From NCBI RefSeq assembly GCF_016863295.1, contig NZ_BOOP01000008.1:124001-188000 (forward strand): 64,000 nucleotides of DNA. The letters run 5' to 3'. This document shows positions 1 through 64,000 of the stretch, one piece after another. The notes beneath the pieces are model-generated. The model made no database searches and was not told where the DNA came from. It saw nothing but the letters and a program-made list of their open reading frames with translations. This stretch comes from Planotetraspora phitsanulokensis. Lineage in GTDB: Bacteria > Actinomycetota > Actinomycetes > Streptosporangiales > Streptosporangiaceae. Made by a program: the position numbers and the translations under genes. Position 1 is the stretch's first letter. Every line of letters begins with the position of its first letter.

Positions 1-540
1 AAGAGCAAGGACGAGCTGCTGCTGCTGATGTCGGACGCGGCCCTGGACGGACCACCGGACCTGCCGGACGGCCTGGACTGGCGGACCGGGCTGACGCTGT
101 GGGCACGGGGCTTGCTGAAGGTGCTGGGACGCCACCCGTGGACCGTGCAGATCCCGATCAGCGGGCCGCCGGTGGGACCCAACAACCTCTGGTGGTTCGA
201 CCGTGCGCTACGCGCGTTGGGCGACACCGGTCTCGATGAGGAGGACAAGGTCGGAGTCGTGATGGGCCTGCTGACCTTCGTGCACGGCGAGCTCCGGCTG
301 AGCATCGAACTTTCGAAGGGCTATGCGGAGAACCCTGAGGCCTTCGGCCGCCAGTACGGCAAGGCACTCGCGCAGGTGGTGGACGCGCGGCGGTTTCCCG
401 CGCTCAGCAAGGTGATCGCCGCCGGCGTCTTCGAGGGCGAGGTCCCTTACGACGACGAGGTCGAGGGGGAGTTCGGGCTGAGCCTGTTCCTGGACGGCGT
501 GGCCGCGTTCATCGAGCGCAGGACCGCAAGGCAAGGGTAA
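1..540 (+). CDS. TetR/AcrR-family regulator, C-terminal part (5' end outside window)
   Basis: The frame is open from the first base (K-S-K-D-E-L-L-L-L-M) to the TAA at 538-540, so the gene starts before the window. The opening K-S-K-D-E-L-L matches the segment just after the DNA-binding helix-turn-helix of TetR proteins, where a recognition helix is followed by 'sKdeLl'. The rest is an all-helical ligand-binding domain ending in F-I-E-R-R. The internal ATG at 28 is not a true start. The ligand and targets cannot be read because the HTH and the upstream neighbour are missing. Confidence 0.75.
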   Translation, partial: KSKDELLLLMSDAALDGPPDLPDGLDWRTGLTLWARGLLKVLGRHPWTVQIPISGPPVGPNNLWWFDRALRALGDTGLDEEDKVGVVMGLLTFVHGELRLSIELSKGYAENPEAFGRQYGKALAQVVDARRFPALSKVIAAGVFEGEVPYDDEVEGEFGLSLFLDGVAAFIERRTARQG

Positions 541-633
541 AGGACTACTGGGCCGAGGCACTGACCGGCGTAGCCGGACTGCTGGACTCAAAATCAGGTT
601 CACCTGGAGCCCGGAGCCGCGCATTGGCGGAGG

Positions 634-1266
634 TCAGCCGGAGTTCTTGAACACCGGGTCGGAGAAGCCGCCGGTCGCGGTCCAGACGAGCGTGCTCTGG
701 ACCACTGTGGACGTGCGGACGAAGGTGGCCTTCCTGCCGTCATCGGCGATACTGGCGCGTTTCCAGCCGTCGAAGTTCTTGGTGAGATGGTGATCCCATC
801 TGCGTAGGTTCCCCAGCCCCACTGCGGCGATGGACTCCGTCGGCGGCTCGCCGTCCGCGCAGTAGCGGCCGAAGTTCGCGATCACCGTGACCGTGCCGCC
901 CCTGGCCTGGAGCTTGATTCTCTGGCAGGCGTCGGTCTTCGTGCCGTAGATCAGGCGTGGATTTGTCCATTCCCCGGCTCTCGGGTTGTAGTGCTGCTCG
1001 AAGAGTCCTTCACCACGCCGGTAGTGCATCGCCACCCGGCGACCGTCCGCGAGCCTTACTTCTCCCTCGAACCAACTGGGATCCGACCCCTCGACATCGC
1101 TTTCACGCGGTTCGCCGCTGCCCTGCGGCGACGAGTTCGGCGTGGGCGCGCGATCCTGCGCGGACGGCGTGACGGTCGCCTGCGCGACCGGTCGTTCCTG
1201 GCCACATGCCACAGCGGTCGCGAGCAGTGTCACGCAGGCCAGCATCCGTGTCCCCGCTGCGCGCAT
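634..1266 (-). CDS. putative secreted lipoprotein, function unknown
   Basis: About 210 residues. The chosen ATG at 1266 has GGGAG five bases upstream and begins a lipoprotein signal: M-R-A-A-G-T-R, a hydrophobic stretch, then A-T-A-V-A-C as lipobox. A Ser/Pro/Thr-rich linker (about residues 25-55) leads to a compact C-terminal domain of about 150 residues containing two further Cys. The frame stays open upstream to 1419, but that extension would bury the signal peptide. It is transcribed away from the small gene at 1442. I do not recognise the family; surface attachment is inferred from the signal alone. Confidence 0.6.
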   Translation of the reverse strand: MRAAGTRMLACVTLLATAVACGQERPVAQATVTPSAQDRAPTPNSSPQGSGEPRESDVEGSDPSWFEGEVRLADGRRVAMHYRRGEGLFEQHYNPRAGEWTNPRLIYGTKTDACQRIKLQARGGTVTVIANFGRYCADGEPPTESIAAVGLGNLRRWDHHLTKNFDGWKRASIADDGRKATFVRTSTVVQSTLVWTATGGFSDPVFKNSG

Positions 1267-1441
1267 TGCATCTCCCTGTGGTCCCGCAAAGCGGCGTACC
1301 CGGCTCAGGCACTCCGGATACGGACTGGGTGACAAACTACTGCGGCTCATCGGAGCAGGCCTTTCCGATCTCCGCGCGCAGTAGCCGTTACGGGCAAGAT
1401 CGTGTTGCTGCATGCCCAAGAGCCTTCGGCATGATGACTGC

Positions 1442-1753
1442 GTGACGCATTGGTTTCGCAGCTACTGGGACGAAGCGGACATCTGGTTCTACTTCGAGGT
1501 CGATGAGAGCGGCTGGGTTGTTCGACAGGTAGAGCTTCAGGGCCCGGATGGTGTCCCCGTTGTGGCGGCGTCTCTGGAGGAGTGGCAGCATGCACAGGCT
1601 GCCGGCCGAGTGAACCACTACGAAGCGACATATGGCGGGACCGCCGAGAGACCTGTGCAGGAATGGGACGAGCACTTCCCCCATACCCTCACCCGCGCTC
1701 AGTTCGAGGCGGTATGGGAGCAGGCGCGGCGTGCCCTTGAAAGTGGCGCCTGA
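1442..1753 (+). CDS. small conserved-type hypothetical protein
   Basis: About 103 residues beginning V-T-H-W-F-R-S-Y-W-D-E-A-D-I-W-F-Y-F-E-V, a Trp/Phe-rich acidic protein with no signal peptide or membrane segment. I have seen proteins with this H-W-F-R-S-Y-W-D-E start in actinobacteria without an assigned function (memory of the family, not a search). The GTG at 1442 is preferred because it begins that motif; an in-frame ATG at 1412 would add ten residues. Neither has a strong ribosome site. The 5' end lies antisense to the upstream region of the lipoprotein gene. Confidence 0.55.
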   Translation: MTHWFRSYWDEADIWFYFEVDESGWVVRQVELQGPDGVPVVAASLEEWQHAQAAGRVNHYEATYGGTAERPVQEWDEHFPHTLTRAQFEAVWEQARRALESGA

Positions 1754-1961
1754 CCGCGAAGATCAGAGAGGGCCGCCGCTCAATGCCTCGAGTTATGAGT
1801 GGAGGGCCGGGTCGGGTTCGCCGGCTCCCCGGCAGAGCTCAGCCAGCGTGTGCCTGGCCATACGTGCACCATGGCTTCAGTCATGTCAGATATGACTAGG
1901 CCTGAAACTACTAGTCACGTCGGCGGTCACTACCTCAGGCCGCTGCGGCCGCCGTTAGGAG

Positions 1962-2339
1962 TCAGCCGGCGCGGTCGAGGTTCTCGTACGACTCGCGGGC
2001 GTCGATTAGTTCGTCCCAGTGCTCCTCCGCCCAAGCGCACGCGACCGCCATCGGTTTGAGCATGCTGCGGCCGAGTGAAGTCAACTCGTACTCGACATGC
2101 GGGGTGGCCTCGGCGTAGACGGTGCGCCTGACCAGACCGTCCCGTTCGAGTGACCGCAGCGACTGGGTGAGGACCTTGGGTGTGACGCGGCGCAGTGGCA
2201 CACGCAGCTCGGAGAACCGGCGCGGCCCGTGTTCGAGGCAGCGGATGATGAGCGCCGCCCATTTTTCGCCGAATCGAATCGGATTGAGCGAGGACGGGCA
2301 CAACTCGTCGAACATGTCGGCGGGCAGGGGGTCCCTCAT
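1962..2339 (-). CDS. HxlR-family winged-helix transcriptional regulator
   Basis: 125 residues. The pattern C-P-S-S-L-N-P-I-R-F-G-E-K-W near the N-terminus, then F-S-E-L-R-V-P-L-R-R-V-T-P-K-V-L-T-Q-S-L and a Y-E-L-T-S-L-G wing, is the signature of the HxlR/MarR-like regulators. The usual 'cpi' Cys is at about residue 12, so redox or quinone sensing is possible, as in HypR/QorR relatives (family knowledge). It is divergently oriented from the NAD(P)-binding gene at 2442, about 100 bases apart. HxlR genes are often paired this way with an oxidoreductase they control, so that is the likely target. The start ATG at 2339 fits the family length. Confidence 0.85.
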   Translation of the reverse strand: MRDPLPADMFDELCPSSLNPIRFGEKWAALIIRCLEHGPRRFSELRVPLRRVTPKVLTQSLRSLERDGLVRRTVYAEATPHVEYELTSLGRSMLKPMAVACAWAEEHWDELIDARESYENLDRAG

Positions 2340-2441
2340 GGCCTCACGATAGCCGGTATCCCAGAGGTAACCGCAGCCGCCGATAGCGTCCGCGAAGTGG
2401 CCGGGGAAACGGACTCCGGCCCTCGTGAAAGGCGGTTGGTC

Positions 2442-3066
2442 ATGAACATCGTGGTCTTCGGCGCGGGTGGCCGTGCCGGACGGCAGGCCGTCGCGGAGGC
2501 GCACCGGCGTGGCCACCAGGTCACCTCCGTTGTGCGCGATCCCGCAGGCCACAGCGACCTGACAGGCGTCCGGGTAGTAGAGGGTGACGTCACGGACGGG
2601 CTGAGCATCGAGCGTGCGGCCGCAGGGCACGACGCCGTCATCAGCGCCGCCGTGGACCTGTCCGTGCCACCGCACGACTTCTTCACCGCGTCGGCCCGCG
2701 CCCTGGCCACCGGTCTCGACGAAGGCGGGCGTACGGCGCCTGGTGGTGGTCGGCCTCGCGTCGATCATGCCCGGGGCGTCAGGCGCTCCCTTGATGGACG
2801 AGCCCGGCTATCCCAACGAGTACCGCGCCTTCTACCTCGGTCACGCGGCGGGACTCGACGCGCTTCGGTCCTGCGACCTCGACTGGGCGTATGTCGCGCC
2901 GGCGGGCGACTTCGACCATGACGGCACGCGCATCGGCCGATACCAGATCGCCGAGCATGGAGACCCGGCCAGCCGGATCACCTACGCGGACTTCGCGATC
3001 GCGCTGCTCGACGAAATCGAGACTCCTCGCCATCACCGCGCCGCCGTGAGCATCCGGGAGGCGTGA
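2442..3066 (+). pseudogene. NAD(P)-binding (atypical SDR / NmrA-like) oxidoreductase, frameshifted
   Basis: The start M-N-I-V-V-F-G-A-G-G-R-A-G-R gives a Rossmann G-x-G-G-x-x-G motif, followed by S-V-V-R-D-P and the V-E-G-D-V-T-D motif of the NAD(P)H-binding family. The frame is lost near 2727: one frame ends its homology at A-L-A-T-G-L-D-E, and the next resumes at A-G-V-R-R-L-V-V-V-G-L-A-S and runs to the TGA at 3064-3066. Removing one G from the GAAGGCGGGC stretch would rejoin the frames into a normal product of about 207 residues. Either the gene is broken or there is a single-base sequence error. The HxlR gene next to it is a likely regulator. Confidence 0.75.
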
Positions 3067-3276
3067 TGGCTGCGGTACACGACCACCCGAACATCCGTCG
3101 ATCCGAGGAGACCGGCGGCCCGGCAGCGGAACCCTAGGAGTGGCCCGCCTACGGTCGCCGCTTCGCTCGATGAGACGGCGTCCACTCACCACTGAACCGA
3201 TCATCCCGGCGACCATTCGGGCCGTACTCGGTCGGAGGAGGAGCGGTGAACGTCCAGTCCACTGCCGGAAGCGCCA

Positions 3277-3696
3277 CTACGAGCACGCCGACGAGGACTG
3301 CGACCCGGACACCCCGCCTGGCCGGCGAGGCGGGGCGATCAGGAAGAAGACGCCGTTGCCCAGCAGGTACAGGAAAACGACGAAGAGCGCCAGGGGCATC
3401 CAGTCGAGCAGGGAGCCGAACACCAGGGCCCCGCAGCCGACGAAGGGAACCGACCACAGTGCGGTGCCCAGCCATCTCTGGATCCTGAACGCCCGGAGGA
3501 CGCAGGCCTCCACCACAGCGCCGAGCGCACCGAGACCGACCAGGACCGCGAAATTCATTCCGAGCACGCAGTAGAACCCGTCCCAGCCGCTGGGGCACGA
3601 CCGTCCCGGCAGTTCGCTCGCCGGTCCGAACAAGGAGGCCACCGCGAGCCCCGCCGCCGCCGCTCCGAGAGTCAGCCCGGTCAGTTCACGTTTCAT
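3277..3696 (-). CDS. small membrane protein, probably frameshifted at its 3' end
   Basis: The ATG at 3696 begins M-K-R-E-L-T-G-L followed by hydrophobic segments at about residues 5-25, 40-65 and 80-120, so three or four membrane spans. The family is unknown to me. After F-F-L-I-A-P-P-R-R-P-G-G the frame runs into a short low-complexity tail and stops at 3277. The neighbouring frame instead carries V-R-V-A-V-L-V-G-V-L-V-V-A-L-P-A-V, a convincing further membrane segment, and stays open to 3149. The natural product is therefore probably about 185 residues with a one-base shift near 3330. Alternatively the shorter form is real. No operon partner is evident. Confidence 0.5.
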   Translation of the reverse strand: MKRELTGLTLGAAAAGLAVASLFGPASELPGRSCPSGWDGFYCVLGMNFAVLVGLGALGAVVEACVLRAFRIQRWLGTALWSVPFVGCGALVFGSLLDWMPLALFVVFLYLLGNGVFFLIAPPRRPGGVSGSQSSSACS

Positions 3697-3822
3697 GACA
3701 CCAACGTCGCTCCGCTGGGGTGCGGCCGACAGAGTACGACAACTCATGCAAAGTACTCAGATCGCCAGTGATTGTGACCCATCGGTTGCCGTGGCGGAAA
3801 CGCCGCTGACAGGATTTTCGCC

Positions 3823-4662
3823 ATGCCCACCTTCTCCGCGAACGACGGCACCGACCTCGCCTACCACGTCTACGGAGAGGGTGCCCCGGTGATCTGCCTG
3901 TCGGGTGGCCCGATGCAGGACTCCGGTTATCTCGGTGAGCTCGGCGGCCTGCCTGCCCGTCGACAGCTGATCATGATGGACCCTCGCGGCACCGGCCTGT
4001 CGGCGACGCCCGACGCCGCAGCCTCCTATCGTTGTGACCGGCTCGTCGACGACGTCGAGGCGCTGCGCGAGCACCTCGGCCTCGACCGGATGGACCTGCT
4101 CGCGCACTGCGCCGGCGCGAACCTCGCGACGCTGTACGTGGCCCGCCATCCCGAACGCGTCCGAAAACTCGCTCTGATCACTCCGAGCACCAGGGCCGTC
4201 GGCATCGAGGCCACGGGGGAGTCCCGGCTGGAGACCGCGCGGCTCCGCGCGGACGAGCCCTGGTTCGAAGCCGCCTTCTCCGCCCTTGAGCAAATCGTGG
4301 CCGGCAAGGCCGGCGACGACAGCTGGAAGGCCATCGACCCCTTCTTCTACGGCCGATGGGACGCGGCGGCACGGGCTCACCTGGCGGCCCAGGACGGCCG
4401 TCGGAACGAGGAGGCCGCTGCCGCCTTCGGCGCCGAGGGCGCATTCGACCCGGACGCCACTCGCGCGGCACTGGCCGCATTCCACGCGCCGGTGTTGTTG
4501 CTCGCCGGCGAGGTCGACCTGAACACGGTTCCGAGTGTCGTGGCAGAGTTCGCCGAACTGTTCCCGAACGCCGAGTTCGTCGTTCAGCCAGGGGCAGGTC
4601 ACTTTCCGTGGCTGGACGACGCCGGCCGGTTCGTGACGACCACCGCGACCTTCCTGGGCTGA
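3823..4662 (+). CDS. alpha/beta-hydrolase, proline-iminopeptidase-like, with Cys at the nucleophile position
   Basis: 279 residues in the usual length range. L-S-G-G-P-M near residue 27 corresponds to the H-G-G-P oxyanion loop and M-D-P-R-G-T-G-L-S follows as in prolyl aminopeptidase-type enzymes. The nucleophile elbow, normally G-x-S-x-G, reads A-H-C-A-G, with Cys96 encoded by TGC at 4108-4110. Asp232 (G-E-V-D-L) and His260 (G-A-G-H-F) complete the apparent triad. Most relatives use Ser; a Cys nucleophile occurs in dienelactone hydrolase. The enzyme may therefore be active with altered chemistry or be inactive. Substrate unknown; it stands alone between convergent neighbours. Confidence 0.8.
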   Translation: MPTFSANDGTDLAYHVYGEGAPVICLSGGPMQDSGYLGELGGLPARRQLIMMDPRGTGLSATPDAAASYRCDRLVDDVEALREHLGLDRMDLLAHCAGANLATLYVARHPERVRKLALITPSTRAVGIEATGESRLETARLRADEPWFEAAFSALEQIVAGKAGDDSWKAIDPFFYGRWDAAARAHLAAQDGRRNEEAAAAFGAEGAFDPDATRAALAAFHAPVLLLAGEVDLNTVPSVVAEFAELFPNAEFVVQPGAGHFPWLDDAGRFVTTTATFLG

Positions 4663-4745
4663 GGTCGTCACGGCTGAACCTGGCCTGTCTTCGGTACGAC
4701 GTCCGGATCGCGCGGGCCGGCGCGGTCACCCGCCCGTTCGGCCGA

Positions 4746-5519
4746 CTACTGCGTCGCGGCGATCCGCAGGGCGTGGAACTGCTTCAGCAGGTCGGGATCT
4801 CCGGAGGCGCGTACGGAGGAGTCGTCGCCCCGGTTCCAGAGCCAGAGCAGGAGCGGGACCGCGTCCCCGCTCACCAGGGCCTCTCCGTCGAAGCCCGTGG
4901 CCGAGTCCTGCACGTCCACGTGGCCGGGCTGCGCGCCGCGGCCTGCCACGGCCGCCAGCGTCCAGGCGTGGTGGCTCGCGGAGACGGAGATCGGCCGCTC
5001 GTCCGGCGTGTCGAGAAGCGTGCCGAAGTCGTCCAGCCAGTGGTTGCTGCCGTAGCCGAGGAAGAGCTTCAGGACCTCGTCGATCCCGTCGAAGGCGAGA
5101 TCGTCCGGGATCGGGGACACCGGACGCCCAGCCGCGAGCTCGGCGTCGACGCGATGGATCACCGTCTCCTGAGCCATGCGGCGGATCCAGAAGCCGACGG
5201 TCTGATCGGGCTCGTGCCAGGTGGCCGCGGGATCGGCCGGAGAGTGCTTGGAGAACTGCCCGATCAGCGCCTCGTAGGCCCTGTCCAGGGAGGCGACGGG
5301 GTCGTCGTCGAGCACGCCGGGCGGCCACTCGTCAGGGAAGGCCCCCAGCCGGATGCACTCGGCCTTGTGTAGGTAGACCTTGGCGACGTGGTCCGCGAGG
5401 TCCCCTACGGACCAGTCGGGGCAGGAGGGCACGCGGGCCGACGGATCGGCGCCGACGACGGCGGACCGCAACAGGGCGAAGTCGTCCTCGAGACAACTGA
5501 GAAGCCGGGAGAATTCCAT
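4746..5519 (-). CDS. maleylpyruvate isomerase family mycothiol-dependent-type protein (DinB-like)
   Basis: 257 residues from the ATG at 5519, which starts M-E-F-S-R-L-L; the upstream in-frame start at 5579 would add a tail not expected for the family. Residues about 30-45 read C-P-D-W-S-V-G-D-L-A-D-H-V, the signature helix of the MDMPI N-terminal (DinB-like four-helix) domain whose His binds a divalent metal. E-T-V-I-H-R-V-D-A-E in the middle supplies further ligand positions, and a C-terminal beta-rich MDMPI_C-like domain follows. Members use mycothiol as thiol cofactor in actinobacteria, but most have no known substrate. A second, shorter homologue lies just downstream at 5613. Confidence 0.8.
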   Translation of the reverse strand: MEFSRLLSCLEDDFALLRSAVVGADPSARVPSCPDWSVGDLADHVAKVYLHKAECIRLGAFPDEWPPGVLDDDPVASLDRAYEALIGQFSKHSPADPAATWHEPDQTVGFWIRRMAQETVIHRVDAELAAGRPVSPIPDDLAFDGIDEVLKLFLGYGSNHWLDDFGTLLDTPDERPISVSASHHAWTLAAVAGRGAQPGHVDVQDSATGFDGEALVSGDAVPLLLWLWNRGDDSSVRASGDPDLLKQFHALRIAATQ

Positions 5520-5612
5520 CCGCCCATCGAACCAGCCGCTCCCGGAGTTCTGAAACCGGGTTTCCGCACGGGCGGTCACGTCCGGCTCCGACGGCAGGGC
5601 GAAGCGCCGGGC

Positions 5613-6206
5613 CTACTCGGTCAGCGGGGCTCCGCGCCAGCGCCACTGCCCCAGACGCGGACGGCCTGGCAACTCGGTCCGTCCCGTAGAGAACAGCAGC
5701 GCCTGCCAGGGGTCGACGGCCTCGAGAGCAGCCACAGCCTCCGGGAACATCCGGGCGAGCACCCGTGCGCACACGTCGCGTGGCGGATCGAACGGGAGGC
5801 CGAGACCATGTGCGATGTCCTGGCCGTGGAGCAGGGCCTCGACGCAGCCCATCGCGGCGAAGCCCTCGGGGTCGGCCATCCCCGTGGGGTGGTAGGCCCG
5901 CATCTGAGGCGAGGCCGTGAGCACCGTGGCGATCAGGATGCGTGCCCCGGTCTCGGCGAACTCCAGCACCTCGGCAGGGGAGGCGTCCTGGTCGGCGTTG
6001 GCCATGAAACGCACATACCTGCCGGCGGGCCGCGTCACGATCTGGCCGGCGTAGGACATCAGGCAGTCGCCGATGTGCTCGGCCGTCTGCCGGCAGTCCC
6101 ACTCCAGCGTGCCCGCCTGAACGGACCAGTCGGCTCCGGCGGCCGGGCTGAGTGCGGCGACCACATGGGAGATCGCCGTGTCCACGTCGTCGGCGGTGAC
6201 CGTCAT
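5613..6206 (-). CDS. maleylpyruvate isomerase N-terminal-domain protein (DinB-like)
   Basis: 197 residues. The ATG at 6206 has a GGAGCT ribosome site four bases upstream and starts M-T-V-T-A-D-D-V. The metal-site helix is W-D-C-R-Q-T-A-E-H-I-G-D-C-L (about residues 34-47), and the late H-G-Q-D-I-A-H-G motif gives two further His. It is shorter than the 4746 gene and lacks the C-terminal domain. It lies immediately downstream of the amidohydrolase gene on the same strand (44-base gap), so the two are probably co-transcribed. A thiol-transfer or isomerase role is only inferred. Confidence 0.8.
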   Translation of the reverse strand: MTVTADDVDTAISHVVAALSPAAGADWSVQAGTLEWDCRQTAEHIGDCLMSYAGQIVTRPAGRYVRFMANADQDASPAEVLEFAETGARILIATVLTASPQMRAYHPTGMADPEGFAAMGCVEALLHGQDIAHGLGLPFDPPRDVCARVLARMFPEAVAALEAVDPWQALLFSTGRTELPGRPRLGQWRWRGAPLTE

Positions 6207-6250
6207 GCTGAGCTCCACGAAATCTCGAGGGCGAACCCGCACCCCTCCGG

Positions 6251-7195
6251 TCAGGGGCGGTCGATCGTGAAAAGCCTGGCGGCGTTGTCGTGGCAGACGT
6301 CGCGCAGCCAGTCGTCCCCGAGATCCAGGTCGGCCAGCGCCTGGAGGGCCTCGCCGTACGGATAGGGGATGTTGGGGAAGTCGGTGCCGAGCAGGATGCG
6401 GTCCTGGAGGTCCAGCAGGCGGGGAATCGCCTCGCGCGGGAACGGCGCGGTCTCCTCGGTGAACCGGGTGAAGGCCATCGTGGTGTCCAGGTGGACCCGC
6501 GGGTGCCGTACGGCCAGGGCGAGGAACTCGGCGTATTCGGGGGTGCCCATGTGGGCGATGACCAGCCGCAGGCGGGGGTACCGGGCGAGCAGGGCGGCCA
6601 TCGGTCCCGGGCCGGTGTGCGGGCCGGGGGCCGGGCCGGACCCGCAGTGCGTCACCACCGGTATGCCCTCGTCTTCCAGCAGTCCCCAGACCTCGTCGAG
6701 GAGCGGGTCGTTCGGGTCGTAGGCGCCCACCTGGAGATGCGCCTTGAACACGCGGGCGCCTGACTCGACCGCACGCGTCACGTACTGCGTGGCGCCCGGT
6801 TCGGGGAAGAACGTGGCGGTGTGCAGGCAGCCGGGGGTGCGGGCGGCGAAGTCGGCGGCCCAGGAGTTCAGCCACGCGGCCATGTCGGGCTTGTGGGGGT
6901 AGAGCATCGAGGTGAACGCCCGCAGCCCGTAGGCGCGGAGGCGTTCGACCCGGTCCTCCTCCGCGAGCCGGTAGGTGATCGGCCACTCGCGGCCGACCAG
7001 GGGTCCGGCGGAGTCGAAGTAGGCCCACACCTTGGCGAGCACGCTCTCCGGCATGAAGTGGGTGTGCACGTCGATCAGGCCGGGCAGGCCGAGGCCCCGC
7101 CAGAACGCGGTCACGGGCTCGACATCGTCCGCCTGCGGGTCGCCGTCGGCCTGACCGTCCGGGAGTGGGATCGCCCGCCTGATCGACTCCGTCAT
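6251..7195 (-). CDS. amidohydrolase (amidohydrolase_2 / ACMSD-like TIM barrel)
   Basis: 314 residues from the ATG at 7195. Metal-ligand motifs of the PF04909-type barrel occur in order: D-V-H-T-H-F (residues about 41-46), a lysine in A-H-L-Q context near 135, T-H-C-G near 180, I-A-H-M-G near 215, and the catalytic G-T-D-F-P near 270. The enzyme should hydrolyse or decarboxylate a small ring or carboxylate substrate. The true substrate is not readable. It is followed by two DinB/MDMPI-like genes on the same strand and divides at 7195 from the padR gene. The PadR palindrome at 7274-7304 lies in the shared intergenic space, so PadR may affect this gene too. Confidence 0.85.
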   Translation of the reverse strand: MTESIRRAIPLPDGQADGDPQADDVEPVTAFWRGLGLPGLIDVHTHFMPESVLAKVWAYFDSAGPLVGREWPITYRLAEEDRVERLRAYGLRAFTSMLYPHKPDMAAWLNSWAADFAARTPGCLHTATFFPEPGATQYVTRAVESGARVFKAHLQVGAYDPNDPLLDEVWGLLEDEGIPVVTHCGSGPAPGPHTGPGPMAALLARYPRLRLVIAHMGTPEYAEFLALAVRHPRVHLDTTMAFTRFTEETAPFPREAIPRLLDLQDRILLGTDFPNIPYPYGEALQALADLDLGDDWLRDVCHDNAARLFTIDRP

Positions 7196-7273
7196 AGCGC
7201 CACACGCTAACCGTGGCGGCTGAGGCCGTATGCCGTCGGGGTCGGGATTCGGTGGCTTTTCACCGGAATCGGT

Positions 7274-7304
7274 AGACCATATATCGGGACCCGATATATG
7301 GTCT
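7274..7304. promoter_or_regulatory. perfect 31-bp inverted repeat, probable PadR operator
   Basis: Left arm 7274-7288 (AGACCATATATCGGG), single centre base A at 7289, right arm 7290-7304 exactly complementary. It is AT-rich within a GC-rich genome and ends six bases before the padR start codon. PadR regulators usually repress their own promoter through such palindromes. The site is also about 80 bases upstream of the divergent amidohydrolase start, so it could control both directions. Confidence 0.85.
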
Positions 7305-7310
7305 CGTGCC

Positions 7311-7631
7311 ATGACCAAGATGACGGAGGCGACGTACTTCATACTCGCCGCGCTTCTCGACGCTCCGCTTCACGGCTACGGGATCATCAAACGCGCCGGC
7401 GAGCAGTCCGCCGGGCGGGTGAAGCTCGCCGTCGGCACCCTGTACGGAGCGCTCGACCGGCTCACGGAGGCGGGCCTGGTGGTGTTGGACAGGGAGGAGG
7501 TCGTCGACGGCCGGCCGAGGCGCTACTACCGGATCACCGACGACGGTGTCACCGCGGTCCGCGAGGAGGCGGTGCGGCTGCAACAGGCCGCCAGGGTCGT
7601 CACGGGCCAGATCGCGGTGGTGGGCGCATGA
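7311..7631 (+). CDS. PadR-family transcriptional regulator
   Basis: 106 residues from the ATG at 7311: M-T-K-M-T-E-A-T-Y-F-I-L-A-A-L-L-D-A-P-L-H-G-Y-G. The winged helix reads L-H-G-Y-G-I-I-K-R, then V-K-L-A-V-G-T-L-Y-G-A-L-D-R-L (recognition helix) and R-R-Y-Y-R-I-T (wing), all typical of PadR proteins. Only one dimerisation helix follows, so it is a short class member. A longer frame to 7230 would read through the operator and is rejected. The stop overlaps the ATG of the membrane-protein gene at 7628 (ATGA), so the pair is one operon. Autoregulation through the 7274-7304 palindrome is expected. Confidence 0.93.
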   Translation: MTKMTEATYFILAALLDAPLHGYGIIKRAGEQSAGRVKLAVGTLYGALDRLTEAGLVVLDREEVVDGRPRRYYRITDDGVTAVREEAVRLQQAARVVTGQIAVVGA

Positions 7632-8494
7632 GCGCGACGGCCGCGCTGGAACGACGCTACCGGCACCTGCTCAGGGCGTATCCCAAGGTCTATCGCGAGT
7701 GGCACGGCGAGGAACTCGTCAGCACGCTGATGGCGACGTCGGACCCTGAGGCGCGGCGTCCCTCGCTCAAGGAGGCCTTCGCTCTCATTGCTGGCGGATT
7801 CGCCGCCCATGCGCGGAACGCCAGGGCCGCGGGGGCGCCCTGGTGGGCCGACGGGCTGCAGTTGGGAGTGCTCGTCGTCGCGACGACCACGTTCGCCATG
7901 AAAATTCACTTCCTGTACGACTCCCGGCCGATCTGGGCGCTAGCCATGATCGTGCTGATGGTGGCGATCATCCGTGGATGGGTGCGGCTGGCTCTGCCTC
8001 TGGCGCTGGTCGCCGCAATCGAGGCCAGCCGCTTCCTGTTCCTGCACGGCGATGCGTGGCGGGTGACGGACTTCGCTCCCGCCTACGTCGAGACGTCGAG
8101 CATGGTGCCGCACTGGGTGATGGTCGCCGGCCTGGCCGTGCTCGCGATGCGGCCGAAAAAGAGTCTCCCCACGCGATCGTGGGCGTGGCTTCTCATTCCG
8201 GCGCTCTGCTGGGGGCTGCAGTTCGTCTACCCCTACTACGAAGAGATGTTGCCCTGGTTGCTTTTCCGGGCGGGCGTCGAGGTGCTGGTGCTCGGGGCCG
8301 TGGTCTGGGCGACTGTCGCGGTCAGGGATGCCAGGTGGGCGCTCGCCGCGGCCATCTATCTGATCCCCGGCCTGACCTACCTGGGCGAGAACCTGTCCAT
8401 GCACGGCAGGAAGGGCTTCGCCTACTGGGGCCTGCTCACCCTGCTCGTGGTCGTGTCCTTCGTGGTGGCCCGCCGTACGAGACAGAAGGTCTGA
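7628..8494 (+). CDS. multi-pass membrane protein coupled to PadR
   Basis: 288 residues. It starts on the ATGA that ends padR. The N-terminal 60 residues are cytoplasmic and charged (R-R-Y-R-H-L-L-R-A-Y-P-K-V-Y-R), a pattern common in PadR-partner membrane proteins of actinobacteria. About seven hydrophobic segments follow between residues 75 and 280. The function of this family is not known to me. Its strict coupling to PadR suggests that PadR mainly controls this protein, as in drug- or envelope-stress-responsive padR operons. Confidence 0.75.
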   Translation: MSATAALERRYRHLLRAYPKVYREWHGEELVSTLMATSDPEARRPSLKEAFALIAGGFAAHARNARAAGAPWWADGLQLGVLVVATTTFAMKIHFLYDSRPIWALAMIVLMVAIIRGWVRLALPLALVAAIEASRFLFLHGDAWRVTDFAPAYVETSSMVPHWVMVAGLAVLAMRPKKSLPTRSWAWLLIPALCWGLQFVYPYYEEMLPWLLFRAGVEVLVLGAVVWATVAVRDARWALAAAIYLIPGLTYLGENLSMHGRKGFAYWGLLTLLVVVSFVVARRTRQKV

Positions 8495-8503
8495 TCCGCC
8501 AGC

Positions 8504-9553
8504 TCAGGCGTCGCGGTCCAGGAATGATCTCAGCCACTCCAGTGTCCGCGTCGCCGACGCGGCCCACGTCTCCCGGAACATCGGCTGGTCCCGGTGTTCG
8601 ACCGTCCACATCATCAGCTGCACCGCCCGCAATGCGATGAAGACGTCGATGAGCCGCTCGTGCGCCGGAGCCAGCGGCCGGACCGTGCGGTAGCCGTACA
8701 GCAGGGCGGAGCGCAGGCCCGGATAGTCGGGCCTGCGCTTCAGCTCGCTGAGCGTCACCGCGAGGTCGTAGACGTACGGCCCGTAGCCGCAGTCGTCGAA
8801 GTCGATGGCCCGGGCCTCGCCCCGATGGAACAGGTAGTTCTCCTGGTGGAGATCGGCGTGGACGAGCCCGAACACCGCCGGATCCCTGCCGAGCGAGTCG
8901 CGGGCCGTCCGGGCCCGCTCGATCACCGCCTGGACGATCGCCCCGCCGCCGGCCGGGCGCACGTCGTCGACGAGCGCCGCGGCGCGTGCGGCCACCTCGG
9001 GCGAGAGGCCGTCGTCCTGGGTGCGCCCGAACGAGGTGACGTGATCGACCGCGTCGCGGTGGAAGCCCTCGGGAACGGCGAACCGGGCTCCGTGCGACTG
9101 CAGGCGCGCCATGAGCACGCCCACCCGCTCGAGATGCGCCGGGGTCAGCCGATCGTCGGCGAACCTGCCGTCGACCCATCGGTACAGCACACAGCTCCGC
9201 GCCCCGGGGACGCCCTCGGACTCCACGACGGTCAGGAGATCGCCGTCGCGGGTGGGCACCGGCGCCGGGACCACGAGGTCGGTGTCCCGGCACAGCGCCG
9301 CGAGCCACGTCATCTCGGAGCGGACCATCTCAGCCGTAGGGCCGCCGGTGCGCTGGATCCGGAGGACATGCCGTCCGCCGCCGGCGGTGTCGACCCGGAA
9401 GGTCGTGTTGAAGCCGCGCATCAGCGGGGTGATCCGCGTGGTCTCGACGGGGTACGCCCCGACCGCCACCTCCGCCAGCCGCCGCATCCGGCGGATCTGC
9501 CCGGCGCGGCTGAGTTCCTCGTACGGCCGGCGGGCACGGGCGGCGACGCTCAT
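8504..9553 (-). CDS. APH-family phosphotransferase (aminoglycoside/homoserine-kinase-like)
   Basis: 349 residues from the ATG at 9553. The catalytic loop H-A-D-L-H-Q-E-N-Y-L (near residue 230) and metal-binding A-I-D-F-D-D-C-G-Y-G-P (near 250) are intact, and V-L-R-I-Q-R supplies the ATP-contacting region. The domain resembles phosphotransferase family APH (PF01636). Such genes in actinobacteria phosphorylate small alcohols or are unassigned; an antibiotic-resistance role should not be assumed. It converges on the membrane-protein gene ending at 8494 and stands alone. Confidence 0.85.
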   Translation of the reverse strand: MSVAARARRPYEELSRAGQIRRMRRLAEVAVGAYPVETTRITPLMRGFNTTFRVDTAGGGRHVLRIQRTGGPTAEMVRSEMTWLAALCRDTDLVVPAPVPTRDGDLLTVVESEGVPGARSCVLYRWVDGRFADDRLTPAHLERVGVLMARLQSHGARFAVPEGFHRDAVDHVTSFGRTQDDGLSPEVAARAAALVDDVRPAGGGAIVQAVIERARTARDSLGRDPAVFGLVHADLHQENYLFHRGEARAIDFDDCGYGPYVYDLAVTLSELKRRPDYPGLRSALLYGYRTVRPLAPAHERLIDVFIALRAVQLMMWTVEHRDQPMFRETWAASATRTLEWLRSFLDRDA

Positions 9554-9636
9554 CGGAAGTCTTCTCCCACGCGACGGGGGGCGATCGATGATCACGAACA
9601 GCGGCCTGCGGGCGTACGAGTTCCGGGCCGCGGAGC

Positions 9637-10086
9637 CTATTCCTCCGTCTGCCCTTCGAGCTTGCCGGCGAAGCCCTTGACGGCGTCCCACACCTGGTGC
9701 CGGTCGTAACCCCGCATCACGACCTTGAACGAGGTCTCGCGCAACTCCTCGGTGGAGATGGTCCCCGCCTCGACCCGCGAGAGGATCACATTGACCTGGT
9801 GGCGGTCGTAACCCCGCAGGACCAGGTCGAACTCCTTTCCGTAGGTCCCGCCGGACGAGGACTCCACGGGGTGCACGCCGTGCCCTCCGGGCTCGTCGGC
9901 CGGGGCCGCGACGCGGTCTTCGACGGCGTCCCACACCTGGTGCCGGTCGTAGCCCATCATCGCCACGCGGAACGACGGCTTGCGCAGCTCCTCGGCGGTG
10001 ACGGCGTCGGCGTCGAGACGCTCGAAGAACGCGTCCACCTGCTTCCGGTCATAACCCCGCAGGACCACGTCGAATTGCTCATTCAT
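9637..10086 (-). CDS. small protein built of tandem DivIVA-like G-Y-D-R motifs
   Basis: 149 residues from the ATG at 10086 (M-N-E-Q-F-D-V-V-L-R-G-Y-D-R). The motif F-D-x-V-L-R-G-Y-D-R-x-Q-V followed by a short helix and T-x-E-E-L-R occurs twice, and a related x-G-Y-D-R-H-Q-V-W-D-A-V segment follows each, giving four G-Y-D-R-x-Q-V units. This motif is the N-terminal membrane-binding turn of DivIVA/Wag31-like proteins, but the long coiled coil of DivIVA is missing. An alternative ATG at 10113 adds nine residues. Neighbours are unrelated. A curvature- or membrane-associated scaffold is a guess. Confidence 0.7.
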   Translation of the reverse strand: MNEQFDVVLRGYDRKQVDAFFERLDADAVTAEELRKPSFRVAMMGYDRHQVWDAVEDRVAAPADEPGGHGVHPVESSSGGTYGKEFDLVLRGYDRHQVNVILSRVEAGTISTEELRETSFKVVMRGYDRHQVWDAVKGFAGKLEGQTEE

Positions 10087-10282
10087 CAGATGACCGGCCC
10101 ATCTCTCCGCCATAGGGGCGATGACGACTCCCATCCCGCTCACGCGGTGCGACACGATGGTTCCACAGCCGCCGCGCCGACGTTCGCGAAATGATCGGAT
10201 TGTACGGTTTGGGATCTTTTGGGGAGCTGTCCGGGACCGTTTCGACGCGCGCCTCTCAGAGGTACGGCGGGAGTCCCCGGCC

Positions 10283-10344
10283 GGCTCAGCCAATGTCGAC
10301 GTACTGGCGGGGTCGGCTCAGCCCATGCCGGCGTACTGGCGGGG
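10283..10344. repeat. 32-bp-period tandem duplication across the 3' end of the 10318 gene
   Basis: Copy A at 10283-10312 and copy B at 10315-10344 match in 27 of 30 bases. Copy B contains the last codons and TGA of the hypothetical gene (P-R-Q-Y-A-G-M-G-stop); copy A encodes P-R-Q-Y-V-D-I-G-stop in another frame. This looks like a slippage duplication of the gene's 3' end. Confidence 0.8.
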
Positions 10345-11616
10345 CCGCAGCGCGCGGGCGCGCAGTGCGGCGAGCGCCGCGGAGCGGCCCACCTCGGTCA
10401 GCCGCCACGGTGCGTCCCACGAGCAGTCGGCACGCAGGGCCAGGGCGTCGAGACGGCGCTGAAGCTCGCCGAGCGGCGCCGCCAGGTCGGGCGGCGCGAC
10501 CTGACCGCCTTCGGCCGTGCGCCATCCCTCGCCGTTGACGACGTCGGAGACGCGCTCGCTCAGCTCGCGGTAGGGCAGCGGCCCGTTGTCCACGAGCAGC
10601 ATCAGGGCCGACTCGCGGATGGAGATCTCGAAGTCGTGCTCGCCCCGGGCCGGGAGCAGCAGTGTGGCGGCCGCCTCCCTCCACAGCGCCACCGGGTCGT
10701 CGAGCAGCGCGCGTCCCACGGGTGTCAGCTCGAGCCGCCTGCCCGTACGGCTCAGCGCCCCGAGCTCGTGGACGGCGATCTCCTTGAGCGCGGTCAGCGC
10801 GGGGACGTCGGCCTCGCTCCGCACCGACCGCGTGGACATGGCGTCCCAGCCGAAACGGTCGACGGCGTCGAGGACGAGCACACGGGTGAGGTTGGACCTC
10901 TCCGTCAGCGGCACGCCGTTCACCGCGAGGGCCAGCAGCCAGCGGAGCGGCTCGAGGCAGGTCCCGGACGGCGCCGCCACGGGCGCGTGCAGCCGAACCT
11001 CGAAGGGCTGGGCCAGCTCCCGGCGGGCGCTGCCGCGCCCGAGGACCCAGCGGTTGAGCCGCTCCCCGTGGACCCGGTGCAGCCAGCAGTCGCCGCCCAG
11101 CTCGGGACGGGGAGAGGTCAGCCAGCGGGTGGTCAGCGTTCCGCGCTCGACCGGGTCGCCCGACACGATGGCGAGCTCCAGCGCGGCAGCACAGGCGAGA
11201 TGGGCGCCCAGCTCCTCCGGCCCCATGATCGAGCTCCAGGACAGCTCCGCGACGTCGGGCGGCAGGACCCCGGTCTCCTCAAGCGCCTGGTGGTAGGCGG
11301 CGGCGCCCGCCTCCTCGCCGTCCCGGGCGTAGACGCGCAGGATTTCGGCCGTCAGAGGGGAGTCGCACAACGCGGCATACCGTCCCAGTCCACCGAGGCG
11401 GAGGAGCTCGCCGAGCGCCCGGGCGATGGTCGGCCGGTCACCTGAGATCTTGATCGGCAACGTGTACCAGAGGAACTCGCACACATCGAGCTGACTGATG
11501 GTCTCCAGCGCTTCGCCGCCGGTCAGCCATTCGACGGCCACCCGTGCCGCGTCGGCGGTGTCCGGCTCGGCGCGCTCCAACTCGGCGAGGAGTGCGGCCA
11601 CGTCAGGTGCGGGCAT
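10318..11616 (-). CDS. hypothetical cytosolic protein
   Basis: 432 residues from the ATG at 11616 (M-P-A-P-D-V-A-A-L-L-A-E-L). No signal peptide, membrane segment or known catalytic motif is visible. Two short segments in the C-terminal half read L-T-P-V-G-R-A-L-L and L-T-E-V-G-R-S-A-A-L, like the end of a winged-helix unit, which hints at two degenerate winged-helix domains. Resemblance to winged-helix parts of actinobacterial helicase-associated or plasmid-type proteins is possible but weak. It is upstream of, and on the same strand as, the DivIVA-motif gene, but about 230 bases away with a duplicated 3' end. Confidence 0.55.
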   Translation of the reverse strand: MPAPDVAALLAELERAEPDTADAARVAVEWLTGGEALETISQLDVCEFLWYTLPIKISGDRPTIARALGELLRLGGLGRYAALCDSPLTAEILRVYARDGEEAGAAAYHQALEETGVLPPDVAELSWSSIMGPEELGAHLACAAALELAIVSGDPVERGTLTTRWLTSPRPELGGDCWLHRVHGERLNRWVLGRGSARRELAQPFEVRLHAPVAAPSGTCLEPLRWLLALAVNGVPLTERSNLTRVLVLDAVDRFGWDAMSTRSVRSEADVPALTALKEIAVHELGALSRTGRRLELTPVGRALLDDPVALWREAAATLLLPARGEHDFEISIRESALMLLVDNGPLPYRELSERVSDVVNGEGWRTAEGGQVAPPDLAAPLGELQRRLDALALRADCSWDAPWRLTEVGRSAALAALRARALRPRQYAGMG

Positions 11617-11701
11617 GACTCGAAGTCTGCCGTATGCGACCCATCGTTGACGACGACCATGCCTCACTGGTGACCACCCCTGTGACCAACGATACGAAAG
11701 G

Positions 11702-13312
11702 TCAGATCCACGACGGGAAGAGCATTCGTGCGTGCCATACGTCATACGGCACGATCTGGGCGGAAAGGATGGGGTAGAGCCACCAGAAGTTGACCAGGGC
11801 GAGCAGGACGAAACCGCCCGCGAACACCGTTCCGACCACTCGCCGGGCAGGCCTGGCGTCCCCCCGGCCGATCATGAGACCGCAGGCCAGGACGATGGCC
11901 AGGACCATGAACGGAACCATCGGCAGCGCGTAGAACAGGAACATCGTCCGGTGGTTGACGATGGCGAAGTAGAACCACGGCAGCCAGCCGGCCGCGTAGG
12001 CCAGGAGCACCGCGCCCGCGCGCCAGTCCCGGGTCGACACGTACCAGGCGATCATCGCGATGAGGGCCGCCACGGCGCCGAACCAGATCGCCGGCGTCCC
12101 GGTCCCGAGCACGGCCCAGGAGCACGACGACGCCCCGCAGTTCTTCGGCGACTCGTAGAAGAACGCGACCGGTCGCAGCAGGAGCGGCCACTGCCAGGGC
12201 TGCGACTGGTACGGGTGGGTGGCGTCCAGGCCCTCGTGGAAGCTCAGCACCTGGAACTGGTAGGTGAACCACGAGTGCAGGGAGCTGAAGACGAAGTGCA
12301 GCGGGTTGCCGCCGGAGGTCGCCTCCGCCCAGTTGCGCCCGTAGCCCTTGTCGGACAGGAACCAGCCGGTGAAGGACAGGACGTAGACCAGGCCGGGCAC
12401 CACGGCCACCCAGCCCGCGGCCGGCGTCACGTCCCTGGCGAACGCTCCGGCGTACGGCCGGCGGAGGCCGACGGCCCGCCGCGCCCCGAAATCCCAGAAG
12501 ATCGTCAGCAGCAGGAAACCGATGATGAAGAAGACCGCGGTCCACTTGCTGGCCACCGCCGCGCCGAGGCACAGCCCGGCGGCCAGCCGCCATGGCCGCA
12601 GGCCCAGGGACGGGCCGAACTCGTCGACGTCCTCCCTCGACTCGCGCCAGACCGCCAGGCGTTCCCGCGTGCGGTCACGGTCGACCACCAGGCAGGCGAA
12701 CCCGGCCAGCACCCAGAACATCACGAAGATGTCCAGCAGTGCCGTACGGGACAACACGAAGTGCAGGCCGTCCAGGGACAGCAGGAAGCCGGCGAGGCAG
12801 CCCAGCAGGGTCGAGCGCGTCATTCGGCGTGCCACCCTGGCGAGGATCAGGATGGAGAGCGACCCGATGAGCGCCGTGGCGAAGCGCCAGCCGAACGGGT
12901 CGAGGCCGAAGATCATCTCGCCGAGGCCGATGAGCCACTTGCCGAGCGGCGGATGCACGACGTAGTTGGCGCACTGGTCCACCTGCTGGCACGTCTTGAA
13001 GATGTTCGCGTTGCCGGACAACATCAGCTTGTCCGCGCCGTCGACGAACTGCCGTTCGACACCGTACTTGGCGATCGCCCACGAGTCCTTCGCGTAGTAC
13101 GTCTCGTCGAAGACGACGGAGTGCGGAGTCCCGAGCCGGGTGAACCGGAGGACCGCGCCGAACACGGCGACGATGATCGGACCGATCCAGCCCCACAAGG
13201 CGCTCCCGGGCATGGGCGGCACCAGCCGATCGCGGAGGGAGACCTGCGAAGCCGTACTCGGCCCCTGGTCCGGCTCCTCGAATGCCTGGTATGGGAAGTC
13301 GGTTACGGCCAC
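11702..13312 (-). CDS. pmt: protein O-mannosyltransferase (dolichyl/polyprenyl-phosphate-mannose type)
   Basis: 536 residues, GT39 family. The first loop carries F-T-R-L-G-T-P-H-S-V-V-F-D-E-T-Y-Y-A-K-D, containing the D-E pair essential for catalysis in bacterial and yeast PMTs, and H-P-P-L-G-K-W-L-I follows near residue 120. About ten to eleven membrane spans. It transfers mannose from polyprenyl-phosphate mannose to Ser/Thr of exported proteins during Sec translocation (known for Mycobacterium Rv1002c). It is divergent from rsmI, the standard actinobacterial arrangement. Likely acceptors nearby are lipoproteins with Pro/Thr-rich linkers such as those at 24412 and 634 (inference). Confidence 0.95.
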   Translation of the reverse strand: MAVTDFPYQAFEEPDQGPSTASQVSLRDRLVPPMPGSALWGWIGPIIVAVFGAVLRFTRLGTPHSVVFDETYYAKDSWAIAKYGVERQFVDGADKLMLSGNANIFKTCQQVDQCANYVVHPPLGKWLIGLGEMIFGLDPFGWRFATALIGSLSILILARVARRMTRSTLLGCLAGFLLSLDGLHFVLSRTALLDIFVMFWVLAGFACLVVDRDRTRERLAVWRESREDVDEFGPSLGLRPWRLAAGLCLGAAVASKWTAVFFIIGFLLLTIFWDFGARRAVGLRRPYAGAFARDVTPAAGWVAVVPGLVYVLSFTGWFLSDKGYGRNWAEATSGGNPLHFVFSSLHSWFTYQFQVLSFHEGLDATHPYQSQPWQWPLLLRPVAFFYESPKNCGASSCSWAVLGTGTPAIWFGAVAALIAMIAWYVSTRDWRAGAVLLAYAAGWLPWFYFAIVNHRTMFLFYALPMVPFMVLAIVLACGLMIGRGDARPARRVVGTVFAGGFVLLALVNFWWLYPILSAQIVPYDVWHARMLFPSWI

Positions 13313-13419
13313 CTGCGACAGAGTACTGGTGAGGGTGGGTGCGGAACATGGCGTACGCGCTGATTGGGAACATCTGGCCGTCCGCGTGTGAACGTTTCAG
13401 GAAGTCATAGGCTGAGCGG

Positions 13420-14241
13420 GTGCTTATTCTCGCGGGAGCCCCAATCGGTCGGTTGGGGGACGCTTCGCCCAGGCTCCGCGAGGTGCTCGCCGGAGCCGAC
13501 GTGATCGCGGCGGAGGACACGCGCAGGTTCCGGCGGCTCGCCGCCGACCTCGAGGTGACCGTCACCGGCCGGGTCGTGTCCTACTACGACGCCAACGAGG
13601 CCGGCCGGGCGAAGGAACTGCTGGACGCCCTGCTCGCGGGACAGACCGTCGTCGTGATCACGGACGCGGGCATGCCGGGAGTGTCCGACCCCGGATACCG
13701 GCTCACGAGCCTCGCGGTCGAGGCCGGGGTGCAGGTGACCGCTCTTCCCGGGCCCTCTGCCGTCACCACCGCGCTGGCCGTCTCCGGCCTGCCCAGTGAC
13801 CGCTTCTGCTTCGAGGGGTTCCCGCCGCGCAAGCCCGGCGAGCGGGCGCGGCGGCTGGCGGCCCTGGCCGGCGAGGAGCGGACGATGGTCTTCTTTGAGG
13901 CCCCCCACCGCGTGGGGGCGGCCCTGGAGGCCATGGCGGAGGCGTTCGGACCCGATCGGCGGGCCGCCGTCTGCCGCGAGCTCACCAAGACCTACGAGGA
14001 GGTGCGGCGGGGGACGCTCGCCGAACTGGCCGAATGGGCGACGGGCGAGGTCCGGGGCGAGATCACCCTGGTCGTCGCGGGACGGGCCGCGGAGGACGCC
14101 CCGCCGGTGATGGACGACCTGGTCGGAGAGGTGGCCCGCCTCGAGGAGACCGGGGTGCCGCGCAAGCAGGCGATCGTCGACGTCGCGAAGTCGGCGGGCA
14201 TCCCCAAGCGGGAGCTCTACAACGCCGTCCACGGCTCCTGA
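13420..14241 (+). CDS. rsmI: 16S rRNA (cytidine-1402 2'-O)-methyltransferase
   Basis: 273 residues from a GTG at 13420: L-I-L-A-G-A-P-I-G-R-L-G-D begins the tetrapyrrole-methylase fold. A-E-D-T-R-R, T-D-A-G-M-P-G-V-S-D-P-G-Y and the L-P-G-P-S-A-V-T-T-A-L-A-V-S-G-L-P motifs form the SAM pocket, and F-E-G-F-P-P-R-K is characteristic of RsmI. The C-terminal R-K-Q-A-I-V-D-V-A substrate-binding tail is present. It methylates the ribose of C1402 in the 30S decoding centre. The promoter is shared with the divergent pmt gene (107-base gap). Confidence 0.96.
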   Translation: MLILAGAPIGRLGDASPRLREVLAGADVIAAEDTRRFRRLAADLEVTVTGRVVSYYDANEAGRAKELLDALLAGQTVVVITDAGMPGVSDPGYRLTSLAVEAGVQVTALPGPSAVTTALAVSGLPSDRFCFEGFPPRKPGERARRLAALAGEERTMVFFEAPHRVGAALEAMAEAFGPDRRAAVCRELTKTYEEVRRGTLAELAEWATGEVRGEITLVVAGRAAEDAPPVMDDLVGEVARLEETGVPRKQAIVDVAKSAGIPKRELYNAVHGS

Positions 14242-14246
14242 GGCGA

Positions 14247-15941
14247 TCAGGCGCTTTCGGCGGTCTCAGCGGCTTCGGCGGTCTCAGCGACTTTTGTGGT
14301 TTGAGCGGCTTTGGTGGTTTGAGGTGCTTCGGCGTCGGGCTGCTGGTCGCGGCGCTGCGGCTTGGCGGGCTGCGGGTCGGGGCGCTGTTGGTCGGGGGTC
14401 TGCTGTACCGGGGGCTGCCGATCGGCGGTCTGCGGCTTCGGGTGCTGTGGGTCGGAGGGGTGCGGAACGGCGGGCTCGGTCGCGTCCGGCCGCCGGCGTT
14501 CGCGCAGCCCCGCGATGGTGATGGCGGCGGCCAGGCAGGCCAGCGGCGCGGCGGGCAGCAGGTAGCGGTAGTCGAACTCGGCCGTCGCGGCCGGGGCCAG
14601 GACCAGGCCGACCCCGCCGAGCCAGGGCAGCAGGACGGCCCCGCCCAGCTCCCGCCATCGCACGGCCACGCCGTACAGGCCGACGAGCAGGAGCAGGCCG
14701 AGCGCGAGACCGGGGAGCCGCACCACCTTCTGGTAGCCGATCATGATGTCGGACCAGGGCGCGACGACGCGCGTCGCCGCAGGGCCGTTCTCGTAGGCCT
14801 CGGCGTCCTTGTCGGTCGTGCTGTGGTAGGAGCTCCACTTCGGGAGCTCCCGGGTGAACGAGTTTCTGAACTCGTACAGCATGTAGGTCTTGTAGTCGGG
14901 GAACTGCGGCCGGTCCCAACGGAACGCGCGGAAGAAGTCCTTGGCCACGGCCGCGAGATAGTCACCCGGCTGCGAGAGGATCGCCTTCTTCGCGAAGGTG
15001 CTCGCGTTCGCGTTGATCTCGGGGGTGAACTTCATGCCCGAGCCGAAGACGTGCAGCTGGTTCTCGTTGTCCCACCACAGATACGCCTGGGCGGAGGGCT
15101 CCCGCTTGTCACGCGGGGTGTTGATGCACAGGAGGACGAGCTCGAGCTCCTTGCGCTTGTCCAGGTTCATCTCGTGGCAGTCCGCGAACAGCGAGGTCCT
15201 CATGTAAAGGATCACTCCGTCGCTGTTGGTCATCGCGAACTGGCCGTTCACGGCCTTGAACCAGCCCATGTACGCCCCGACGGGGAGGGCGCAGGCGATG
15301 ATCATGGCGACGATGGGCTTCCAGCCGGCCCGCTTGATCAGCAGATAGACGACGACCAGAGCGAGGATCGGCAGCCCGATGCTCCTGGTCAGGGCCGTCA
15401 ACGCCAGCAGGACTCCGACGACCGCGCCCACCCGCCACGACATCGTCCGATGCCACAGGACCAGCGTGATCACGCCGACGACGAGCAGGATGAACATCGC
15501 GTCCGACATGACCAGCTGCTCGAGCTGGATCTGGTAGGCGTCGAACAGGATCGGCGCCGCGGCGAGGGTCGCCCCCCAGCCTGGGATGCCAAATTTCTTG
15601 GTCAGAAGGGCATAGATCAGTACGCCTGCCGCGATTCCCATCAAATGCTGGGTGAACGCGACCACGGCCAGGCTGTGCAGCGGACGGAGGATCAGGAGCC
15701 AGAACCCGTAGCCGTCCGGGCGGATCGGATGCGGCCGGGGGCGCAGCGCCACGGAGATGTAGTCGTAGGAGTCGTTGAACCACATCGCCGGGCCGAAGCC
15801 CAGCATGGTGATGATCCGCAACAATGCAGCCAGACCGACCGCGACGGCGAAGACCCTGTGGCGGCGCAGAAAAGCGAGAAGACGCCCCCATCCGCTTACT
15901 GGGGAGGCGTCCACAACCGGTGGCTCCGCGACCGCGACCAT
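14247..15941 (-). CDS. integral-membrane glycosyltransferase (GT-C, polyprenyl-phosphate-sugar dependent)
   Basis: 564 residues from the ATG at 15941. About eleven hydrophobic segments begin at residue 25. The first periplasmic loop holds W-F-N-D-S-Y-D-Y, the acidic D-x-x-x motif position of GT-C enzymes. A large external domain (about 245-375) precedes the last four spans. The C-terminal 70 residues are a Pro/Gln/Thr tail ending in short A-E-T-A-E-A repeats, visible in the DNA as repeated GGCGGTCTCAGCG units. It ends five bases past the convergent rsmI stop. The acceptor is unknown; with the GT2 at 16037 divergent to it, a lipid-linked sugar pathway is likely. Confidence 0.8.
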   Translation of the reverse strand: MVAVAEPPVVDASPVSGWGRLLAFLRRHRVFAVAVGLAALLRIITMLGFGPAMWFNDSYDYISVALRPRPHPIRPDGYGFWLLILRPLHSLAVVAFTQHLMGIAAGVLIYALLTKKFGIPGWGATLAAAPILFDAYQIQLEQLVMSDAMFILLVVGVITLVLWHRTMSWRVGAVVGVLLALTALTRSIGLPILALVVVYLLIKRAGWKPIVAMIIACALPVGAYMGWFKAVNGQFAMTNSDGVILYMRTSLFADCHEMNLDKRKELELVLLCINTPRDKREPSAQAYLWWDNENQLHVFGSGMKFTPEINANASTFAKKAILSQPGDYLAAVAKDFFRAFRWDRPQFPDYKTYMLYEFRNSFTRELPKWSSYHSTTDKDAEAYENGPAATRVVAPWSDIMIGYQKVVRLPGLALGLLLLVGLYGVAVRWRELGGAVLLPWLGGVGLVLAPAATAEFDYRYLLPAAPLACLAAAITIAGLRERRRPDATEPAVPHPSDPQHPKPQTADRQPPVQQTPDQQRPDPQPAKPQRRDQQPDAEAPQTTKAAQTTKVAETAEAAETAESA

Positions 15942-16036
15942 GGTTACAGAATGCCAGCCCTTTTGTGGACTTGACTCGGGCACCTGGGGGAAGCGGGCAT
16001 CATGGTGTCCTGCCGTCATATGCAAGGAGTTGCGAC

Positions 16037-17257
16037 GTGGAGCTGACTGTCGTCATGCCGTGCCTCAACGAGGCCGAGACCGTCGAGACATGCGTTCGCA
16101 AGGCTCTTGCCTGCATGCATGAGCATGGGATAGACGGCGAGGTGGTGATCGCCGACAACGGCAGCACCGACGGATCGCAGCAGCTCGCACGGGATGCGGG
16201 CGCTCGCGTGGTGCACATCGCCGAGAAGGGCTACGGCAACGCCCTCCTGGGCGGCATCCGGGCCGCCCGCGGCAAGTACGTGATCATGGGAGACGCCGAC
16301 GACTCCTACGACTTCACGAACCTGATGCCGTTCGTGGAGCAGTTGCGCGACGGCGCCGAGCTCGTCATGGGCAACCGGTTCAAGGGCGGCATCGCCCCCG
16401 GCGCCATGCCGCCGCTCCACCGCTACCTCGGCAACCCGGTGTTGTCGTTCGTCGGGCGGCTGTTCTTCCCGAGCGCCATCGGCGACTTCCACTGCGGCCT
16501 GCGGGGCTTCCGCCGCGACTCGATCCTGCGGCTGGGCCTGCAGACCGGCGGCATGGAGTTCGCCTCCGAGGTCGTCGTCAAGTCCACGCTCCAGGGCCTC
16601 GACGTCCGCGAGGTGCCGACCACGCTGTCGCCCGACGGCCGCTCCCGCCCGCCGCACCTGCGTTCCTGGCGTGACGGCTGGCGCCACCTGCGCTTCCTGC
16701 TGCTGTACAGCCCCCGCTGGCTGTTCTTCATCCCCGGGCTCGCGCTGATGACCCTCGGCCTGCTGGCCGGCGCCGCGCTGACCTTCGGTCCGGTCCGCAT
16801 CGGCAACCTGGCCTTCGACGTCGACACCCTCGTGGGGGCCTCGGCGATCGTCGTGATCGGGTTCCAGGCCGTGCTGTTCGCGCTGTTCACGAAGGTGTAC
16901 GCCGCGGAGGAGGGCTTCCTGCCAGAAGACCGGCGGATCAGGAAGCTCGTCGACATCGTCACGCTGGAGAAGGGCCTGATCGCCGGCGGCCTGCTGGGGA
17001 TCGCCGGTCTCGGCGGCCTGGTGGCGTCCCTGGTCCACTGGGGTGGCCGCGGCTTCGGCGAGCTGATCCCGGCGGAGTCGCTGCGCCTGGTGGTGCCGTC
17101 CGCGACCGCGTTCATCATGAGCTTCCAGACGATCTTCGCGTCGCTGTTCATCAGCATCCTCGGCATCCGCAGGTCTCGCGAGACGCCGACCGACATCGCC
17201 GCGTCCGCCGCGGAGGAGGCCGCCGAGGCCCTCACCCGCACGCACGCCGAGGCCTGA
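16037..17257 (+). CDS. GT2 family glycosyltransferase with C-terminal membrane spans (polyprenyl-phosphate mannose synthase-like)
   Basis: 406 residues from a GTG at 16037; AAGGAG lies seven bases upstream. V-M-P-C-L-N-E-A-E-T-V opens a GT-A fold, I-A-D-N-G-S-T-D-G-S and M-G-D-A-D-D-S-Y-D-F carry the nucleotide-sugar and DxD-type metal sites, and M-G-N-R-F-K-G closes the domain near residue 120. Four hydrophobic segments follow after residue 230. It probably makes a polyprenyl-phosphate sugar used by a GT-C transferase. The divergent GT-C gene at 15941 is the natural partner. Donor identity is not readable. Confidence 0.88.
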   Translation: MELTVVMPCLNEAETVETCVRKALACMHEHGIDGEVVIADNGSTDGSQQLARDAGARVVHIAEKGYGNALLGGIRAARGKYVIMGDADDSYDFTNLMPFVEQLRDGAELVMGNRFKGGIAPGAMPPLHRYLGNPVLSFVGRLFFPSAIGDFHCGLRGFRRDSILRLGLQTGGMEFASEVVVKSTLQGLDVREVPTTLSPDGRSRPPHLRSWRDGWRHLRFLLLYSPRWLFFIPGLALMTLGLLAGAALTFGPVRIGNLAFDVDTLVGASAIVVIGFQAVLFALFTKVYAAEEGFLPEDRRIRKLVDIVTLEKGLIAGGLLGIAGLGGLVASLVHWGGRGFGELIPAESLRLVVPSATAFIMSFQTIFASLFISILGIRRSRETPTDIAASAAEEAAEALTRTHAEA

Positions 17258-17294
17258 GGCGAGGGGCACCTGGGGCGCCTCGCCCGCTTGCCGT

Positions 17295-17440
17295 CCGAGG
17301 CTCGGGGCCGTGCCGTACGCGGCCCTGAGGTGGTGCCGGACCGCACGTGTGCCGAGGGCCGGGGCCGTGCCATAGGCGGCCCTGAGGTGGTGCCGTACCG
17401 CACCTGTGCCGAGAGCCGGGGCCGTGCCGTACGAGGCATG
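17295..17440. repeat. 57-bp tandem repeat, about 2.5 copies
   Basis: Units start at 17295, 17352 and 17409 with CCGAG and share GGGGCCGTGCC, GCGGCCCTGAGGTGGTGCC and TGTGCC blocks; the third copy is partial. The array fills most of the GT2-metG gap. Although 57 is a multiple of three, neither strand gives a convincing protein. Confidence 0.85.
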
Positions 17441-17499
17441 AGGCCGACGCGCGGCAAACCGGTGTGATACGGCGCCGGGAGGGCTCTAGGCTTGTGGGC

Positions 17500-19281
17500 A
17501 TGTCCCAGCACATCTTGACCGCCGTCGCCTGGCCGTACGCCAACGGTCCTCGTCACATCGGGCACGTCTCCGGCTTCGGAGTGCCGTCCGACGTCTTCAG
17601 CCGCTACCAGCGGATGGCGGGCAACAAGGTCCTGATGGTCTCCGGCACCGACGAGCACGGCACGCCCATCCAGGTGCAGGCCGACAACGAGGGCGTGACC
17701 GCCCGCCAGCTCGCCGACCGGTACAACCGCGTCATCGCGGAGGACCTCACCGGGCTGGGCCTGTCCTACGACCTGTTCACCCGGACCACGACGAAGAACC
17801 ATTACGCCGTGGCGCAGGAGATCTTCCTGGGTCTCTACAAGAACGGCTACGTCTTCCCCAAGACCACGATGGGGGCGGTCTCCCCGTCGACCGGGCGCAC
17901 CCTGCCGGACCGGTACATCGAGGGCACCTGCCCGATCTGCGGCTACGACGGCGCCCGCGGCGACCAGTGCGACAACTGCGGCAACCAGCTCGACCCGATC
18001 GACCTGATCAACCCGCGGTCGCGGATCAACGGCGAGACGCCCGCGTTCGTCGAGACCGAGCACTTCATGCTGGACCTGCCGGCGTTCGCCGAGGCGCTGG
18101 GCACCTACCTGCAGTCCAAGCAGGGCGAGTGGCGGCCCAACGTGCTGAAGTTCTCGCTCAACCTGCTCGGCGACCTGCAGCCGCGGGCGATCACCCGTGA
18201 CCTCGACTGGGGCGTCCCCATCCCGCTGGACGGCTGGAGCGACCGTTCGGACAAGCGGCTCTACGTGTGGTTCGACGCCGTCATCGGCTACCTGTCGGCG
18301 TCCATCGAGTGGGCGCGGCGCAGCGGGGACCCGGACGCCTGGCGGCAGTGGTGGCAGAACCCGGACGCCCGGGGCTACTACTTCATGGGCAAGGACAACA
18401 TCGTCTTCCACTCGGAGATCTGGCCGGCGATGCTCCTCGGCTACAACGGCGAGGGCGCCAGGGGCGGCACGCCGGGATCGCTCGGGAAGCTCGCCCTGCC
18501 GTCCGAGGTGGTCTCGAGCGAGTTCCTGACCATGGAGGGCCGGAAGTTCTCGTCGTCGCGCCAGGTCGTGATCTACGTCCGCGACTTCCTCGAGCGCTAC
18601 TCGGCGGACGCCCTGCGCTACTACATCGCCGTCGCCGGCCCGGAGAACCAGGACACCGACTTCACCTGGTCGGAGTTCGTCAACCGCAACAACGGCGAAC
18701 TGGTCGCGGCCTGGGGCAACCTGGTCAACCGGTCGATCTCCATGGCCGCGAGGAACTTCGGCGCGATCCCGGAGGCCGTCCACCTGACCGACGCCGACCG
18801 CACGCTGCTGGAAAGGTCCCGCACGGCTTTCACGGCCGTCGGGGGCGAGCTCGAGCGGTCGCGGTTCAAGAACGCGGTCACCGAGGCGTTCGACGTGGTG
18901 CGCGACGCGAACAAGTACCTCGCCGAGCAGGAGCCCTGGAAGATCAAGGACGATCCCGAGCGACAGGGGTCGATCCTGCACGTGGCCCTTCAGATCGTGG
19001 ACGACGTCAAGACCATGCTCACCCCGTTCGTGCCCACCTCGTCGAACAAGATCTTCGAGATGCTGGGTGGCGAGGGCGTGTGGTCCGGCATGCCGGAGAT
19101 CCACGAGGTTGACGAGGACGGCGGCCCGTCGTACCCGATCATCACGGGTGACTACCACGGGGCGGCCAAGTGGGAGCACCGTCCGATCAAGGCCGGTGTG
19201 CCGCTGGCTCCGCCGACGCCGCTGTTCGCCAAGCTCGACAACAAGGTCGTCGACGAGGAACTCGCCCGCCTGGAGTCCTGA
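17500..19281 (+). CDS. metG: methionyl-tRNA synthetase
   Basis: 593 residues from the ATG at 17500 ([16 protein letters not shown]). The class I signature P-R-H-I-G-H is at residues 17-22. A four-Cys zinc knuckle [17 protein letters not shown] lies near 145-165. The second signature is E-G-R-K-F-S-S-S at about 346-353, an F-for-M variant of K-M-S-K-S common in high-GC Gram-positives. There is no C-terminal tRNA-binding (EMAP-like) domain, as usual for this clade. It charges initiator and elongator tRNA-Met. The adjacent upstream repeat array separates it from the GT2 gene. Confidence 0.96.
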
Positions 19282-19304
19282 CCCCCTGGATCGTGCTTTC
19301 CCGT

Positions 19305-19370
19305 GATCATGCACGGGTTCGGAGAGGTCGGCCCTGGTCGGGCCGCACCTCTCCGAATCTGTGCATGATC
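19305..19370 (+). terminator. long imperfect hairpin after metG, possible terminator or attenuator
   Basis: Arms 19305-19328 and 19347-19370 (24 bases each) pair with two mismatches around an 18-base loop that itself holds GGCC/GGCC pairing. It starts about 25 bases after the metG stop and ends about 30 bases before the tatD GTG. There is no T-run after it, so it may be a processing or attenuation structure. Confidence 0.6.
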
Positions 19371-19401
19371 CCCAAATGGGGGGCGGGTAGGGTTTGGGGG
19401 C

Positions 19402-20256
19402 GTGAATGGGATTCCGCCGGTGCCTGAAGGTCTGCCGGGTGAGGTGTTCGACAGCCACTGCCATCTCGACATCATGGTCGGGGAGAGGCAGGCGTCCTCG
19501 GGTGACCCGGTGGCCCAGGCCGCCCAGGCGGCCGGCGCCTCCATCAGGGCGATCCTCGAACAGGCCAAGTCGGTGGGTGTCACCAGGCTCGTGACGATCG
19601 GGTACGACCTGCCGTCCTCCCGTTGGAACGCCGCGACGGCGGCGAATCATGACGACGTCTACGCGGGAGTGGCGATCCACCCCAACGAGGCCCACGCGTC
19701 CACCCCTGAGGTCCTCGGCGAGATCGAGGAGCTGGCGCGGCTGCCACATGTCCGGGCGGTGGGGGAGACCGGCCTCGACTACTTCCGCGACTGGGCCTCC
19801 CATGACGACCAGCAGGCGAGCTTCCGCGCGCACATCGAGATCGCCAAGCGGACCGGCAAGGCCCTGGTCATCCATGATCGCGACGCTCACGACGACGTAC
19901 TCAGGGTTCTCGCCGAAGAAGGCGCGCCCGATGTCGTGATTTTTCATAGCTTCTCGGGGGACGCCGAGCTGGCCAAGCGCTGCTCGGACGCCGGGTACTA
20001 CATGTCCTTCTCCGGCCCGGTGACCTACAAGAACGCCGGATACCTGCGGGAGGCCGCCGGCGTCGCCCCCATGGAGCTCATGCTGGTCGAGACCGACGCC
20101 CCCTACCTGCCGCCCGTGCCCCACCGGGGCAAGCCGAACGCCCCGTACCTCATCCCGCTGACCCTTCGCTGCCTGGCCGAGGTCAAGGGCGCGGACGTCC
20201 GCGACCTGGCCGCCGCCATCAGCGCCAACGGCGAGACCGCCTTCGGCGCCTGGTGA
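19402..20256 (+). CDS. tatD: TatD-family metal-dependent DNase/hydrolase
   Basis: 284 residues from a GTG at 19402. Metal ligands of the TatD barrel occur in order: F-D-S-H-C-H-L-D near residue 16, A-I-H-P-N-E near 93, G-E-T-G-L-D-Y-F near 115, V-I-H-D-R-D near 155, F-H-S-F-S-G near 180 and E-T-D-A-P-Y-L near 230. TatD proteins are 3'-5' exonucleases in DNA repair; some act on D-aminoacyl or amide substrates. In many actinobacteria tatD is followed by an rpfB-like gene and then rsmA; here that slot holds a kinase/FG-GAP pair on the opposite strand. Confidence 0.93.
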   Translation: MNGIPPVPEGLPGEVFDSHCHLDIMVGERQASSGDPVAQAAQAAGASIRAILEQAKSVGVTRLVTIGYDLPSSRWNAATAANHDDVYAGVAIHPNEAHASTPEVLGEIEELARLPHVRAVGETGLDYFRDWASHDDQQASFRAHIEIAKRTGKALVIHDRDAHDDVLRVLAEEGAPDVVIFHSFSGDAELAKRCSDAGYYMSFSGPVTYKNAGYLREAAGVAPMELMLVETDAPYLPPVPHRGKPNAPYLIPLTLRCLAEVKGADVRDLAAAISANGETAFGAW

Positions 20257-20306
20257 CTCAACAGGCGCCGAAGGCGGGGCACGTCACTCATCAGGCGCAT
20301 GGTGAC

Positions 20307-21701
20307 TCAGCCGGCGACGGCCGCGCCGAAATCGGCGGAGGCGCCACCGTCGATCTTTCCTGGGCCGTGATACACCGGGGCGCCTCGATCGATGACGGCG
20401 ACCGACCCGGTGGGCCCGGCGTCCGGCAGGCCCACGAGCAGGCCCGTGCCCGGCTCGAACGCGCTCCGGCCGCCGACGTCGCTGACAGCCGCGCCGTCGT
20501 GCACGAACGCGCCGACGCTCACATCGGGGACGGCACCGGACGTGACCGCGTTGTCCGCGAGGATCGGCCGCAGCACGCCTGACAGCCCGGGGTCGAGCGC
20601 GGGCGTCATGCGCGAGCCGATCGCCAGGGACAGGACGCCCTCACGGTTCCAGAAGGCGAGGCTCCCGCCTCCCAGTTCGCCGGATTCCGCCGGGAACGTC
20701 CGCAGCGGCGACACCTCTCCTGCGCCCTTCCTGGCGAACAGCTCCACCATTCCGGAGTCTCCCGAGGCTCGCGGCGCGCTCGCCGCAAGAAAGCCGTCGC
20801 CCCGCCACTCGGCGTAGTCCAGGGCGTAGCCGAACCGGCCGGTCGAGCGCCGGTCCCCCTGGGGACCCAACGCCGTGCCGGCGTAGCGGCCGCGCGCGGC
20901 CTGCACGTCGAAGACGACTCCGACCGCGCCGGCGTCGGCCTTACCCGAGGCCACCTGCCTGCCGGCGCCGTCGTCGTTTTCGAACGGCACTCCGACGGCC
21001 AGGTCGAGCTCGCCGGGCCGGCCGCCGAGGTGGCCGAGGGCGAGAGCCCAGCCGTACATGTCGCCGATCTCGCTGTTGCCGGGGACGCCCTCGGACTCCT
21101 GCGTGATGATCGCTGAAGCTTTCGCGGTGTCGCCCACCTCGAACAGGTGGACCGCTCCCGAATCGGTCACGCCGTCGCGGTCGGCATGAGGCTCTCCCAC
21201 GGCGACGAGCGCGCCACCCGAGGGCGACTCGGCCGCCGCCAGCGACCAGCCGAAGTGGGCGTTCGGCTGCCGTTCGGGGAGGAGCCTGGTGACCTCGGGC
21301 AGACCGCTCGGCGTGCCGTGGAACACATAGGCCGCCCCGGCGTCCCTGCTGCCCTCCCCGTCGCTGTACGGCGCGCCGACCACCACGTCCAGGCACCGGT
21401 CGCCGTCGGCATGGACGGTCCGTACGGACCATCCGAAGCCGTCGCCGGAGGCGGCGTCGGGACTCTGGAGCACCAGGACACCAGACGACCGCCCGCCGCC
21501 GAGCAGGACGTGGACGGCTCCCGCCCCCTCCTTGCCCTGGACGTCGGCGAACGGGTCCCCCACGACGGCGTCGGCGAGCCCGTCGCCGTTGAAGTCGGCT
21601 GGGCCGGCCGTCGAGCAGCCGTCCTGGGCGAGAGCCGTATCAGGGCTGAACAGCGCGGTGAGCATGAGCAGGACGGCCGGGACCGTGTGCAGGAGCCTCA
21701 T
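20307..21701 (-). CDS. secreted FG-GAP (integrin-alpha-like) beta-propeller protein, module 1
   Basis: 464 residues. A Sec signal peptide occupies about residues 1-25 ([12 protein letters not shown], cleavage near A-L-A-Q-D). The mature part begins with [16 protein letters not shown], a calcium-binding D-x-N-x-D-G-x-x-D loop. Six to seven FG-GAP blades follow, recognisable by F-G-W-S, Y-G-W-A, F-G-Y-A and V-G-x-P/A-P. The chain ends in D-F-G-A-A-V-A-G, half a blade, suggesting ring closure with the N-terminal strand. It starts on the ATGA of the upstream kinase stop, so both are made from one transcript. A paralogue lies at 24412. Exported adhesin or ligand-binding co-receptor is inferred. 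Confidence 0.85.
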   Translation of the reverse strand: MRLLHTVPAVLLMLTALFSPDTALAQDGCSTAGPADFNGDGLADAVVGDPFADVQGKEGAGAVHVLLGGGRSSGVLVLQSPDAASGDGFGWSVRTVHADGDRCLDVVVGAPYSDGEGSRDAGAAYVFHGTPSGLPEVTRLLPERQPNAHFGWSLAAAESPSGGALVAVGEPHADRDGVTDSGAVHLFEVGDTAKASAIITQESEGVPGNSEIGDMYGWALALGHLGGRPGELDLAVGVPFENDDGAGRQVASGKADAGAVGVVFDVQAARGRYAGTALGPQGDRRSTGRFGYALDYAEWRGDGFLAASAPRASGDSGMVELFARKGAGEVSPLRTFPAESGELGGGSLAFWNREGVLSLAIGSRMTPALDPGLSGVLRPILADNAVTSGAVPDVSVGAFVHDGAAVSDVGGRSAFEPGTGLLVGLPDAGPTGSVAVIDRGAPVYHGPGKIDGGASADFGAAVAG

Positions 21702-23362
21702 AGCCGCACCTCCAGATCGTCGGCGAGGACCAGTTTCACGGGCGTACGGCTGGACGGGAGATCGAAGACCAGGACTCCGTCGACCTTGCCGCCTGGCACG
21801 AGGGCCGTGGGCGGGAGCGTCGAGGCCTCCTCGGCGGGGTGCTCGTCTCCGGCGTCGTCGACCAGGAGCGGGGGCGTGGTGCTGATCGGCGCCAGATCTC
21901 CGCCCAGGTTCACCATCGTCCAGCGGACGAGGCACAGGCCACCGCGAATGCTGGTGGTGTCCTCGTAGGTGGTCAGGCCGCAGCGCGGCCGCTGCGGCAC
22001 GAGAAGCTGCGTGTCGGACCCCGCGACCTGCAGCCGCCTGCCGACGTCCGAGTCGGCGACGGGCGCCTTCTCCGCGGCGGCCGTGCTCCCGGGGGAGGCC
22101 GTGACGGTGGCGGCGGCCGCTTCGGTGCCCCGCGACGTTCCGCCGGACAACGTGATCAGCCCGCCGAGGGCGAGGGTCAGCGCGATCACGGCCGACGCGG
22201 CGACGGCCAGCAGGCGGATCTTCTTGGCGCGCCGCACGCCATCGCCCGGTTCCGCGCCGGGGGACGGCACGCCGGGTACGGGGGACGTGTCGGCCGACAC
22301 CGCATCGGCGGAGGGCAGGGCCAGAACCTGCGTCACGCCGACCGGGGGCTCCCATACGCCTGCCAGTGCCTCCGTGGCCAGAGCCTCCGTCGGCAGCGCG
22401 TCCACGGCCAGTGCTTCAGTGGCCGGTGCTTCAGTGGCCGGTGCCGATATGGCAGGCGCCACGACGGCGACCGCAGCCGGAGACGCCGGGGCGCTCGCGA
22501 CCCCGCCGACGAGCGCGATGAGCAGCTCCTGTGCGGTGGGCCGGCGCGAGGGGTCCGGGTGGGTGGCGCGTCGGGTGAGCTCGTCGAGCGGGGCGGGCAG
22601 CGACCCCAGGTCGGGAGGGCTGTTGAGCGCGCGGGCGACCAGGGCCAGCGCGTCGCCGTCGCCGTAGGGCCGGCGGCCGCTTCCCGCGTAGGCCACCAGG
22701 CAGCCCCACGCGAAGATGTCCGACGCCTGGGTCACCTGCTCGCCCCGGACCTGCTCCGGAGCCCACCAGCCGGGGCTTCCGAGCAGTTCGCCCGCCCGCG
22801 TGAAGCCGTGCGTGGCGTCGAGCGCCCGGGAGATCCCGAAATCGATCACCCGTGGTCCCGAGATGGACAGGATCACGTTCGCCGGCTTGAGGTCGCGATG
22901 GACGAGTCCCGCCACGTGGATGGCGGCCAGCGCCGCCGTCACGCCGAGCGCGACCCCGGTGAGCGCGCCCGGCTCCAGCGGGCCGTACGCCGCGATCTGC
23001 CGCGACAGCGGCACCCCGGGGATGTACTCGGTGACCATGTACGGCCGGCCGTCCGCGGCGTCGCCGTTGTCCAGCACCTGGGCCGTGCAGAACGAGGCCA
23101 CCTTGCGGGCGTTGTCCACCTCCGCGTGGAACCTGGCGGCGAAGGTCTCGTCCTGCGTGAACTCGGACTTCACCACCTTCACCGCGACCATCCGGCCTGT
23201 GGGGGCCAGGGCGAGGTAGACGGTTCCCATCCCGCCCTCGCCGAGCCTGCCCAGCAGCCGGTAGGGGCCGATGACCGGCGGATCGCCCGGTCGGAGCGGC
23301 TCGGCTCCGGGGGGTCGCGGGGACCGGTTTCTGTCGATCCTGACCGTGAGTACGTCGTCCAC
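21698..23362 (-). CDS. transmembrane Ser/Thr protein kinase, module 1
   Basis: 554 residues from a GTG at 23362 with AAAGGGGCGG upstream. A Hanks-type kinase domain spans about residues 34-285: glycine loop G-R-L-G-E-G-G-M-G, Lys62 in [12 protein letters not shown] (Asp157), D-F-G (Asp174) and A-P-E at 201-203, so it looks active. A linker with five-residue A-P-A-T-E-like repeats (about 305-335) leads to one membrane span (about 384-406). The extracellular 150-residue Ig-like domain has a conserved Cys pair and ends D-L-E-V-R-L. The stop overlaps the FG-GAP gene start. It probably senses an envelope cue, perhaps with its FG-GAP partner. Confidence 0.92.
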
Positions 23363-23503
23363 GTCTGTCCGCCCCTTTCGGTATATGGGGGGTTCGACGC
23401 CGGATGCGGGGTGGATTGCCCCAAGGGGGAAAGTCCCGGAAACAAGGAGCATGCGACGAGTCGCCTGGCGAATCGACCTGCGAGCATGCACCACACTGGA
23501 GGG

Positions 23504-24415
23504 ATGAGCCTGCTCGGTCCGGTTGAGGTACGCACGCTGGCGAAGAAGCTGAACATCAGGCCGACGAAGAAGCTCGGGCAGAACTTTGTCATCGACGGCG
23601 GCACGGTGCGCAGGATCGTCCGGACGGCCGAGATCGCCCCGGACGACGTGGTCATCGAAGTCGGCCCGGGCCTCGGCTCGTTGACGCTGGCGCTGCTCCC
23701 CGAGGTCGCGCGGGTCGTCGCGGTGGAGATCGACCCGGTGCTCGCGGAGCAACTGCCGCTGACGGTGGCCGAGCATGAGCCCGAACGCGCCGACCGGCTG
23801 ACGGTCGTGCACGCCGACGCCCTCCGGGTACGGCCCGCCGACCTGGGCGCCGAACCGACCGCGCTCGTGGCCAACCTGCCGTACAACGTGTCCGTCCCGG
23901 TCCTGCTGCACCTTCTGGAGGTGCTGCCGTCGCTGCGCCGGAGCCTGGTCATGGTCCAGTCGGAGGTCGCCGACCGGCTCGCGGCCTCCCCGGGGTCGAA
24001 GATCTACGGCATTCCGTCGCTCAAGGCCGCGTGGTACGCCGACGTCCGCAGGGCCGGACCGGTGGGCCGCAACGTCTTCTGGCCGGCGCCGAACGTCGAC
24101 TCCGGCCTGGTCTCCCTCGTCCGCAGGGATCCGCCGGAGACGTCGGCGCCACGCGAAGAGGTCTTCGCGGCCGTCGACGCCGCGTTCGCCCAGCGGCGCA
24201 AGACGCTCCGCGCCGCCCTCGCGGCCTGGGCCGGTACGGCGTCCGCCGCCGAGGAGGCACTCGTCAAGGCGGGAGTCGATCCGCAGGCGAGAGGCGAGCA
24301 ACTCGGCATCGAGGACTTCGCGCGCATCGCCGAGCACCGGCCGCCTCTCGAGACGGGCCCGGAGATGGAACCAGAGAAGGAACCCAAGGAACCCGAGACG
24401 GACCGGCTCGGCTAG
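23504..24415 (+). CDS. rsmA: 16S rRNA (adenine-1518/1519 N6)-dimethyltransferase
   Basis: 303 residues. [10 protein letters not shown] opens the KsgA fold, [10 protein letters not shown] is SAM motif I, V-A-V-E-I-D motif II, and A-N-L-P-Y-N-V motif IV carries the catalytic [13 protein letters not shown] and the C-terminal helical domain follow. It dimethylates A1518/A1519 near the 3' end of 16S rRNA. An in-frame ATG at 23486 is also possible; the GGAGGG next to the 23504 ATG is very close. The last 20 residues are a Glu/Pro/Lys-rich tail. It is flanked on both sides by opposite-strand kinase/FG-GAP modules and shares a CTAG with the FG-GAP gene stop. Confidence 0.96.
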
Positions 24416-26007
24416 CCCGCCACGGCGGAGCCGAAGTCCAGGAACTGCGTGCCCGCCGGCCCCGCCCGCTCAGGCGAGAGTTCGCGCAGGTTGCGGCCGC
24501 TCGCGGCGGTCGCCGTGGTCACCACGGCGACCGTTCCCGTGGTTCCCCGATCGGGAGCGCCGATCAGGAACCGGCCGTCCCCGAACGCGCTCACGCTCCA
24601 TCCGAAGTGGTCGTACGGCTGAGGATCGTCCAGCGTCGTCATCAGCCCGGCGGAGCCGTTACCGAGTGGCACGACGTTCACCGCCCCGCTCTCCGGGGTG
24701 GTGGGCCCGCTTTCGCCGGGTGCCCCGACGAGGACGTACGGGCCGCTGATGGCCACCGACCAGCCGAACCTGTCGCCCGGATCGGGGCTGTCGCCCACGA
24801 TGTCGAGCCCCTGGCGCAGTGTCCGCAGGTAGCGCGGACCTGAGTCGGTCACCTCGAAGAGCACGACGACCCCCGCGTCCCGCACCCCCTCCGGGTCCGC
24901 CTTGGGCGCGCCGACCGCCAGATAGCCCTGGTCGCCGTCCTTGCCGAACCGCAGGGAGTAGCCGAAGTCGTCGCCCGAGTTCGAGGGGATCTCGTCGGTG
25001 ACGGTGGAGAGATCCCATTTGGCGCCGCGATACCGCGACGGGTGCGACGACACGTCGTAGACCACGGTGAGGCCTCCCGTGTCCGTCTGGCCGGATTCCT
25101 CCCTGTCCTCGAAGGGAACTCCCACCGCCAGGTCGGTGGCTCCGGGGGAGCCGCCCAGCCTGCCCAGGGTCACCGCCCAGCCGAACATGTCGCCGGGCTG
25201 GCCGATGCCCGGGACGCCGGGCGAGTTCTGTGTGATCCGCTGGGGCTTGCCCGCCTTGCGATCCTTGAGATCGAAGAGGTAGACGGCGCCGGAGTCGATC
25301 GTGTCGTCGGCGTCCTCGTAGGGTGCGCCGATCGCCACCAGACCGTCCCGTACGGCCACGGACCAGCCGAAACGCGCGGAGGATCGCGCCACGGGCGGCT
25401 TCAGCTCCAGCCGGGTGGCGACGCGGCCGAAGTCGGGCCCGCCCCAGTAGACGTAGGCGATGCCGGAGCCGTGCACCGTCGAGGAGCCGCGCCTGCCGTC
25501 CGCGAACGGGTTGGCGACGACCAGGTCCATGCACCGGTCGCCGTCGATGTGCCCGGGCCGGGCGATCCAGCCGGGCGTGCTCGCGTCCATGGCCTGGACG
25601 GCCGGGTCGAGGGGGGCGCCCGGCCTGCCGTGCAGAAGGAAGAGCCTTCCGCCACGCGCCGATCCGAAGCCGGCGAACGGGTCGCCGACCACGGCGTCGT
25701 CCTGACCGTCCCCGTCGAAGTCGAACTCGCCCGCGTCCGGGCATCTGTCCGGCTGAGGGGGCGTGGGCGGGCGGGTGTTGCCGGACCGAGGAGGCCGCGG
25801 GGGCGATCCCTGCGAGGGGATGACCAGCGTGGGGGTCGGTGTGGGATCGACCGAGACACTGGGCGTCGGCTCAGGGGTGATCGTCGGCGTGATCTCCGGT
25901 GTGGGATCGGGCGGCGTCGGCGGCGGCGGAGGAGAGGGAGACATGGCGGCGACGCAGGCCAGTGCGATAGCCGTGAGGACCAGGCGTCCCTTCCGCGTGC
26001 CGGTCAC
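24412..26007 (-). CDS. FG-GAP beta-propeller lipoprotein, module 2
   Basis: 531 residues from a GTG at 26007 that overlaps the upstream kinase TGA (GTGA). L-T-A-I-A-L-A-C is a lipobox-like end of the signal peptide. A Pro/Thr-rich linker (about residues 22-68, P-T-P-E and P-T-P-T runs) follows, a plausible O-mannosylation target. The propeller begins with [16 protein letters not shown] and shows repeated F-G-W-S-V and V-G-A-P blades, six to seven in all, ending in D-F-G-S-A-V-A-G. It is paralogous to the 20307 protein but membrane-anchored by lipid rather than freely secreted. Its stop shares the CTAG at 24412-24415 with convergent rsmA. Confidence 0.85.
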
Positions 26008-27434
26008 AGGCGCACCTCGATGTCGCCGCCACCCGTGATCACCGGTCCGACGAGCCGTACGGCCCTGCGGTCCGCGGGGAGCGTGTATTCCGTGGACAGG
26101 GTGAGCATGTCCCCGGGCTGGATGGACGCGGGGGAGTCCTTGACCGCCCGCACGGCGGCGCGGGTGACCCCCTGGTCGTCGACGAGGTCGAGCGGCCCGG
26201 CCAGGTCGATCTTGGTGGCCCCCGCGTTGAGCAGGACCCATTCGACGAGGCAGGACTGTCCCGCTCCCGCGGCGCTCCCGCAGGAGGGCCGCTGGACGAC
26301 GAGTTGGACGTCGCCGATCTCGAAGCGCCGTCCGATGTCGCTCACCCGGGTGTTCGACGTGGGAGCCGCCGCCTCGCCCGGCCTTCCGGCTCGCAGCCCG
26401 ATGATCAGGCCGGCGGCGATGACCGCCACGAGTCCCGCGGCCAGGAGGACGGCCGTCGGCGGTCTCCTCCGGCCTCTTCGGCGGGACGCCGGCACCGAGT
26501 CGGGAGCGGTAACGGGCAGGAGGTTCTGCGGCGGGTCCCACAGTTCCTCGATCGCCTCGGTCGTCCGCTCTTCCGTCTGCCCGCCGAGGAGGGCGAGCAG
26601 CAGTTCCTGCGCGGTCGGCCGGTTCCTGGGCCAGCGGTTCAGCGCCCGGCGCACGAGGTGGGAGAGACCTTCGGGCAGGCCGGTGAGGTCCGGTTCGGTC
26701 TCCAGGATGCGGTGGGCGAGGACCATGGGAGGGCCCTCGCCGAAGGGATGGCGGCCGGTTCCCGCATAGGCCACCAGGCAGCCCCACGTGAAGACGTCGG
26801 CCGGCGGCCCCACCGGGTTCGCCTGCAGGTGCTCGGGTGCCCACCAGCCCGGCGTGCCGACGACCTCGCCCGTCTTGGTGTGCCCGTGGGTCGCGTCGAC
26901 GGCGCGGGCGATGCCGAAGTCGATGACCCGGGGTCCCGACATCGACAGGATGACGTTGGCGGGTTTCAGGTCCCGGTGCACCAGGCCGGCCGAGTGGATC
27001 GCGGTCAGCGCCGCCGCGACCCCGAACGCGACGCCGTGCAGGGTGGTCGGCTCGAGCTTGCCGTACGTCGAGATCTGCCGGTCGAGCGGTGTGCCGGGGA
27101 TGTACTCGGTGACCATGTACGGCCGGCCGTCCGCGGCCTCGCCGTGCCCGATGACCTCGGCGGTGCAGAAGGAGGCCACCGCCTGCGCGTGCTCGACCTC
27201 CGAGTGGAACCGCGAGGTGAAGTCGGGGTCCTCCGAGTACTCCCGCCGGACGACCTTCACGGCGACGAGCCGGTCGTCGTCCCCGGAGCCGAGGTAGACC
27301 GTTCCCATGCCGCCCGTGCCGAGCCGCCCGAGCAGCGTGTAGCCGCCGATGGCGGCCGGGTCGCTCGGGGACAGAGGCGCGCTCGTCACGCTGGGGCCGT
27401 CTATCGGTGTGCTCCATTTGACCGGGGGGATCAT
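26004..27434 (-). CDS. transmembrane Ser/Thr protein kinase, module 2
   Basis: 476 residues from the ATG at 27434. Kinase motifs: G-R-L-G-T-G-G-M-G, Lys60 in V-A-V-K, H-R-D (Asp155), D-F-G (Asp172), W-W-A-P-E. It is strongly similar along its catalytic domain to the 21698 kinase. The juxtamembrane region is short and Arg-rich, followed by one membrane span at about 328-347. The extracellular Ig-like domain has the same Cys pair spacing idea (C-G ... S-C-L-V-E-W) and ends D-I-E-V-R-L, matching module 1. It overlaps the FG-GAP lipoprotein gene by four bases. It is divergent from ispE with a 137-base gap that must hold both promoters. Confidence 0.92.
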   Translation of the reverse strand: MIPPVKWSTPIDGPSVTSAPLSPSDPAAIGGYTLLGRLGTGGMGTVYLGSGDDDRLVAVKVVRREYSEDPDFTSRFHSEVEHAQAVASFCTAEVIGHGEAADGRPYMVTEYIPGTPLDRQISTYGKLEPTTLHGVAFGVAAALTAIHSAGLVHRDLKPANVILSMSGPRVIDFGIARAVDATHGHTKTGEVVGTPGWWAPEHLQANPVGPPADVFTWGCLVAYAGTGRHPFGEGPPMVLAHRILETEPDLTGLPEGLSHLVRRALNRWPRNRPTAQELLLALLGGQTEERTTEAIEELWDPPQNLLPVTAPDSVPASRRRGRRRPPTAVLLAAGLVAVIAAGLIIGLRAGRPGEAAAPTSNTRVSDIGRRFEIGDVQLVVQRPSCGSAAGAGQSCLVEWVLLNAGATKIDLAGPLDLVDDQGVTRAAVRAVKDSPASIQPGDMLTLSTEYTLPADRRAVRLVGPVITGGGDIEVRL

Positions 27435-27571
27435 TCAAACCGTACCGTTTTGATGTACGGCTTTCGCCCTCATTTAGGAGGATCCGTTGGCCGGTCGCAG
27501 GTCCAGGCCACGTTAGGCTCGGGTCCCGTGGCCGTGATGACAGGACGAGTCGGGGAGGCGGTGAGCGGGCG

Positions 27572-28489
27572 ATGAGCGAGATCACCGTCCGGGTGCCCGC
27601 CAAGGTCAACCTCCAGCTGGCCGTGGGCCCCCTCCGTGATGACGGCTTCCACGATCTGGTGAACGTCTTCCACGCGGTGTCGCTGTTCGACGTACTGACG
27701 GCGACCGAGCCGTCCACGTCCTCCGGGACGCTGACCGTCCGGGTCGAGGGCGAGTCGGCGGACAGCGTGCCGACGGGCGAGGACAACCTGGCGTCGAAGG
27801 CGGCGCTCGCCCTCGCGGCGCGGGCCGGCCGCTCGTACGGCGCCGACCTGCTGATCCGCAAGACGATCCCGGTGGCGGGCGGCATGGCCGGGGGCAGCGC
27901 GGACGCCGCGGCCGCCCTGGTGGCGTGCAACGAGCTGTGGGGCCTCGGGCTGCCGGTCGAGGAACTGATGGAGATCGGCGCCGACATCGGCAGCGACGTC
28001 CCGTTCGCCCTGCTCGGCGGCACGGCGGTCGGCAGGGGCAAGGGCGAGTTGCTCACGCCGGTCGAGACGGGCGGCACCTTCCACTGGGTCTTCGCCCTTG
28101 CCGACGGCGGCCTGTCCACGCCGAAGGTCTACGGCGAGTGCGACCGGCTGCGCGAGGCCGCGGGCGAGGAGGCCGCCTGGCCGGTCGCCAGCGAGCCGCT
28201 CATGGCGGCGCTCCGCGACGGCGACGCGAAGGCACTCGGCCTGGCGCTGGTCAACGACCTGCAGCCCGCCGCGCTCGCGCTGCGGCCGTCCCTCGGGCGG
28301 ACGCTCGACGCGGGCCGCGACGCGGGCGCGCTCGGCGCGATCGTGTCCGGCTCCGGGCCCACGTGCGCCTTCCTGGCCGACTCCGGGGCGCACGCCGCCG
28401 AGGTGGCGCTCGCGCTCACGGGCGCCGGGGTCTGCAGGTCCGTAGTGACCGCGTCAGGGCCCGTCCCGGGAGCCGTCGTCGCCGGATAG
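27572..28489 (+). CDS. ispE: 4-diphosphocytidyl-2-C-methyl-D-erythritol kinase
   Basis: 305 residues from the ATG at 27572. GHMP-kinase motifs: V-R-V-P-A-K-V-N-L-Q-L near the start with catalytic Lys, P-V-A-G-G-M-A-G-G-S-A-D-A-A-A (ATP loop, about 100-114), D-V-P-F-A-L-L-G-G, and G-S-G-P-T-C-A-F near 272. It phosphorylates CDP-ME in the MEP isoprenoid pathway, supplying the polyprenyl carriers used by the glycosyltransferases in this window. It is followed after 12 bases by the ABC-F gene, so they are co-transcribed. Confidence 0.96.
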   Translation: MSEITVRVPAKVNLQLAVGPLRDDGFHDLVNVFHAVSLFDVLTATEPSTSSGTLTVRVEGESADSVPTGEDNLASKAALALAARAGRSYGADLLIRKTIPVAGGMAGGSADAAAALVACNELWGLGLPVEELMEIGADIGSDVPFALLGGTAVGRGKGELLTPVETGGTFHWVFALADGGLSTPKVYGECDRLREAAGEEAAWPVASEPLMAALRDGDAKALGLALVNDLQPAALALRPSLGRTLDAGRDAGALGAIVSGSGPTCAFLADSGAHAAEVALALTGAGVCRSVVTASGPVPGAVVAG

Positions 28490-28501
28490 GCTTTACGGGC
28501 G

Positions 28502-30316
28502 ATGAACCTGGTCAATCTCGAGTCAGTCTCCCAATCCTTCGGGCCCAAGCCCCTGCTGTCCGGCGTCTCCCTCGGCATCGAGCAGAACGATCGGATCGGT
28601 GTCGTCGGCCGCAACGGCGGCGGCAAGACCACACTGATCTCGATCATCGCCGGAGAGCTGAAGCCCGACACCGGACGGGTCACTCACAACCGCGGTCTGC
28701 GCGTGGGCACGCTGTCCCAGCGTGACGACCTCGATCCGGCGGCCACCGTGGAAGATCTGGTCCTCGCGGACAGGGCGGAGCACGAGTGGGCCGGAGACCC
28801 GGCCATCCGGGAGATCCTCGCCAACCTGCTCGGCGACATCGACCTTTCTGCCGAGGCGGCCGCGCTGTCCGGCGGCGAGCGACGCCGTACGGCCCTGGCC
28901 AGGCTGCTCATCGGCGAACACGATCTGATCGTTCTCGACGAGCCGACCAACCACCTCGACATCGAGGCCATCGCCTGGCTCGCCGCCCATCTGTCGCAGC
29001 GCAAGTCGGCGCTTCTGGTGGTCACGCACGATCGGTGGTTCCTCGACGCGGTGTCGACCCGGACCTGGGAGGTCGTGGACGGGGCCGTCGAGCGGTACGA
29101 GGGCGGGTACGCCGCCTACGTCCTGGCCAAGGCGGAGCGGGCCCGGATCGCGCAGGCGGCCGAGGACCGCAGGCAGAACCTCATGCGCAAGGAGATCGCG
29201 TGGCTGCGGCGTGGGCCGCCCGCCCGGACCTCCAAGCCCAAGTTCCGCATCAACGCCGCCGAGGCTCTGATCGCGGACGTGCCGCCGGCCAGGGAGACCG
29301 TCGAACTGCTGAAGTTCGCCTCCGCGCGGCTGGGCAAGACCGTGTACGACCTCGAGGACGTGACGCTTCACGCGGGCGGCCCCGGCGCGGGCCCGCTCGT
29401 GCTCGACCACTGCACCTGGCAGTTCGGTCCCGGTGACCGGATCGGCCTGATCGGGGTCAACGGCTCGGGGAAGTCGTCGGTGTTACGCCTGCTCTCGGGG
29501 GTGATCGCGCCCGATTCCGGCAAGCTCGTCGAGGGCAGGACCGTGCGCCTCGCCCACCTTTCGCAGGAACTGGCCGAGCTCGACCCCCGGCGGCGCGTGC
29601 TCGAGACGGTGGAAGAGGTCCGCAAGTACGTCACCGTCGGCAAGAAGGAGTGGTCGGCGTCCCAGCTGCTCGAGATCCTCGGGTTCAAGGGCGAGGCCCA
29701 GTGGAAGGTCGTCGGCGACCTGTCCGGCGGCGAGCGGCGGCGTCTCCAGCTGCTCCGGCTGATCATGGATGAGCCCAACGTGCTGCTTCTCGACGAGCCG
29801 ACCAACGACCTCGACATCGAGACGCTGACCGAGCTGGAGGACCTGCTCGACGCCTGGCCGGGCACGCTGGTCGTGGTGAGCCACGACCGGTACTTCCTTG
29901 AGCGGGTCGCCGACCGCTGCGTGGCGCTGCTGGGCGACGGCAGGTTGTCGATGTTGCCGGGCGGCGTGGACGAGTATCTGGAACGCCGGGCGGCCGGGGC
30001 GGCTCTGTCCGCCCGCGCGGCCACGGCGAGTACGGCGGCTCCCGCGGAGGTCTCCGCGACCGCCCCGGTCGGAGTTCCCCCGGGACTGTCCGCCAAGGAG
30101 TTGCGGGAGCTCCAGAAGGAGCTGAGCCGGCTGGAGCGGCAGCTCGACAAACTGGGCGAGCGGGAGACGAAACTGCACGCCGAGATGGCCGCGGCCGCCA
30201 GCGACTTCGAACTGCTCGGCAAGCTCGACGCGGAGCTCCGCGAGGTCGGCGCGCAGAAGGACTCGGTCGAGCTCGAATGGATGGAACTGGCCGAACGGCT
30301 CGATTCCGCCTCCTGA
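28502..30316 (+). CDS. ABC-F family ATPase (ribosome-associated, Uup-like)
   Basis: 604 residues with two ABC domains and no membrane spans. Domain 1: Walker A G-R-N-G-G-G-K-T-T near residue 37, signature L-S-G-G-E near 122, L-D-E-P-T-N-H-L-D. Domain 2: G-V-N-G-S-G-K-S-S, L-S-G-G-E, L-D-E-P-T-N-D-L-D. The inter-domain linker has R-R-G-P-P-A-R-T-S-K-P-K. The C-terminus is a coiled coil (E-L-Q-K-E-L-S-R-L-E-R-Q-L-D), as in Uup. ABC-F proteins act on stalled ribosomes. The next-to-ispE position is the common actinobacterial one, so it is a housekeeping member rather than a resistance gene. Confidence 0.92.
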   Translation: MNLVNLESVSQSFGPKPLLSGVSLGIEQNDRIGVVGRNGGGKTTLISIIAGELKPDTGRVTHNRGLRVGTLSQRDDLDPAATVEDLVLADRAEHEWAGDPAIREILANLLGDIDLSAEAAALSGGERRRTALARLLIGEHDLIVLDEPTNHLDIEAIAWLAAHLSQRKSALLVVTHDRWFLDAVSTRTWEVVDGAVERYEGGYAAYVLAKAERARIAQAAEDRRQNLMRKEIAWLRRGPPARTSKPKFRINAAEALIADVPPARETVELLKFASARLGKTVYDLEDVTLHAGGPGAGPLVLDHCTWQFGPGDRIGLIGVNGSGKSSVLRLLSGVIAPDSGKLVEGRTVRLAHLSQELAELDPRRRVLETVEEVRKYVTVGKKEWSASQLLEILGFKGEAQWKVVGDLSGGERRRLQLLRLIMDEPNVLLLDEPTNDLDIETLTELEDLLDAWPGTLVVVSHDRYFLERVADRCVALLGDGRLSMLPGGVDEYLERRAAGAALSARAATASTAAPAEVSATAPVGVPPGLSAKELRELQKELSRLERQLDKLGERETKLHAEMAAAASDFELLGKLDAELREVGAQKDSVELEWMELAERLDSAS

Positions 30317-30327
30317 CGGCCGACGAG

Positions 30328-30363
30328 CCCCGGTCCGGCCGCCTGATCGCGGCCGGACCGGGG
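30328..30363 (+). terminator. strong hairpin after the ABC-F gene
   Basis: A perfect 15-bp stem (30328-30342 with 30349-30363) encloses the loop CTGATC, starting 12 bases after the ABC-F stop. No T-run follows, as is usual for actinobacterial terminators. It separates the ispE-ABC-F operon from the convergent carbonic anhydrase gene. Confidence 0.85.
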
Positions 30364-30407
30364 ACCGTGCGCACACACCCTCAGGCATGATCACGCTGAG
30401 GGCTGGG

Positions 30408-31205
30408 TCAGGCGGGGGAGCGGTAGATGGTGGGGGGTGGCGTGTTGGGTTGGAGTTCTCGTGCGTTGCCTTCGCCGGCGGGCCATAACGACCTGAACGT
30501 CTGGACGCCCTTTCGCCCGGCCTCGGCCCGCTGACCGAACACGATCCAGTTCACCGGCTGGAAGTAGGTGCCCTCCTCGTCGGGTGTGGTGAGCGAGCCC
30601 GTGTAGCGATAGGTCGTCCGCTCGGCGGGCAAAAGTTCGCGAAGGCGGATATTTCGGATATCTCTGGATGTTCCTAAAGTCGGGGGCGATGTGAGGAGCC
30701 GGTCGTGCTCGGAGGTCCGGCCGTCCTCTCTCCGGTCCAGCAGGACGGAGAGCACGGCATAACCCCGTTCGCCCGCGGTCTTCTCGTGCACGAAGTGCGC
30801 CTCGACGGGCGCGAACGGCTCACCTGCGAATCTGTGCTCCGCGTGACCGTGGAAGTGCACGTTTCGCAGGTCGTATCGTTCGCCGCCGAGAGTGATGTAC
30901 GGCCGGGCGCCCTTGTCTCCGATGACGAATCTGATGTCGTCGTGCTCGCTCGGCCGGCCTCCGACGGGAGCCTTGTCCTGGAAGACGATCGTTCCGTCCA
31001 CGCTGGGCGGATAGTGGATGACGAGGTCTGGGGTGGCGCGCCGGCAGGCGGCCGAACGGTCGATCTCCACGGGTGACTGGACGGCCGCGCCGGTCCCGGT
31101 GCGTCCGCACGGCGGGGGCTTGTGCGCCGTCACGTGGACGGGGACGGCGAACGGGGCGAGGCCGATGACGACAGCCGTCGAAACGGCGGCGAAACGAGGA
31201 AGCAT
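30408..31205 (-). CDS. secreted alpha-class carbonic anhydrase
   Basis: 265 residues from the ATG at 31205. An N-terminal signal peptide (about residues 1-28) is followed by Q-S-P-V-E-I-D, the alpha-CA opening motif. Zinc ligands are His117 and His119 in V-H-F-H-G-H-A-E-H and His137 in E-A-H-F-V-H. Y-R-Y-T-G-S-L-T-T-P near residue 205 and P-V-N-W-I-V-F complete the fold. It hydrates CO2 outside the membrane. No clear ribosome site precedes the ATG. An 11-bp inverted repeat brackets the presumed leader. Alpha-CAs are less common than beta-CAs in actinobacteria. Confidence 0.88.
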   Translation of the reverse strand: MLPRFAAVSTAVVIGLAPFAVPVHVTAHKPPPCGRTGTGAAVQSPVEIDRSAACRRATPDLVIHYPPSVDGTIVFQDKAPVGGRPSEHDDIRFVIGDKGARPYITLGGERYDLRNVHFHGHAEHRFAGEPFAPVEAHFVHEKTAGERGYAVLSVLLDRREDGRTSEHDRLLTSPPTLGTSRDIRNIRLRELLPAERTTYRYTGSLTTPDEEGTYFQPVNWIVFGQRAEAGRKGVQTFRSLWPAGEGNARELQPNTPPPTIYRSPA

Positions 31206-31504
31206 GCGCGGGGAACCCCTCAGTGGTCGGCACCGAATGGGCGCAGAGCAGGAGCCTCTTTGCTCGCATCCGGGGGGATATGCGTGGCATTTCAACCTTT
31301 ATAGATTGCCGACCACTTGACACCAATGTGTCATCAATCACAGGGTTAATCTGTCAATTGGGCCTTGCGTATTTCAGAGAAAACGGCGATAAGTCGCGCT
31401 ATTCCAAGGAGTGCTCGCGCTGAGCACCGAACACTGAGAGCCCGAGCGCCGAGCATTGAGTGCCCAGCGCGGTGAAAGGAGATCGGGAAAGATCCGGGAA
31501 ACCG
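31206..31504. promoter_or_regulatory. leader/promoter region of the carbonic anhydrase gene with inverted repeat
   Basis: About 300 bases without a gene. AGTGGTCGGCA at 31222-31232 is exactly complementary to 31307-31317, with 74 bases between. TATAAA (minus strand, near 31298-31303) lies just inside the outer arm and may be the -10 box, so the near arm would be in the transcript leader. Farther out, 31423-31460 has a short direct repeat of GAGCRCCGARCAYTGAG. No other coding sequence is seen. Confidence 0.45.
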
Positions 31505-32029
31505 CTAGTGGGGTGCGTCCCCTGAGGCGTCGAACGGAACGAGCAGCGTGCGCAGGAGTCCGGCGAGGACCTGCTGTTCCCCCTCGTCCAGCCCGGCCAG
31601 AAGTTCCCTCTCGCGGCGGAGCAGGTCGGCGAACGCGGCGTCCACCCGCTCGAGCCCGGCAGGGGTCAGACGCACCAGCACGCCGCGACGGTCCTCGGGG
31701 TCGGGGCGCCGCACCACGAGGCCGGAGGCCGCCAGTCGGTCGATCCGGTTGGTCATCGTGCCGGAGGTGACCAGCGTGGCCCGCAGCAGAGTGCCGGGGC
31801 TCAGTTCGTACGGCTCGCCTGAACGGCGAAGCGCGGTGAGAACGTCGAACTCCCACGACTCGACGCCCTGGTCGGCGAAGGCGGCACGCCGCTCGCGCTC
31901 CAGGTGCCTGCTCAGCCGTGAGACCCGGCTCAGCACCTCAAGCGGCGCGACGTCCAGGTCGGGCCTCTCCTGGTGCCAGGCGGCGACCAGGCGGTCCACC
32001 TCGTCCTCGACGGGCCTCGAGAAGGTCAT
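31505..32029 (-). CDS. tamR: MarR-family regulator, TamR-like
   Basis: 174 residues from the ATG at 32029. The winged helix runs from about residue 55 (V-E-S-W-E-F-D-V-L-T-A-L-R-R-S-G) through L-V-T-S-G-T-M-T-N-R-I-D-R-L (recognition helix) to R-R-P-D-P-E-D-R-R-G-V-L-V-R-L-T (wing), preceded by a long N-terminal helix. It is divergent from tam, the arrangement of tamR-tam in Streptomyces coelicolor. There the MarR protein TamR responds to citrate, aconitate and related compounds and represses itself and tam (established). The 22-bp palindrome between the genes is its likely site. Confidence 0.88.
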   Translation of the reverse strand: MTFSRPVEDEVDRLVAAWHQERPDLDVAPLEVLSRVSRLSRHLERERRAAFADQGVESWEFDVLTALRRSGEPYELSPGTLLRATLVTSGTMTNRIDRLAASGLVVRRPDPEDRRGVLVRLTPAGLERVDAAFADLLRRERELLAGLDEGEQQVLAGLLRTLLVPFDASGDAPH

Positions 32030-32076
32030 GGGCAGAGTCTAGCTTTCTTGACGTCGAGATATCTTCCGCGATATCG

Positions 32077-32098
32077 CTTATCTTGATATCAAGATAAG
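32077..32098. promoter_or_regulatory. perfect 22-bp palindrome, probable TamR operator
   Basis: CTTATCTTGAT at 32077-32087 is followed directly by its exact reverse complement, 32088-32098. It lies 18 bases upstream of the tam ATG and 47 bases upstream of tamR, where it can block both promoters. A related half-site CTTGACGTCGAGATATC occurs at 32047-32063. Confidence 0.88.
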
Positions 32099-32116
32099 CC
32101 TCGGGGAGGATTGTTG

Positions 32117-32875
32117 ATGGATCACGATATCTGGGACCCGGCCGTCTATAGAGCGTATGCCGATGAGCGTTCGCGGCCCTTCTTCGACCTCGTCGCGCGC
32201 GTGGGCGCGGAAAGGTCCGGATACGTCGTCGACCTGGGCTGCGGCAGCGGGGAGCTGACCGCGTCGTTGTGCCGGCGCTGGCCCGCCGCGCAGGTGCACG
32301 GGGTGGACTCCTCGCCCGCGATGATCGAGGGCGCGCCGCCCGGGCCCACGTTCGAGGTGGCGGACGTCCGCGAATGGCGGCCCGATCGTCCCGTCGACGT
32401 GCTCGTCTCCAACGCCGTGCTCCAGTGGGTGCCCGGGCATCTCGATCTGCTCGAGCGCTGGGTCGGCGATCTGGCGGAGGGCGGCTGGCTGGCCTTCCAG
32501 GTCCCCGGGAACTTCGGCTCGCCGAGCCACTCGATCATCCGGGAGCTGTGCCGTACGGAATGGCGGGACCGGCTGGGCGACCTCGTCCGGGGAGCGCCCG
32601 TCGCCGAGCCTGTCGAATACCTCCGCCGGCTCGCCACCCTCGGCTGTGCGGTCGACGCCTGGGAGACGACCTACGTCCACGTGCTCCAGGGCGAGGACGC
32701 GGTGCTCACCTGGGTCAGGGGCACGGCCCTGCGGCCGATTCTCGACCGCCTGTCCCCCGAGGAGCGGGAGGCCTTCCTGGCCGAGTGCGGCGCGCGTCTC
32801 CGTGAGGCCTACCCGCGCGAGCCGTACGGCACGGCGTTCCCGTTCCGAAGAATCTTCGTGGTCGCCCATAAATAG
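32117..32875 (+). CDS. tam: trans-aconitate 2-methyltransferase
   Basis: 252 residues from the ATG at 32117, with GGGGAGGA six bases upstream. W-D-P-A-V-Y-R-A-Y-A-D-E-R-S-R-P-F at the start is the family hallmark. V-V-D-L-G-C-G-S-G-E-L-T is SAM motif I, and S-N-A-V-L-Q-W-V-P-G-H and F-Q-V-P-G-N-F are typical of Tam. It methylates trans-aconitate, relieving aconitase inhibition in the citrate cycle. Control by the divergent MarR regulator is expected. Confidence 0.93.
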   Translation: MDHDIWDPAVYRAYADERSRPFFDLVARVGAERSGYVVDLGCGSGELTASLCRRWPAAQVHGVDSSPAMIEGAPPGPTFEVADVREWRPDRPVDVLVSNAVLQWVPGHLDLLERWVGDLAEGGWLAFQVPGNFGSPSHSIIRELCRTEWRDRLGDLVRGAPVAEPVEYLRRLATLGCAVDAWETTYVHVLQGEDAVLTWVRGTALRPILDRLSPEEREAFLAECGARLREAYPREPYGTAFPFRRIFVVAHK

Positions 32876-32945
32876 CCGAAAAAGCATATATTCCATTTAG
32901 GGTGGAAATATCGCGTCAAATAGGGTCCCGATGCTAGGGGTGATC

Positions 32946-34397
32946 ATGACGATCGAGATCGAAGACAAGTTCGACGTGCCATCCGAGTTCGGCTTGCCGG
33001 ATCTGAGTGATGTCAAGGGCTGCACCGAGGTGTCCCAGCCTCTCAGCCATCGCCTCGTCGCGCTGTACTTCGACACCCCGGACCTGCGGCTGGCCGCACG
33101 CGGGATCACTCTGCGCCGCCGTCGTGGCGGCGACGACGAGGGTTGGCACCTCAAGCTGCCCAAGGCCAAGCGTGCCAGGCAGGAGATCACTTTCCCGCTG
33201 ACGCGCAGCGCCAAGACCGTGCCGCCGGAGCTCGCGGAGCTCGTCCTCGCCTACACCCGGGGCGCGGCGCTCGCCCCCGTCGCCCAGTTGGAGACGCGGC
33301 GGGGCGTCACCCGGCTCCTCGGTCCCGAAGGCCAGGAACTCGTGGAGGTCGCGGACGACCGCGTCAAGGGGACCGTCTTCGGCGACGAGCCCCGCGTCGT
33401 CCGATGGCGCGAGGTCGAGGCCGAGCTGAAGGACGGCGACCGCGACGTGCTCAGGCGCGTCGGCAAACGCCTGCGCAAGGCCGGGGCGACCCCCGCGGAC
33501 GCGAGCAGCAAGCTGGCCCGCCTGCTCGGCGACGTCCCGGCCAGGCCGGAGACCGCGCTCACCCCCGGATCGGCGGGCGAGGTCGTCGTCGCCTACCTGA
33601 GAGGCCACGTCAAGGCGCTCACCGCCCAGGACCCGCGGGTCCGGCGGGCCGAGGAGGACGCCGTCCACCAGGCGCGGGTCGCCAGCCGGCGGCTGCGGAG
33701 CGCGTTCAAGGCCTTCAAGTCGCTCCTCGGCGACACCACCGCGCTGCAGGACGAGCTGAGGTGGCTCGGCGAGGTGCTGGGAGAGGCGCGTGACCTGGAG
33801 GTCATCCGGGACAGGTTCGCCCACCGCCTCGACGCCCTCGACCCCTCGCTGGTCGTGGGGCCCATACGCCGGCGGTTGGGAGACGACCTGCTGGCGAAGG
33901 AGCACGAGGCCTACGGCAGGATCCGGGAGGCGCTCAGCGGCGAGCGGTACTTCGCGCTGCTCGACGGCCTGGAGGAGTTCGCCGCCCGCCCGCCGCTGAC
34001 CGATCTCGCGGCCAGTGACGGGGGCAAGGCCCTGGAGAAGATCGCGGACAAGAACTGGAAGCGGGTCGGCGACGCCTACGACGCCGCGCAGGCCATGGAG
34101 GACCCCGACGAGCGCGAGATCGCCATGCACGACGTCCGCAAGGCGGCCAAGCGGGCCCGCTACACCGCGGAGGCGGTCGGGCTGTCCGAGTTGGCCACGC
34201 GGGCCGAGACCGTGCAGGAGGTGCTGGGCAGGCACCAGGACGGCGTGGTGGCCCAGGGCGTGCTCGAGACCGAGGCCGAGGCCGCCCGCGGCGCGGGCGA
34301 GGACACCTTCACCTACGGAGTCCTGGTCGGCCTGGAGCACGCGGCGGCCGACCTCGCCCACGAGCAGTTCCCCGACGTGTGGGCGAAGGTCAACTGA
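32946..34397 (+). CDS. CYTH-CHAD domain protein (polyphosphate-associated)
   Basis: 483 residues from the ATG at 32946, preceded by AGGGG. The N-terminal CYTH domain (about 1-190) shows E-I-E-D-K-F, an L-Y-F-D-T-P strand, L-R-R-R-R-G and the K-L-P-K strand of the triphosphate tunnel. The C-terminal CHAD domain (about 210-470) is helical and His/Arg/Lys-rich: V-H-Q-A-R-V-A-S-R-R-L-R-S near 245 and its second-half equivalent H-D-V-R-K-A-A-K-R-A-R-Y near 395. CHAD domains bind polyphosphate. It converges on the Nudix gene that is next to ppk, supporting a polyphosphate role. Confidence 0.9.
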   Translation: MTIEIEDKFDVPSEFGLPDLSDVKGCTEVSQPLSHRLVALYFDTPDLRLAARGITLRRRRGGDDEGWHLKLPKAKRARQEITFPLTRSAKTVPPELAELVLAYTRGAALAPVAQLETRRGVTRLLGPEGQELVEVADDRVKGTVFGDEPRVVRWREVEAELKDGDRDVLRRVGKRLRKAGATPADASSKLARLLGDVPARPETALTPGSAGEVVVAYLRGHVKALTAQDPRVRRAEEDAVHQARVASRRLRSAFKAFKSLLGDTTALQDELRWLGEVLGEARDLEVIRDRFAHRLDALDPSLVVGPIRRRLGDDLLAKEHEAYGRIREALSGERYFALLDGLEEFAARPPLTDLAASDGGKALEKIADKNWKRVGDAYDAAQAMEDPDEREIAMHDVRKAAKRARYTAEAVGLSELATRAETVQEVLGRHQDGVVAQGVLETEAEAARGAGEDTFTYGVLVGLEHAAADLAHEQFPDVWAKVN

Positions 34398-34419
34398 CCC
34401 CGCCCACCGCCGGCGAGGC

Positions 34420-35325
34420 TCACGTGATGTGACGCTCGACGCTCACGAGCCGCCCGGCCGCCCGGTTCAGCACGGCGAACGCCCCCTTGCCGAGCTGGGC
34501 CTCGGCCGGGTCGTCCCCCAGGCGGCCCTCGCAGGACATCGCCAGCAGCTCCGGCAGCACCTTGCCGTGGCTGCACACGACGGACGACTCGCCCGAGTCG
34601 GCGAGTTCGCTCACCAGCCGCTCGGCGGCGCGCGGATCGTAGCCGTCCTCGGACAGCGCCCGGTCCTCGCGCACGCGCATCCCCAGGCCGTCGGCGTACG
34701 GCTTCAGCATCTGGACGCAGCGCAGGCTGGGCGAGCTGACCAGCGCCGACGGGCGGTAGGCGCCGAGCACCGCCGTGAAGGCCGCCGACTGCGCCCACCC
34801 GGACTCGTCGAGCGGGCGGAGGTCGTCGTCGCCCTTCCACTCCTGACGGGATCCGGCCAGGCCGTGCCGTACGAAGATCAGGGGCACGGTCGCGAGCGGC
34901 AGGGCGGTCAGCGACCTGAGGAGTCCCGCGTCCCACTCGTAGGTCAGCCGGCGCCGGGCCTCGTCCAGCGACAGCCAGACGACCTCGTCCACCTCGTCGC
35001 CGAAGGGGAAGTCCTCGGCCACGCCGACGGCCCGCGCCGCCCAGTAGTCCACCCGCTTGAGGCGGCCGTCCTTGAGGTAGTGGTTGGGCGGCAGGGGCCG
35101 CCCGAACACCACGTCGAGCCCGGTCTCCTCCCGCACCTCGCGCAGGGCCGCCGCGATCACGTGCTCGCCGGACTTGAGCTTCCCCTTGGGAAAACTCCAG
35201 TCGCCGTACTTGGGCCGGTGAACGAGGGCGACCTCGGGGTCGGCCTCGTCACCGCGCCACACCACGGCTCCGGCCGCGCGGACCACGTCGGTCATGCCGG
35301 TGGAGCGAACCACGGGTTCGGACAT
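34420..35325 (-). CDS. mutT1: Nudix hydrolase fused to histidine phosphatase (MutT1-like)
   Basis: 301 residues. The ATG at 35325 has AGGGG five bases upstream; a GTG six bases earlier is less well placed. The N-terminal Nudix box is G-K-L-K-S-G-E-H ... R-E-V-R-E-E-T-G-L near residues 48-70. The C-terminal half is a histidine phosphatase: F-V-R-H-G-L-A-G near 153 and V-C-S-H-G near 263. Mycobacterial MutT1 has this architecture and cleaves 8-oxo-dGTP and diadenosine polyphosphates (established). It follows ppk by nine bases and is translated from the same message. Confidence 0.93.
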   Translation of the reverse strand: MSEPVVRSTGMTDVVRAAGAVVWRGDEADPEVALVHRPKYGDWSFPKGKLKSGEHVIAAALREVREETGLDVVFGRPLPPNHYLKDGRLKRVDYWAARAVGVAEDFPFGDEVDEVVWLSLDEARRRLTYEWDAGLLRSLTALPLATVPLIFVRHGLAGSRQEWKGDDDLRPLDESGWAQSAAFTAVLGAYRPSALVSSPSLRCVQMLKPYADGLGMRVREDRALSEDGYDPRAAERLVSELADSGESSVVCSHGKVLPELLAMSCEGRLGDDPAEAQLGKGAFAVLNRAAGRLVSVERHIT

Positions 35326-35334
35326 GTCCACCCC

Positions 35335-37437
35335 TCAGTCCAGGCTGGTCGAATCGTCCACGGCCCGCCAGCGCCTGCGCGCGATCAGATGGTGCTGCAG
35401 ATCGATCTCGCCGCTGTGACGCAGCCACTTCCCGTCGGAGTTCAGGGACCAGGCGGTCGTGGCGTCGCTCATGGCGAGGTCGAGGAGGTCGGACAGGTAC
35501 TCGCGCTGCTGCCCGCTGGTCACCCGCACCAGCGCCTCGACGCGCCGGTCCAGGTTGCGGCGCATGAGGTCGGCGCTCCCGATCCATAACTCCGACCGGT
35601 CGCCCTCGCCGAACTCGTACACCCTCGAGTGCTCGAGGAAGCGGCCCAGGATGCTCCTGACCCGGATCGTCTCCGACAGGCCGGGGATACCCGGCCTGAG
35701 CGCGCAGATTCCGCGGACCCACAGATCGACCGGCACGCCGGCCCGCGACGCCCGGTAGAGCGCGTCGATGAGCGGCTCGTCGACGATCGAGTTGGTCTTC
35801 ATGCGGATCCGCGCCGGCCGGCCGTTCCGGTGCTGTTCGATCTCCCCTTCGATCCTGGACAGCAGGCCCTGCCTGAGCGAGTCGGGCGCGACGAGCAGCC
35901 TGCGGTAGTCCTCCTGGATCGAGTAGCCGGTGAGGTGGATGAACAGGTCCGTGACGTCCTCGCCCACCTGGGGGTCGGCCGTCAGCAGGCCGAAGTCCTC
36001 GTACTGCCTGGCCGTCTTGGGGTTGTAGTTCCCGGTGCCGATGTGGCAGTACCGCCGCAGCTCGCCGTTGGCCTCCTGCCGGACCACGAGGGCCAGCTTG
36101 GAGTGCGTCTTCAGGCCGAGCACGCCGTAGACGACGTGGCAGCCCGCCTTCTCCAGCTTGCGCGCCCAGGAGATGTTCGCGTGCTCGTCGAACCTGGCCT
36201 TGATCTCCACGACCACGACGACCTGCTTGCCGGCCTCGGCGGCGTCGATCAGGGCGTCGACGATGGGAGAGTCGCCGCTGGTCCGGTACAGCGTCTGCTT
36301 GATCGCCAGGACGTCCGGGTCGGCCGCCGCCTCCTCCACGAACCGCTGCACACTCGTGGCGAACGAGTCGTACGGGTGGTGCAGCAGGATGTCCCGCTCC
36401 CGCAGCGTGGCGAACAGGCTGTCCTCGGCGCTCACGGCCTCCGCCGGCACGAACCGGTTGAACTTCAGCTCGCTGCGGTCGAGGTCGGCGATGGCGTGCA
36501 GGCCGGTCAGGTCCAGCGGGCCGGGCAGCCGGTAGATCTCGTGGTCGGCCACCCGGAGCTCGTCGACGAGCAGTTCGAGCACCTCGGGAGTGATGGTGTC
36601 CTCGACCTCCAGGCGCACCGGCGGTCCGAATCGCCGATGCCGGAGCTCCCGCTCCAGCGCCTGCATCAGGTTCTCCGTGACGTCCTCGTCGACCTCCAGG
36701 TCCTCGTTCCTGGTCACCCTGAAGGCGTGGTGCTGGACGATCTCCATGCCCTTGAAGAGCTCACCCAGATGGGCGGCGATGACGTCCTCCATCGGCACGA
36801 ACCGGTCCTGCGACGCCGAGACGAACCGCGGCAGCTGCGAGGGCACCTTCACCCGGGCGAAGACCGTGTTCCCGCTGATCGGGTTGCGGACGGTCACGGC
36901 GAGGTTGAGAGAAAGGCCGGAGATGTACGGGAAGGGGTGGGCGGGGTCCACCGCGAGCGGCGTGAGCACGGGCCGGATCCGCGCCTGGAACAGCTTCCGC
37001 AGCGCCGTCCGCTCGTCCTGGCCCAGGTCGTCCCAGCGGACGATCTCGATCCCCTCCGCGGCCAGCTGGCGCAGCACGACGTCGTGGAAGACGCCGGCGT
37101 GCCGCCGGGCGAGCTCGTCGGCGATCGCCGCGATCCTCGTCAGCTCCTCGCTGGGCTTCAGGCCGCTCTTGGTCCGCAGGAGCAGGCCGGTCGCCATCCG
37201 GCGCTTGAGTCCGGCCACCCGGACGCGGAAGAACTCGTCCAGGTTGCTCGCGAAGATCGCGAGGAACCTGACGCGCTCGAGCAGCGGGACGGACGGGTCC
37301 TCCGATAACTCCAGCACACGTTCGTTGAACTGGAGCCAGCTCTCCTCTCGGTTGAGGAACCGATCCTGCGGCAGCGGCGCGTCCTCGGGCAGGGTGACAT
37401 CCTCGGGTTCAGGGACGGAAGCGAATTCGGCGGACAT
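35335..37437 (-). CDS. ppk: polyphosphate kinase 1
   Basis: 700 residues from the ATG at 37437. [16 protein letters not shown] opens the N domain, [14 protein letters not shown] follows, and the phosphorylated-His motif is [11 protein letters not shown] near residue 440. [13 protein letters not shown] and [10 protein letters not shown] bind ATP, and the H-S-R-V-Y-E-F-G motif near 620 gives the second catalytic His. It reversibly polymerises phosphate from ATP. Position next to mutT1 and the CHAD protein indicates a polyphosphate unit. Confidence 0.97.
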
Positions 37438-37495
37438 ATGACAAAATATGCCCTAATTATTTGAACGGTACGTTAACTGCGACGCAACGAAATCG

Positions 37496-38602
37496 TCAGG
37501 GCACCCTGTCGGTCTCGGTGTCCGTCGCATCCGCCGTGGTCTCCGGCCCTCGCGACCGGGATTCCGGCTGCGCCCGCTGCAGCTCCCGCTCTTCGCGCTC
37601 CCGCTGCCTGTCCCGCTCCTTCTGCTCGCGCTCGCGGGCCCTCTCCAGCTCCTTCTCTTCGCGTTCGCGAGCCTTCTCCTGCTCCCGCTGCTCGCGTTCG
37701 CGGGCCTTCTCGAGGTCCTTGATCTCGCGTTCGCGGGCCTTCTCCTGCTCGCGCCGGATCTTGTCCTGCTCTTTGATCTCGCGTTCGCGGGCCTTCTCCT
37801 GCTCCCGCTGCTCGCGTTCGCGCGCCTTCTCGAGGTCCTTGATCTCGCGTTCGCGGGCCTTCTCCTGCTCGCGCCGGGCCTTCTCCTGCTCCTTGAGCTC
37901 TCGCTCGCTCGGGGGCCGGACAGGCGGCGGCCGCACGTCCACCGCGGGCGTCAGCACGAGGCCGCGCGAGGCCGAGGTCAGCCCGGGGTTCGGGTCGAGG
38001 CCCGTGAGACCGTTCCAGGAGAGGTTCACCAGGTGCGCGGCGACCTCCTCGCGCGGGGGCCTGCGCTCCTCCAGCCACCACTGGCCGGTCAGCGCGGTCA
38101 TCCCCACCAGCATCTGGGCGTACATCGGCGCGAGGCCGGGGTCGTATCCCCGCTCCCTGAACTCGTCGGCGAGCACGTTCTCCACCTGGGCGGCGATGTC
38201 GCTGATCAGGCTCGCGAACGTGCCGGTGCCGGAGGCGGCGTGGGAGTCTCGGACCAGGATCTGGAATCCCTCGCTGCTCTCCTCGATGTACTGCAGGAGG
38301 GCGAGGGCGGCACGTTCCAGCTTCACTCGCGCGTGCGAGGCCACCAGCGCCTGCGTGACCAGGCTCAGCAGTCGCTGCATCTCCCGGTCGATGACGACCG
38401 CGTAGATGCCCTCCTTGCCGCCGAAGTGCTCGTACACCACGGGCTTGGAGACCTGTGCGCTCGCCGCGATCTCTTCGACGGACGTGCCGTCGAAGCCCTT
38501 CTCGGCGAACAGGGTCCGGCCGATCTGGATCAGTTGCTCGCGCCGTTCCGCGCCAGTCATGCGCTTGCGGGATCGGGAGGAGTCGCTCACGGTTTCAATC
38601 AT
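37496..38602 (-). CDS. TetR/AcrR regulator with long charged-helix C-terminal extension
   Basis: 368 residues from the ATG at 38602. Residues about 15-65 are a TetR HTH (R-R-E-Q-L-I-Q-I-G-R-T-L-F-A-E-K-G-F, then V-S-K-P-V-V-Y-E-H-F). The ligand domain ends near residue 215. About 125 further residues consist almost only of E, K, R and Q in an 11-residue pattern (A-R-E-R-E-I-K-D-L-E-K and variants) with 40-residue super-repeats, matching 120-bp DNA repeats. This composition favours a single-alpha-helix or hendecad coiled coil. A TTG-started frame to 38836 is open but unlikely. The fatty-acid desaturase gene directly upstream suggests a lipid-related target. Confidence 0.85.
   Translation of the reverse strand: MIETVSDSSRSRKRMTGAERREQLIQIGRTLFAEKGFDGTSVEEIAASAQVSKPVVYEHFGGKEGIYAVVIDREMQRLLSLVTQALVASHARVKLERAALALLQYIEESSEGFQILVRDSHAASGTGTFASLISDIAAQVENVLADEFRERGYDPGLAPMYAQMLVGMTALTGQWWLEERRPPREEVAAHLVNLSWNGLTGLDPNPGLTSASRGLVLTPAVDVRPPPVRPPSERELKEQEKARREQEKAREREIKDLEKAREREQREQEKAREREIKEQDKIRREQEKAREREIKDLEKAREREQREQEKAREREEKELERAREREQKERDRQREREERELQRAQPESRSRGPETTADATDTETDRVP
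37620..37905. repeat. in-frame 33/120-bp repeats encoding the charged helix
   Basis: 37681-37757 and 37801-37877 are nearly identical (period 120 bp), each made of four roughly 33-bp units such as CTCGCGTTCGCGGGCCTTCT. All keep the reading frame of the TetR gene on the minus strand. This array is prone to length change by slippage. Confidence 0.9.
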
Positions 38603-38828
38603 GGCCTGTCCGCGTCCGCCGGCCGTCTTCCCCCGTACGGCTTTCGCGGGTTGGGCGCGCACCGCTTCGCGGGGCACGGGTGGGATCTGTGCGCGTACGG
38701 CCACCAGCGTCGCCCTGGTGAGGGGTAACGCGACGGCCGACGTCGGGTCTTCGTCGACGGGGGCGTGAAGTGGAGACGACAGGGCCGCCAGGTCGACGAC
38801 GGCGGCCCTGTCATCGGTATGTGAACCG

Positions 38829-39767
38829 TCAGGCAAGACGCTTCGCCGCCAGGCGCTCAGTGGTGGGCCAGCGCACGTCGTGCGCCCAGCCGAGCTTCTC
38901 GAACAGGCGGATCGTCTCGGCGCTCAGGTCGAGCTGGCCCTTGAGCGCGCCGTGCCGGGCGCAGGTCGGGTCGGCGTGGTGCAGGTTGTGCCAGGACTCG
39001 CCGAAGGACGGGATGGCGAGCCACCACACCTGGCGGGACTTGTCACGCGCCTCGAACTGCTCGTCGCCGAAGACGTGGCAGATGGAGTTGATGGACCAGG
39101 TGACGTGGTGCAGCAGACCGATGCGGACGACCGTGCCCCAGAACAGCGCGGTCACGACGCCGTGCCACGACCAGGTCAGCAGGCCGCCGAGCACGCCGGG
39201 CAGCAGGAGCGAGACGAGCGCCAGACCGGGGAACCACTTGTGCAGCTTGATGATGTCCGGGTCCTTGGCCAGGTCCGGGGCGTACTTCTGCCGGTTGACG
39301 CGCTCCACCTCGAACAGCCAGCCCATGTGCGCCCAGAGCAGCCCCTTGGACAGGGCCCAGACGCCGGTGCCGAAGCGCCAGGGCGAGTGCGGGTCGCCGT
39401 CCTTGTCGGAGAACTTGTGGTGCTTGCGGTGGGCGGCGACCCAGTCGAGCGCGGACATCTCGAGCGAGAGGCTGCCCGCGATCGCCAGGGCGATCTTCAG
39501 GGGGCGCTTGGCCTTGAAGGAGCCGTGGGTGAAATAGCGATGAAAGCCGACCGTGACTCCCAGACCGGACACAGCGTAGAAGACGAAGGTGATCGCCACG
39601 TCCGTCCAACCCAGACCCCAGCCCCAGGCGAAGGGCACCGCGGCGATGACCGCGAGGATGGGGGCTCCGACGACGATGCCGAAGATGATCAGGTCGCCCA
39701 CGGACTTGCCCTTGGGCTCGAAGTCCGGTTTGGGCTGCGGTGAGGGCCGTTCGGTCAGGACGGTCAT
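38829..39767 (-). CDS. acyl-CoA/fatty-acid delta-9 desaturase
   Basis: 312 residues from the ATG at 39767. The three His boxes are present: H-R-Y-F-T-H near residue 76, H-R-K-H-H near 112 and H-N-L-H-H near 262, in a membrane scaffold of four spans. It binds a di-iron centre and introduces a cis double bond into saturated acyl chains, adjusting membrane fluidity. An operator-like direct repeat lies 32 bases upstream of the start. The TetR gene follows on the same strand after a 226-base gap. Confidence 0.93.
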   Translation of the reverse strand: MTVLTERPSPQPKPDFEPKGKSVGDLIIFGIVVGAPILAVIAAVPFAWGWGLGWTDVAITFVFYAVSGLGVTVGFHRYFTHGSFKAKRPLKIALAIAGSLSLEMSALDWVAAHRKHHKFSDKDGDPHSPWRFGTGVWALSKGLLWAHMGWLFEVERVNRQKYAPDLAKDPDIIKLHKWFPGLALVSLLLPGVLGGLLTWSWHGVVTALFWGTVVRIGLLHHVTWSINSICHVFGDEQFEARDKSRQVWWLAIPSFGESWHNLHHADPTCARHGALKGQLDLSAETIRLFEKLGWAHDVRWPTTERLAAKRLA

Positions 39768-39798
39768 GGGCTACCTCGCGTGTGGGGAAGATGTCTGG

Positions 39799-39828
39799 CT
39801 ACGCCACCGTAACCTACGCCATCGTAAG
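39799..39828. promoter_or_regulatory. 15-bp direct repeat upstream of the desaturase gene, probable operator
   Basis: CTACGCCACCGTAAC (39799-39813) is followed at once by CTACGCCATCGTAAG (39814-39828). On the minus strand each unit is a TTACGNTGGCGTAG half-palindrome. Tandem TTACG...CGTAG elements of this sort lie at lipid-desaturase promoters bound by TetR-family regulators, so the regulator at 37496 is a candidate. Confidence 0.65.
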
Positions 39829-40139
39829 TTAGGAATTTCCCTGGACAGAATGTGGGGAAGGTGACGGTCCCACGTACATCTGGTGGCGAATCCACGTCTT
39901 GCTGGAACGGTGTGCGATCTGCTAACGCGTGTTCCTCGGCGACACGGGATCCGGTTCTGCCGGGCTGTGGATATGGGCTGGTCTGCCCGAAAGCGTTGGC
40001 CTGGTAACCGCTCCTCGACGAAACGCCGCCGGCCAGATCCGGATGATCGGCCACTCGCGTCTTGGCGTCACAGATCCGGGGGGATCGGTATCGTAGGAGG
40101 CGGCTCGCGGCCGGGATCACCCGGCGTTCGCCATTCCTT
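39829..40139. other. intergenic region between desaturase and tRNA-Gln
   Basis: About 310 bases. Open frames here have no recognisable start, family or ribosome site. It should contain the desaturase promoter (minus strand) and the tRNA promoter (plus strand), but no clear -35/-10 pair stands out. Confidence 0.5.
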
Positions 40140-40211
40140 TCCGGCGTTGGGTAATTGGCAGCCCGCAGGGTTTTGGTCCCTGTTGTCCAGGTTCGAGTCC
40201 TGGCGCCGGAG
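40140..40211 (+). tRNA. tRNA-Gln (anticodon TTG)
   Basis: 72 bases folding as a cloverleaf. Acceptor TCCGGCG pairs with CGCCGGA, with G as discriminator base. The anticodon stem CAGGG/CCCTG closes the loop TTTTGGT, giving anticodon TTG (reads CAA). The T arm is CCAGG-TTCGAGT-CCTGG. CCA is not encoded (GCTC follows). Confidence 0.95.
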
Positions 40212-40350
40212 CTCAACGGAGGATCCGGCGATTGAGGGTGGGGCTGGATTCGATCTCAGGCCCGACAGGTAAGCTCACCTTGTCGAGCGGGTGACCGTGC
40301 GGTGCCCTGTGGGTGGCCGCCCGTGATCCGGAAGCCGACTCGTCTCTATC

Positions 40351-41838
40351 GTGACGCCGAGGGAGCCTCAGTCCGTGAGTGTGCCGCGTCCGGCTGCCGT
40401 CATCGTCCTCGCCGCCGGCGAGGGCTCTCGGATGAAGTCGAACACCCCCAAAGTCCTCCACGAGATCTGCGGCCTCGCGCTCGTGGACCACATGCTCGCC
40501 GCGGCCCGCGGCCTTGATCCCGAGCAACTGGTCGTGGTCATCGGACACGCCCGTGACCAGGTCGAAAGTCACCTCGCCGGCACAGCGCCCGATGCGCGCC
40601 CGGTCGTCCAGGACAAGCAGAACGGCACCGGCCACGCCGTGCGAACCGCCCTCGAGGCGGTGGGCGACATCAGGGGAACCGTCCTGGTCACGTACGGCGA
40701 CACGCCTCTGCTGCGCACGCAGACCCTCGCGGCGCTGCTGGACAGGCACGCGGCCGACGGCAACGCGGTCACCGTCCTGACCGCCGAGGTCCCGGACCCG
40801 ACGGGGTACGGACGGATCATCCGCGACGTCGGCGGAGCCGTCCTGGAGATCGTCGAAGAGAAGGACGCGACCCCCGAGCAGCGGGCGATCCGCGAGATGA
40901 ACTCGGGGGTCTACGCGTTCGACGGGGCCCTCCTCGCCGACGGGGTCAAGCGGGTCGGCGCCGCCAACGCGCAGGGCGAGGAGTACCTCACCGACGTTCT
41001 GGCCATCCTCCGCGAGGACGGCCACCGGGTCGGGGCGCACGTCGCGAGCGACTACGTCGAGGTGGAGGGCGTGAACGACCGCGTCCAGCTCGCCTTCGCC
41101 CGCCGGGTGCTCAACGACCGGATCCTCCACGCGCACATGCGGGCCGGCGTGACCATCGTCGACCCCGCGAGCACCTGGATCGACGCCGGGGTCAGGCTCG
41201 AGGCGGACGCGGTGATCCACCCGGCGACCCAGCTCCACGGTGCCACGAGGATCGCGTCGGGGGCCGAGGTCGGCCCGTCGACGACGCTGACGGACACCGT
41301 CGTCGGCGCGGACGCCGTGGTGCGCTACGCGGTCTGCGACCGGGCCGAGATCGGCCCGCAGGCTTCCGTCGGCCCCTACGCCTACCTCCGGCCGGGCACG
41401 GTCCTCGCGCGCAAGAGCAAGATCGGCACCTTCGTCGAGGCCAAGAACTCGTCCGTCGGCGAGGGGTCCAAGATCCCCCACCTGTCGTACGTCGGCGACG
41501 CCACCATCGGGACGGGCTCCAACATCGGCGCGGCCTGCGTCTTCGTGAACTACGACGGGATCAACAAACACCGCACCCTCGTGGGAGACCACGTGCGGGT
41601 GGGCAGTGACAACATGCTGGTCGCTCCGGTGAGCATCGGCGACGGCGCCTACACCGCCGCCGGCTCCGTCATCACGGGCGACGTCCCCCCGGGGGCGATG
41701 GCCGTGGCCAGGAGCAAGCAGCGCAACATCGAGGGGTGGGTCGTCCGCCGCCGCCCGGGTACGGCATCGGCCAAGGCGGCCGAGCAGGCCGCCGCCGGGC
41801 GTGACGAAGAGGCGGAGCCGGAGACGGGCGCGGAGTAG
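40351..41838 (+). CDS. glmU: bifunctional GlcNAc-1-phosphate uridyltransferase / GlcN-1-P acetyltransferase
   Basis: 495 residues from a GTG at 40351; a second GTG at 40375 (V-S-V-P-R-P-A-A) is equally possible. V-L-A-A-G-E-G-S-R-M-K-S is the uridyltransferase loop, followed by G-D-T-P-L-L and N-S-G-V-Y-A-F. From about residue 260 the left-handed beta-helix hexapeptide repeats begin, with G-P-Y-A-Y-L-R-P-G-T and N-Y-D-G-I-N-K-H of the acetyltransferase site. It makes UDP-GlcNAc, the likely sugar source for peptidoglycan and for the glycan locus downstream. The C-terminal 35 residues are a charged tail. Confidence 0.97.
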   Translation: MTPREPQSVSVPRPAAVIVLAAGEGSRMKSNTPKVLHEICGLALVDHMLAAARGLDPEQLVVVIGHARDQVESHLAGTAPDARPVVQDKQNGTGHAVRTALEAVGDIRGTVLVTYGDTPLLRTQTLAALLDRHAADGNAVTVLTAEVPDPTGYGRIIRDVGGAVLEIVEEKDATPEQRAIREMNSGVYAFDGALLADGVKRVGAANAQGEEYLTDVLAILREDGHRVGAHVASDYVEVEGVNDRVQLAFARRVLNDRILHAHMRAGVTIVDPASTWIDAGVRLEADAVIHPATQLHGATRIASGAEVGPSTTLTDTVVGADAVVRYAVCDRAEIGPQASVGPYAYLRPGTVLARKSKIGTFVEAKNSSVGEGSKIPHLSYVGDATIGTGSNIGAACVFVNYDGINKHRTLVGDHVRVGSDNMLVAPVSIGDGAYTAAGSVITGDVPPGAMAVARSKQRNIEGWVVRRRPGTASAKAAEQAAAGRDEEAEPETGAE

Positions 41839-41984
41839 TCGCGAGACACAGGTCCGAGTGGTCACGAGAGCGGCATCGCCTTACGGCGTGCGGCTGCCGT
41901 GGCATGGACCGGCACGGCAACGGTAATGAGAACAAGGCGCGGTCCGACCGCGTAACGCCCCCAGGGGCAGGCCAGGAGGACACC

Positions 41985-42101
41985 GTGATCAAGCACGGCG
42001 AGCGAGCAGGGCGACGTGAGGTCGCGCTGCGTGCGCGTTACGAAGCGACCCGTGACGAAACGGCCGGCCGGGGGGCTCGGCAGTCGAGGAGCATGGCATG
42101 A
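41985..42101 (+). CDS. 38-codon ORF translationally coupled to prs
   Basis: GTG at 41985 with GGAGGA four bases upstream, the best ribosome site in this gap. It encodes 38 residues rich in Arg and Glu (begins M-I-K-H-G-E-R-A-G-R-R-E, ends S-R-S-M-A). Its TGA overlaps the prs ATG (ATGA). The prs start itself has only a modest purine stretch (CGAGGAG) inside this ORF. A leader peptide that loads ribosomes onto prs is likely. No family known; conservation untested. Confidence 0.5.
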   Translation: MIKHGERAGRREVALRARYEATRDETAGRGARQSRSMA

Positions 42102-43075
42102 GCGGCAAGAAGACGATGGGTGAGCGGAACCTGATGTTCTTCTCCGGGCGCGCCCACTCCGAGTTGGCCGACGAGGTGGCGGCGAACCTCGGCGTGGAGA
42201 TCACGCCCACCGCGTTGCGTGACTTCGCCAACGGCGAGATCTACGTGCGCTACCTGGAGTCGGTCCGCGGGTGCGACGCCTTCGTGATGCAGAGCCACAC
42301 CGCGCCGATCAACCAGTGGATCATGGAACAGCTGATCATGGTGGATGCGCTCAAGCGTGCGTCGGCCAAGCGGATCACGGTCATCATGCCGTTCTACGGC
42401 TACGCGCGGCAGGACAAGAAGGGCCGCGGGCGAGAGCCGATCACGGCCAGGCTGATGGCGGACATGTTCAAGCAGGCGGGCGCCGACCGGCTGATGTCGA
42501 TCGACCTGCACACCTCGCAGATCCAGGGCTTCTTCGACGGTCCGGTGGACCACCTGTTCGCGATGCCCGTCCTGATCAACTACCTGAGGGGCAAGCTCGA
42601 CCCGGCGACCACGACGATCGTCTCGCCGGACACCGGCCGCGTACGGCTGGCGGAGCGCTGGTCCGACTCGCTCGGCACGCCGGTGGCGTTCATCCACAAG
42701 CGCCGCGACCTCGACGTGGCGAACCAGGTGAAGGTGCACGAGGTGGTCGGCAAGGTCCAGGGCCGGACCTGCGTGCTGATCGACGACATGATCGACACCG
42801 GTGGCTCGATCTGCAAGGCGGCCGACGCGCTCTACGAGCACGGTGCGACCGATGTCATCGTGGCGGCGACGCACGCGGTGTTCTCCGACCCGGCGGTGGA
42901 CCGTCTCAAGAACTCGCGGATCTCCGAGGTGGTCGTGACGAACACCCTGCCGATCCCGGTGGAGAAGAGGTTCGACAGCCTGACCGTGATGTCGATCGCC
43001 CCGCTGCTCGCCCGTGCCATCACCGAGGTCTTCACCGACGGCTCCGTCACCAGCCTCTTCGAAGGCGACAGCTAG
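42098..43075 (+). CDS. prs: ribose-phosphate pyrophosphokinase (PRPP synthetase)
   Basis: 325 residues from the ATG at 42098. F-S-G-R-A-H-S-E-L-A begins the class I fold; P-F-Y-G-Y-A-R-Q-D-K-K and D-L-H-T-S-Q-I-Q-G-F-F are ATP and metal contacts, and V-L-I-D-D-M-I-D-T-G-G-S is the PRPP-binding loop. It makes PRPP for nucleotides, His, Trp and, in actinobacteria, decaprenylphosphoryl-arabinose. The glmU-prs-rplY-pth order is the standard one. A structured region follows. Confidence 0.97.
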   Translation: MSGKKTMGERNLMFFSGRAHSELADEVAANLGVEITPTALRDFANGEIYVRYLESVRGCDAFVMQSHTAPINQWIMEQLIMVDALKRASAKRITVIMPFYGYARQDKKGRGREPITARLMADMFKQAGADRLMSIDLHTSQIQGFFDGPVDHLFAMPVLINYLRGKLDPATTTIVSPDTGRVRLAERWSDSLGTPVAFIHKRRDLDVANQVKVHEVVGKVQGRTCVLIDDMIDTGGSICKAADALYEHGATDVIVAATHAVFSDPAVDRLKNSRISEVVVTNTLPIPVEKRFDSLTVMSIAPLLARAITEVFTDGSVTSLFEGDS

Positions 43076-43080
43076 CAAGA

Positions 43081-43261
43081 AGCCCGTAAGGGGCGCCGAA
43101 GGGGTGTGCTGAGCAGCCTTCCGGAGGCGAAGCAGGGAACACGTGAGGGGCGCGGCTGTGTCTGGACTGAGGAGTGAGGAAGTGAGGGACGAGCTTCCGA
43201 ACGACGAGGGAAGACGCAGCCTCAAAGGCGCCCCGAACAGCTTCGCCGGAGGCGAAGCAGG
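43081..43261. other. structured intergenic region between prs and rplY
   Basis: GGGGCGC+GGCTGTGTC (43147-43162) pairs with GACGCAGCC (43213-43221) and GCGCCCC (43228-43234), a 16-bp stem with one G-U pair and a six-base bulge; inside it GGAAG (43178-43182) pairs with CTTCC (43194-43198). A second hairpin, GCTTCGCC-GGA-GGCGAAGC, lies at 43240-43258. The 16-base block CCGGAGGCGAAGCAGG occurs at 43121-43136 and again at 43246-43261. A terminator, a leader of rplY or an intergenic repeat element are all possible. Confidence 0.6.
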
Positions 43262-43363
43262 AAAACACAGCTAGACTGTCCAGGCTGCGCTCGTAACGCC
43301 TACCGCTAGGGCGGATCAGGGGGAGCGCTCATCCATCCACGAGACATCCCTAGGAGATGTGCC

Positions 43364-43981
43364 ATGGCCGAGGTTCGAATCGCCGCTGAGCTCCGCACGG
43401 AGTTCGGCAAGGGCGCCGCCCGTAAGATCCGCCGGGGCGACAAGGTCCCCGCCGTGCTTTACGGCCACGGCACCGAGCCCAGGCACCTGACCCTGCCGGG
43501 CCACGAGCTGCTGCTCGCGCTGCGTCAGGCCAACGTGCTCATCCACGTCGAGGGCGACGGGGTCGACGAGATCGCGCTGCCGAAGGGCGTTCAGCGCGAC
43601 CCGATCAAGGGCTTCGTCGAGCACGTCGACCTGCTCCTGGTCAAGCGTGGTGAGAAGGTCACCGTCGACATCCCGGTCACCGTCTCCGGCGACGTGATCG
43701 GCGGCGGCATCCTCGACCAGCAGCTGATCGCGCTGTCCGTCGAGGCCGAGGCGACGCACATCCCGTCCGGTGTCGAGGTCGACGTCGACGGCAAGGACGT
43801 CGGCTTCGCCGTCCACGCCGGCGAGATCGCGCTGCCGAACGGCGTCACGCTCGTGGGCGACCCCGAGGCGCTGGTCCTGCACGTGATCGCGGCGCCGACC
43901 GCCGAGCTGCCCGAGGCGGGCGAGGTCGCCGAGGAGGCCGCGGAAGAGGGCGAGGCCGCTCCGGCCGAGGCCGCCGAGTAG
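43364..43981 (+). CDS. rplY: 50S ribosomal protein L25 (CTC/TL5 form)
   Basis: 205 residues from the ATG at 43364 with AGGAG seven bases upstream. The N-terminal 5S-rRNA-binding domain starts [26 protein letters not shown] closes the first hairpin. The C-terminal CTC domain (from about residue 95) contains V-P-V-T-V-S-G-D-like strands and ends in a long acidic Ala/Glu tail. It stabilises the central protuberance and is linked to general stress in Gram-positives. Confidence 0.96.
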
Positions 43982-43996
43982 CACCGATTGTGAGAC

Positions 43997-44027
43997 AGTC
44001 CTCCACAGGGACCTCCTGTGGAGGACT
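43997..44027 (+). terminator. hairpin between rplY and pth
   Basis: A 13-bp perfect stem, AGTCCTCCACAGG (43997-44009) with 44015-44027, encloses a five-base loop and is followed by T-rich TCTTC. It lies 16 bases after the rplY stop and should end or attenuate transcription before pth. Confidence 0.85.
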
Positions 44028-44048
44028 TCTTCATGTGAGGAGACTTCG

Positions 44049-44669
44049 ATGTCTGGGATCGCCGAGCCCGGTGACCAGCGATGGCTCGTCGTCGGCCTGG
44101 GCAACCCCGGGCCCGAGTACGCCGGGAACCGGCACAACGCGGGTTTCATGGTGGTCGACGAGCTGGCGGCCCGGATGGGGGGCCGTTTCAAGGTCCACAA
44201 GTCGCGTGCCGAGATCGTCGAAGGCCGGTCGGCCGGCGCGCGGGCAGTGCTGGCCAAGCCGTTGTCCTACATGAACCTGTCGGGCGGCCCGGTCAAGGCG
44301 CTGGCCGACTTCTACAAGGTCGCGCCCGCGAACGTGATCGTCGTCCACGACGAGCTCGACATCCCGTACGGCGCGCTGCGCACGAAGCTGGGCGGCGGCG
44401 ACAACGGCCACAACGGCCTCAAGTCGATCACCAAGTCGCTGGGGACGAAGGACTATCCGAGGATCCGCTTCGGCATCGGCCGCCCGCCGGGACGGATGGA
44501 TCCGGCGGCGTACGTGCTGAAGGACTTCGCCACGGCCGAGCGCAAGGATCTGCCGTTCCTCGTCGACCGGGCGGCCGACATGGTGGAGTCACTGATCACG
44601 AGCGGTGTCGAGGTCACTCAGAACCGGTTCCACGCGGGGGACCTCAACCCGGTGAAGCCGCCCCGCTGA
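44049..44669 (+). CDS. pth: peptidyl-tRNA hydrolase
   Basis: 206 residues from the ATG at 44049. [18 protein letters not shown] holds the catalytic His, L-S-Y-M-N-L-S-G and [10 protein letters not shown] the Asn and Asp partners, and [11 protein letters not shown] the third motif. It frees tRNA from drop-off peptidyl-tRNAs. AGGAG lies just upstream. Its last 81 bases overlap the 3' end of the convergent exonuclease gene. Confidence 0.97.
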
Positions 44670-45239
44670 TCCCTGCCAGAGCATCAGGTTCTGGAACAGT
44701 TCGGCCTGCTCCACGGCGTCGTCCAGCGCGTTGTGGGTGTGGCGGCGGCTCGACCGCACCTCGCGCGGCATCTGCCGCTTGGTCGACCACGCGACGGGAA
44801 CCCCCGCCTTCGCGGTGTAGAGGGTCTTGATGTCGATGCACCGGGAGTGGCCGAACGGGCTCTCCCCGGTGAAACGCAGGAAGTACCAGTACAGCCACAT
44901 CCAGTCGTAGGCCAGCGGGAACGCCGCCAGCACGGGGAGATCCGCGCCGCACACCTTCCGGATCCAGTCCGCGGCGTCGGCCATGGCCTCGGCGGGGTCG
45001 CGTCCCTCCTCGACCAGCGCGTCGCGGTCGAGCCCGCTGACCGCGAGCGACTCGGCCACGAAGTCGTCGCTGATCGGCCGGAGCTCCGCGTAGAAGGTCG
45101 ACGCCTCGGGGTCGGTCTTCTCGAATCGCCTTCCGGCCATCCTCCCCGCCACCGTCATGCCGAAGCTGATCATGGAATAGGGGCCGGGAATCGGGCCGTC
45201 GGCCTCGATATCCACAGAGATGTACGTTTCGGCTTTCAC
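44589..45239 (-). CDS. DEDDh 3'-5' exonuclease
   Basis: 216 residues from a GTG at 45239; AGAGGAG lies about seven bases upstream. [10 protein letters not shown] (D-x-E motif), the F-P-L-A-Y-D-W-M-W middle motif and H-T-H-N-A-L-D-D-A (H-x4-D) match DEDDh exonucleases. The family acts on RNA or DNA 3' ends; relatives without further domains often act on RNA. It converges on pth with an 81-base tail overlap and is divergent from the sugar-transferase gene at 45339. Confidence 0.82.
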
Positions 45240-45338
45240 GAATTCTCCTCTAAGCCCCACCGGATGACCGCTAGCATTCCTCACTGTCAGTGACGGCGTT
45301 GTCACATGACGGTGCCAGGCGACAAGTGTGGAGGGTGC

Positions 45339-46799
45339 GTGCTGGACGGCGAAGTGTCAGTGGTCGCCGCCGGCCGGGCGCGGGTCGCGCCGGCGCATCC
45401 GACCCCGCGGCCGCCGCGGTGGGCGACCCGATACCGGTTCCACGCGGCTCTGTCCGACATGACGTGTGCCCTTCTGGCCGGGGTCGCCGCCGTACTGCTC
45501 AGGTTCGGCGAGGTTACTCCTTATGTGGCGCCGTATGTGGTGTTGAGCGGTGTGCTTCCGCCCGTGTGGGCCGCCATGATCTGTCTCAACCGGGGTTACG
45601 AACCCCGTCTGATCGGGGTGGGCTCCGAGGAGTTCCGCCGGATCGCCCAGTGCGGCTTCATTCTCATCGCGGCGGTCGCCATCACGGCGTACGTGACCAA
45701 GGCCGATCTCGCCCGCGGTTACGTCGTCGTGGCGCTGCCGCTCATGACCGTCCTGACCCTTCTCGCCCGGTACGGCTTACGCCGCCGGCTGCACGGTCGC
45801 CGGCGCCGCGGTGAGGACTGCATGCGCCGGGTGGTGGCGGTGGGTCATCGCGCGGGCATCGCCGAGCTGACCATGAGGTTCCGGCGCGAGCGCTACCACG
45901 GGATGGAGATCGTCGCGGCCTGCCTCCCCGCCGAATCGTCCGGGGAGATCGAGGAGGTCCCCGTCCTGGGCGACTTCACCGACGTGCCCCTCGTCGTGCA
46001 GCAGATGGGGGCGGACACCGTGGCGGTCCTCGCCTGTCCCGAGCTCGACGGCACGGCCCTGCGGAGGCTGGCCTGGCGGCTGGAGCGGACCCGGACCGAC
46101 CTCGTCGTCGCGCCGGCGCTGATGGAGGTGGCGGGCCCGCGCACCACGATCCGGCCGGTGGCGGGGCTTCCCCTGCTCCACGTGGAGCATCCGGATCTCG
46201 CCGGCGCGCGCCAGCTGATCAAGACGGCCTTCGACCGGATCGTCGCGGGGGTCGCCCTGGTTCTGCTCGCCCCGTTGATGCTCGTCGTCGCGATAGCCGT
46301 ACGGGCGTCGAGCCCCGGGCCGGCGCTGTTCCGGCAGACGCGCGTCGGGAAGGACGGCGTGGAGTTCACGATCCTGAAGTTCAGGACCATGCGGAACGAC
46401 GCCGAGGCCCGCAGGGTGGAGCTGGTCAACGAGGGCCACGGCCTGCTGTTCAAGATCCGTCAGGACCCGCGGGTCACCCGCATGGGCGTCTGGCTGCGAC
46501 GGCACTCGCTCGACGAGCTGCCCCAGCTGATCAACGTACTTCGAGGTCACATGTCCCTCGTGGGGCCGCGCCCGCCGCTGCCGGAGGAGGTCGCCCGCTA
46601 CCGCGACGACGTCCGCCGGCGCCTGGTCGTGCGCCCCGGGATGACCGGCCTCTGGCAGGTCAACGGCAGGTCTGATCTTTCCTGGGAGGAATCGGTACGG
46701 TTGGACCTGCGTTACATCGAGAATTGGTCGCTGATGCTGGATCTGCAGATTCTCTGGAAGACCTGGTCAGCGGTCGCGGGCGGCGCGGGAGCTTACTGA
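45339..46799 (+). CDS. initiating sugar-phosphate transferase (WbaP/WcaJ-type) of the glycan locus
   Basis: 486 residues from a GTG at 45339 with GGAGG about five bases upstream (an ATG at 45306 is less well placed). Four N-terminal spans (about 45-165) and a CoA-binding-like domain precede the catalytic PF02397 domain: F-D-R-I-V-A-G-V-A-L then S-P-G-P-A-L-F-R-Q-T-R-V-G, L-K-F-R-T-M-R, S-L-D-E-L-P-Q-L-I-N-V-L and R-P-G-M-T-G-L-W-Q-V. It transfers a hexose-1-phosphate to undecaprenyl phosphate and so starts the repeat unit. Its stop abuts the cysQ-like ATG (TGAATG). Confidence 0.93.
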   Translation: MLDGEVSVVAAGRARVAPAHPTPRPPRWATRYRFHAALSDMTCALLAGVAAVLLRFGEVTPYVAPYVVLSGVLPPVWAAMICLNRGYEPRLIGVGSEEFRRIAQCGFILIAAVAITAYVTKADLARGYVVVALPLMTVLTLLARYGLRRRLHGRRRRGEDCMRRVVAVGHRAGIAELTMRFRRERYHGMEIVAACLPAESSGEIEEVPVLGDFTDVPLVVQQMGADTVAVLACPELDGTALRRLAWRLERTRTDLVVAPALMEVAGPRTTIRPVAGLPLLHVEHPDLAGARQLIKTAFDRIVAGVALVLLAPLMLVVAIAVRASSPGPALFRQTRVGKDGVEFTILKFRTMRNDAEARRVELVNEGHGLLFKIRQDPRVTRMGVWLRRHSLDELPQLINVLRGHMSLVGPRPPLPEEVARYRDDVRRRLVVRPGMTGLWQVNGRSDLSWEESVRLDLRYIENWSLMLDLQILWKTWSAVAGGAGAY

Positions 46800-47561
46800 A
46801 TGACGATTAGGGACGACCACGCCCTCGCGGGGGACCTCGCCACCGAGGCGGGGGAGCGGCTGCTCACGCTCCGGGTCGAGCACGGTTTCGCCGACCAGCG
46901 GGCGCTGAAGGACGCGGGCGACCTCATGTCGCACCGCTACCTCACCGAGGCCCTGCAGCGGCTCCGGCCGAGCGACAGCGTGCTGTCGGAGGAGGCGACC
47001 CGCGAGGAGCGGATGGATCCGCGCCGCCTGTCGGCCGACCGCGTGTGGATCATCGACCCGCTCGACGGCACCCGTGAGTTCTCCGAGGAGGGCCGGTCCG
47101 ACTGGGCCGTACACGTGGCCCTGTGGGAGAGAGGCCGACTGACGGCCGGCGCGGTGGCGCTCCCGGCGCAGGGCAGGACGCTCACGACGGCCGCCCCTCC
47201 CGTGATCGCCGAGCGCGGCGAGCGGTTCCGGATCGCGGTCAGCCGCACCCGCCCCCCTGAGTTCGTGCGGAAACTCGCGTTCCTCGCGGGCGCCGACCTC
47301 GTACCGATCGGCTCCGCCGGGGCCAAGATCTCGGCCGTCCTCACCGGCGAGGTCGAGGCCTACGTCCACGCGGGCGGCCAGTACGAGTGGGATTCCGCCG
47401 CGCCGGTCGCCGTGGCGCTCGCCGCGGGGGCGCACGCCAGCAGGATCGACGGCTCGCCGTTGGTGTACAACCAGGCAGACCCCTCACTGCCGGATATCCT
47501 TGTTTGCCTACCGGATCTGGCGCCAACGTTGCTCGCCGGCATCCGTGACCTTCATCGCTAA
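46800..47561 (+). CDS. cysQ: 3'(2'),5'-bisphosphate nucleotidase (CysQ-like)
   Basis: 253 residues, starting at the base after the sugar-transferase stop. The Li-sensitive phosphatase motif W-I-I-D-P-L-D-G-T-R-E-F is near residue 82, an upstream E-E motif (L-S-E-E-A) near 64, and G-Q-Y-E-W-D-S-A-A-P near 193. CysQ removes phosphate from PAP, the by-product of sulfotransferases, and also trims PAPS (established in mycobacteria). Its place between the sugar transferase and cysDN, with sulfotransferases next, fits PAP recycling for glycan sulfation. Confidence 0.9.
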   Translation: MTIRDDHALAGDLATEAGERLLTLRVEHGFADQRALKDAGDLMSHRYLTEALQRLRPSDSVLSEEATREERMDPRRLSADRVWIIDPLDGTREFSEEGRSDWAVHVALWERGRLTAGAVALPAQGRTLTTAAPPVIAERGERFRIAVSRTRPPEFVRKLAFLAGADLVPIGSAGAKISAVLTGEVEAYVHAGGQYEWDSAAPVAVALAAGAHASRIDGSPLVYNQADPSLPDILVCLPDLAPTLLAGIRDLHR

Positions 47562-47580
47562 TCTCCCGGAGGAAGCACCA

Positions 47581-48495
47581 ATGCTCCAGCGTGACTACAC
47601 GACGTCACAGCTCGACGTGCTCGAGGCCGAGGCGATCCACGTCATGCGCGAGGTCGCGGCCGAATTCGAGCGCCCGTGTCTGCTCTTCTCCGGGGGCAAG
47701 GACTCGATCGTCATGCTACGTGTCGCGGAGAAGGCGTTCTGGCCGGCGCCGATCCCCTTCCCGCTGATGCACGTGGACACCGGGCACAACTTCCCCGAGG
47801 TGATCGACTTCCGGGACCGCCGCGTCGTCGAGCTGAACGCGCGGCTGATCGTGGCCTCGGTCCAGGCGTCCATCGACGCGGGGCGGGTGATGGAGGAGAC
47901 GGGACGGCGCGCCTCGCGCAACCGCCTGCAGACCACGACCCTGCTCGACGCGATCGAGGAGCAGGAGTACGACGCCGTGTTCGGCGGGGCCCGCCGGGAC
48001 GAGGAGAAGGCCAGGGCCAAGGAGCGCGTGTTCTCCTTCCGCGACGACTTCGGCCAGTGGGACCCGAAGAACCAGCGGCCCGAGCTGTGGAACCTCTACA
48101 ACACCCGGATCCGCAAGGGTGAGCACATCCGCGTGTTCCCGCTGTCCAACTGGACCGAGCTGGACATCTGGCACTACATCCAGCGCGAGGGCATCGAGAT
48201 CCCCTCGATCTACTTCGCCCACACCCGCAAGGTGTTCGAGCGTGACGGCATGCTGCTCAGCGACGACGAGGTGGTCCAGCGGGGCGAGGACGAGCCGATC
48301 TTCGAGGCCGTGGTCCGCTACCGGACGGTCGGGGACATGACCTGCACCGGCGCGGTGGCGTCAACGGCCACGACGGTCGAGCAGATCATCGAGGAGGTGG
48401 CCGCGACGAGGATCACCGAGCGCGGCGCCACCCGCGCCGACGACCGCGCGTCCGAGGCCGCCATGGAAGATCGCAAGAAGGAAGGCTACTTCTGA
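47581..48495 (+). CDS. cysD: sulfate adenylyltransferase subunit 2
   Basis: 304 residues from the ATG at 47581; GGAGGAAG lies seven bases upstream. The PP-loop S-G-G-K-D-S-I-V-M-L is near residue 40, M-H-V-D-T-G-H-N-F-P-E follows and the late R-Y-R-T-V-G-D-M-T-C-T-G motif is intact. With CysN it makes APS from sulfate and ATP. The last codons overlap a 40-codon ORF by one base (TGATG). As cysDN sits inside a glycan locus, it is more likely dedicated to PAPS than to Cys synthesis. Confidence 0.96.
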   Translation: MLQRDYTTSQLDVLEAEAIHVMREVAAEFERPCLLFSGGKDSIVMLRVAEKAFWPAPIPFPLMHVDTGHNFPEVIDFRDRRVVELNARLIVASVQASIDAGRVMEETGRRASRNRLQTTTLLDAIEEQEYDAVFGGARRDEEKARAKERVFSFRDDFGQWDPKNQRPELWNLYNTRIRKGEHIRVFPLSNWTELDIWHYIQREGIEIPSIYFAHTRKVFERDGMLLSDDEVVQRGEDEPIFEAVVRYRTVGDMTCTGAVASTATTVEQIIEEVAATRITERGATRADDRASEAAMEDRKKEGYF

Positions 48496-48617
48496 TGGTC
48501 GGCCTCTCTTCACGCGGCGGGGTCACGGAGATCCGGCCCCGCCGGATTCGACGGCCGCTTCCGACGCGCGCCGATCTTCCTGCCGCGAGCCGTACGAACC
48601 TTGGGGAGCACGAGTAA
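48495..48617 (+). CDS. 40-codon ORF bridging cysD and cysN
   Basis: The ATG at 48495 shares a base with the cysD TGA (TGATG) and the TAA at 48615-48617 shares a base with the cysN ATG (TAATG). The product would be 40 residues, Arg/Pro-rich (begins M-V-G-L-S-S-R-G-G-V, ends N-L-G-E-H-E), with no known domain. It contains the cysN ribosome site GGGGAG near its end. Either it keeps ribosomes moving between the two subunit genes or it is a chance frame; the double overlap favours coupling. Confidence 0.45.
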   Translation: MVGLSSRGGVTEIRPRRIRRPLPTRADLPAASRTNLGEHE

Positions 48618-49879
48618 TGGACATCCTTCGTTTCGCGACGGCGGGCAGTGTGGACGACGGCAAGTCGACGCTGATCGGCTGGCTGCTGTTCGACTCCAAG
48701 GCGATCTTCGAGGATCAGCTGGAGGCGGTCGAGCGCACGTCGCGCGACCGGGGCACCGAGTACACCGACCTGTCCCTGCTCACCGACGGGCTCAGGGCGG
48801 AGCGCGAGCAGGGCATCACGATCGACGTCGCCTACCGCTACTTCGCGACGCCGCGGCGGAAGTTCATCATCGCCGACACCCCGGGCCATATTCAGTACAC
48901 CCGCAACATGGTCACCGGCGCCTCGACCGCCGACCTGGCGATCATCCTGATCGACGCCCGCAAGGGCGTGCTGGAGCAGTCGCGGCGGCACGCGTTCCTG
49001 ACGACGCTGCTCCGGGTGCCCCACCTCGTCCTCGCGGTCAACAAGATGGACCTCGTCGACTACGCCGAGTCCCGGTTCGAGGAGATCCGCGAGGAGTTCA
49101 CGGCCTTCGCGTCGAAGCTGAACGCCAGCGACCTCACGTTCATCCCGATCTCCGCGCTGCACGGGGACAACGTGGTCTCCCGCTCGGAGAACATGCCGTG
49201 GTACGAGGGGACCTCGCTGCTCCACCACCTGGAGCACGTGCACATCGCCTCCGACCGCAACCTCGTCGACGTCCGCTTCCCGGTGCAGTACGTGATCCGC
49301 CCGCACAACGCGACGAACCAGTCGCTGCACGACTACCGCGGATACGCGGGTCAGGTGGCCGGGGGCGTCCTCAAGCCGGGCGACGAGGTCATGCACCTGC
49401 CGTCGGGTCTCACCACGCGGATCACGTCGATCGAAAGCTTCGACGGCGCGCTCGACGAGGCTTTCCCGCCGATGTCGGTCACCCTCCGGCTGGAGGACGA
49501 CATCGACATCTCCCGCGGCGACATGATCTGCCGTCCGCACAACCAGCCCCAGGTGGCCCAGGAGATCGACGCGATGGTCTCGTGGATGGCCGACGGGGTG
49601 AGGCTGCAGCCGCGCTCCAAGCTCGTTCTCAAGCACACCACCAGGACCGCGCGGACGGTGGTCAGGGACCTGCATTACCGCCTGGACGTCAACACCCTCC
49701 ACCGGGACGAGACGGCGACCTCACTGGGGCTCAACGAGATCGGCCGGGTGACGCTGCGCACCACCCAGCCGCTGTTCGTCGACGACTACGCCAGGAACCG
49801 CCTCACCGGCGGATTCATCCTGATCGACGAGGCCACCAACGGCACGGTCGGGGCGGGGATGATCGTCGACGCTCACTGA
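48617..49879 (+). CDS. cysN: sulfate adenylyltransferase subunit 1 (GTPase)
   Basis: 420 residues from the ATG at 48617. Translation-factor-like G domain: A-G-S-V-D-D-G-K-S-T (G1), D-T-P-G-H (G3), N-K-M-D (G4), then two beta-barrel domains. GTP hydrolysis by CysN drives APS formation by CysD. Unlike CysNC proteins of many actinobacteria it ends without an APS kinase domain; that activity is supplied by the gene at 61487. No gene for sulfite-forming PAPS reductase is in the window. Confidence 0.96.
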   Translation: MDILRFATAGSVDDGKSTLIGWLLFDSKAIFEDQLEAVERTSRDRGTEYTDLSLLTDGLRAEREQGITIDVAYRYFATPRRKFIIADTPGHIQYTRNMVTGASTADLAIILIDARKGVLEQSRRHAFLTTLLRVPHLVLAVNKMDLVDYAESRFEEIREEFTAFASKLNASDLTFIPISALHGDNVVSRSENMPWYEGTSLLHHLEHVHIASDRNLVDVRFPVQYVIRPHNATNQSLHDYRGYAGQVAGGVLKPGDEVMHLPSGLTTRITSIESFDGALDEAFPPMSVTLRLEDDIDISRGDMICRPHNQPQVAQEIDAMVSWMADGVRLQPRSKLVLKHTTRTARTVVRDLHYRLDVNTLHRDETATSLGLNEIGRVTLRTTQPLFVDDYARNRLTGGFILIDEATNGTVGAGMIVDAH

Positions 49880-49962
49880 GTAGATCCTTTAGGGATCATC
49901 CGGCGCTCGATTACTCTCCGCGCTAGTGTCGTCACGTTCCGCATCCACTAGGTGGAGGGCTC

Positions 49963-50874
49963 GTGGCCGACGCTCAGCCGGTGATCTTCGTGGGGGGGCT
50001 GGGCCGTAGCGGCACCACCCTGCTCGAGCGCCTTCTCGGAGAGATTCCGGGGGTGGCGGCGCTCGGAGAGGTCGTCCATCTGTGGGCGCGCGGCGTCCGC
50101 GCCGACGAGCCCTGCGGCTGTGGTTCGCCGTTCTCCCGGTGTGCGTTCTGGACCAAGGTCGGCGCCCGCGCGTTCGGCTACTGGCGGGAGAGCCGGGCCG
50201 TCATGCTGCAGGAGCTCCGCGCCCGCGTGGACCGCACCCGCCGCATCCCGGCCTTCGCCGCCGGGCTGCTGACCCGGGAGGCCGAACTCGCCGAGTACGT
50301 CTCGGCGTACTCGCGGATCTACGCCGCCGCGGCCGAGGTCGCGGCGGCGCGCGTCGTCATCGACTCCAGCAAGCACGCCTCCCTGGCGTTCTGCCTGTCC
50401 GCGACCATGGACTTACGAGTCGTCCACGTGGTGCGCGACCCGCGCGCGGTGGCGGCGTCCTGGCGCAGGAGGGTGCGGCGGCCTGAGGACGGCAGGCCGA
50501 TGGCACGGTGGGCGCCGGCCAGGACGGCGATGCACTGGCTCGCGCAGAACCTGGCCTTCGAGATCCTGCGGTGGAAGGGCGTCCAGGTCGTCCGCGTCCA
50601 CTACGAGGACCTCGTGCAGGATCCCGTCACGACGCTGACGCGGCTGGCCGGCGACCTGCGGCTGCCCGACTCCCGCGAGACGCTCGGCTTCGTCGAGGAC
50701 GGCCGGGCCAGGCTCGGCGTCGCGCACACGGTCTCCGGCAATCCCATGCGGTTCGCCGTGGGCCACATCGAGTTCCACGACCGCCGCGCCGCACTCCGGT
50801 TCCGGCAGCGCTGGCTGGTCACCGCGCTGACCTGGCCGCTGCTGCTCGTGTACGGCTACCCCCTCGCCTACTGA
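49963..50874 (+). CDS. PAPS-dependent sulfotransferase 1
   Basis: 303 residues from a GTG at 49963 (V-A-D-A-Q-P-V-I-F-V-G-G-L). The 5'-phosphosulfate loop is G-R-S-G-T-T-L-L-E-R near residue 13, followed by a four-Cys motif C-G-C-G-x4-R-C, and the 3'-phosphate motif is V-R-D-P-R-A-V-A-A-S-W near 150. It belongs to the PF13469-like group. The last 20 residues are hydrophobic, so membrane association is likely. It is the first sulfotransferase of the locus, 83 bases after cysN. Confidence 0.88.
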   Translation: MADAQPVIFVGGLGRSGTTLLERLLGEIPGVAALGEVVHLWARGVRADEPCGCGSPFSRCAFWTKVGARAFGYWRESRAVMLQELRARVDRTRRIPAFAAGLLTREAELAEYVSAYSRIYAAAAEVAAARVVIDSSKHASLAFCLSATMDLRVVHVVRDPRAVAASWRRRVRRPEDGRPMARWAPARTAMHWLAQNLAFEILRWKGVQVVRVHYEDLVQDPVTTLTRLAGDLRLPDSRETLGFVEDGRARLGVAHTVSGNPMRFAVGHIEFHDRRAALRFRQRWLVTALTWPLLLVYGYPLAY

Positions 50875-50888
50875 TCGGAGCTCGTGAT

Positions 50889-51806
50889 TTGAACCCGTCC
50901 ATGGGTGTGGTGATCCCCACCCGAGGAGACCGGCCGGACTCGCTCGCCGCCGCGGTGGCCGGCGTGCTGGACCAGGCCTACGGCCGCCGGTTGCAGGTCG
51001 TCGTGGTCGTCGACGCGCCAGACGTGTCGGTCGAGCAGGTGGCCGGGCAACTGGGGAGCGTCATCAGCTCGCCCCGGGGCAGCGTCCGGATCCTGCCTAA
51101 CCGCCAGCGGCCCGGCCTGCCCGGCGCCAGGAACTCCGGGATCGCCGCCCTCGAGACCGAACTCGTGGCCTTCTGCGACGACGACGACCTCTGGCTGCCG
51201 GGCAAGCTCGCCTCACAGGCGGCCGCACTGGCCGAGGAGCCGGAGGCCGACTTCGCGAGCTGCGCGATCGAGGTCGAGTACGGCGCGCGCCGCGTCGCCC
51301 GCCTCGCCGGGACCGCCAGGGTGACCCGGGAGCATCTGACGCGGTCGCGGATGATGATGGTCCACTCATCCACGTTCCTGTTCCGGCGGGGCTCCATCTG
51401 GGTGGACGAGAGCGCCCCCGGCGGTCAGAACGAGGACTGGGACCTCGCGCTGCGCGCCGCGTGGCGGCATCCGATCGTTCATGTCGACCGTCCCCTCGTC
51501 CGGGTGCGCTGGGGAGCCTCGCAGTACGTCACAAAGTGGGCGGACCGCATCGCGGGCCTCGACTGGATGCTCGCCCGCCATCCCGAACTGGCGGCCGACG
51601 CGCGCGGCGCCGCCCGGATCTACGGCCAGCTGGCCTTCTCGCACGCGGCTCTCGGTCACCGCCGCGAGGCTGCCCGCTGGGCGCTCAGGGCCTTCGCGGC
51701 CCGCAGAGGCGAGCCCCGGGCCGCCGTCGCGCTGGCGGTCGCCGGGAGGCTGATCTCCGCGAGCGCCGTGCTGAGCCTGCTCAACGCCCGCGGTCACGGC
51801 ATCTGA
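50889..51806 (+). CDS. GT2 family glycosyltransferase
   Basis: About 305 residues from a TTG at 50889 (GGAGC eight bases upstream) or 301 from the ATG at 50901. V-V-I-P-T-R-G-D-R-P-D-S-L starts the GT-A fold, and A-F-C-D-D-D-D-L-W near residue 98 is the D-x-D metal site. Q-N-E-D-W-D-L-A-L near 185 holds the catalytic base (E-D). It adds a second or later sugar to the lipid-linked unit. It follows sulfotransferase 1 by 14 bases and overlaps the next gene by one base. Confidence 0.88.
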   Translation: MNPSMGVVIPTRGDRPDSLAAAVAGVLDQAYGRRLQVVVVVDAPDVSVEQVAGQLGSVISSPRGSVRILPNRQRPGLPGARNSGIAALETELVAFCDDDDLWLPGKLASQAAALAEEPEADFASCAIEVEYGARRVARLAGTARVTREHLTRSRMMMVHSSTFLFRRGSIWVDESAPGGQNEDWDLALRAAWRHPIVHVDRPLVRVRWGASQYVTKWADRIAGLDWMLARHPELAADARGAARIYGQLAFSHAALGHRREAARWALRAFAARRGEPRAAVALAVAGRLISASAVLSLLNARGHGI

Positions 51807-52651
51807 TGGCCCCGCGTTCGGGGGTGGCGCACGCTCCGGTCCGCAGGCGGGGGCACGGTCGGCGGCACGGACGGGTGGCGGTCGCCGGCGTCAAGGTCGA
51901 TCCGCTGACCGAGGCCCAGGTGGTAGAGCACGTGGTCGCCGCGCTCCGCCGCGGCCGGGGTGGCCACCTCGTCACCCCCAATGTGGACATCTGCCGGGCG
52001 ATCTCACGGCACGCCGACCTGCGCGCCCTGGTCACTCGGGCCGACCTGGCGGTCGCGGACGGCATGCCGCTGGTGTGGGCGGCCCGGCTGCTCGGCCGGC
52101 CCCTGCCCGAGAGGGTCACCGGAGCCGACCTGATCTGGTCGTTGTCCGAGGCCGCCGCCGCCGACGGCGTTCCGGTCTACCTGCTCGGCGGTCCGCCGGG
52201 GGTTGCCGAGACCGCGCGGGACGTGTTGTGCGACCGCTACCCGGGGCTCGTGGTGGCCGGGACCGACGCCCCGCCGTACGGATTCGAGACGTGTCCGGAG
52301 GCTCTCGCCGAGGTGCGGAGGCGGCTCGTCGCGGCCGCCCCTCGGCTGGTCTTCGTCGGGCTCGGCTTCCCGAAGCAGGACCGGCTGATCGCCATGGTCC
52401 GGGCCGATCTGCCCGGGGCGTGGTTCGTGGGCTGCGGCTCCGCGATCGCCTTCACCGCCGGCGCAGTACGGCGGGCGCCCGCGTGGATGGGAGATCACGG
52501 GCTGGAGTGGTTGTTCCGGTTGCTGAGCGAGCCCGGCAGGCTGGCGCGGCGCTACCTCGTCGACGACCTGCCGTTCGCGCTGCGCCTGCTCGCCGGCTGC
52601 CTGCTTAGACGCCTGTGGCGTCGGTCCCGGCTGTTTCGCGGACGTTTGTGA
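51806..52651 (+). CDS. WecG/TagA/CpsF-family glycosyltransferase (GT26)
   Basis: 281 residues from the ATG at 51806, overlapping the GT2 stop (TGATG). After a basic N-terminus, V-T-P-N-V-D-I-C-R, A-D-G-M-P-L-V-W and R-V-T-G-A-D-L are family hallmarks, and F-V-G-L-G-F-P-K-Q-D is the nucleotide-sugar motif near 190. GT26 enzymes add N-acetylmannosamine-type sugars to polyprenyl-diphospho-GlcNAc. It ends the left arm. Together with the WbaP-type transferase and GT2, only three sugar additions are encoded here. Confidence 0.9.
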   Translation: MAPRSGVAHAPVRRRGHGRRHGRVAVAGVKVDPLTEAQVVEHVVAALRRGRGGHLVTPNVDICRAISRHADLRALVTRADLAVADGMPLVWAARLLGRPLPERVTGADLIWSLSEAAAADGVPVYLLGGPPGVAETARDVLCDRYPGLVVAGTDAPPYGFETCPEALAEVRRRLVAAAPRLVFVGLGFPKQDRLIAMVRADLPGAWFVGCGSAIAFTAGAVRRAPAWMGDHGLEWLFRLLSEPGRLARRYLVDDLPFALRLLAGCLLRRLWRRSRLFRGRL

Positions 52652-52713
52652 CCTCACACGTCCCGGCTCGCATGCGCTGCGGCGCGAATGTGTACATGTG
52701 TTAGGGTAGGTAC

Positions 52714-52953
52714 ATGTCGATGAAGAGAACCAACGTCTACGCCGATCCCGAAGACCTTGCTCTCATCAAGGAAGCCGCTCGACTCCGGGGCGTTCCCGAG
52801 GCGGAGATTATTCGTGAGGGGATCCACCTGGCCGCGATGGCGAATCGGGTGTGGGACGAGCCGCTGGACTGGCCGACCTTTGAGGGCAGTGGTGAGGCGG
52901 TCAGTGATGATGAGGTCACTTCTGTGATCGCCAAGAGAGCCCGCGCCAAGTGA
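52714..52953 (+). CDS. vapB: ribbon-helix-helix antitoxin (VapB/CopG-like)
   Basis: 79 residues from the ATG at 52714. T-N-V-Y-A-D-P-E-D-L-A-L-I-K-E-A-A-R-L-R-G-V-P-E-A-E-I-I-R-E-G is split here only as motif: an RHH strand then two helices. The acidic C-terminus binds toxin. Codon use is visibly less GC-rich than in flanking genes, suggesting later acquisition. The TGA overlaps the toxin GTG (GTGA). It probably represses its own promoter. Confidence 0.88.
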   Translation: MSMKRTNVYADPEDLALIKEAARLRGVPEAEIIREGIHLAAMANRVWDEPLDWPTFEGSGEAVSDDEVTSVIAKRARAK

Positions 52954-53384
52954 TTGTGATCGCGGATACCTCTGGAATCATCGCCGCCTCCGATAAGAAT
53001 GCGGCGGAGAGTGCCGATTGCCAGAGTATTCTTCGTGAGGCCGGAACCGTCGTCATCTCGCCCTTGGTGTTGACGGAAGTCGATCACATGGCGAAGGCCC
53101 GGTTCGGGTCTGCGGCTCGCGTGAAGATCATCGCGTTCATCCTCGCCAACGCTCGTCGGCTACGGTTCCAGATCCCCGATCTCTCCACCGAGATGCTGGA
53201 AACCGCCTGTGTCGTACGGCAACGCTATGTTGATCTAGATTTGGATCTTGCCGATGCGGTGAATGTCGTGTTGGCCGCGGAATATCGCACGGATGCTGTA
53301 CTCACTCTGGACCGCCGTGATTTCCGAGTAGTTCGCCCTATGACCCCCCATAAGGCATTTCGGGTATTGCCTGACGACATGTAG
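52950..53384 (+). CDS. vapC: PIN-domain toxin ribonuclease (VapC-like)
   Basis: 144 residues from a GTG at 52950. Acidic PIN residues: Asp in I-A-D-T-S-G-I-I-A near residue 6, Glu in L-T-E-V-D-H near 44, Asp in D-L-A-D-A-V-N near 102 and a final Asp in T-L-D-R-R-D-F. VapC toxins cleave tRNA or rRNA when VapB is degraded. Lower GC than neighbours. It sits exactly between the two convergent arms of the glycan locus; the next 240 bases have no gene. Confidence 0.9.
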   Translation: MIVIADTSGIIAASDKNAAESADCQSILREAGTVVISPLVLTEVDHMAKARFGSAARVKIIAFILANARRLRFQIPDLSTEMLETACVVRQRYVDLDLDLADAVNVVLAAEYRTDAVLTLDRRDFRVVRPMTPHKAFRVLPDDM

Positions 53385-53625
53385 CTGTGGCGGATTCTCC
53401 AGGTTCGGACGCTGTGACCGCAGATCCAGTCTCAGGCGACGATGCATTCGGAGTCGGCGCAGTCGGCCACTACACGCAACCGGCCACCCGGTGTCTCCAC
53501 ATAAGACCGAAGCGTGGAAACCTCGACTCGGTCGATGTATCTCCCGCATGTGCTCTGCATAGCGTTTCTCTGTCCAGCGAGCTACGAACCGGCGATCTCC
53601 GGGACCGGTGCTGAAAAGAGCGATC

Positions 53626-54549
53626 TCAGGCCGCGGGTAGGCAGGTCAGGGACTGGATGCGGGCGATCTCCTCGGGGGACAGGCGCCGGCGGTAGGCCGT
53701 GAGCGCCTGGCGGGAGTCCATGGGGCGGAAGGCCGTCCGCGACAGGCCGGTCCAGGCGAAGCCGCCCGGCCGGGGGCGCCGTGCCGTACAGGCCGAGGCG
53801 ATGCGCCGGGCGGCGCGCCGGGTCCACGGCAGACCGCACCACTCGTAGAGGTCGCGAAAGCCGTCCAGAGGTGCGGACGCCAGGTGTTCGAAGCCTACGA
53901 CGCGGATGCCGGCCGAGCGGGCGGACGCCGATTCGATCACCTGGCGGGCCGTCTTCCACAGCGCGGCCGCCGTGGCGATGCGGTCCTCCGAGCCGGACAG
54001 AGGACGGAGCCCTCCGACACAGGGGTGATCGCGCAGGAGCAGCGGCTGTCGCAGGAGTTCGTCGACCGAGACCGTCCACCCGAGCCGCTGCCAGCTCGCC
54101 ACGAACGACACGGGGTCACGGACCAGAATGATCACCTGGCAGCCGAGCCGCCGGGCGAACCACTCTGCGGACAGAAGGGCGAAGGGATCGTCGAGCAGTG
54201 CACGCCTGCCCCGGAGGGCGCCCATCCCGAACGCCGTGCCGTACTTGGCCATCCGAGCCAGATCGCCTGGCCGCCTGTTGCGGCGGATCTCGGCCAGCCA
54301 GTGGTAGCGGAGCGCGATCGTCTGGGAGAAGGCGTCGAGCCAGGGGGCCTCGTCGTCCTCGCAGATGTACTGGAACCGGTGGGTCACGGACGCGGCCAGC
54401 ACGCCGGGCGAGCGGCCGGGAGGGCGTTGCGGGTTGAGCGGCTCGTTGACGTAGACCAGATCCCCGCTCGCCGTGAGCATCTTGCCCACCCAGCTCGTGC
54501 CGCTGCGCGGCAGGCCGGTGACCAGAACGGGGGGCCCTGACGCGGTCAC
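53626..54549 (-). CDS. PAPS-dependent sulfotransferase 2
   Basis: 307 residues from a GTG at 54549 that overlaps the flippase TGA. T-G-L-P-R-S-G-T-S-W-V-G-K-M-L (5'-PSB loop) starts at residue 11. L-V-R-D-P-V-S-F-V-A-S-W near 140 is the 3'-phosphate motif. It is a P-loop sulfotransferase of PF13469/PF00685 type. It is the last gene of the right arm. Together with the other two it would sulfate different positions of the repeat unit, before or after the flippase step. Confidence 0.87.
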   Translation of the reverse strand: MTASGPPVLVTGLPRSGTSWVGKMLTASGDLVYVNEPLNPQRPPGRSPGVLAASVTHRFQYICEDDEAPWLDAFSQTIALRYHWLAEIRRNRRPGDLARMAKYGTAFGMGALRGRRALLDDPFALLSAEWFARRLGCQVIILVRDPVSFVASWQRLGWTVSVDELLRQPLLLRDHPCVGGLRPLSGSEDRIATAAALWKTARQVIESASARSAGIRVVGFEHLASAPLDGFRDLYEWCGLPWTRRAARRIASACTARRPRPGGFAWTGLSRTAFRPMDSRQALTAYRRRLSPEEIARIQSLTCLPAA

Positions 54550-55865
54550 GCGACGCCCCTCCGCAAGGCGTTCACGGAGTGCCTGCCGAAGGGGAGCAGG
54601 CCAAGACGCCGGGAGATCTGGACCAGAGGCAACGCGTTCTTCGCCAGCACCCCGGCCGACCAGCCGAGAGCGGCCCCCAGCGCGCCGTGGGACGGCACCA
54701 GCAGCACGTCGGCCACGATCGTCACCGCCACGGCGCACGCGGTGTTGGCCAGGCTCGCCGCCGTGTGCCCGGACGCGATGAGGACGACGTCGACCATGCC
54801 GCAGGCGGTGGCGACCACCATGGTCCCGGAGAGCACCAGTGCGATTGTCACGCCGTCGGCGTAGGAGGGGCCGAACAGCGGCAGCAACCACGGCGCCAGG
54901 GCCGCGTACCCGAGCCAGATCGGCCAGGTGAGCACGACCAGCCACATGGTCGTGGCCTGGTAGAGGCGCCTGGCCCGTACGAGGTCGCCGTCGGCGATCG
55001 CCCTGACGAGGTGGGGTTGTACGGCCTGGGTCAGCCCCTGGTTGGCCAGCTGCCCGACGACCTTGAATCGGGTGGCCGCCGTGTAGACGGCCGCGGGGGC
55101 CGGGCCCGCCAGCACCGCGACGATCACGATGTCGAGGCGCTGGAATACCGCCTGGATCGCCGAGGCGGCCGACCGCGGCCCCGTGTAGCGCCAGAACGAC
55201 GCCATCGTTTCCCGGTCACACGCGAGCGGGAGGGGGACCGGACCGGGCAGATGCCGCCTGAGCCACAACGCCGCCAGCACGGTGGCGGGGATCGCGGGCA
55301 GGGCCCACGCCGCCGTGACCATCGGCAGGGAGGCGCCCGTGAGGACCGCCGCGGCGACCAGGAGCAGTTGGCCCATCGGCCGGCCGAGGCCGTCGAGCAG
55401 GAGCGTCGGGCGCATCGAGCCGAGCCCACGGGTGGCCGCCACCAGGACGTCGGCCAGCACGACGGCGGGCAGGGCCGCCGCCAGCGCCGGCCAGACGCCG
55501 TCCGGGACGCCGGTCAGCGCGCCCAGTTCCGTGTCGAAGACGGCGACGGCGACGGCGGCGAGAGCGGAGCACGCCACGACCGGGGCGAGCGCCGCCCACA
55601 CCACGGAGTGGTCCGTGAGCTCGCCTCTCCGCCGGGCCAGCGCGTAGATCAGGCCGTTGCCAGCGTCGAGCCGCAGGATCCCGGCGAGCATGAGGCACAG
55701 CGCCGTAGCGGTGAAGAACGCCCCCGCCGCATCGGGATCGAGCGATCGGGTGACGAGCAGCACGATGAGGAACTGGCTCGCGGCCCCGCCCGCCGCAGCG
55801 GCCAGCCCGGCGATGCCGCCGCGCGCCAGACGGCCGACGGGACGACGTGTTCCGAGGACGCTCAC
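54546..55865 (-). CDS. Wzx-type polysaccharide flippase (MATE/MOP superfamily)
   Basis: 439 residues from a GTG at 55865, overlapping the upstream stop (GTGA). About 12-14 hydrophobic segments; the start R-L-A-R-G-G-I-A-G-L-A-A-A-A and S-Q-F-L-I-V-L-L-V-T-R are like Wzx/RfbX exporters. It should flip the undecaprenyl-diphosphate-linked unit outward. It lies between two sulfotransferase genes, all coupled, so sulfation of cytoplasmic lipid-linked units before flipping is the simplest reading since PAPS is cytoplasmic. Confidence 0.88.
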   Translation of the reverse strand: MSVLGTRRPVGRLARGGIAGLAAAAGGAASQFLIVLLVTRSLDPDAAGAFFTATALCLMLAGILRLDAGNGLIYALARRRGELTDHSVVWAALAPVVACSALAAVAVAVFDTELGALTGVPDGVWPALAAALPAVVLADVLVAATRGLGSMRPTLLLDGLGRPMGQLLLVAAAVLTGASLPMVTAAWALPAIPATVLAALWLRRHLPGPVPLPLACDRETMASFWRYTGPRSAASAIQAVFQRLDIVIVAVLAGPAPAAVYTAATRFKVVGQLANQGLTQAVQPHLVRAIADGDLVRARRLYQATTMWLVVLTWPIWLGYAALAPWLLPLFGPSYADGVTIALVLSGTMVVATACGMVDVVLIASGHTAASLANTACAVAVTIVADVLLVPSHGALGAALGWSAGVLAKNALPLVQISRRLGLLPFGRHSVNALRRGVA

Positions 55866-56719
55866 CGGTGCCACGAGGGCACTGCCCCGAGCCACTGCTG
55901 GAGGACGGAGTCCCAGGGGGCGAAGTGCGCGCCCAGCCGCCTGCGCACCGACGGGGGCATCTCCGAGGTCCGCGGTTGCGCGTTGTGCACCTCGAACACC
56001 GGGTCGCCCAGCCGTGGCAGTCCCAGGAACTCCAGGACGCGGTCGTAGACGGGGTCGGGCTCGCGGAAGAACGCGCCGCTGTCCAGCACGAGCAGCCGGT
56101 CGCGGCCGACGAGGAGTTCCATGCGGTTCAGCTGTTCGGCGTACCTGCCGCGGGCGACATAGGCGTGGTGGCGGTGGGCGTGGCTGAGGTAGTTGGGGGA
56201 CTCGCGCAGCCGCTCGGCCTCGCCGGCGAGCCGCGCGTCCTCCATGTCCAGTGCACGCTCGAACGACGGCTCGGTCTCGAACCCCCGGGCGAGCTCGTGG
56301 GCGTGTGCTGACGCGGCCCGCTCGACCGGGTCCCTGACCAGCACGATCAGCTTCACGCCGGGGAGGTTCCAGGCGATCCTGGCGGCCGCGAGCGGGTGGA
56401 AGAGGTAGTACGGCGCCGACTCGAAGGCTTGGACGCGGTGGCCGTGGCGGCGCTCGAGCCGCTGCGCGGTGGCCTTGAGCGGGAAGTGCGCCTGGTACCA
56501 GGACAGGTCGCGGTCGTAGCTCACGTCGAAGTAGTGCACGCCCTTGCGCAGCACCGGCTTGAAGATCAACGGATGCCGGGAGAGCGCACGGTAGAGCGAG
56601 GTGGTGCCGCACCGCTGCGCTCCGACGATCAGGAAGGACGGCAACATCCGCGCGCGCGTCGTGAGCATGCCCGTGGTGAGCGAGACGGCATGTGCCGAGC
56701 GCTTCAACGTTGACCTCAC
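55862..56719 (-). CDS. heparan-sulfate-sulfotransferase-like enzyme, sulfotransferase 3
   Basis: 285 residues from a GTG at 56719. I-V-G-A-Q-R-C-G-T-T-S-L-Y-R-A-L is the 5'-PSB loop of the HS N/O-sulfotransferase group (G-A-Q-K-C-G-T-T), followed by K-G-V-H-Y-F-D and W-Y-Q-A-H-F-P. L-V-R-D-P-V-E-R-A-A-S-A-H (3'-PB) is near 110. Known members sulfate sugars of glycosaminoglycans or sulfated glycolipids. It differs in type from sulfotransferases 1 and 2. GTGA overlaps on both ends tie it to the kinase-like gene upstream and flippase downstream. Confidence 0.9.
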   Translation of the reverse strand: MRSTLKRSAHAVSLTTGMLTTRARMLPSFLIVGAQRCGTTSLYRALSRHPLIFKPVLRKGVHYFDVSYDRDLSWYQAHFPLKATAQRLERRHGHRVQAFESAPYYLFHPLAAARIAWNLPGVKLIVLVRDPVERAASAHAHELARGFETEPSFERALDMEDARLAGEAERLRESPNYLSHAHRHHAYVARGRYAEQLNRMELLVGRDRLLVLDSGAFFREPDPVYDRVLEFLGLPRLGDPVFEVHNAQPRTSEMPPSVRRRLGAHFAPWDSVLQQWLGAVPSWHR

Positions 56720-57720
56720 AGCAGGCTCTCCAGATGATCGACGAGGGGGTTGAGCCACAGGGACGACGGGCCGAGCGGCTCGTGGCCGTCCCGGTGGTGC
56801 CGATCGGCGAGGGTGATCAGGTAGTGGGCGGCGGACCTGCGGGCCTCCGCGGAGGACAGGCCGAACGGCTCCAGGAGCAGGCCGGCCTGTGCCAGGCAGG
56901 AGCGGGCCGCCACGGCGGGGCGCATCCGGCGCAGTGCCCGGTTGAAGTAGTAGTGGAGGGCGTCGAACCCGAGGGGGACGCCGGTGGCGAACCGTTCCCA
57001 GTCCCAGACGAGCAGCCGCCCGTCGGGGGCCGCGGACAGGTTCCACGGTGCGAAGTCGCCGTGCCATCCCCATCCGGCGTGGTCATGCAGAGGCGTGCCG
57101 CTCATCCGTGCGGACACCGCCTGCGATCGCGGCCAGGCGGGCTCCCCCGGGAGAGGTCCGTGTGTGGCCGTCCGCCGCCGGCCGAACGAGGCGATCTCGG
57201 CGACCGCGGCGTCGCGGAGCCCCCGGGGCACCGGCGCCGCGGTGACGGGCAGCGCGGAGACCACGAGCACCTCGAGCCCGCGCCACGTGCCCTGATGGAC
57301 GACGGACGGCGGCACGACCACCTTCATGGGGTGATCCGCCAGCATCCGCAGGACCTCCCCCTCGTGACGGACGAGTTCCCTGGCCCGATCCGAGTCGCCG
57401 ATCTTCACGAACGCGATGAGCCCGTCCTCGTCGTGCGCCTCCAGGACTGGCTTGCGGTTGGCCCGCCGGGCCGGCCGTACGTGCACGACCGCGCGGATCC
57501 GCCTGCCGAGCACCTGGCTGAGGTGGGTCTCGATCGTGTCCGGGCCGTCCCACACGGGCACGCCGCGGCCGAGGGCCGCGTGCCAGCGGGTGCGGGGGAC
57601 CAGCCTCCGGGGCACCAGCCGGTGCGGGAGCAGCGTGCGAGACCCCCTCGAGGTGCCCGGCGGATACAGCTCGGCCAGCACCTGGTGGAGGTAGCGCAGA
57701 CGTGTCGGGGTGTCTCTCAT
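56716..57720 (-). CDS. APH/choline-kinase-like phosphotransferase in the glycan locus
   Basis: 334 residues from the ATG at 57720, overlapping the ligase stop (ATGA). The C-lobe has W-H-G-D-F-A-P-W-N-L with catalytic Asp near residue 215 and V-W-D-W-E-R-F for metal binding near 235; L-I-A-F-V-K-I may carry the ATP lysine. It resembles phosphotransferases that act on small alcohols or sugars, and could add phosphate to a sugar of the unit. Its position between the ligase and a sulfotransferase argues for a modification role. Substrate unknown. Confidence 0.75.
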   Translation of the reverse strand: MRDTPTRLRYLHQVLAELYPPGTSRGSRTLLPHRLVPRRLVPRTRWHAALGRGVPVWDGPDTIETHLSQVLGRRIRAVVHVRPARRANRKPVLEAHDEDGLIAFVKIGDSDRARELVRHEGEVLRMLADHPMKVVVPPSVVHQGTWRGLEVLVVSALPVTAAPVPRGLRDAAVAEIASFGRRRTATHGPLPGEPAWPRSQAVSARMSGTPLHDHAGWGWHGDFAPWNLSAAPDGRLLVWDWERFATGVPLGFDALHYYFNRALRRMRPAVAARSCLAQAGLLLEPFGLSSAEARRSAAHYLITLADRHHRDGHEPLGPSSLWLNPLVDHLESLL

Positions 57721-58973
57721 GCGTTCCGCCAGAGAAGGGCGAAGGAGATCAGATACAGGCTCAGCGCGCTGATCAGGCCGTCGTAGACGAACATGTAGAA
57801 CAGCACGAGGATCATGACGAGCGTGCCCGCCTGCCCGATGGGCGTGCGGTCCTGCCAGAACCGGCGGACGGCGCCCGCGAAGAAGCCGACGTACAGCAGC
57901 GCCCCGGCGAATCCCTGGCTGATCAGCAGCAGCCACAACTGGCCGTCGCTGCCCAGAGGGGGATGGCCGCACTCCTCACACCACTGCGTCTTGCCCGTCG
58001 TGATCGTGCTCTGGTTGCCGAAGGCGTTGCGGGTGTTGCCGTACCCGATGAGCGGCGAGGTGGCGGCCACGCGCACGGTGGAGGAGACGGTGAAGGCCCG
58101 GATGTCGTTGCTGTGCGGGCTGTCGATGCGCTGGGCGACGATGGTGCTCAGCGGCGACAGGAAGAACGCCGCCCCCGCGAGCGCGGCGGCGGCCCCGACG
58201 AGCAGCGGGCGGCCGCGCAGTGCGAGGTAGACGGCGGAGATCGCGAGCCCGATCCACAGGCCGCGGTTCAACGAGTAGACGATCGGCACGGCGGCCGCCG
58301 CGAGCAGCACCGCCGCCGTCACCCGCCGGTACGGCCCGCCGTACGCCCACCAGCCGACCACGAACCAGATGACCAGGACGGACACGTTGCTGCCCCAGGC
58401 GTTGGCCCACTCGAACGGCGCCTCGGGACGCGGCGAGCTGTGCCCGAGCACGTGCTGGATCTGCGCCGCCGTCGGATGGATGAGGTTGCGCACGAACGAG
58501 TTGTCGCCGATCCATTCCGGCAGGACGGTCTCGAGCGGCGAGGTGAACTGGAAGCCGGGGGCGAACACGCCCAGCAGGCCGCCGGTGACCGTCGTGATGA
58601 ACAGCACGCCCAGCATCCGCACGAGGGTGAGCTGCGGAAGCTCGTCGAGGGACAGGTTGCCCAGGTAGACGACCATGACGAGCAGAGAGGCGTAGACGGC
58701 GAGGCGCACGAGGTAGCCGGTGACCCGGCCGGGGCTCAGGTCGCCGTAGGTGCCGTCGGGCGTCTCGGCCAGCGTGACGGCGCTGATGAGGTATCCGGCC
58801 AGTAACAGCAGCCACAGGCCGAAGCCCTTGGGCACCCTGATCGGCCGCCTGCGCCACAGGATCACGGCCATCGGCACGGCGAGCACGATGACCGCGAGGC
58901 CGCCGAGCCCGAGTGCCCACCAGACGGGATAGCCGATCAGCAGCGCGCCGACCGGCCACACCGCCGGCCTCAC
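57717..58973 (-). CDS. O-antigen ligase/polymerase-family membrane protein (Wzy/WaaL-like)
   Basis: 418 residues from a GTG at 58973. About eleven hydrophobic segments. A large periplasmic loop (about residues 250-320) contains R-G-L-W-I-G in the preceding region and H-S-N-D-I-R then G-Y-G-N-T-R-N-A-F-G, the pattern of the PF04932 family. As the only polymerase candidate in the locus it likely joins flipped repeat units. Overlaps Wzz by GTGA and the phosphotransferase by ATGA. Confidence 0.87.
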   Translation of the reverse strand: MRPAVWPVGALLIGYPVWWALGLGGLAVIVLAVPMAVILWRRRPIRVPKGFGLWLLLLAGYLISAVTLAETPDGTYGDLSPGRVTGYLVRLAVYASLLVMVVYLGNLSLDELPQLTLVRMLGVLFITTVTGGLLGVFAPGFQFTSPLETVLPEWIGDNSFVRNLIHPTAAQIQHVLGHSSPRPEAPFEWANAWGSNVSVLVIWFVVGWWAYGGPYRRVTAAVLLAAAAVPIVYSLNRGLWIGLAISAVYLALRGRPLLVGAAAALAGAAFFLSPLSTIVAQRIDSPHSNDIRAFTVSSTVRVAATSPLIGYGNTRNAFGNQSTITTGKTQWCEECGHPPLGSDGQLWLLLISQGFAGALLYVGFFAGAVRRFWQDRTPIGQAGTLVMILVLFYMFVYDGLISALSLYLISFALLWRNA

Positions 58974-60181
58974 GTGACCTGCTCCGCCTGGCCGGGCACG
59001 GGCGCGGCGGGCGCGGGCGGCACGGCCACGACGCCCAGCACCCGCACCCCCTGGCGGGCCAGATGCCGTACGGCCTCGGCCACGTCGGCGGACGTGGCCA
59101 GGCCGAGTGGGGCGAGGAGCATCGCCGCGTCCGCGCCGGTGCCGCGCTCCGTCACGACGGAGATGGGCGCGACGGGGGCGAGCGCGGTGCGGAGTCCCTC
59201 GGCCATCGACCGGCCGTGGCCCTCGTCTCCGAGGTCGTCGAGGAGCAGCGTGTGGCGGCCGTCGCCCAGCGCGGTCACCGCGACGGCCGCGAGTTCGCGG
59301 GAGATCGTCGTCTCCGGTCGCCCAGCGGTCTCGGCGAGCATGGGGAGTCCGGTCAGCCGTTCCACGTCGCCGGGCCGGCGCAGGCGGGTGTCGAGCCGGT
59401 CCCGGGCGAACGCCGCTCCCGCGCCGCACAGCAGGCCCAGGAAGAGTCCGCTGCCGAGGTAGATCGGGGCGCTGGGGGCGCTCGGCTCCACGGGCGGCCG
59501 GGCGGGGCTGATGACGGTCCCCGGCGTGATCGCGACGGTCTTGAGGGCGTCGTACTTGACCGTGAGGGTGGACGCCTGGCGGGCCAGCACCGTCTGCCGG
59601 TGGGCCGCGACCGTCCGCGCGGCCGATCCGGGGGGCTGCAGTGGTACGGCGGCGGCCGCCTTCGCCAGGTCGGCGTTCACCTGGCGCAGTTTGGCCGCGA
59701 TGACCTTCTGGTCGGCTGCGAGCGCGTCCGTCGCCGAGCTGAGCCGGTTTCGCAGATATGCGTCGGCGAACGCCTGGGCGCCCTTCGCCGCCGACCCGGG
59801 ATCAGTGGTGGTGAACGAAATGGAAAGAATGGCCGAATTGGGCGGGACGTCGACGCCGACCATTTCACGTAAGCCCTCAGGATCCGTATATTTCAGGTCC
59901 TGGGCGGCTATGGAGGCGACCACGGTGGATTGTGCGATCTGTGACTCGGTGTCGAGGTTGAGCGGTTCTCTCTGCCGGGGGGTTATCAGGTTGAGCTGTT
60001 CCTGCATTCCCGTGGGAAAGACCTGTACCTGGGCCGTGGACGTGTAGGAGACGGGCGTCTCCGTCAGCAGAACCACGCCGCCGATCATCCCTGTGACCAG
60101 GCATGACAGGAAGACTTGCCACCGCCTGCGCAGGACGGAACCGTATTCCGCGATGTCTCTGCTGTGCGGTGAAAGAATCAT
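58970..60181 (-). CDS. chain-length determinant protein (Wzz) with degenerate tyrosine-kinase-like C-terminus
   Basis: 403 residues from the ATG at 60181, GGAG eight bases upstream. A Wzz domain with spans at about 25-45 and 235-255 encloses a periplasmic helical domain. The cytoplasmic part resembles a BY-kinase, but the P-loop is G-D-E-G-H-G-R-S with no lysine, and the Walker B region is only suggested by H-T-L-L-L-D-D. It may be a regulator of chain length without kinase activity. It is the first gene of the right arm; the AT-richer 220-base gap upstream holds the promoter. Confidence 0.88.
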   Translation of the reverse strand: MILSPHSRDIAEYGSVLRRRWQVFLSCLVTGMIGGVVLLTETPVSYTSTAQVQVFPTGMQEQLNLITPRQREPLNLDTESQIAQSTVVASIAAQDLKYTDPEGLREMVGVDVPPNSAILSISFTTTDPGSAAKGAQAFADAYLRNRLSSATDALAADQKVIAAKLRQVNADLAKAAAAVPLQPPGSAARTVAAHRQTVLARQASTLTVKYDALKTVAITPGTVISPARPPVEPSAPSAPIYLGSGLFLGLLCGAGAAFARDRLDTRLRRPGDVERLTGLPMLAETAGRPETTISRELAAVAVTALGDGRHTLLLDDLGDEGHGRSMAEGLRTALAPVAPISVVTERGTGADAAMLLAPLGLATSADVAEAVRHLARQGVRVLGVVAVPPAPAAPVPGQAEQVT

Positions 60182-60400
60182 GTCCAACTCTCCGTGCCCC
60201 TCGCTCGGAGTCGAACTATAGGCGGGTGAGAGGTTTTCCCCCTCCACTATTGAAGATTTTCCACGCAAGAATGACCGGATAGCGGCCTACTTTTCTCGGA
60301 AATTTCTGGACAGATGAGTTGGGAAGAATTGCCCACCCGGTTCCCCCTCTTGGTGGGAAGGTGAACCCCCGCGGGGATGTGGACCACACGAGGGGGAACG

Positions 60401-61462
60401 GTGCGACGAACTGGGGGGGCCGGCTTGGCCGCACTCGCCGGCCTGGCCGTACTGATGGGCGCGGTGGGCTGCTCGGCCGCGAACAGCACGTCACGGGGGG
60501 TCGGGACGTACCTCGAGCAGACGCACAGGCCGCCGAGGGTCACCAGCTGCGTGGTGACGGAGAAGCTGATCCCGACGTGCGGGGCGTGGTGGGGGATCGC
60601 GCCCGACGTCTTCTCCGGCAGGCGGCCGTTGCAGTCGGTCCTGACGGCCGAGCGGCGGATGGGCCGCCGGGCGGACATCGTGCACGTCTACCACCGGGGT
60701 GACGAACTGTTCCCCACGCCTCAGGAGCGCGCCGTCGCCCGGGGCCCCCGCCTACTGCTCGTCAACTGGAAACCGGCGCCGGACCGCACGTGGGCCCAGG
60801 TGGCCCGGGGCGAGGTGGACGACCGCATCGACCGGCTCGCCGGCTACATCACCCGGACCTTCCCCGGCCGCTTCTTCCTGACGATCCACCACGAGCCCGA
60901 GGACGACGTCCGCCCGGGCGAGGGGTACTCGGCCACCGACTACGTGGCCATGTACCGCCACGTCGTCTCCCGCCTTCGGGCCCGGGGCGTCCAGAACGCC
61001 GTGACGGTGATGACCTACATGGGGGCGCCCAACTGGGCGTCCAAGCCGTGGTTCGAGTCGCTCTACCCGGGCGACGACGTGGTCGACTGGGTCGCCATCG
61101 ACCCCTACGCCGACTCGATGGTGACCGACTTCGCCAGCATGGTGAACAAGACCCGCCCGGAATATCCCCAGTGGCCGGGCTTCTATCGGTGGATGCAGGG
61201 GCGTTTCCCCGGTAAGCCGATCATGATCGCCGAATGGGGCGCCTTCGAGCGATCGGGCTCGCCCAGGTTCAAGCGCGACTTCTTCACGTCCGTCGCGCGG
61301 CAGATCGACGACTACCCGCAGATCAAGGCGCTGGTGTACTTCGACTCGCCGGTGGCGCCGCGCGGGGACACCCGGTTCGACACGACTCCGAGCGGCGGCC
61401 GCGCGTTCGCCGATCTCGGACGCGAGCCCGAGTTCTCCGGCACGCGTGTCCCCACCCGCTGA
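60401..61462 (+). CDS. GH26-like glycoside hydrolase lipoprotein
   Basis: 353 residues. GTG at 60401 with AGGGGG five bases upstream is preferred to the ATG at 60377, whose GGGG is too close. Lipobox-like L-M-G-A-V-G-C ends the signal. H-H-E-P-E-D-D near residue 165 has the acid/base Glu and I-A-E-W-G-A-F-E near 275 the nucleophile Glu, as in GH26 mannanases/lichenases. A surface hydrolase trimming or releasing the glycan is likely. Divergent from the right-arm operon. GTTCCCCCTC (60340-60349) and its complement (60390-60399) lie upstream. Confidence 0.82.
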   Translation: MRRTGGAGLAALAGLAVLMGAVGCSAANSTSRGVGTYLEQTHRPPRVTSCVVTEKLIPTCGAWWGIAPDVFSGRRPLQSVLTAERRMGRRADIVHVYHRGDELFPTPQERAVARGPRLLLVNWKPAPDRTWAQVARGEVDDRIDRLAGYITRTFPGRFFLTIHHEPEDDVRPGEGYSATDYVAMYRHVVSRLRARGVQNAVTVMTYMGAPNWASKPWFESLYPGDDVVDWVAIDPYADSMVTDFASMVNKTRPEYPQWPGFYRWMQGRFPGKPIMIAEWGAFERSGSPRFKRDFFTSVARQIDDYPQIKALVYFDSPVAPRGDTRFDTTPSGGRAFADLGREPEFSGTRVPTR

Positions 61463-61486
61463 TCCACCGGGCGGGGACGCCGCCGA

Positions 61487-62704
61487 TCAGCGGATCCAGC
61501 CCCCGGAGGTGAGCAGGGTGAGCACGGTCCCCACGGAACGCTCGACCGTCACCCCGGTGGTGTCGATCACGAGCTCGGCGTCGTCGGGCGCCTCGTACGG
61601 ATCGGAGATCCCCGTGAACTCGGGGATCAGCCCCGCGCGGGCCTTGGCGTACAGGCCCTTCCTGTCGCGGCGCTCGCACTCCTCCAGCGGTGTCGCGACA
61701 TGGACGAGCAGGAAGTCGGCGCCGACCTCCTCCACCATGGCCCGCACCTCGTCGCGGGTGTCCGCGTAGGGCGCGATCGGCGCGCAGATGGCCAGGCCGC
61801 CGTGCCGGGCGACCTCCGCGGCGACGAAGCCGATCCGCCGGATGTTCAGGTCGCGGTCCTCCCGGGAGAAGGTGAGCCCCGCGGACAGCAACTGCCGCAC
61901 CACGTCGCCGTCCAGATAGGTGACCGTGCGCCCGCCCCGTTCGAGCAACGCGTCGCGCAGGCCGCGTGCGACCGTCGACTTGCCCGACCCCGACAGGCCG
62001 GTGAAGAACACCACGAGTCCCCGCCGGTGCGGCGGTCCCGGGATGACGACGGGGGCGGGCCCGGCGTAGTGCTCGGTCGCGCCGTAGTTGCGCGCCACAT
62101 GCTCACGCAACTCCAGGTCGATCTCGGCGTCCTCGCGGGGCGCGAGCGGCACGGCGACCACGGTCGATCCGGCCAGCCGCTCCGAGGCCTTGAGCGCCGC
62201 GCGCACCACCGAGGGGCCGCTCTCGCCGAACACCAGCGGCATCAGCACGATGGTGGCCTCCAGCTCCTCGGCCGTCGCGGCCACGTCGTCGAGGACGGTG
62301 GAGTCGAGCGGCCCCCGCATGGTCACGGCGAGGATCTCCCCGTCCGGGAGGTCCTTGCGGACCTCGTCGGGGGTACGGCGTAGCCGGGCGAACGGGCCGT
62401 AGGCGGGTGCGTCGAGTGCCGCCACCGGGCCGGCCGCGTGGTGGCCGTCCCGCTCCTCGACGGTCAGCGTGGCCACGGCCGCGCCCTCTGGATCCTTGAG
62501 CGTCACCCGGGCGCCGGGAGGGATGTCGTCGGGAAGGGCGAGTGTGATCGGGTCCGGCCAGGGCGTCCCGTCGGACAGCCGGCCGTTCTCGGCCACCGCG
62601 TTCGCGTCGGCCGAGGTCAGGAAGCCGGTCAGCGGCGCGAACGCCCCGGAGAGCAGCAACTCCAGGTCCGCCAGCTCCCGCGCGTCGGGAGTCCACTCAG
62701 TCAT
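61487..62704 (-). CDS. cysC: adenylyl-sulfate (APS) kinase with N-terminal ATP-sulfurylase-like domain
   Basis: 405 residues from the ATG at 62704. N-terminal 60 residues (L-L-L-S-G-A-F-A-P-L-T-G-F) are the PUA-like part of ATP sulfurylase; the middle region lacks the Q-x-R-N-P / H-x-G-H catalytic motifs. The C-terminal APS kinase (from about residue 225) has G-L-S-G-S-G-K-S-T, L-D-G-D-V-V-R, R-E-D-R-D-L-N-I-R-R-I-G-F and K-G-L-Y-A-K-A-R. It makes PAPS from APS. It complements the kinase-less CysN at 48617 and thus feeds the three sulfotransferases. Confidence 0.93.
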   Translation of the reverse strand: MTEWTPDARELADLELLLSGAFAPLTGFLTSADANAVAENGRLSDGTPWPDPITLALPDDIPPGARVTLKDPEGAAVATLTVEERDGHHAAGPVAALDAPAYGPFARLRRTPDEVRKDLPDGEILAVTMRGPLDSTVLDDVAATAEELEATIVLMPLVFGESGPSVVRAALKASERLAGSTVVAVPLAPREDAEIDLELREHVARNYGATEHYAGPAPVVIPGPPHRRGLVVFFTGLSGSGKSTVARGLRDALLERGGRTVTYLDGDVVRQLLSAGLTFSREDRDLNIRRIGFVAAEVARHGGLAICAPIAPYADTRDEVRAMVEEVGADFLLVHVATPLEECERRDRKGLYAKARAGLIPEFTGISDPYEAPDDAELVIDTTGVTVERSVGTVLTLLTSGGWIR

Positions 62705-62822
62705 TCGTCTCTTCCGATCGATTCGGTCGGCAACGCTCTTCGTGTCGCTTGGTGTCGTTCGGACGCATAGCGGGAGGGTGCGCAAGGCGTCTAGAAGCCG
62801 ACAGTATTCCTTGGAGGTGATT

Positions 62823-63344
62823 GTGGACGCCGCAGACGAACGACGTTTCCGCGAGTTCGTGTCGGCACGGTCGCCGGCGCTGATGAAGCTGGCGTTCCTT
62901 CTGACCGGAGGCGACCAGCACACCGCCGAGGATCTCGTGCAGACCGCCCTCGCGAAGGCGGTCGTGAAATGGCAGCGCATCGAGGACCCCGAGGCGTACG
63001 TCAAGCAGATCATGTACCGCCAGCGGATCAGCTGGTGGCGCCTGGCCTCGAGGCAGCGGGAGACGACGATGGCCAGGCTGCCCGAGGCGGCGGCGGCCGA
63101 CGGCACGAGCGGGGCCGAGCTCCGGCTCGTGCTGCGCCACGCGCTCGCCCGGCTCACGCCCCGGCAGCGGGCCGTGCTCGTCCTCCGGTACGCCGAGGAC
63201 CTGCCCGAGGAGACCGTGGCCCGGCTTCTCGGGTGCTCCGTCGGCACGGTCCGCAGCACGGCGCACCGGGCGCTCGCTCGGCTGCGCGTGACCGCGCCGG
63301 AACTCGCCGATTTCCGACTCTCCGTCAGCGAGGTGACCTCATGA
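62823..63344 (+). CDS. ECF-type sigma factor (SigE70-like group)
   Basis: 173 residues from a GTG at 62823, with GGAGG five bases upstream (an earlier GTG at 62817 overlaps this site). Region 2: F-V-S-A-R-S-P-A-L-M-K-L-A-F-L-L-T-G then A-E-D-L-V-Q-T-A-L; region 4: L-T-P-R-Q-R-A-V-L-V-L-R-Y then G-C-S-V-G-T-V-R-S. This group often lacks a classical anti-sigma partner. Its ATGA overlap with the next gene suggests that membrane protein fills the role. Divergent from cysC, with 118 bases between. Confidence 0.9.
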   Translation: MDAADERRFREFVSARSPALMKLAFLLTGGDQHTAEDLVQTALAKAVVKWQRIEDPEAYVKQIMYRQRISWWRLASRQRETTMARLPEAAAADGTSGAELRLVLRHALARLTPRQRAVLVLRYAEDLPEETVARLLGCSVGTVRSTAHRALARLRVTAPELADFRLSVSEVTS

Positions 63345-64000
63345 CGCCGCGAATCCTCAAGGAGACCATGGACGAATGGTCCCGTGAGGCGCACGTCCCC
63401 GCGGACCTGGCCGACCGGGCGCTTCGCCGGCGCGGCCGACGGCGACTCGGCACGGCGGCGATCGCCGCCCTCGCGACGGCCGCTGTGGTCACGTCGGTCG
63501 CCCTCGTCGTTCCCCGGTTCGGCCCGCACCGCCCCGTCGCCACGCCTACACGGCACGAGGTGATCCACCTGGCTCCGGCACACCGGCCTCCCGCCAAGGT
63601 CACCAGCGGGGACGACACCGACGGCAGCGTCCTGAAGGACACGGTGAACTCCCCGCCCAAGAAGATGGTCGCAGCCGGGCGCGTGGCGCTCTCGGCCTAC
63701 TGGACCGGCACATACCGCACTACCCCTAACGGCCCCGATACGCGTGGCGGCACCTGGTACCTCCTCGACCCGGTCACCCGGACGTACCAGAAGACCCCGT
63801 GGGCGCACCTCGACGTCGCGCCGGGGCTGCGGTACGCAGCGGTGCTGGAGAAGACCCTTCCCACGAGCAGGATCGGCGTCTTCGACATGGAGACCCGCAG
63901 GGTGCTCGCCTGGATCCCGGTCGACCGCCCCGTCGGCGGGGTCGCCTGGTCGCCGGACGGCACCAGGCTGGTCGCCACGACCTATGACGGGGATCCCGAC
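63341..64000 (+). CDS. membrane-anchored protein coupled to the sigma factor (3' end outside window)
   Basis: 220 residues visible, starting at the ATGA of the sigma gene stop. A cytoplasmic N-terminus of about 45 residues (M-T-P-R-I-L-K-E-T-M-D-E-W) is Arg-rich near its end, then one span (about 46-65: I-A-A-L-A-T-A-A-V-V-T-S-V-A-L-V-V) and an external part. After residue 160 it has W-Y-L-L-D-P-V and V-A-W-S-P-D-G-T-R-L-V strands, typical of WD40/TolB-like propellers. Sensor or anti-sigma role is inferred from context. The gene continues past 64000. Confidence 0.8.
   Translation, partial: MTPRILKETMDEWSREAHVPADLADRALRRRGRRRLGTAAIAALATAAVVTSVALVVPRFGPHRPVATPTRHEVIHLAPAHRPPAKVTSGDDTDGSVLKDTVNSPPKKMVAAGRVALSAYWTGTYRTTPNGPDTRGGTWYLLDPVTRTYQKTPWAHLDVAPGLRYAAVLEKTLPTSRIGVFDMETRRVLAWIPVDRPVGGVAWSPDGTRLVATTYDGDPD

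What the first reader, a model, noticed from the sequence alone, without database searches (positions are those of the whole stretch)
45339..62704. Candidate locus for a sulfated exopolysaccharide with its own PAPS supply
In one stretch lie an initiating sugar-phosphate transferase, CysQ, CysD, CysN, three different sulfotransferases, GT2, GT26, a phosphotransferase, a flippase, an O-antigen ligase-type polymerase, Wzz, a GH26-like lipoprotein and APS kinase. Sulfate activation, PAP removal and a Wzx/Wzy-type pathway in one place imply a dedicated sulfated surface glycan. Sulfated glycolipids are known in mycobacteria; a sulfated Wzx/Wzy-type polymer of this design is not one I know in actinobacteria.
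Basis: partly seen in the sequence, partly recalled or inferred. Interest (0 to 1): 0.87.

Follow-up and report, generated by a model that had tools for sequence, protein, structure and literature searches.

The report
Sulfated exopolysaccharide locus of spore-forming actinomycetes
This stretch of a soil actinomycete genome looks like a complete factory for a sulfated surface sugar polymer, including the only sulfate-activating genes found in the genome; a sister version in Actinoplanes was recently shown to be needed for normal spore cases, so the locus is real and partly known, and its one-site layout points to parts of that known pathway that may still be missing.

Summary
The gene set is real. 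Between pth and mfd lie an initiating sugar-phosphate transferase, cysQ, cysD, cysN, three unrelated sulfotransferases, GT2, GT26, flippase, polymerase, Wzz, an APH-like kinase, a GH26-like lipoprotein and an APS kinase. The genus is Planotetraspora. Across the family sample, 17 of 26 complete pth-mfd regions hold all 12 core genes. It is the one-site counterpart of Actinoplanes missouriensis wps-1, published June 2026, where deletions disturb sporangia and a sulfated polysaccharide was predicted but not verified (PMC13390465). cysDN is the only ATP sulfurylase found in the genome, so it must also serve cysteine synthesis. Only the PAPS arm (APS kinase, CysQ) looks surplus to assimilation, because CysH has the Fe-S cysteines of APS reductases. 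Even that arm is not exclusive: seven more sulfotransferase genes lie elsewhere, and APS kinase persists in family genomes without this polymerase. New here: the APS kinase carries an inactive-looking ATP-sulfurylase domain, and A. missouriensis keeps a matching PGT-cysQ-cysD-cysN block at a second site, which could complete the published pathway. No chemistry yet shows sulfate in the polymer.

The parts
45339..46799 (+). initiating polyprenyl-phosphate sugar-phosphate transferase (PGT)
   Evidence: PF02397 4e-69 and TIGR03025 over cut-off; 56.6% to the pth-linked PGT of the A. missouriensis-like genome G791
46800..47561 (+). CysQ-like PAP phosphatase
   Evidence: PF00459 over cut-off; TIGR01331 best NCBIfam hit, below its cut-off; DPLDGT and WDSAA motifs
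47581..48495 (+). CysD, ATP sulfurylase small subunit; the only CysD found in the genome
   Evidence: TIGR02039 over cut-off; own-genome search; SGGKDS
48617..49879 (+). CysN, ATP sulfurylase GTPase subunit, not fused to CysC
   Evidence: TIGR02034 574 bits, cut-off 336; G-protein motifs intact
49963..50874 (+). sulfotransferase 1 (counterpart of WpsB)
   Evidence: PF13469 1.3e-17; RSGTT and RDPRAVAAS; 50% to G791
50901..51806 (+). GT2 glycosyltransferase (counterpart of WpsA)
   Evidence: PF00535; 51% to G791
51875..52651 (+). WecG/TagA/CpsF (GT26) glycosyltransferase (counterpart of WpsC)
   Evidence: PF03808 1.1e-56; TIGR00696 over cut-off; 51% to G791
53626..54549 (-). sulfotransferase 2; no counterpart in the two G791 regions
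   Evidence: PF13469 4.4e-12; RSGTS and RDPVSFVAS
54546..55865 (-). Wzx-type flippase (counterpart of WpsG)
   Evidence: PF01943 at cut-off, PF13440 over cut-off; 43% to G791
55862..56668 (-). sulfotransferase 3 (counterpart of WpsH, heparan-sulfate-sulfotransferase type)
   Evidence: PF00685 4.1e-11; RCGTT and RDPVERAAS; 57% to G791
56716..57720 (-). APH-like phosphotransferase (counterpart of WpsI)
   Evidence: invariant HGDxxxxN and DWE in 18 aligned proteins; 38% to G791
57717..58961 (-). Wzy-type polymerase / O-antigen ligase-like (counterpart of WpsJ)
   Evidence: Wzy_C in 12 of 15 aligned family members, not in the window protein itself; 40% to G791
58970..60181 (-). Wzz-type chain-length determinant (counterpart of WpsK)
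   Evidence: partial NCBIfam matches to chain-length determinants, below cut-off; 33% over 242 aa to G791; start chosen from the reading
60377..61462 (+). GH26-like lipoprotein; counterpart of a second GH26-like gene beyond AMIS_7390 rather than of WpsE
   Evidence: PF02156 5.7e-4; 44% to the downstream gene and 26% to the WpsE-position gene of G791; lipobox-like AVGC by eye
61487..62704 (-). APS kinase (C-terminal) fused to a truncated ATP-sulfurylase-like domain without catalytic motif; the only full APS kinase found in the genome (counterpart of AMIS_7390)
   Evidence: PF01583 4.3e-57; own-genome searches; alignments; AlphaFold model and VIA alignment
44049..44669 (+). pth, conserved left border of the locus (mfd is the right border, beyond the window, in L004)
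   Evidence: PF01195 5.3e-68; mfd by Pfam; synteny

Best explanation
The locus makes and exports a sulfated heteropolysaccharide by the Wzx/Wzy route, and it is the one-site form of the wps-1 pathway of Actinoplanes missouriensis. PGT loads the first sugar phosphate on a polyprenyl carrier, and GT2 and the WecG-type enzyme extend the repeat unit. CysDN make APS, the APS kinase makes PAPS, and two or three sulfotransferases sulfate the unit, possibly with phosphorylation by the APH-like kinase. CysQ removes the by-product PAP. Wzx flips the unit, Wzy polymerises it, Wzz sets chain length, and the GH26 lipoprotein trims or remodels the polymer outside. Because CysH looks like an APS reductase, APS is a branch point: CysDN serve both cysteine synthesis and sulfation, while APS kinase and CysQ serve sulfation only. 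The polymer most likely belongs to the spore or sporangium surface. Shown here: gene content, order, copy number in this assembly, motifs, conservation, orthology. Shown by others for the ortholog: deletions disturb sporangia. Inferred: the chemistry, the roles of individual enzymes, the developmental role in this genus.
For: Families and motifs. Block conserved in 5 of 5 genomes of the genus; among 42 pth-linked regions of the family CysQ, CysD and CysN occur in 42, PGT in 37, and 17 of 26 complete pth-mfd regions hold all 12 core genes. Purifying selection on the 15 locus genes (dN/dS 0.047 to 0.351 in four species pairs). One CysD, one full APS kinase, no Sat; reductive genes elsewhere without cysDN; CysH with CC, CxxC and ECGIHL. 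Orthology to wps-1: all 11 wps genes are recognisable in G791, 8 of them with a clear counterpart in the window, plus AMIS_7390. Single-gene deletions of all wps genes but wpsD, and of AMIS_7390, disturb sporangia or spore release (PMC13390465). Sulfated capsules of Cobetia and Vibrio with reported structures are encoded with cysDNC-type genes (Cobetia also cysQ) and sulfotransferases in the cluster (PMC11766843, PMC11641403; passages).
Against: No sulfate has been measured in any polymer from this locus or from wps-1 as far as the papers seen tell. APS kinase occurs in 291 of 297 family genomes but this Wzy in 221 and this ST3 type in 229, so PAPS must have further uses. Seven other sulfotransferase genes lie elsewhere in the genome. 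CysH is over the cut-off of two NCBIfam models named PAPS reductase (NF002537, TIGR00434) and 2.8 bits under that of the APS_reductase model, so its APS type rests on the cysteine motif and on scoring above the strict PAPS_reductase model. In A. missouriensis deletion of wpsB left sporangia normal by SEM, though fewer spores were released, and AMIS_7390 is not switched on with wps-1. Hosts such as Nonomuraea or Microbispora do not form Actinoplanes-type sporangia (recalled), so a role in sporangia cannot be general. The window Wzy itself has no Pfam hit.
Confidence: 0.8

Rival explanations
1. The cysQDN and APS kinase genes are housekeeping genes for sulfate assimilation that merely flank an exopolysaccharide locus at the pth-mfd site; the sulfation capacity of the EPS is incidental.
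For: cysDN is the only ATP sulfurylase found in the genome. Regions without the polymerase still have pth-cysQDN (G045, G066, G088). APS kinase is in 263 of 263 high-quality family genomes. AMIS_7390 is not switched on together with wps-1. CysH passes two models named PAPS reductase.
Against: APS kinase and CysQ have no place in APS-reductase assimilation (CysH motif; C. glutamicum lacks APS kinase, PMC1266029 passages). PGT is in 37 of 42 pth regions and in 9 of 11 Micromonosporaceae-type genomes directly beside cysQ. Deleting AMIS_7390 gives severe sporangium defects without a macroscopic growth difference.
Confidence: 0.25
2. The sulfotransferases act on something other than the polymer, for example a glycolipid as in mycobacteria or a secreted glycoprotein.
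For: Sulfotransfer_3/1 domains do not define the acceptor. The mycobacterial precedents are glycolipids (recalled). The two wps sulfotransferase mutants differ in severity.
Against: All three genes lie in same-strand runs with GT or Wzx/Wzy genes, two of them (ST1, ST3) in 34 of 42 regions each; no gene of the block was identified as an acyltransferase, Pks or MmpL.
Confidence: 0.12
3. The last gene is a true bifunctional ATP sulfurylase/APS kinase, as its family name suggests and as the Actinoplanes paper takes AMIS_7390 to be.
For: The top NCBIfam model is the bifunctional one (PRK05537, 366 bits, cut-off 669). The domain has the ATP sulfurylase fold. In 12 of 12 Micromonosporaceae-type proteins and five family proteins the first of the two motif histidines is kept.
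Against: No PF01747 match in the genome. Where Aquifex reads QTRNPMHRVHE the window reads TMRGPLDSTVL; none of the 42 proteins aligned keeps the QTRN part or the second histidine. The domain ends near residue 217, equivalent to yeast residue 291 of 386. A. missouriensis has its own cysDN.
Confidence: 0.03

Closest known systems
wps-1 cluster plus AMIS_7390 of Actinoplanes missouriensis (Tezuka and Ohnishi 2026, PMC13390465; abstract, sections 5, 16, part 1 of 2 of section 17, and passages read)
   Same: Wzx, heparan-type sulfotransferase, kinase-like protein, Wzy and Wzz in the same order, with a GT2, a GT26 and a sulfotransferase on one side and the two-domain APS kinase and a GH26-like gene on the other; predicted sulfated EPS
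   Different: window has PGT, cysQ, cysD, cysN and a third sulfotransferase in the same block and another orientation of ST1, GT2 and GT26; lacks the WpsF methyltransferase and WpsD; in G791 PGT-cysQ-cysD-cysN lie at pth, about 1.4 Mb away if the chromosome is circular; sporangium role shown only there
Cobetia marina KMM 1449 and Vibrio sp. KMM 8419 sulfated capsule clusters (PMC11766843, PMC11641403; passages read, start of abstracts in listings)
   Same: PAPS genes (cysD, cysN/C; cysQ in Cobetia) and sulfotransferases inside a polysaccharide locus; structure of the sulfated polymer reported
   Different: ABC-transporter capsules of Gram-negatives; in Vibrio cysDNC are second copies, here the only copy found
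xss / synechan of Synechocystis 6803 (PMC8205485; passages read)
   Same: Wzx/Wzy-type sulfated EPS with two sulfotransferases; sulfate measured
   Different: eight glycosyltransferases and its own regulators; a text search found no mention of PAPS, APS kinase or adenylyltransferase
Two-domain APS kinases of Thiobacillus denitrificans (3cr8) and Entamoeba histolytica (PMC13213808, passages read; the T. denitrificans paper itself was not held)
   Same: N-terminal ATP-sulfurylase-like domain without activity, C-terminal APS kinase; 3cr8 is the best sequence match in the PDB
   Different: the Planotetraspora domain is shorter, about 220 residues; its role is unknown; in Entamoeba it is reported to raise kinase activity

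Membership tests
Wzx/Wzy-dependent exopolysaccharide pathway | initiating polyprenyl-phosphate transferase and glycosyltransferases | tested here: met
   PF02397/TIGR03025 over cut-off; GT2 and WecG over cut-off
Wzx/Wzy-dependent exopolysaccharide pathway | Wzx flippase and Wzy polymerase | tested here: met
   PF01943 at cut-off; Wzy_C in 12 of 15 aligned family members though not in the window protein itself
Wzx/Wzy-dependent exopolysaccharide pathway | Wzz-type co-polymerase | tested here: inconclusive
   only partial NCBIfam matches under cut-off; 33% to the WpsK position
PAPS-dependent sulfotransferases | sulfotransferase domain with 5'-PSB and 3'-PB motifs | tested here: met
   three proteins over Pfam cut-off; motifs in all three; motif names recalled
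Dedicated second PAPS supply | a second cysDN/sat set for assimilation elsewhere | tested here: not met
   one CysD, no Sat match in the genome
Dedicated second PAPS supply | assimilation needs APS only (APS-reductase CysH) | tested here: inconclusive
   for: CC at 129, CAPC at 212, ECGIHL at 237, TIGR02055 APS_reductase 232.5 bits against TIGR02057 PAPS_reductase 169.8; against: TIGR02055 is 2.8 bits under its cut-off and NF002537 and TIGR00434, named PAPS reductase, are over theirs; activity not testable here
Bifunctional ATP sulfurylase/APS kinase | intact ATP sulfurylase catalytic motif and full catalytic domain | tested here: not met
   motif lost, domain truncated
Two-domain APS kinase with inactive ATPS-like domain | ATPS fold before an APS kinase, catalytic motif lost | tested here: met
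wps-1 type locus | shared gene set with A. missouriensis wps-1 and AMIS_7390 | tested here: met
wps-1 type locus | required for sporangium or spore formation | not testable with these tools
   shown by others for A. missouriensis only
Sulfated polysaccharide | sulfate ester in the polymer | not testable with these tools
   needs chemistry

The most novel reading that the evidence does not exclude
These bacteria have built the only entrance to sulfur metabolism, ATP sulfurylase CysDN, into a developmental glycan locus, so that APS is a shared pool from which growth (CysH) and spore-coat sulfation (APS kinase) compete. The inactive ATP-sulfurylase domain on the APS kinase is the valve at this branch: it docks on CysDN or senses APS/PAPS and gates flow into sulfation. 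The mirror arrangement is known in Penicillium, where an inactive APS-kinase domain regulates ATP sulfurylase (as told in PMC13213808).
Probability: 0.25. Interest if true: 0.75.

Novelty: new variant of a known kind. Interest (0 to 1): 0.58.

Why it matters
Two of the papers seen still call bacterial sulfated polysaccharides exclusive to cyanobacteria, though marine capsules with reported structures exist. This locus suggests that they are an old, widespread trait of two large actinomycete families. It explains the unexpected phenotype of the Actinoplanes APS kinase mutant as loss of PAPS. It names candidate missing parts of that published pathway: the pth-linked PGT, CysQ, CysDN and a second GH26. 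It makes the prediction directly testable in a genetically tractable strain. It also offers a natural case of an inactive enzyme domain at a metabolic branch point, and a source of bacterial carbohydrate sulfotransferases.

Tried and rejected
Tried: gene calls by my own codon-usage dynamic programming, not a standard gene finder, so starts are approximate. Wzy and the kinase-like protein gave no Pfam hit alone; Wzy was settled through orthologs, the kinase only by motif. Structure jobs for Wzy and the kinase were not accepted; a Foldseek PDB search was not accepted either; one structure, of the APS kinase, and one VIA comparison were obtained. I looked for remnants of the IrrE-like gene pair, found in two sister species between WecG and ST2, in the window gap and found none at E 1e-3. 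A last Pfam call failed because I gave a whole locus with stops and was not repeated, so the second GH26-like gene of G791, the second gene of that pair and the protein after SigE have no Pfam test of their own.

Considered and rejected: a true bifunctional Sat/APS kinase (motif lost); a strictly dedicated PAPS supply (single cysDN, other sulfotransferases, APS kinase kept without Wzy); chance clustering (synteny); that joining with cysDN is unique to this family (G336 of another family has it too).

Rows dropped: of the 40 regions fetched, three (L052, L083, L088) were left out of the 42-region count, because their cysD is a different copy not next to pth; L083 and L088 are from genomes whose pth locus I did not look at. 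The 42 are 37 of those 40, four genus members and the window. The 40 were chosen by me from the best-scoring CysD places, aiming at many genera, not at random. In one search my gene calls missed Wzy in L206 and L207. Hand counts, not computed: genomes with more than one CysD (27 of 297); Wzy matches outside the family at E below 1e-100 (23 of 394 genomes searched); Micromonosporaceae-type matches (103 of 150 at E 1.7e-77 or better, 19 only at 1e-45 to 1e-56).

Full report
WHAT IS THERE. From left to right after glmU-prs-rplY-pth: PGT, cysQ, cysD, cysN, sulfotransferase 1 (ST1), GT2 and WecG/GT26 on the plus strand. Then, on the minus strand, sulfotransferase 2 (ST2), Wzx, sulfotransferase 3 (ST3), an APH-like kinase, Wzy and Wzz. 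A GH26-like lipoprotein (plus) and an APS kinase (minus) follow, then a SigE-family sigma factor gene, and mfd beyond the window (L004; Pfam domains of Mfd). Weak calls are the GH26 (E 5.7e-4), Wzz and the window Wzy; they rest mainly on orthologs.

WHERE IT COMES FROM. G000 has 9.17 Mb in 95 contigs. The named scan gives Planotetraspora records as closest (97 to 86% identity in Wzy), four of them with contig lengths equal to those of G001-G004. The window is thus a Planotetraspora, by elimination perhaps P. phitsanulokensis (inference, species list recalled).

SULFUR METABOLISM OF THE GENOME. There is one CysD, one full APS kinase and no Sat-type ATP sulfurylase. The APS kinase search gave two further matches of 22 bits, nominally over Pfam's cut-off but covering 70 and 50 of 152 positions at E 5e-4 and 8e-4. 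A NirA/SIR-like reductase, a 50-residue protein (CysX-like by eye only), CysH and CbiX lie together on contig 13 without cysDN. CysH has CC at 129, CAPC at 212 and ECGIHL. Of the two NCBIfam models that separate the types it scores higher with APS_reductase (232.5 bits, 2.8 under cut-off) than with PAPS_reductase (169.8, cut-off 254); it also passes two broader models named PAPS reductase. In C. glutamicum, which lacks APS kinase, and in M. tuberculosis this CysH reduces APS directly (PMC1266029, passages). So CysDN must feed both branches, whereas APS kinase and CysQ look surplus to assimilation. The genome has 11 matches to Sulfotransfer_3 in ten genes, three of them in this locus; the single APS kinase must serve all that are active.

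CONSERVATION. All five genomes of the genus have a single CysD and the whole block. In the family sample CysD is found in 290 of 297 genomes, APS kinase in 291 of 297 (263 of 263 high-quality ones), this Wzy in 221 of 297 and this ST3 type in 229 of 297. Among 42 regions at pth, CysQ, CysD and CysN occur in 42, PGT in 37, ST1 in 34 and ST3 in 34; some of the 42 are cut by the fetched stretch. Of 26 regions that reach mfd, 17 hold all 12 core genes, and APS kinase is inside in 23. In the other three (G045, G048, G088) it lies 0.3 to 0.4 kb beyond mfd, the mfd-APS kinase pair being turned round. Regions that lack most of the EPS genes still have pth-cysQDN. The 15 locus genes are under purifying selection. 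In the class sample 77 of 394 genomes have a related Wzy, 35 of them of the same family. Of 20 such regions read outside the family, many have PT, ST3, ST1 and GT2 beside it, mostly without cysDN. But G336, of another family, has PGT-cysQ-cysD-cysN joined to its EPS genes (L330), and G319 has a similar EPS block between pth and mfd (L155) while PGT, APS kinase and cysNDQ lie together elsewhere (L321). The joined arrangement is therefore older than, or not confined to, this family.

THE PUBLISHED SISTER. Tezuka and Ohnishi (PMC13390465; abstract, sections 5, 16, part 1 of 2 of section 17, and passages) describe wps-1 of A. missouriensis. Deletion of each gene but wpsD, and of the adjacent AMIS_7390, disturbs sporangia or spore release. 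They predict a sulfated polysaccharide and call the AMIS_7390 phenotype unexpected. G791 (one contig, 8773466 bp) carries exactly that series, WpsD and WpsF included, with ST1 50%, GT2 51%, GT26 51%, Wzx 43%, ST3 57%, kinase 38%, Wzy 40% and Wzz 33% identity to the window, and 65% over the APS kinase domain. The window GH26 matches WpsE poorly (26%) and a second gene just beyond AMIS_7390 better (44%). PGT, cysQ, cysD and cysN of G791 lie beside pth at 8.12 Mb in the window's order (57, 60, 67 and 76%). Of 11 such Micromonosporaceae-type genomes, cysQ-cysD-cysN is together in 11, with PGT in 9; pth is present in the 8 of these read at 20 kb. APS kinase is within the fetched region in 12 of 19 wps regions. 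So the window shows in one place what Actinoplanes keeps in two. The published wps-1 gene list has no initiating transferase; the pth-linked PGT and cysQDN are candidates for the missing parts.

FUNCTION AND NOVELTY. A sulfated Wzx/Wzy polymer with a PAPS arm is the best reading (0.8). Functional precedents with reported sulfate are the Cobetia and Vibrio capsules and synechan. A role in spores or sporangia is taken from Actinoplanes. The locus is also in genera without such sporangia (recalled), so the general role may be the spore or hyphal surface (inference). In the listings of searches of the open-access library (5 of 5, 20 of 257, 10 of 13, 12 of 34, 10 of 29, 8 of 2456 and 8 of 32 papers shown) I saw no paper on this locus in Streptosporangiales, on its joined cysQDN block, or on the inactive ATP-sulfurylase domain in actinomycetes. 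Subscription papers are mostly not held there, so this is weak evidence of absence.

Noticed in passing
L043:13259-14430 and L047:13642-15296: A Peptidase_M78 (IrrE/ImmA-like) protein and a partner gene are inserted between WecG and ST2 in two Planotetraspora species; no remnant was found in the window gap 52652-53625.
   Followed up: partly
L052, L083, L088: Some family members carry a second, different cysD with a long CysN (616-634 aa, CysNC-fusion length) away from pth, beside unrelated genes; L088 has a sulfotransferase-like gene nearby (by eye).
   Followed up: partly
L332-L337 (own genome contigs 26, 13, 9, 29, 36): Six of the seven further sulfotransferase genes of the own genome were read with their neighbours; they stand mostly singly, one (L335) near a Wzy_C protein and a glycosyltransferase-like gene, possibly a second glycan locus.
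   Followed up: partly
L003:8658-12147: A NirA/SIR-like reductase, a 50-residue protein, CysH and CbiX stand together without cysDN, unlike the cysIXHDN cluster of Corynebacterium.
   Followed up: yes
window 62823-64000: A SigE-family sigma factor gene and a following gene sit near the APS kinase in 7 of 31 regions with APS kinase (3 of 5 Planotetraspora); possible local regulator.
   Followed up: no
L321 (G319), L326 (G309), L327 (G356), L329 (G571): In other families an APS kinase lies within a few genes of cysDN (with PGT in G319), a second kind of PAPS gene grouping separate from the EPS genes.
   Followed up: no
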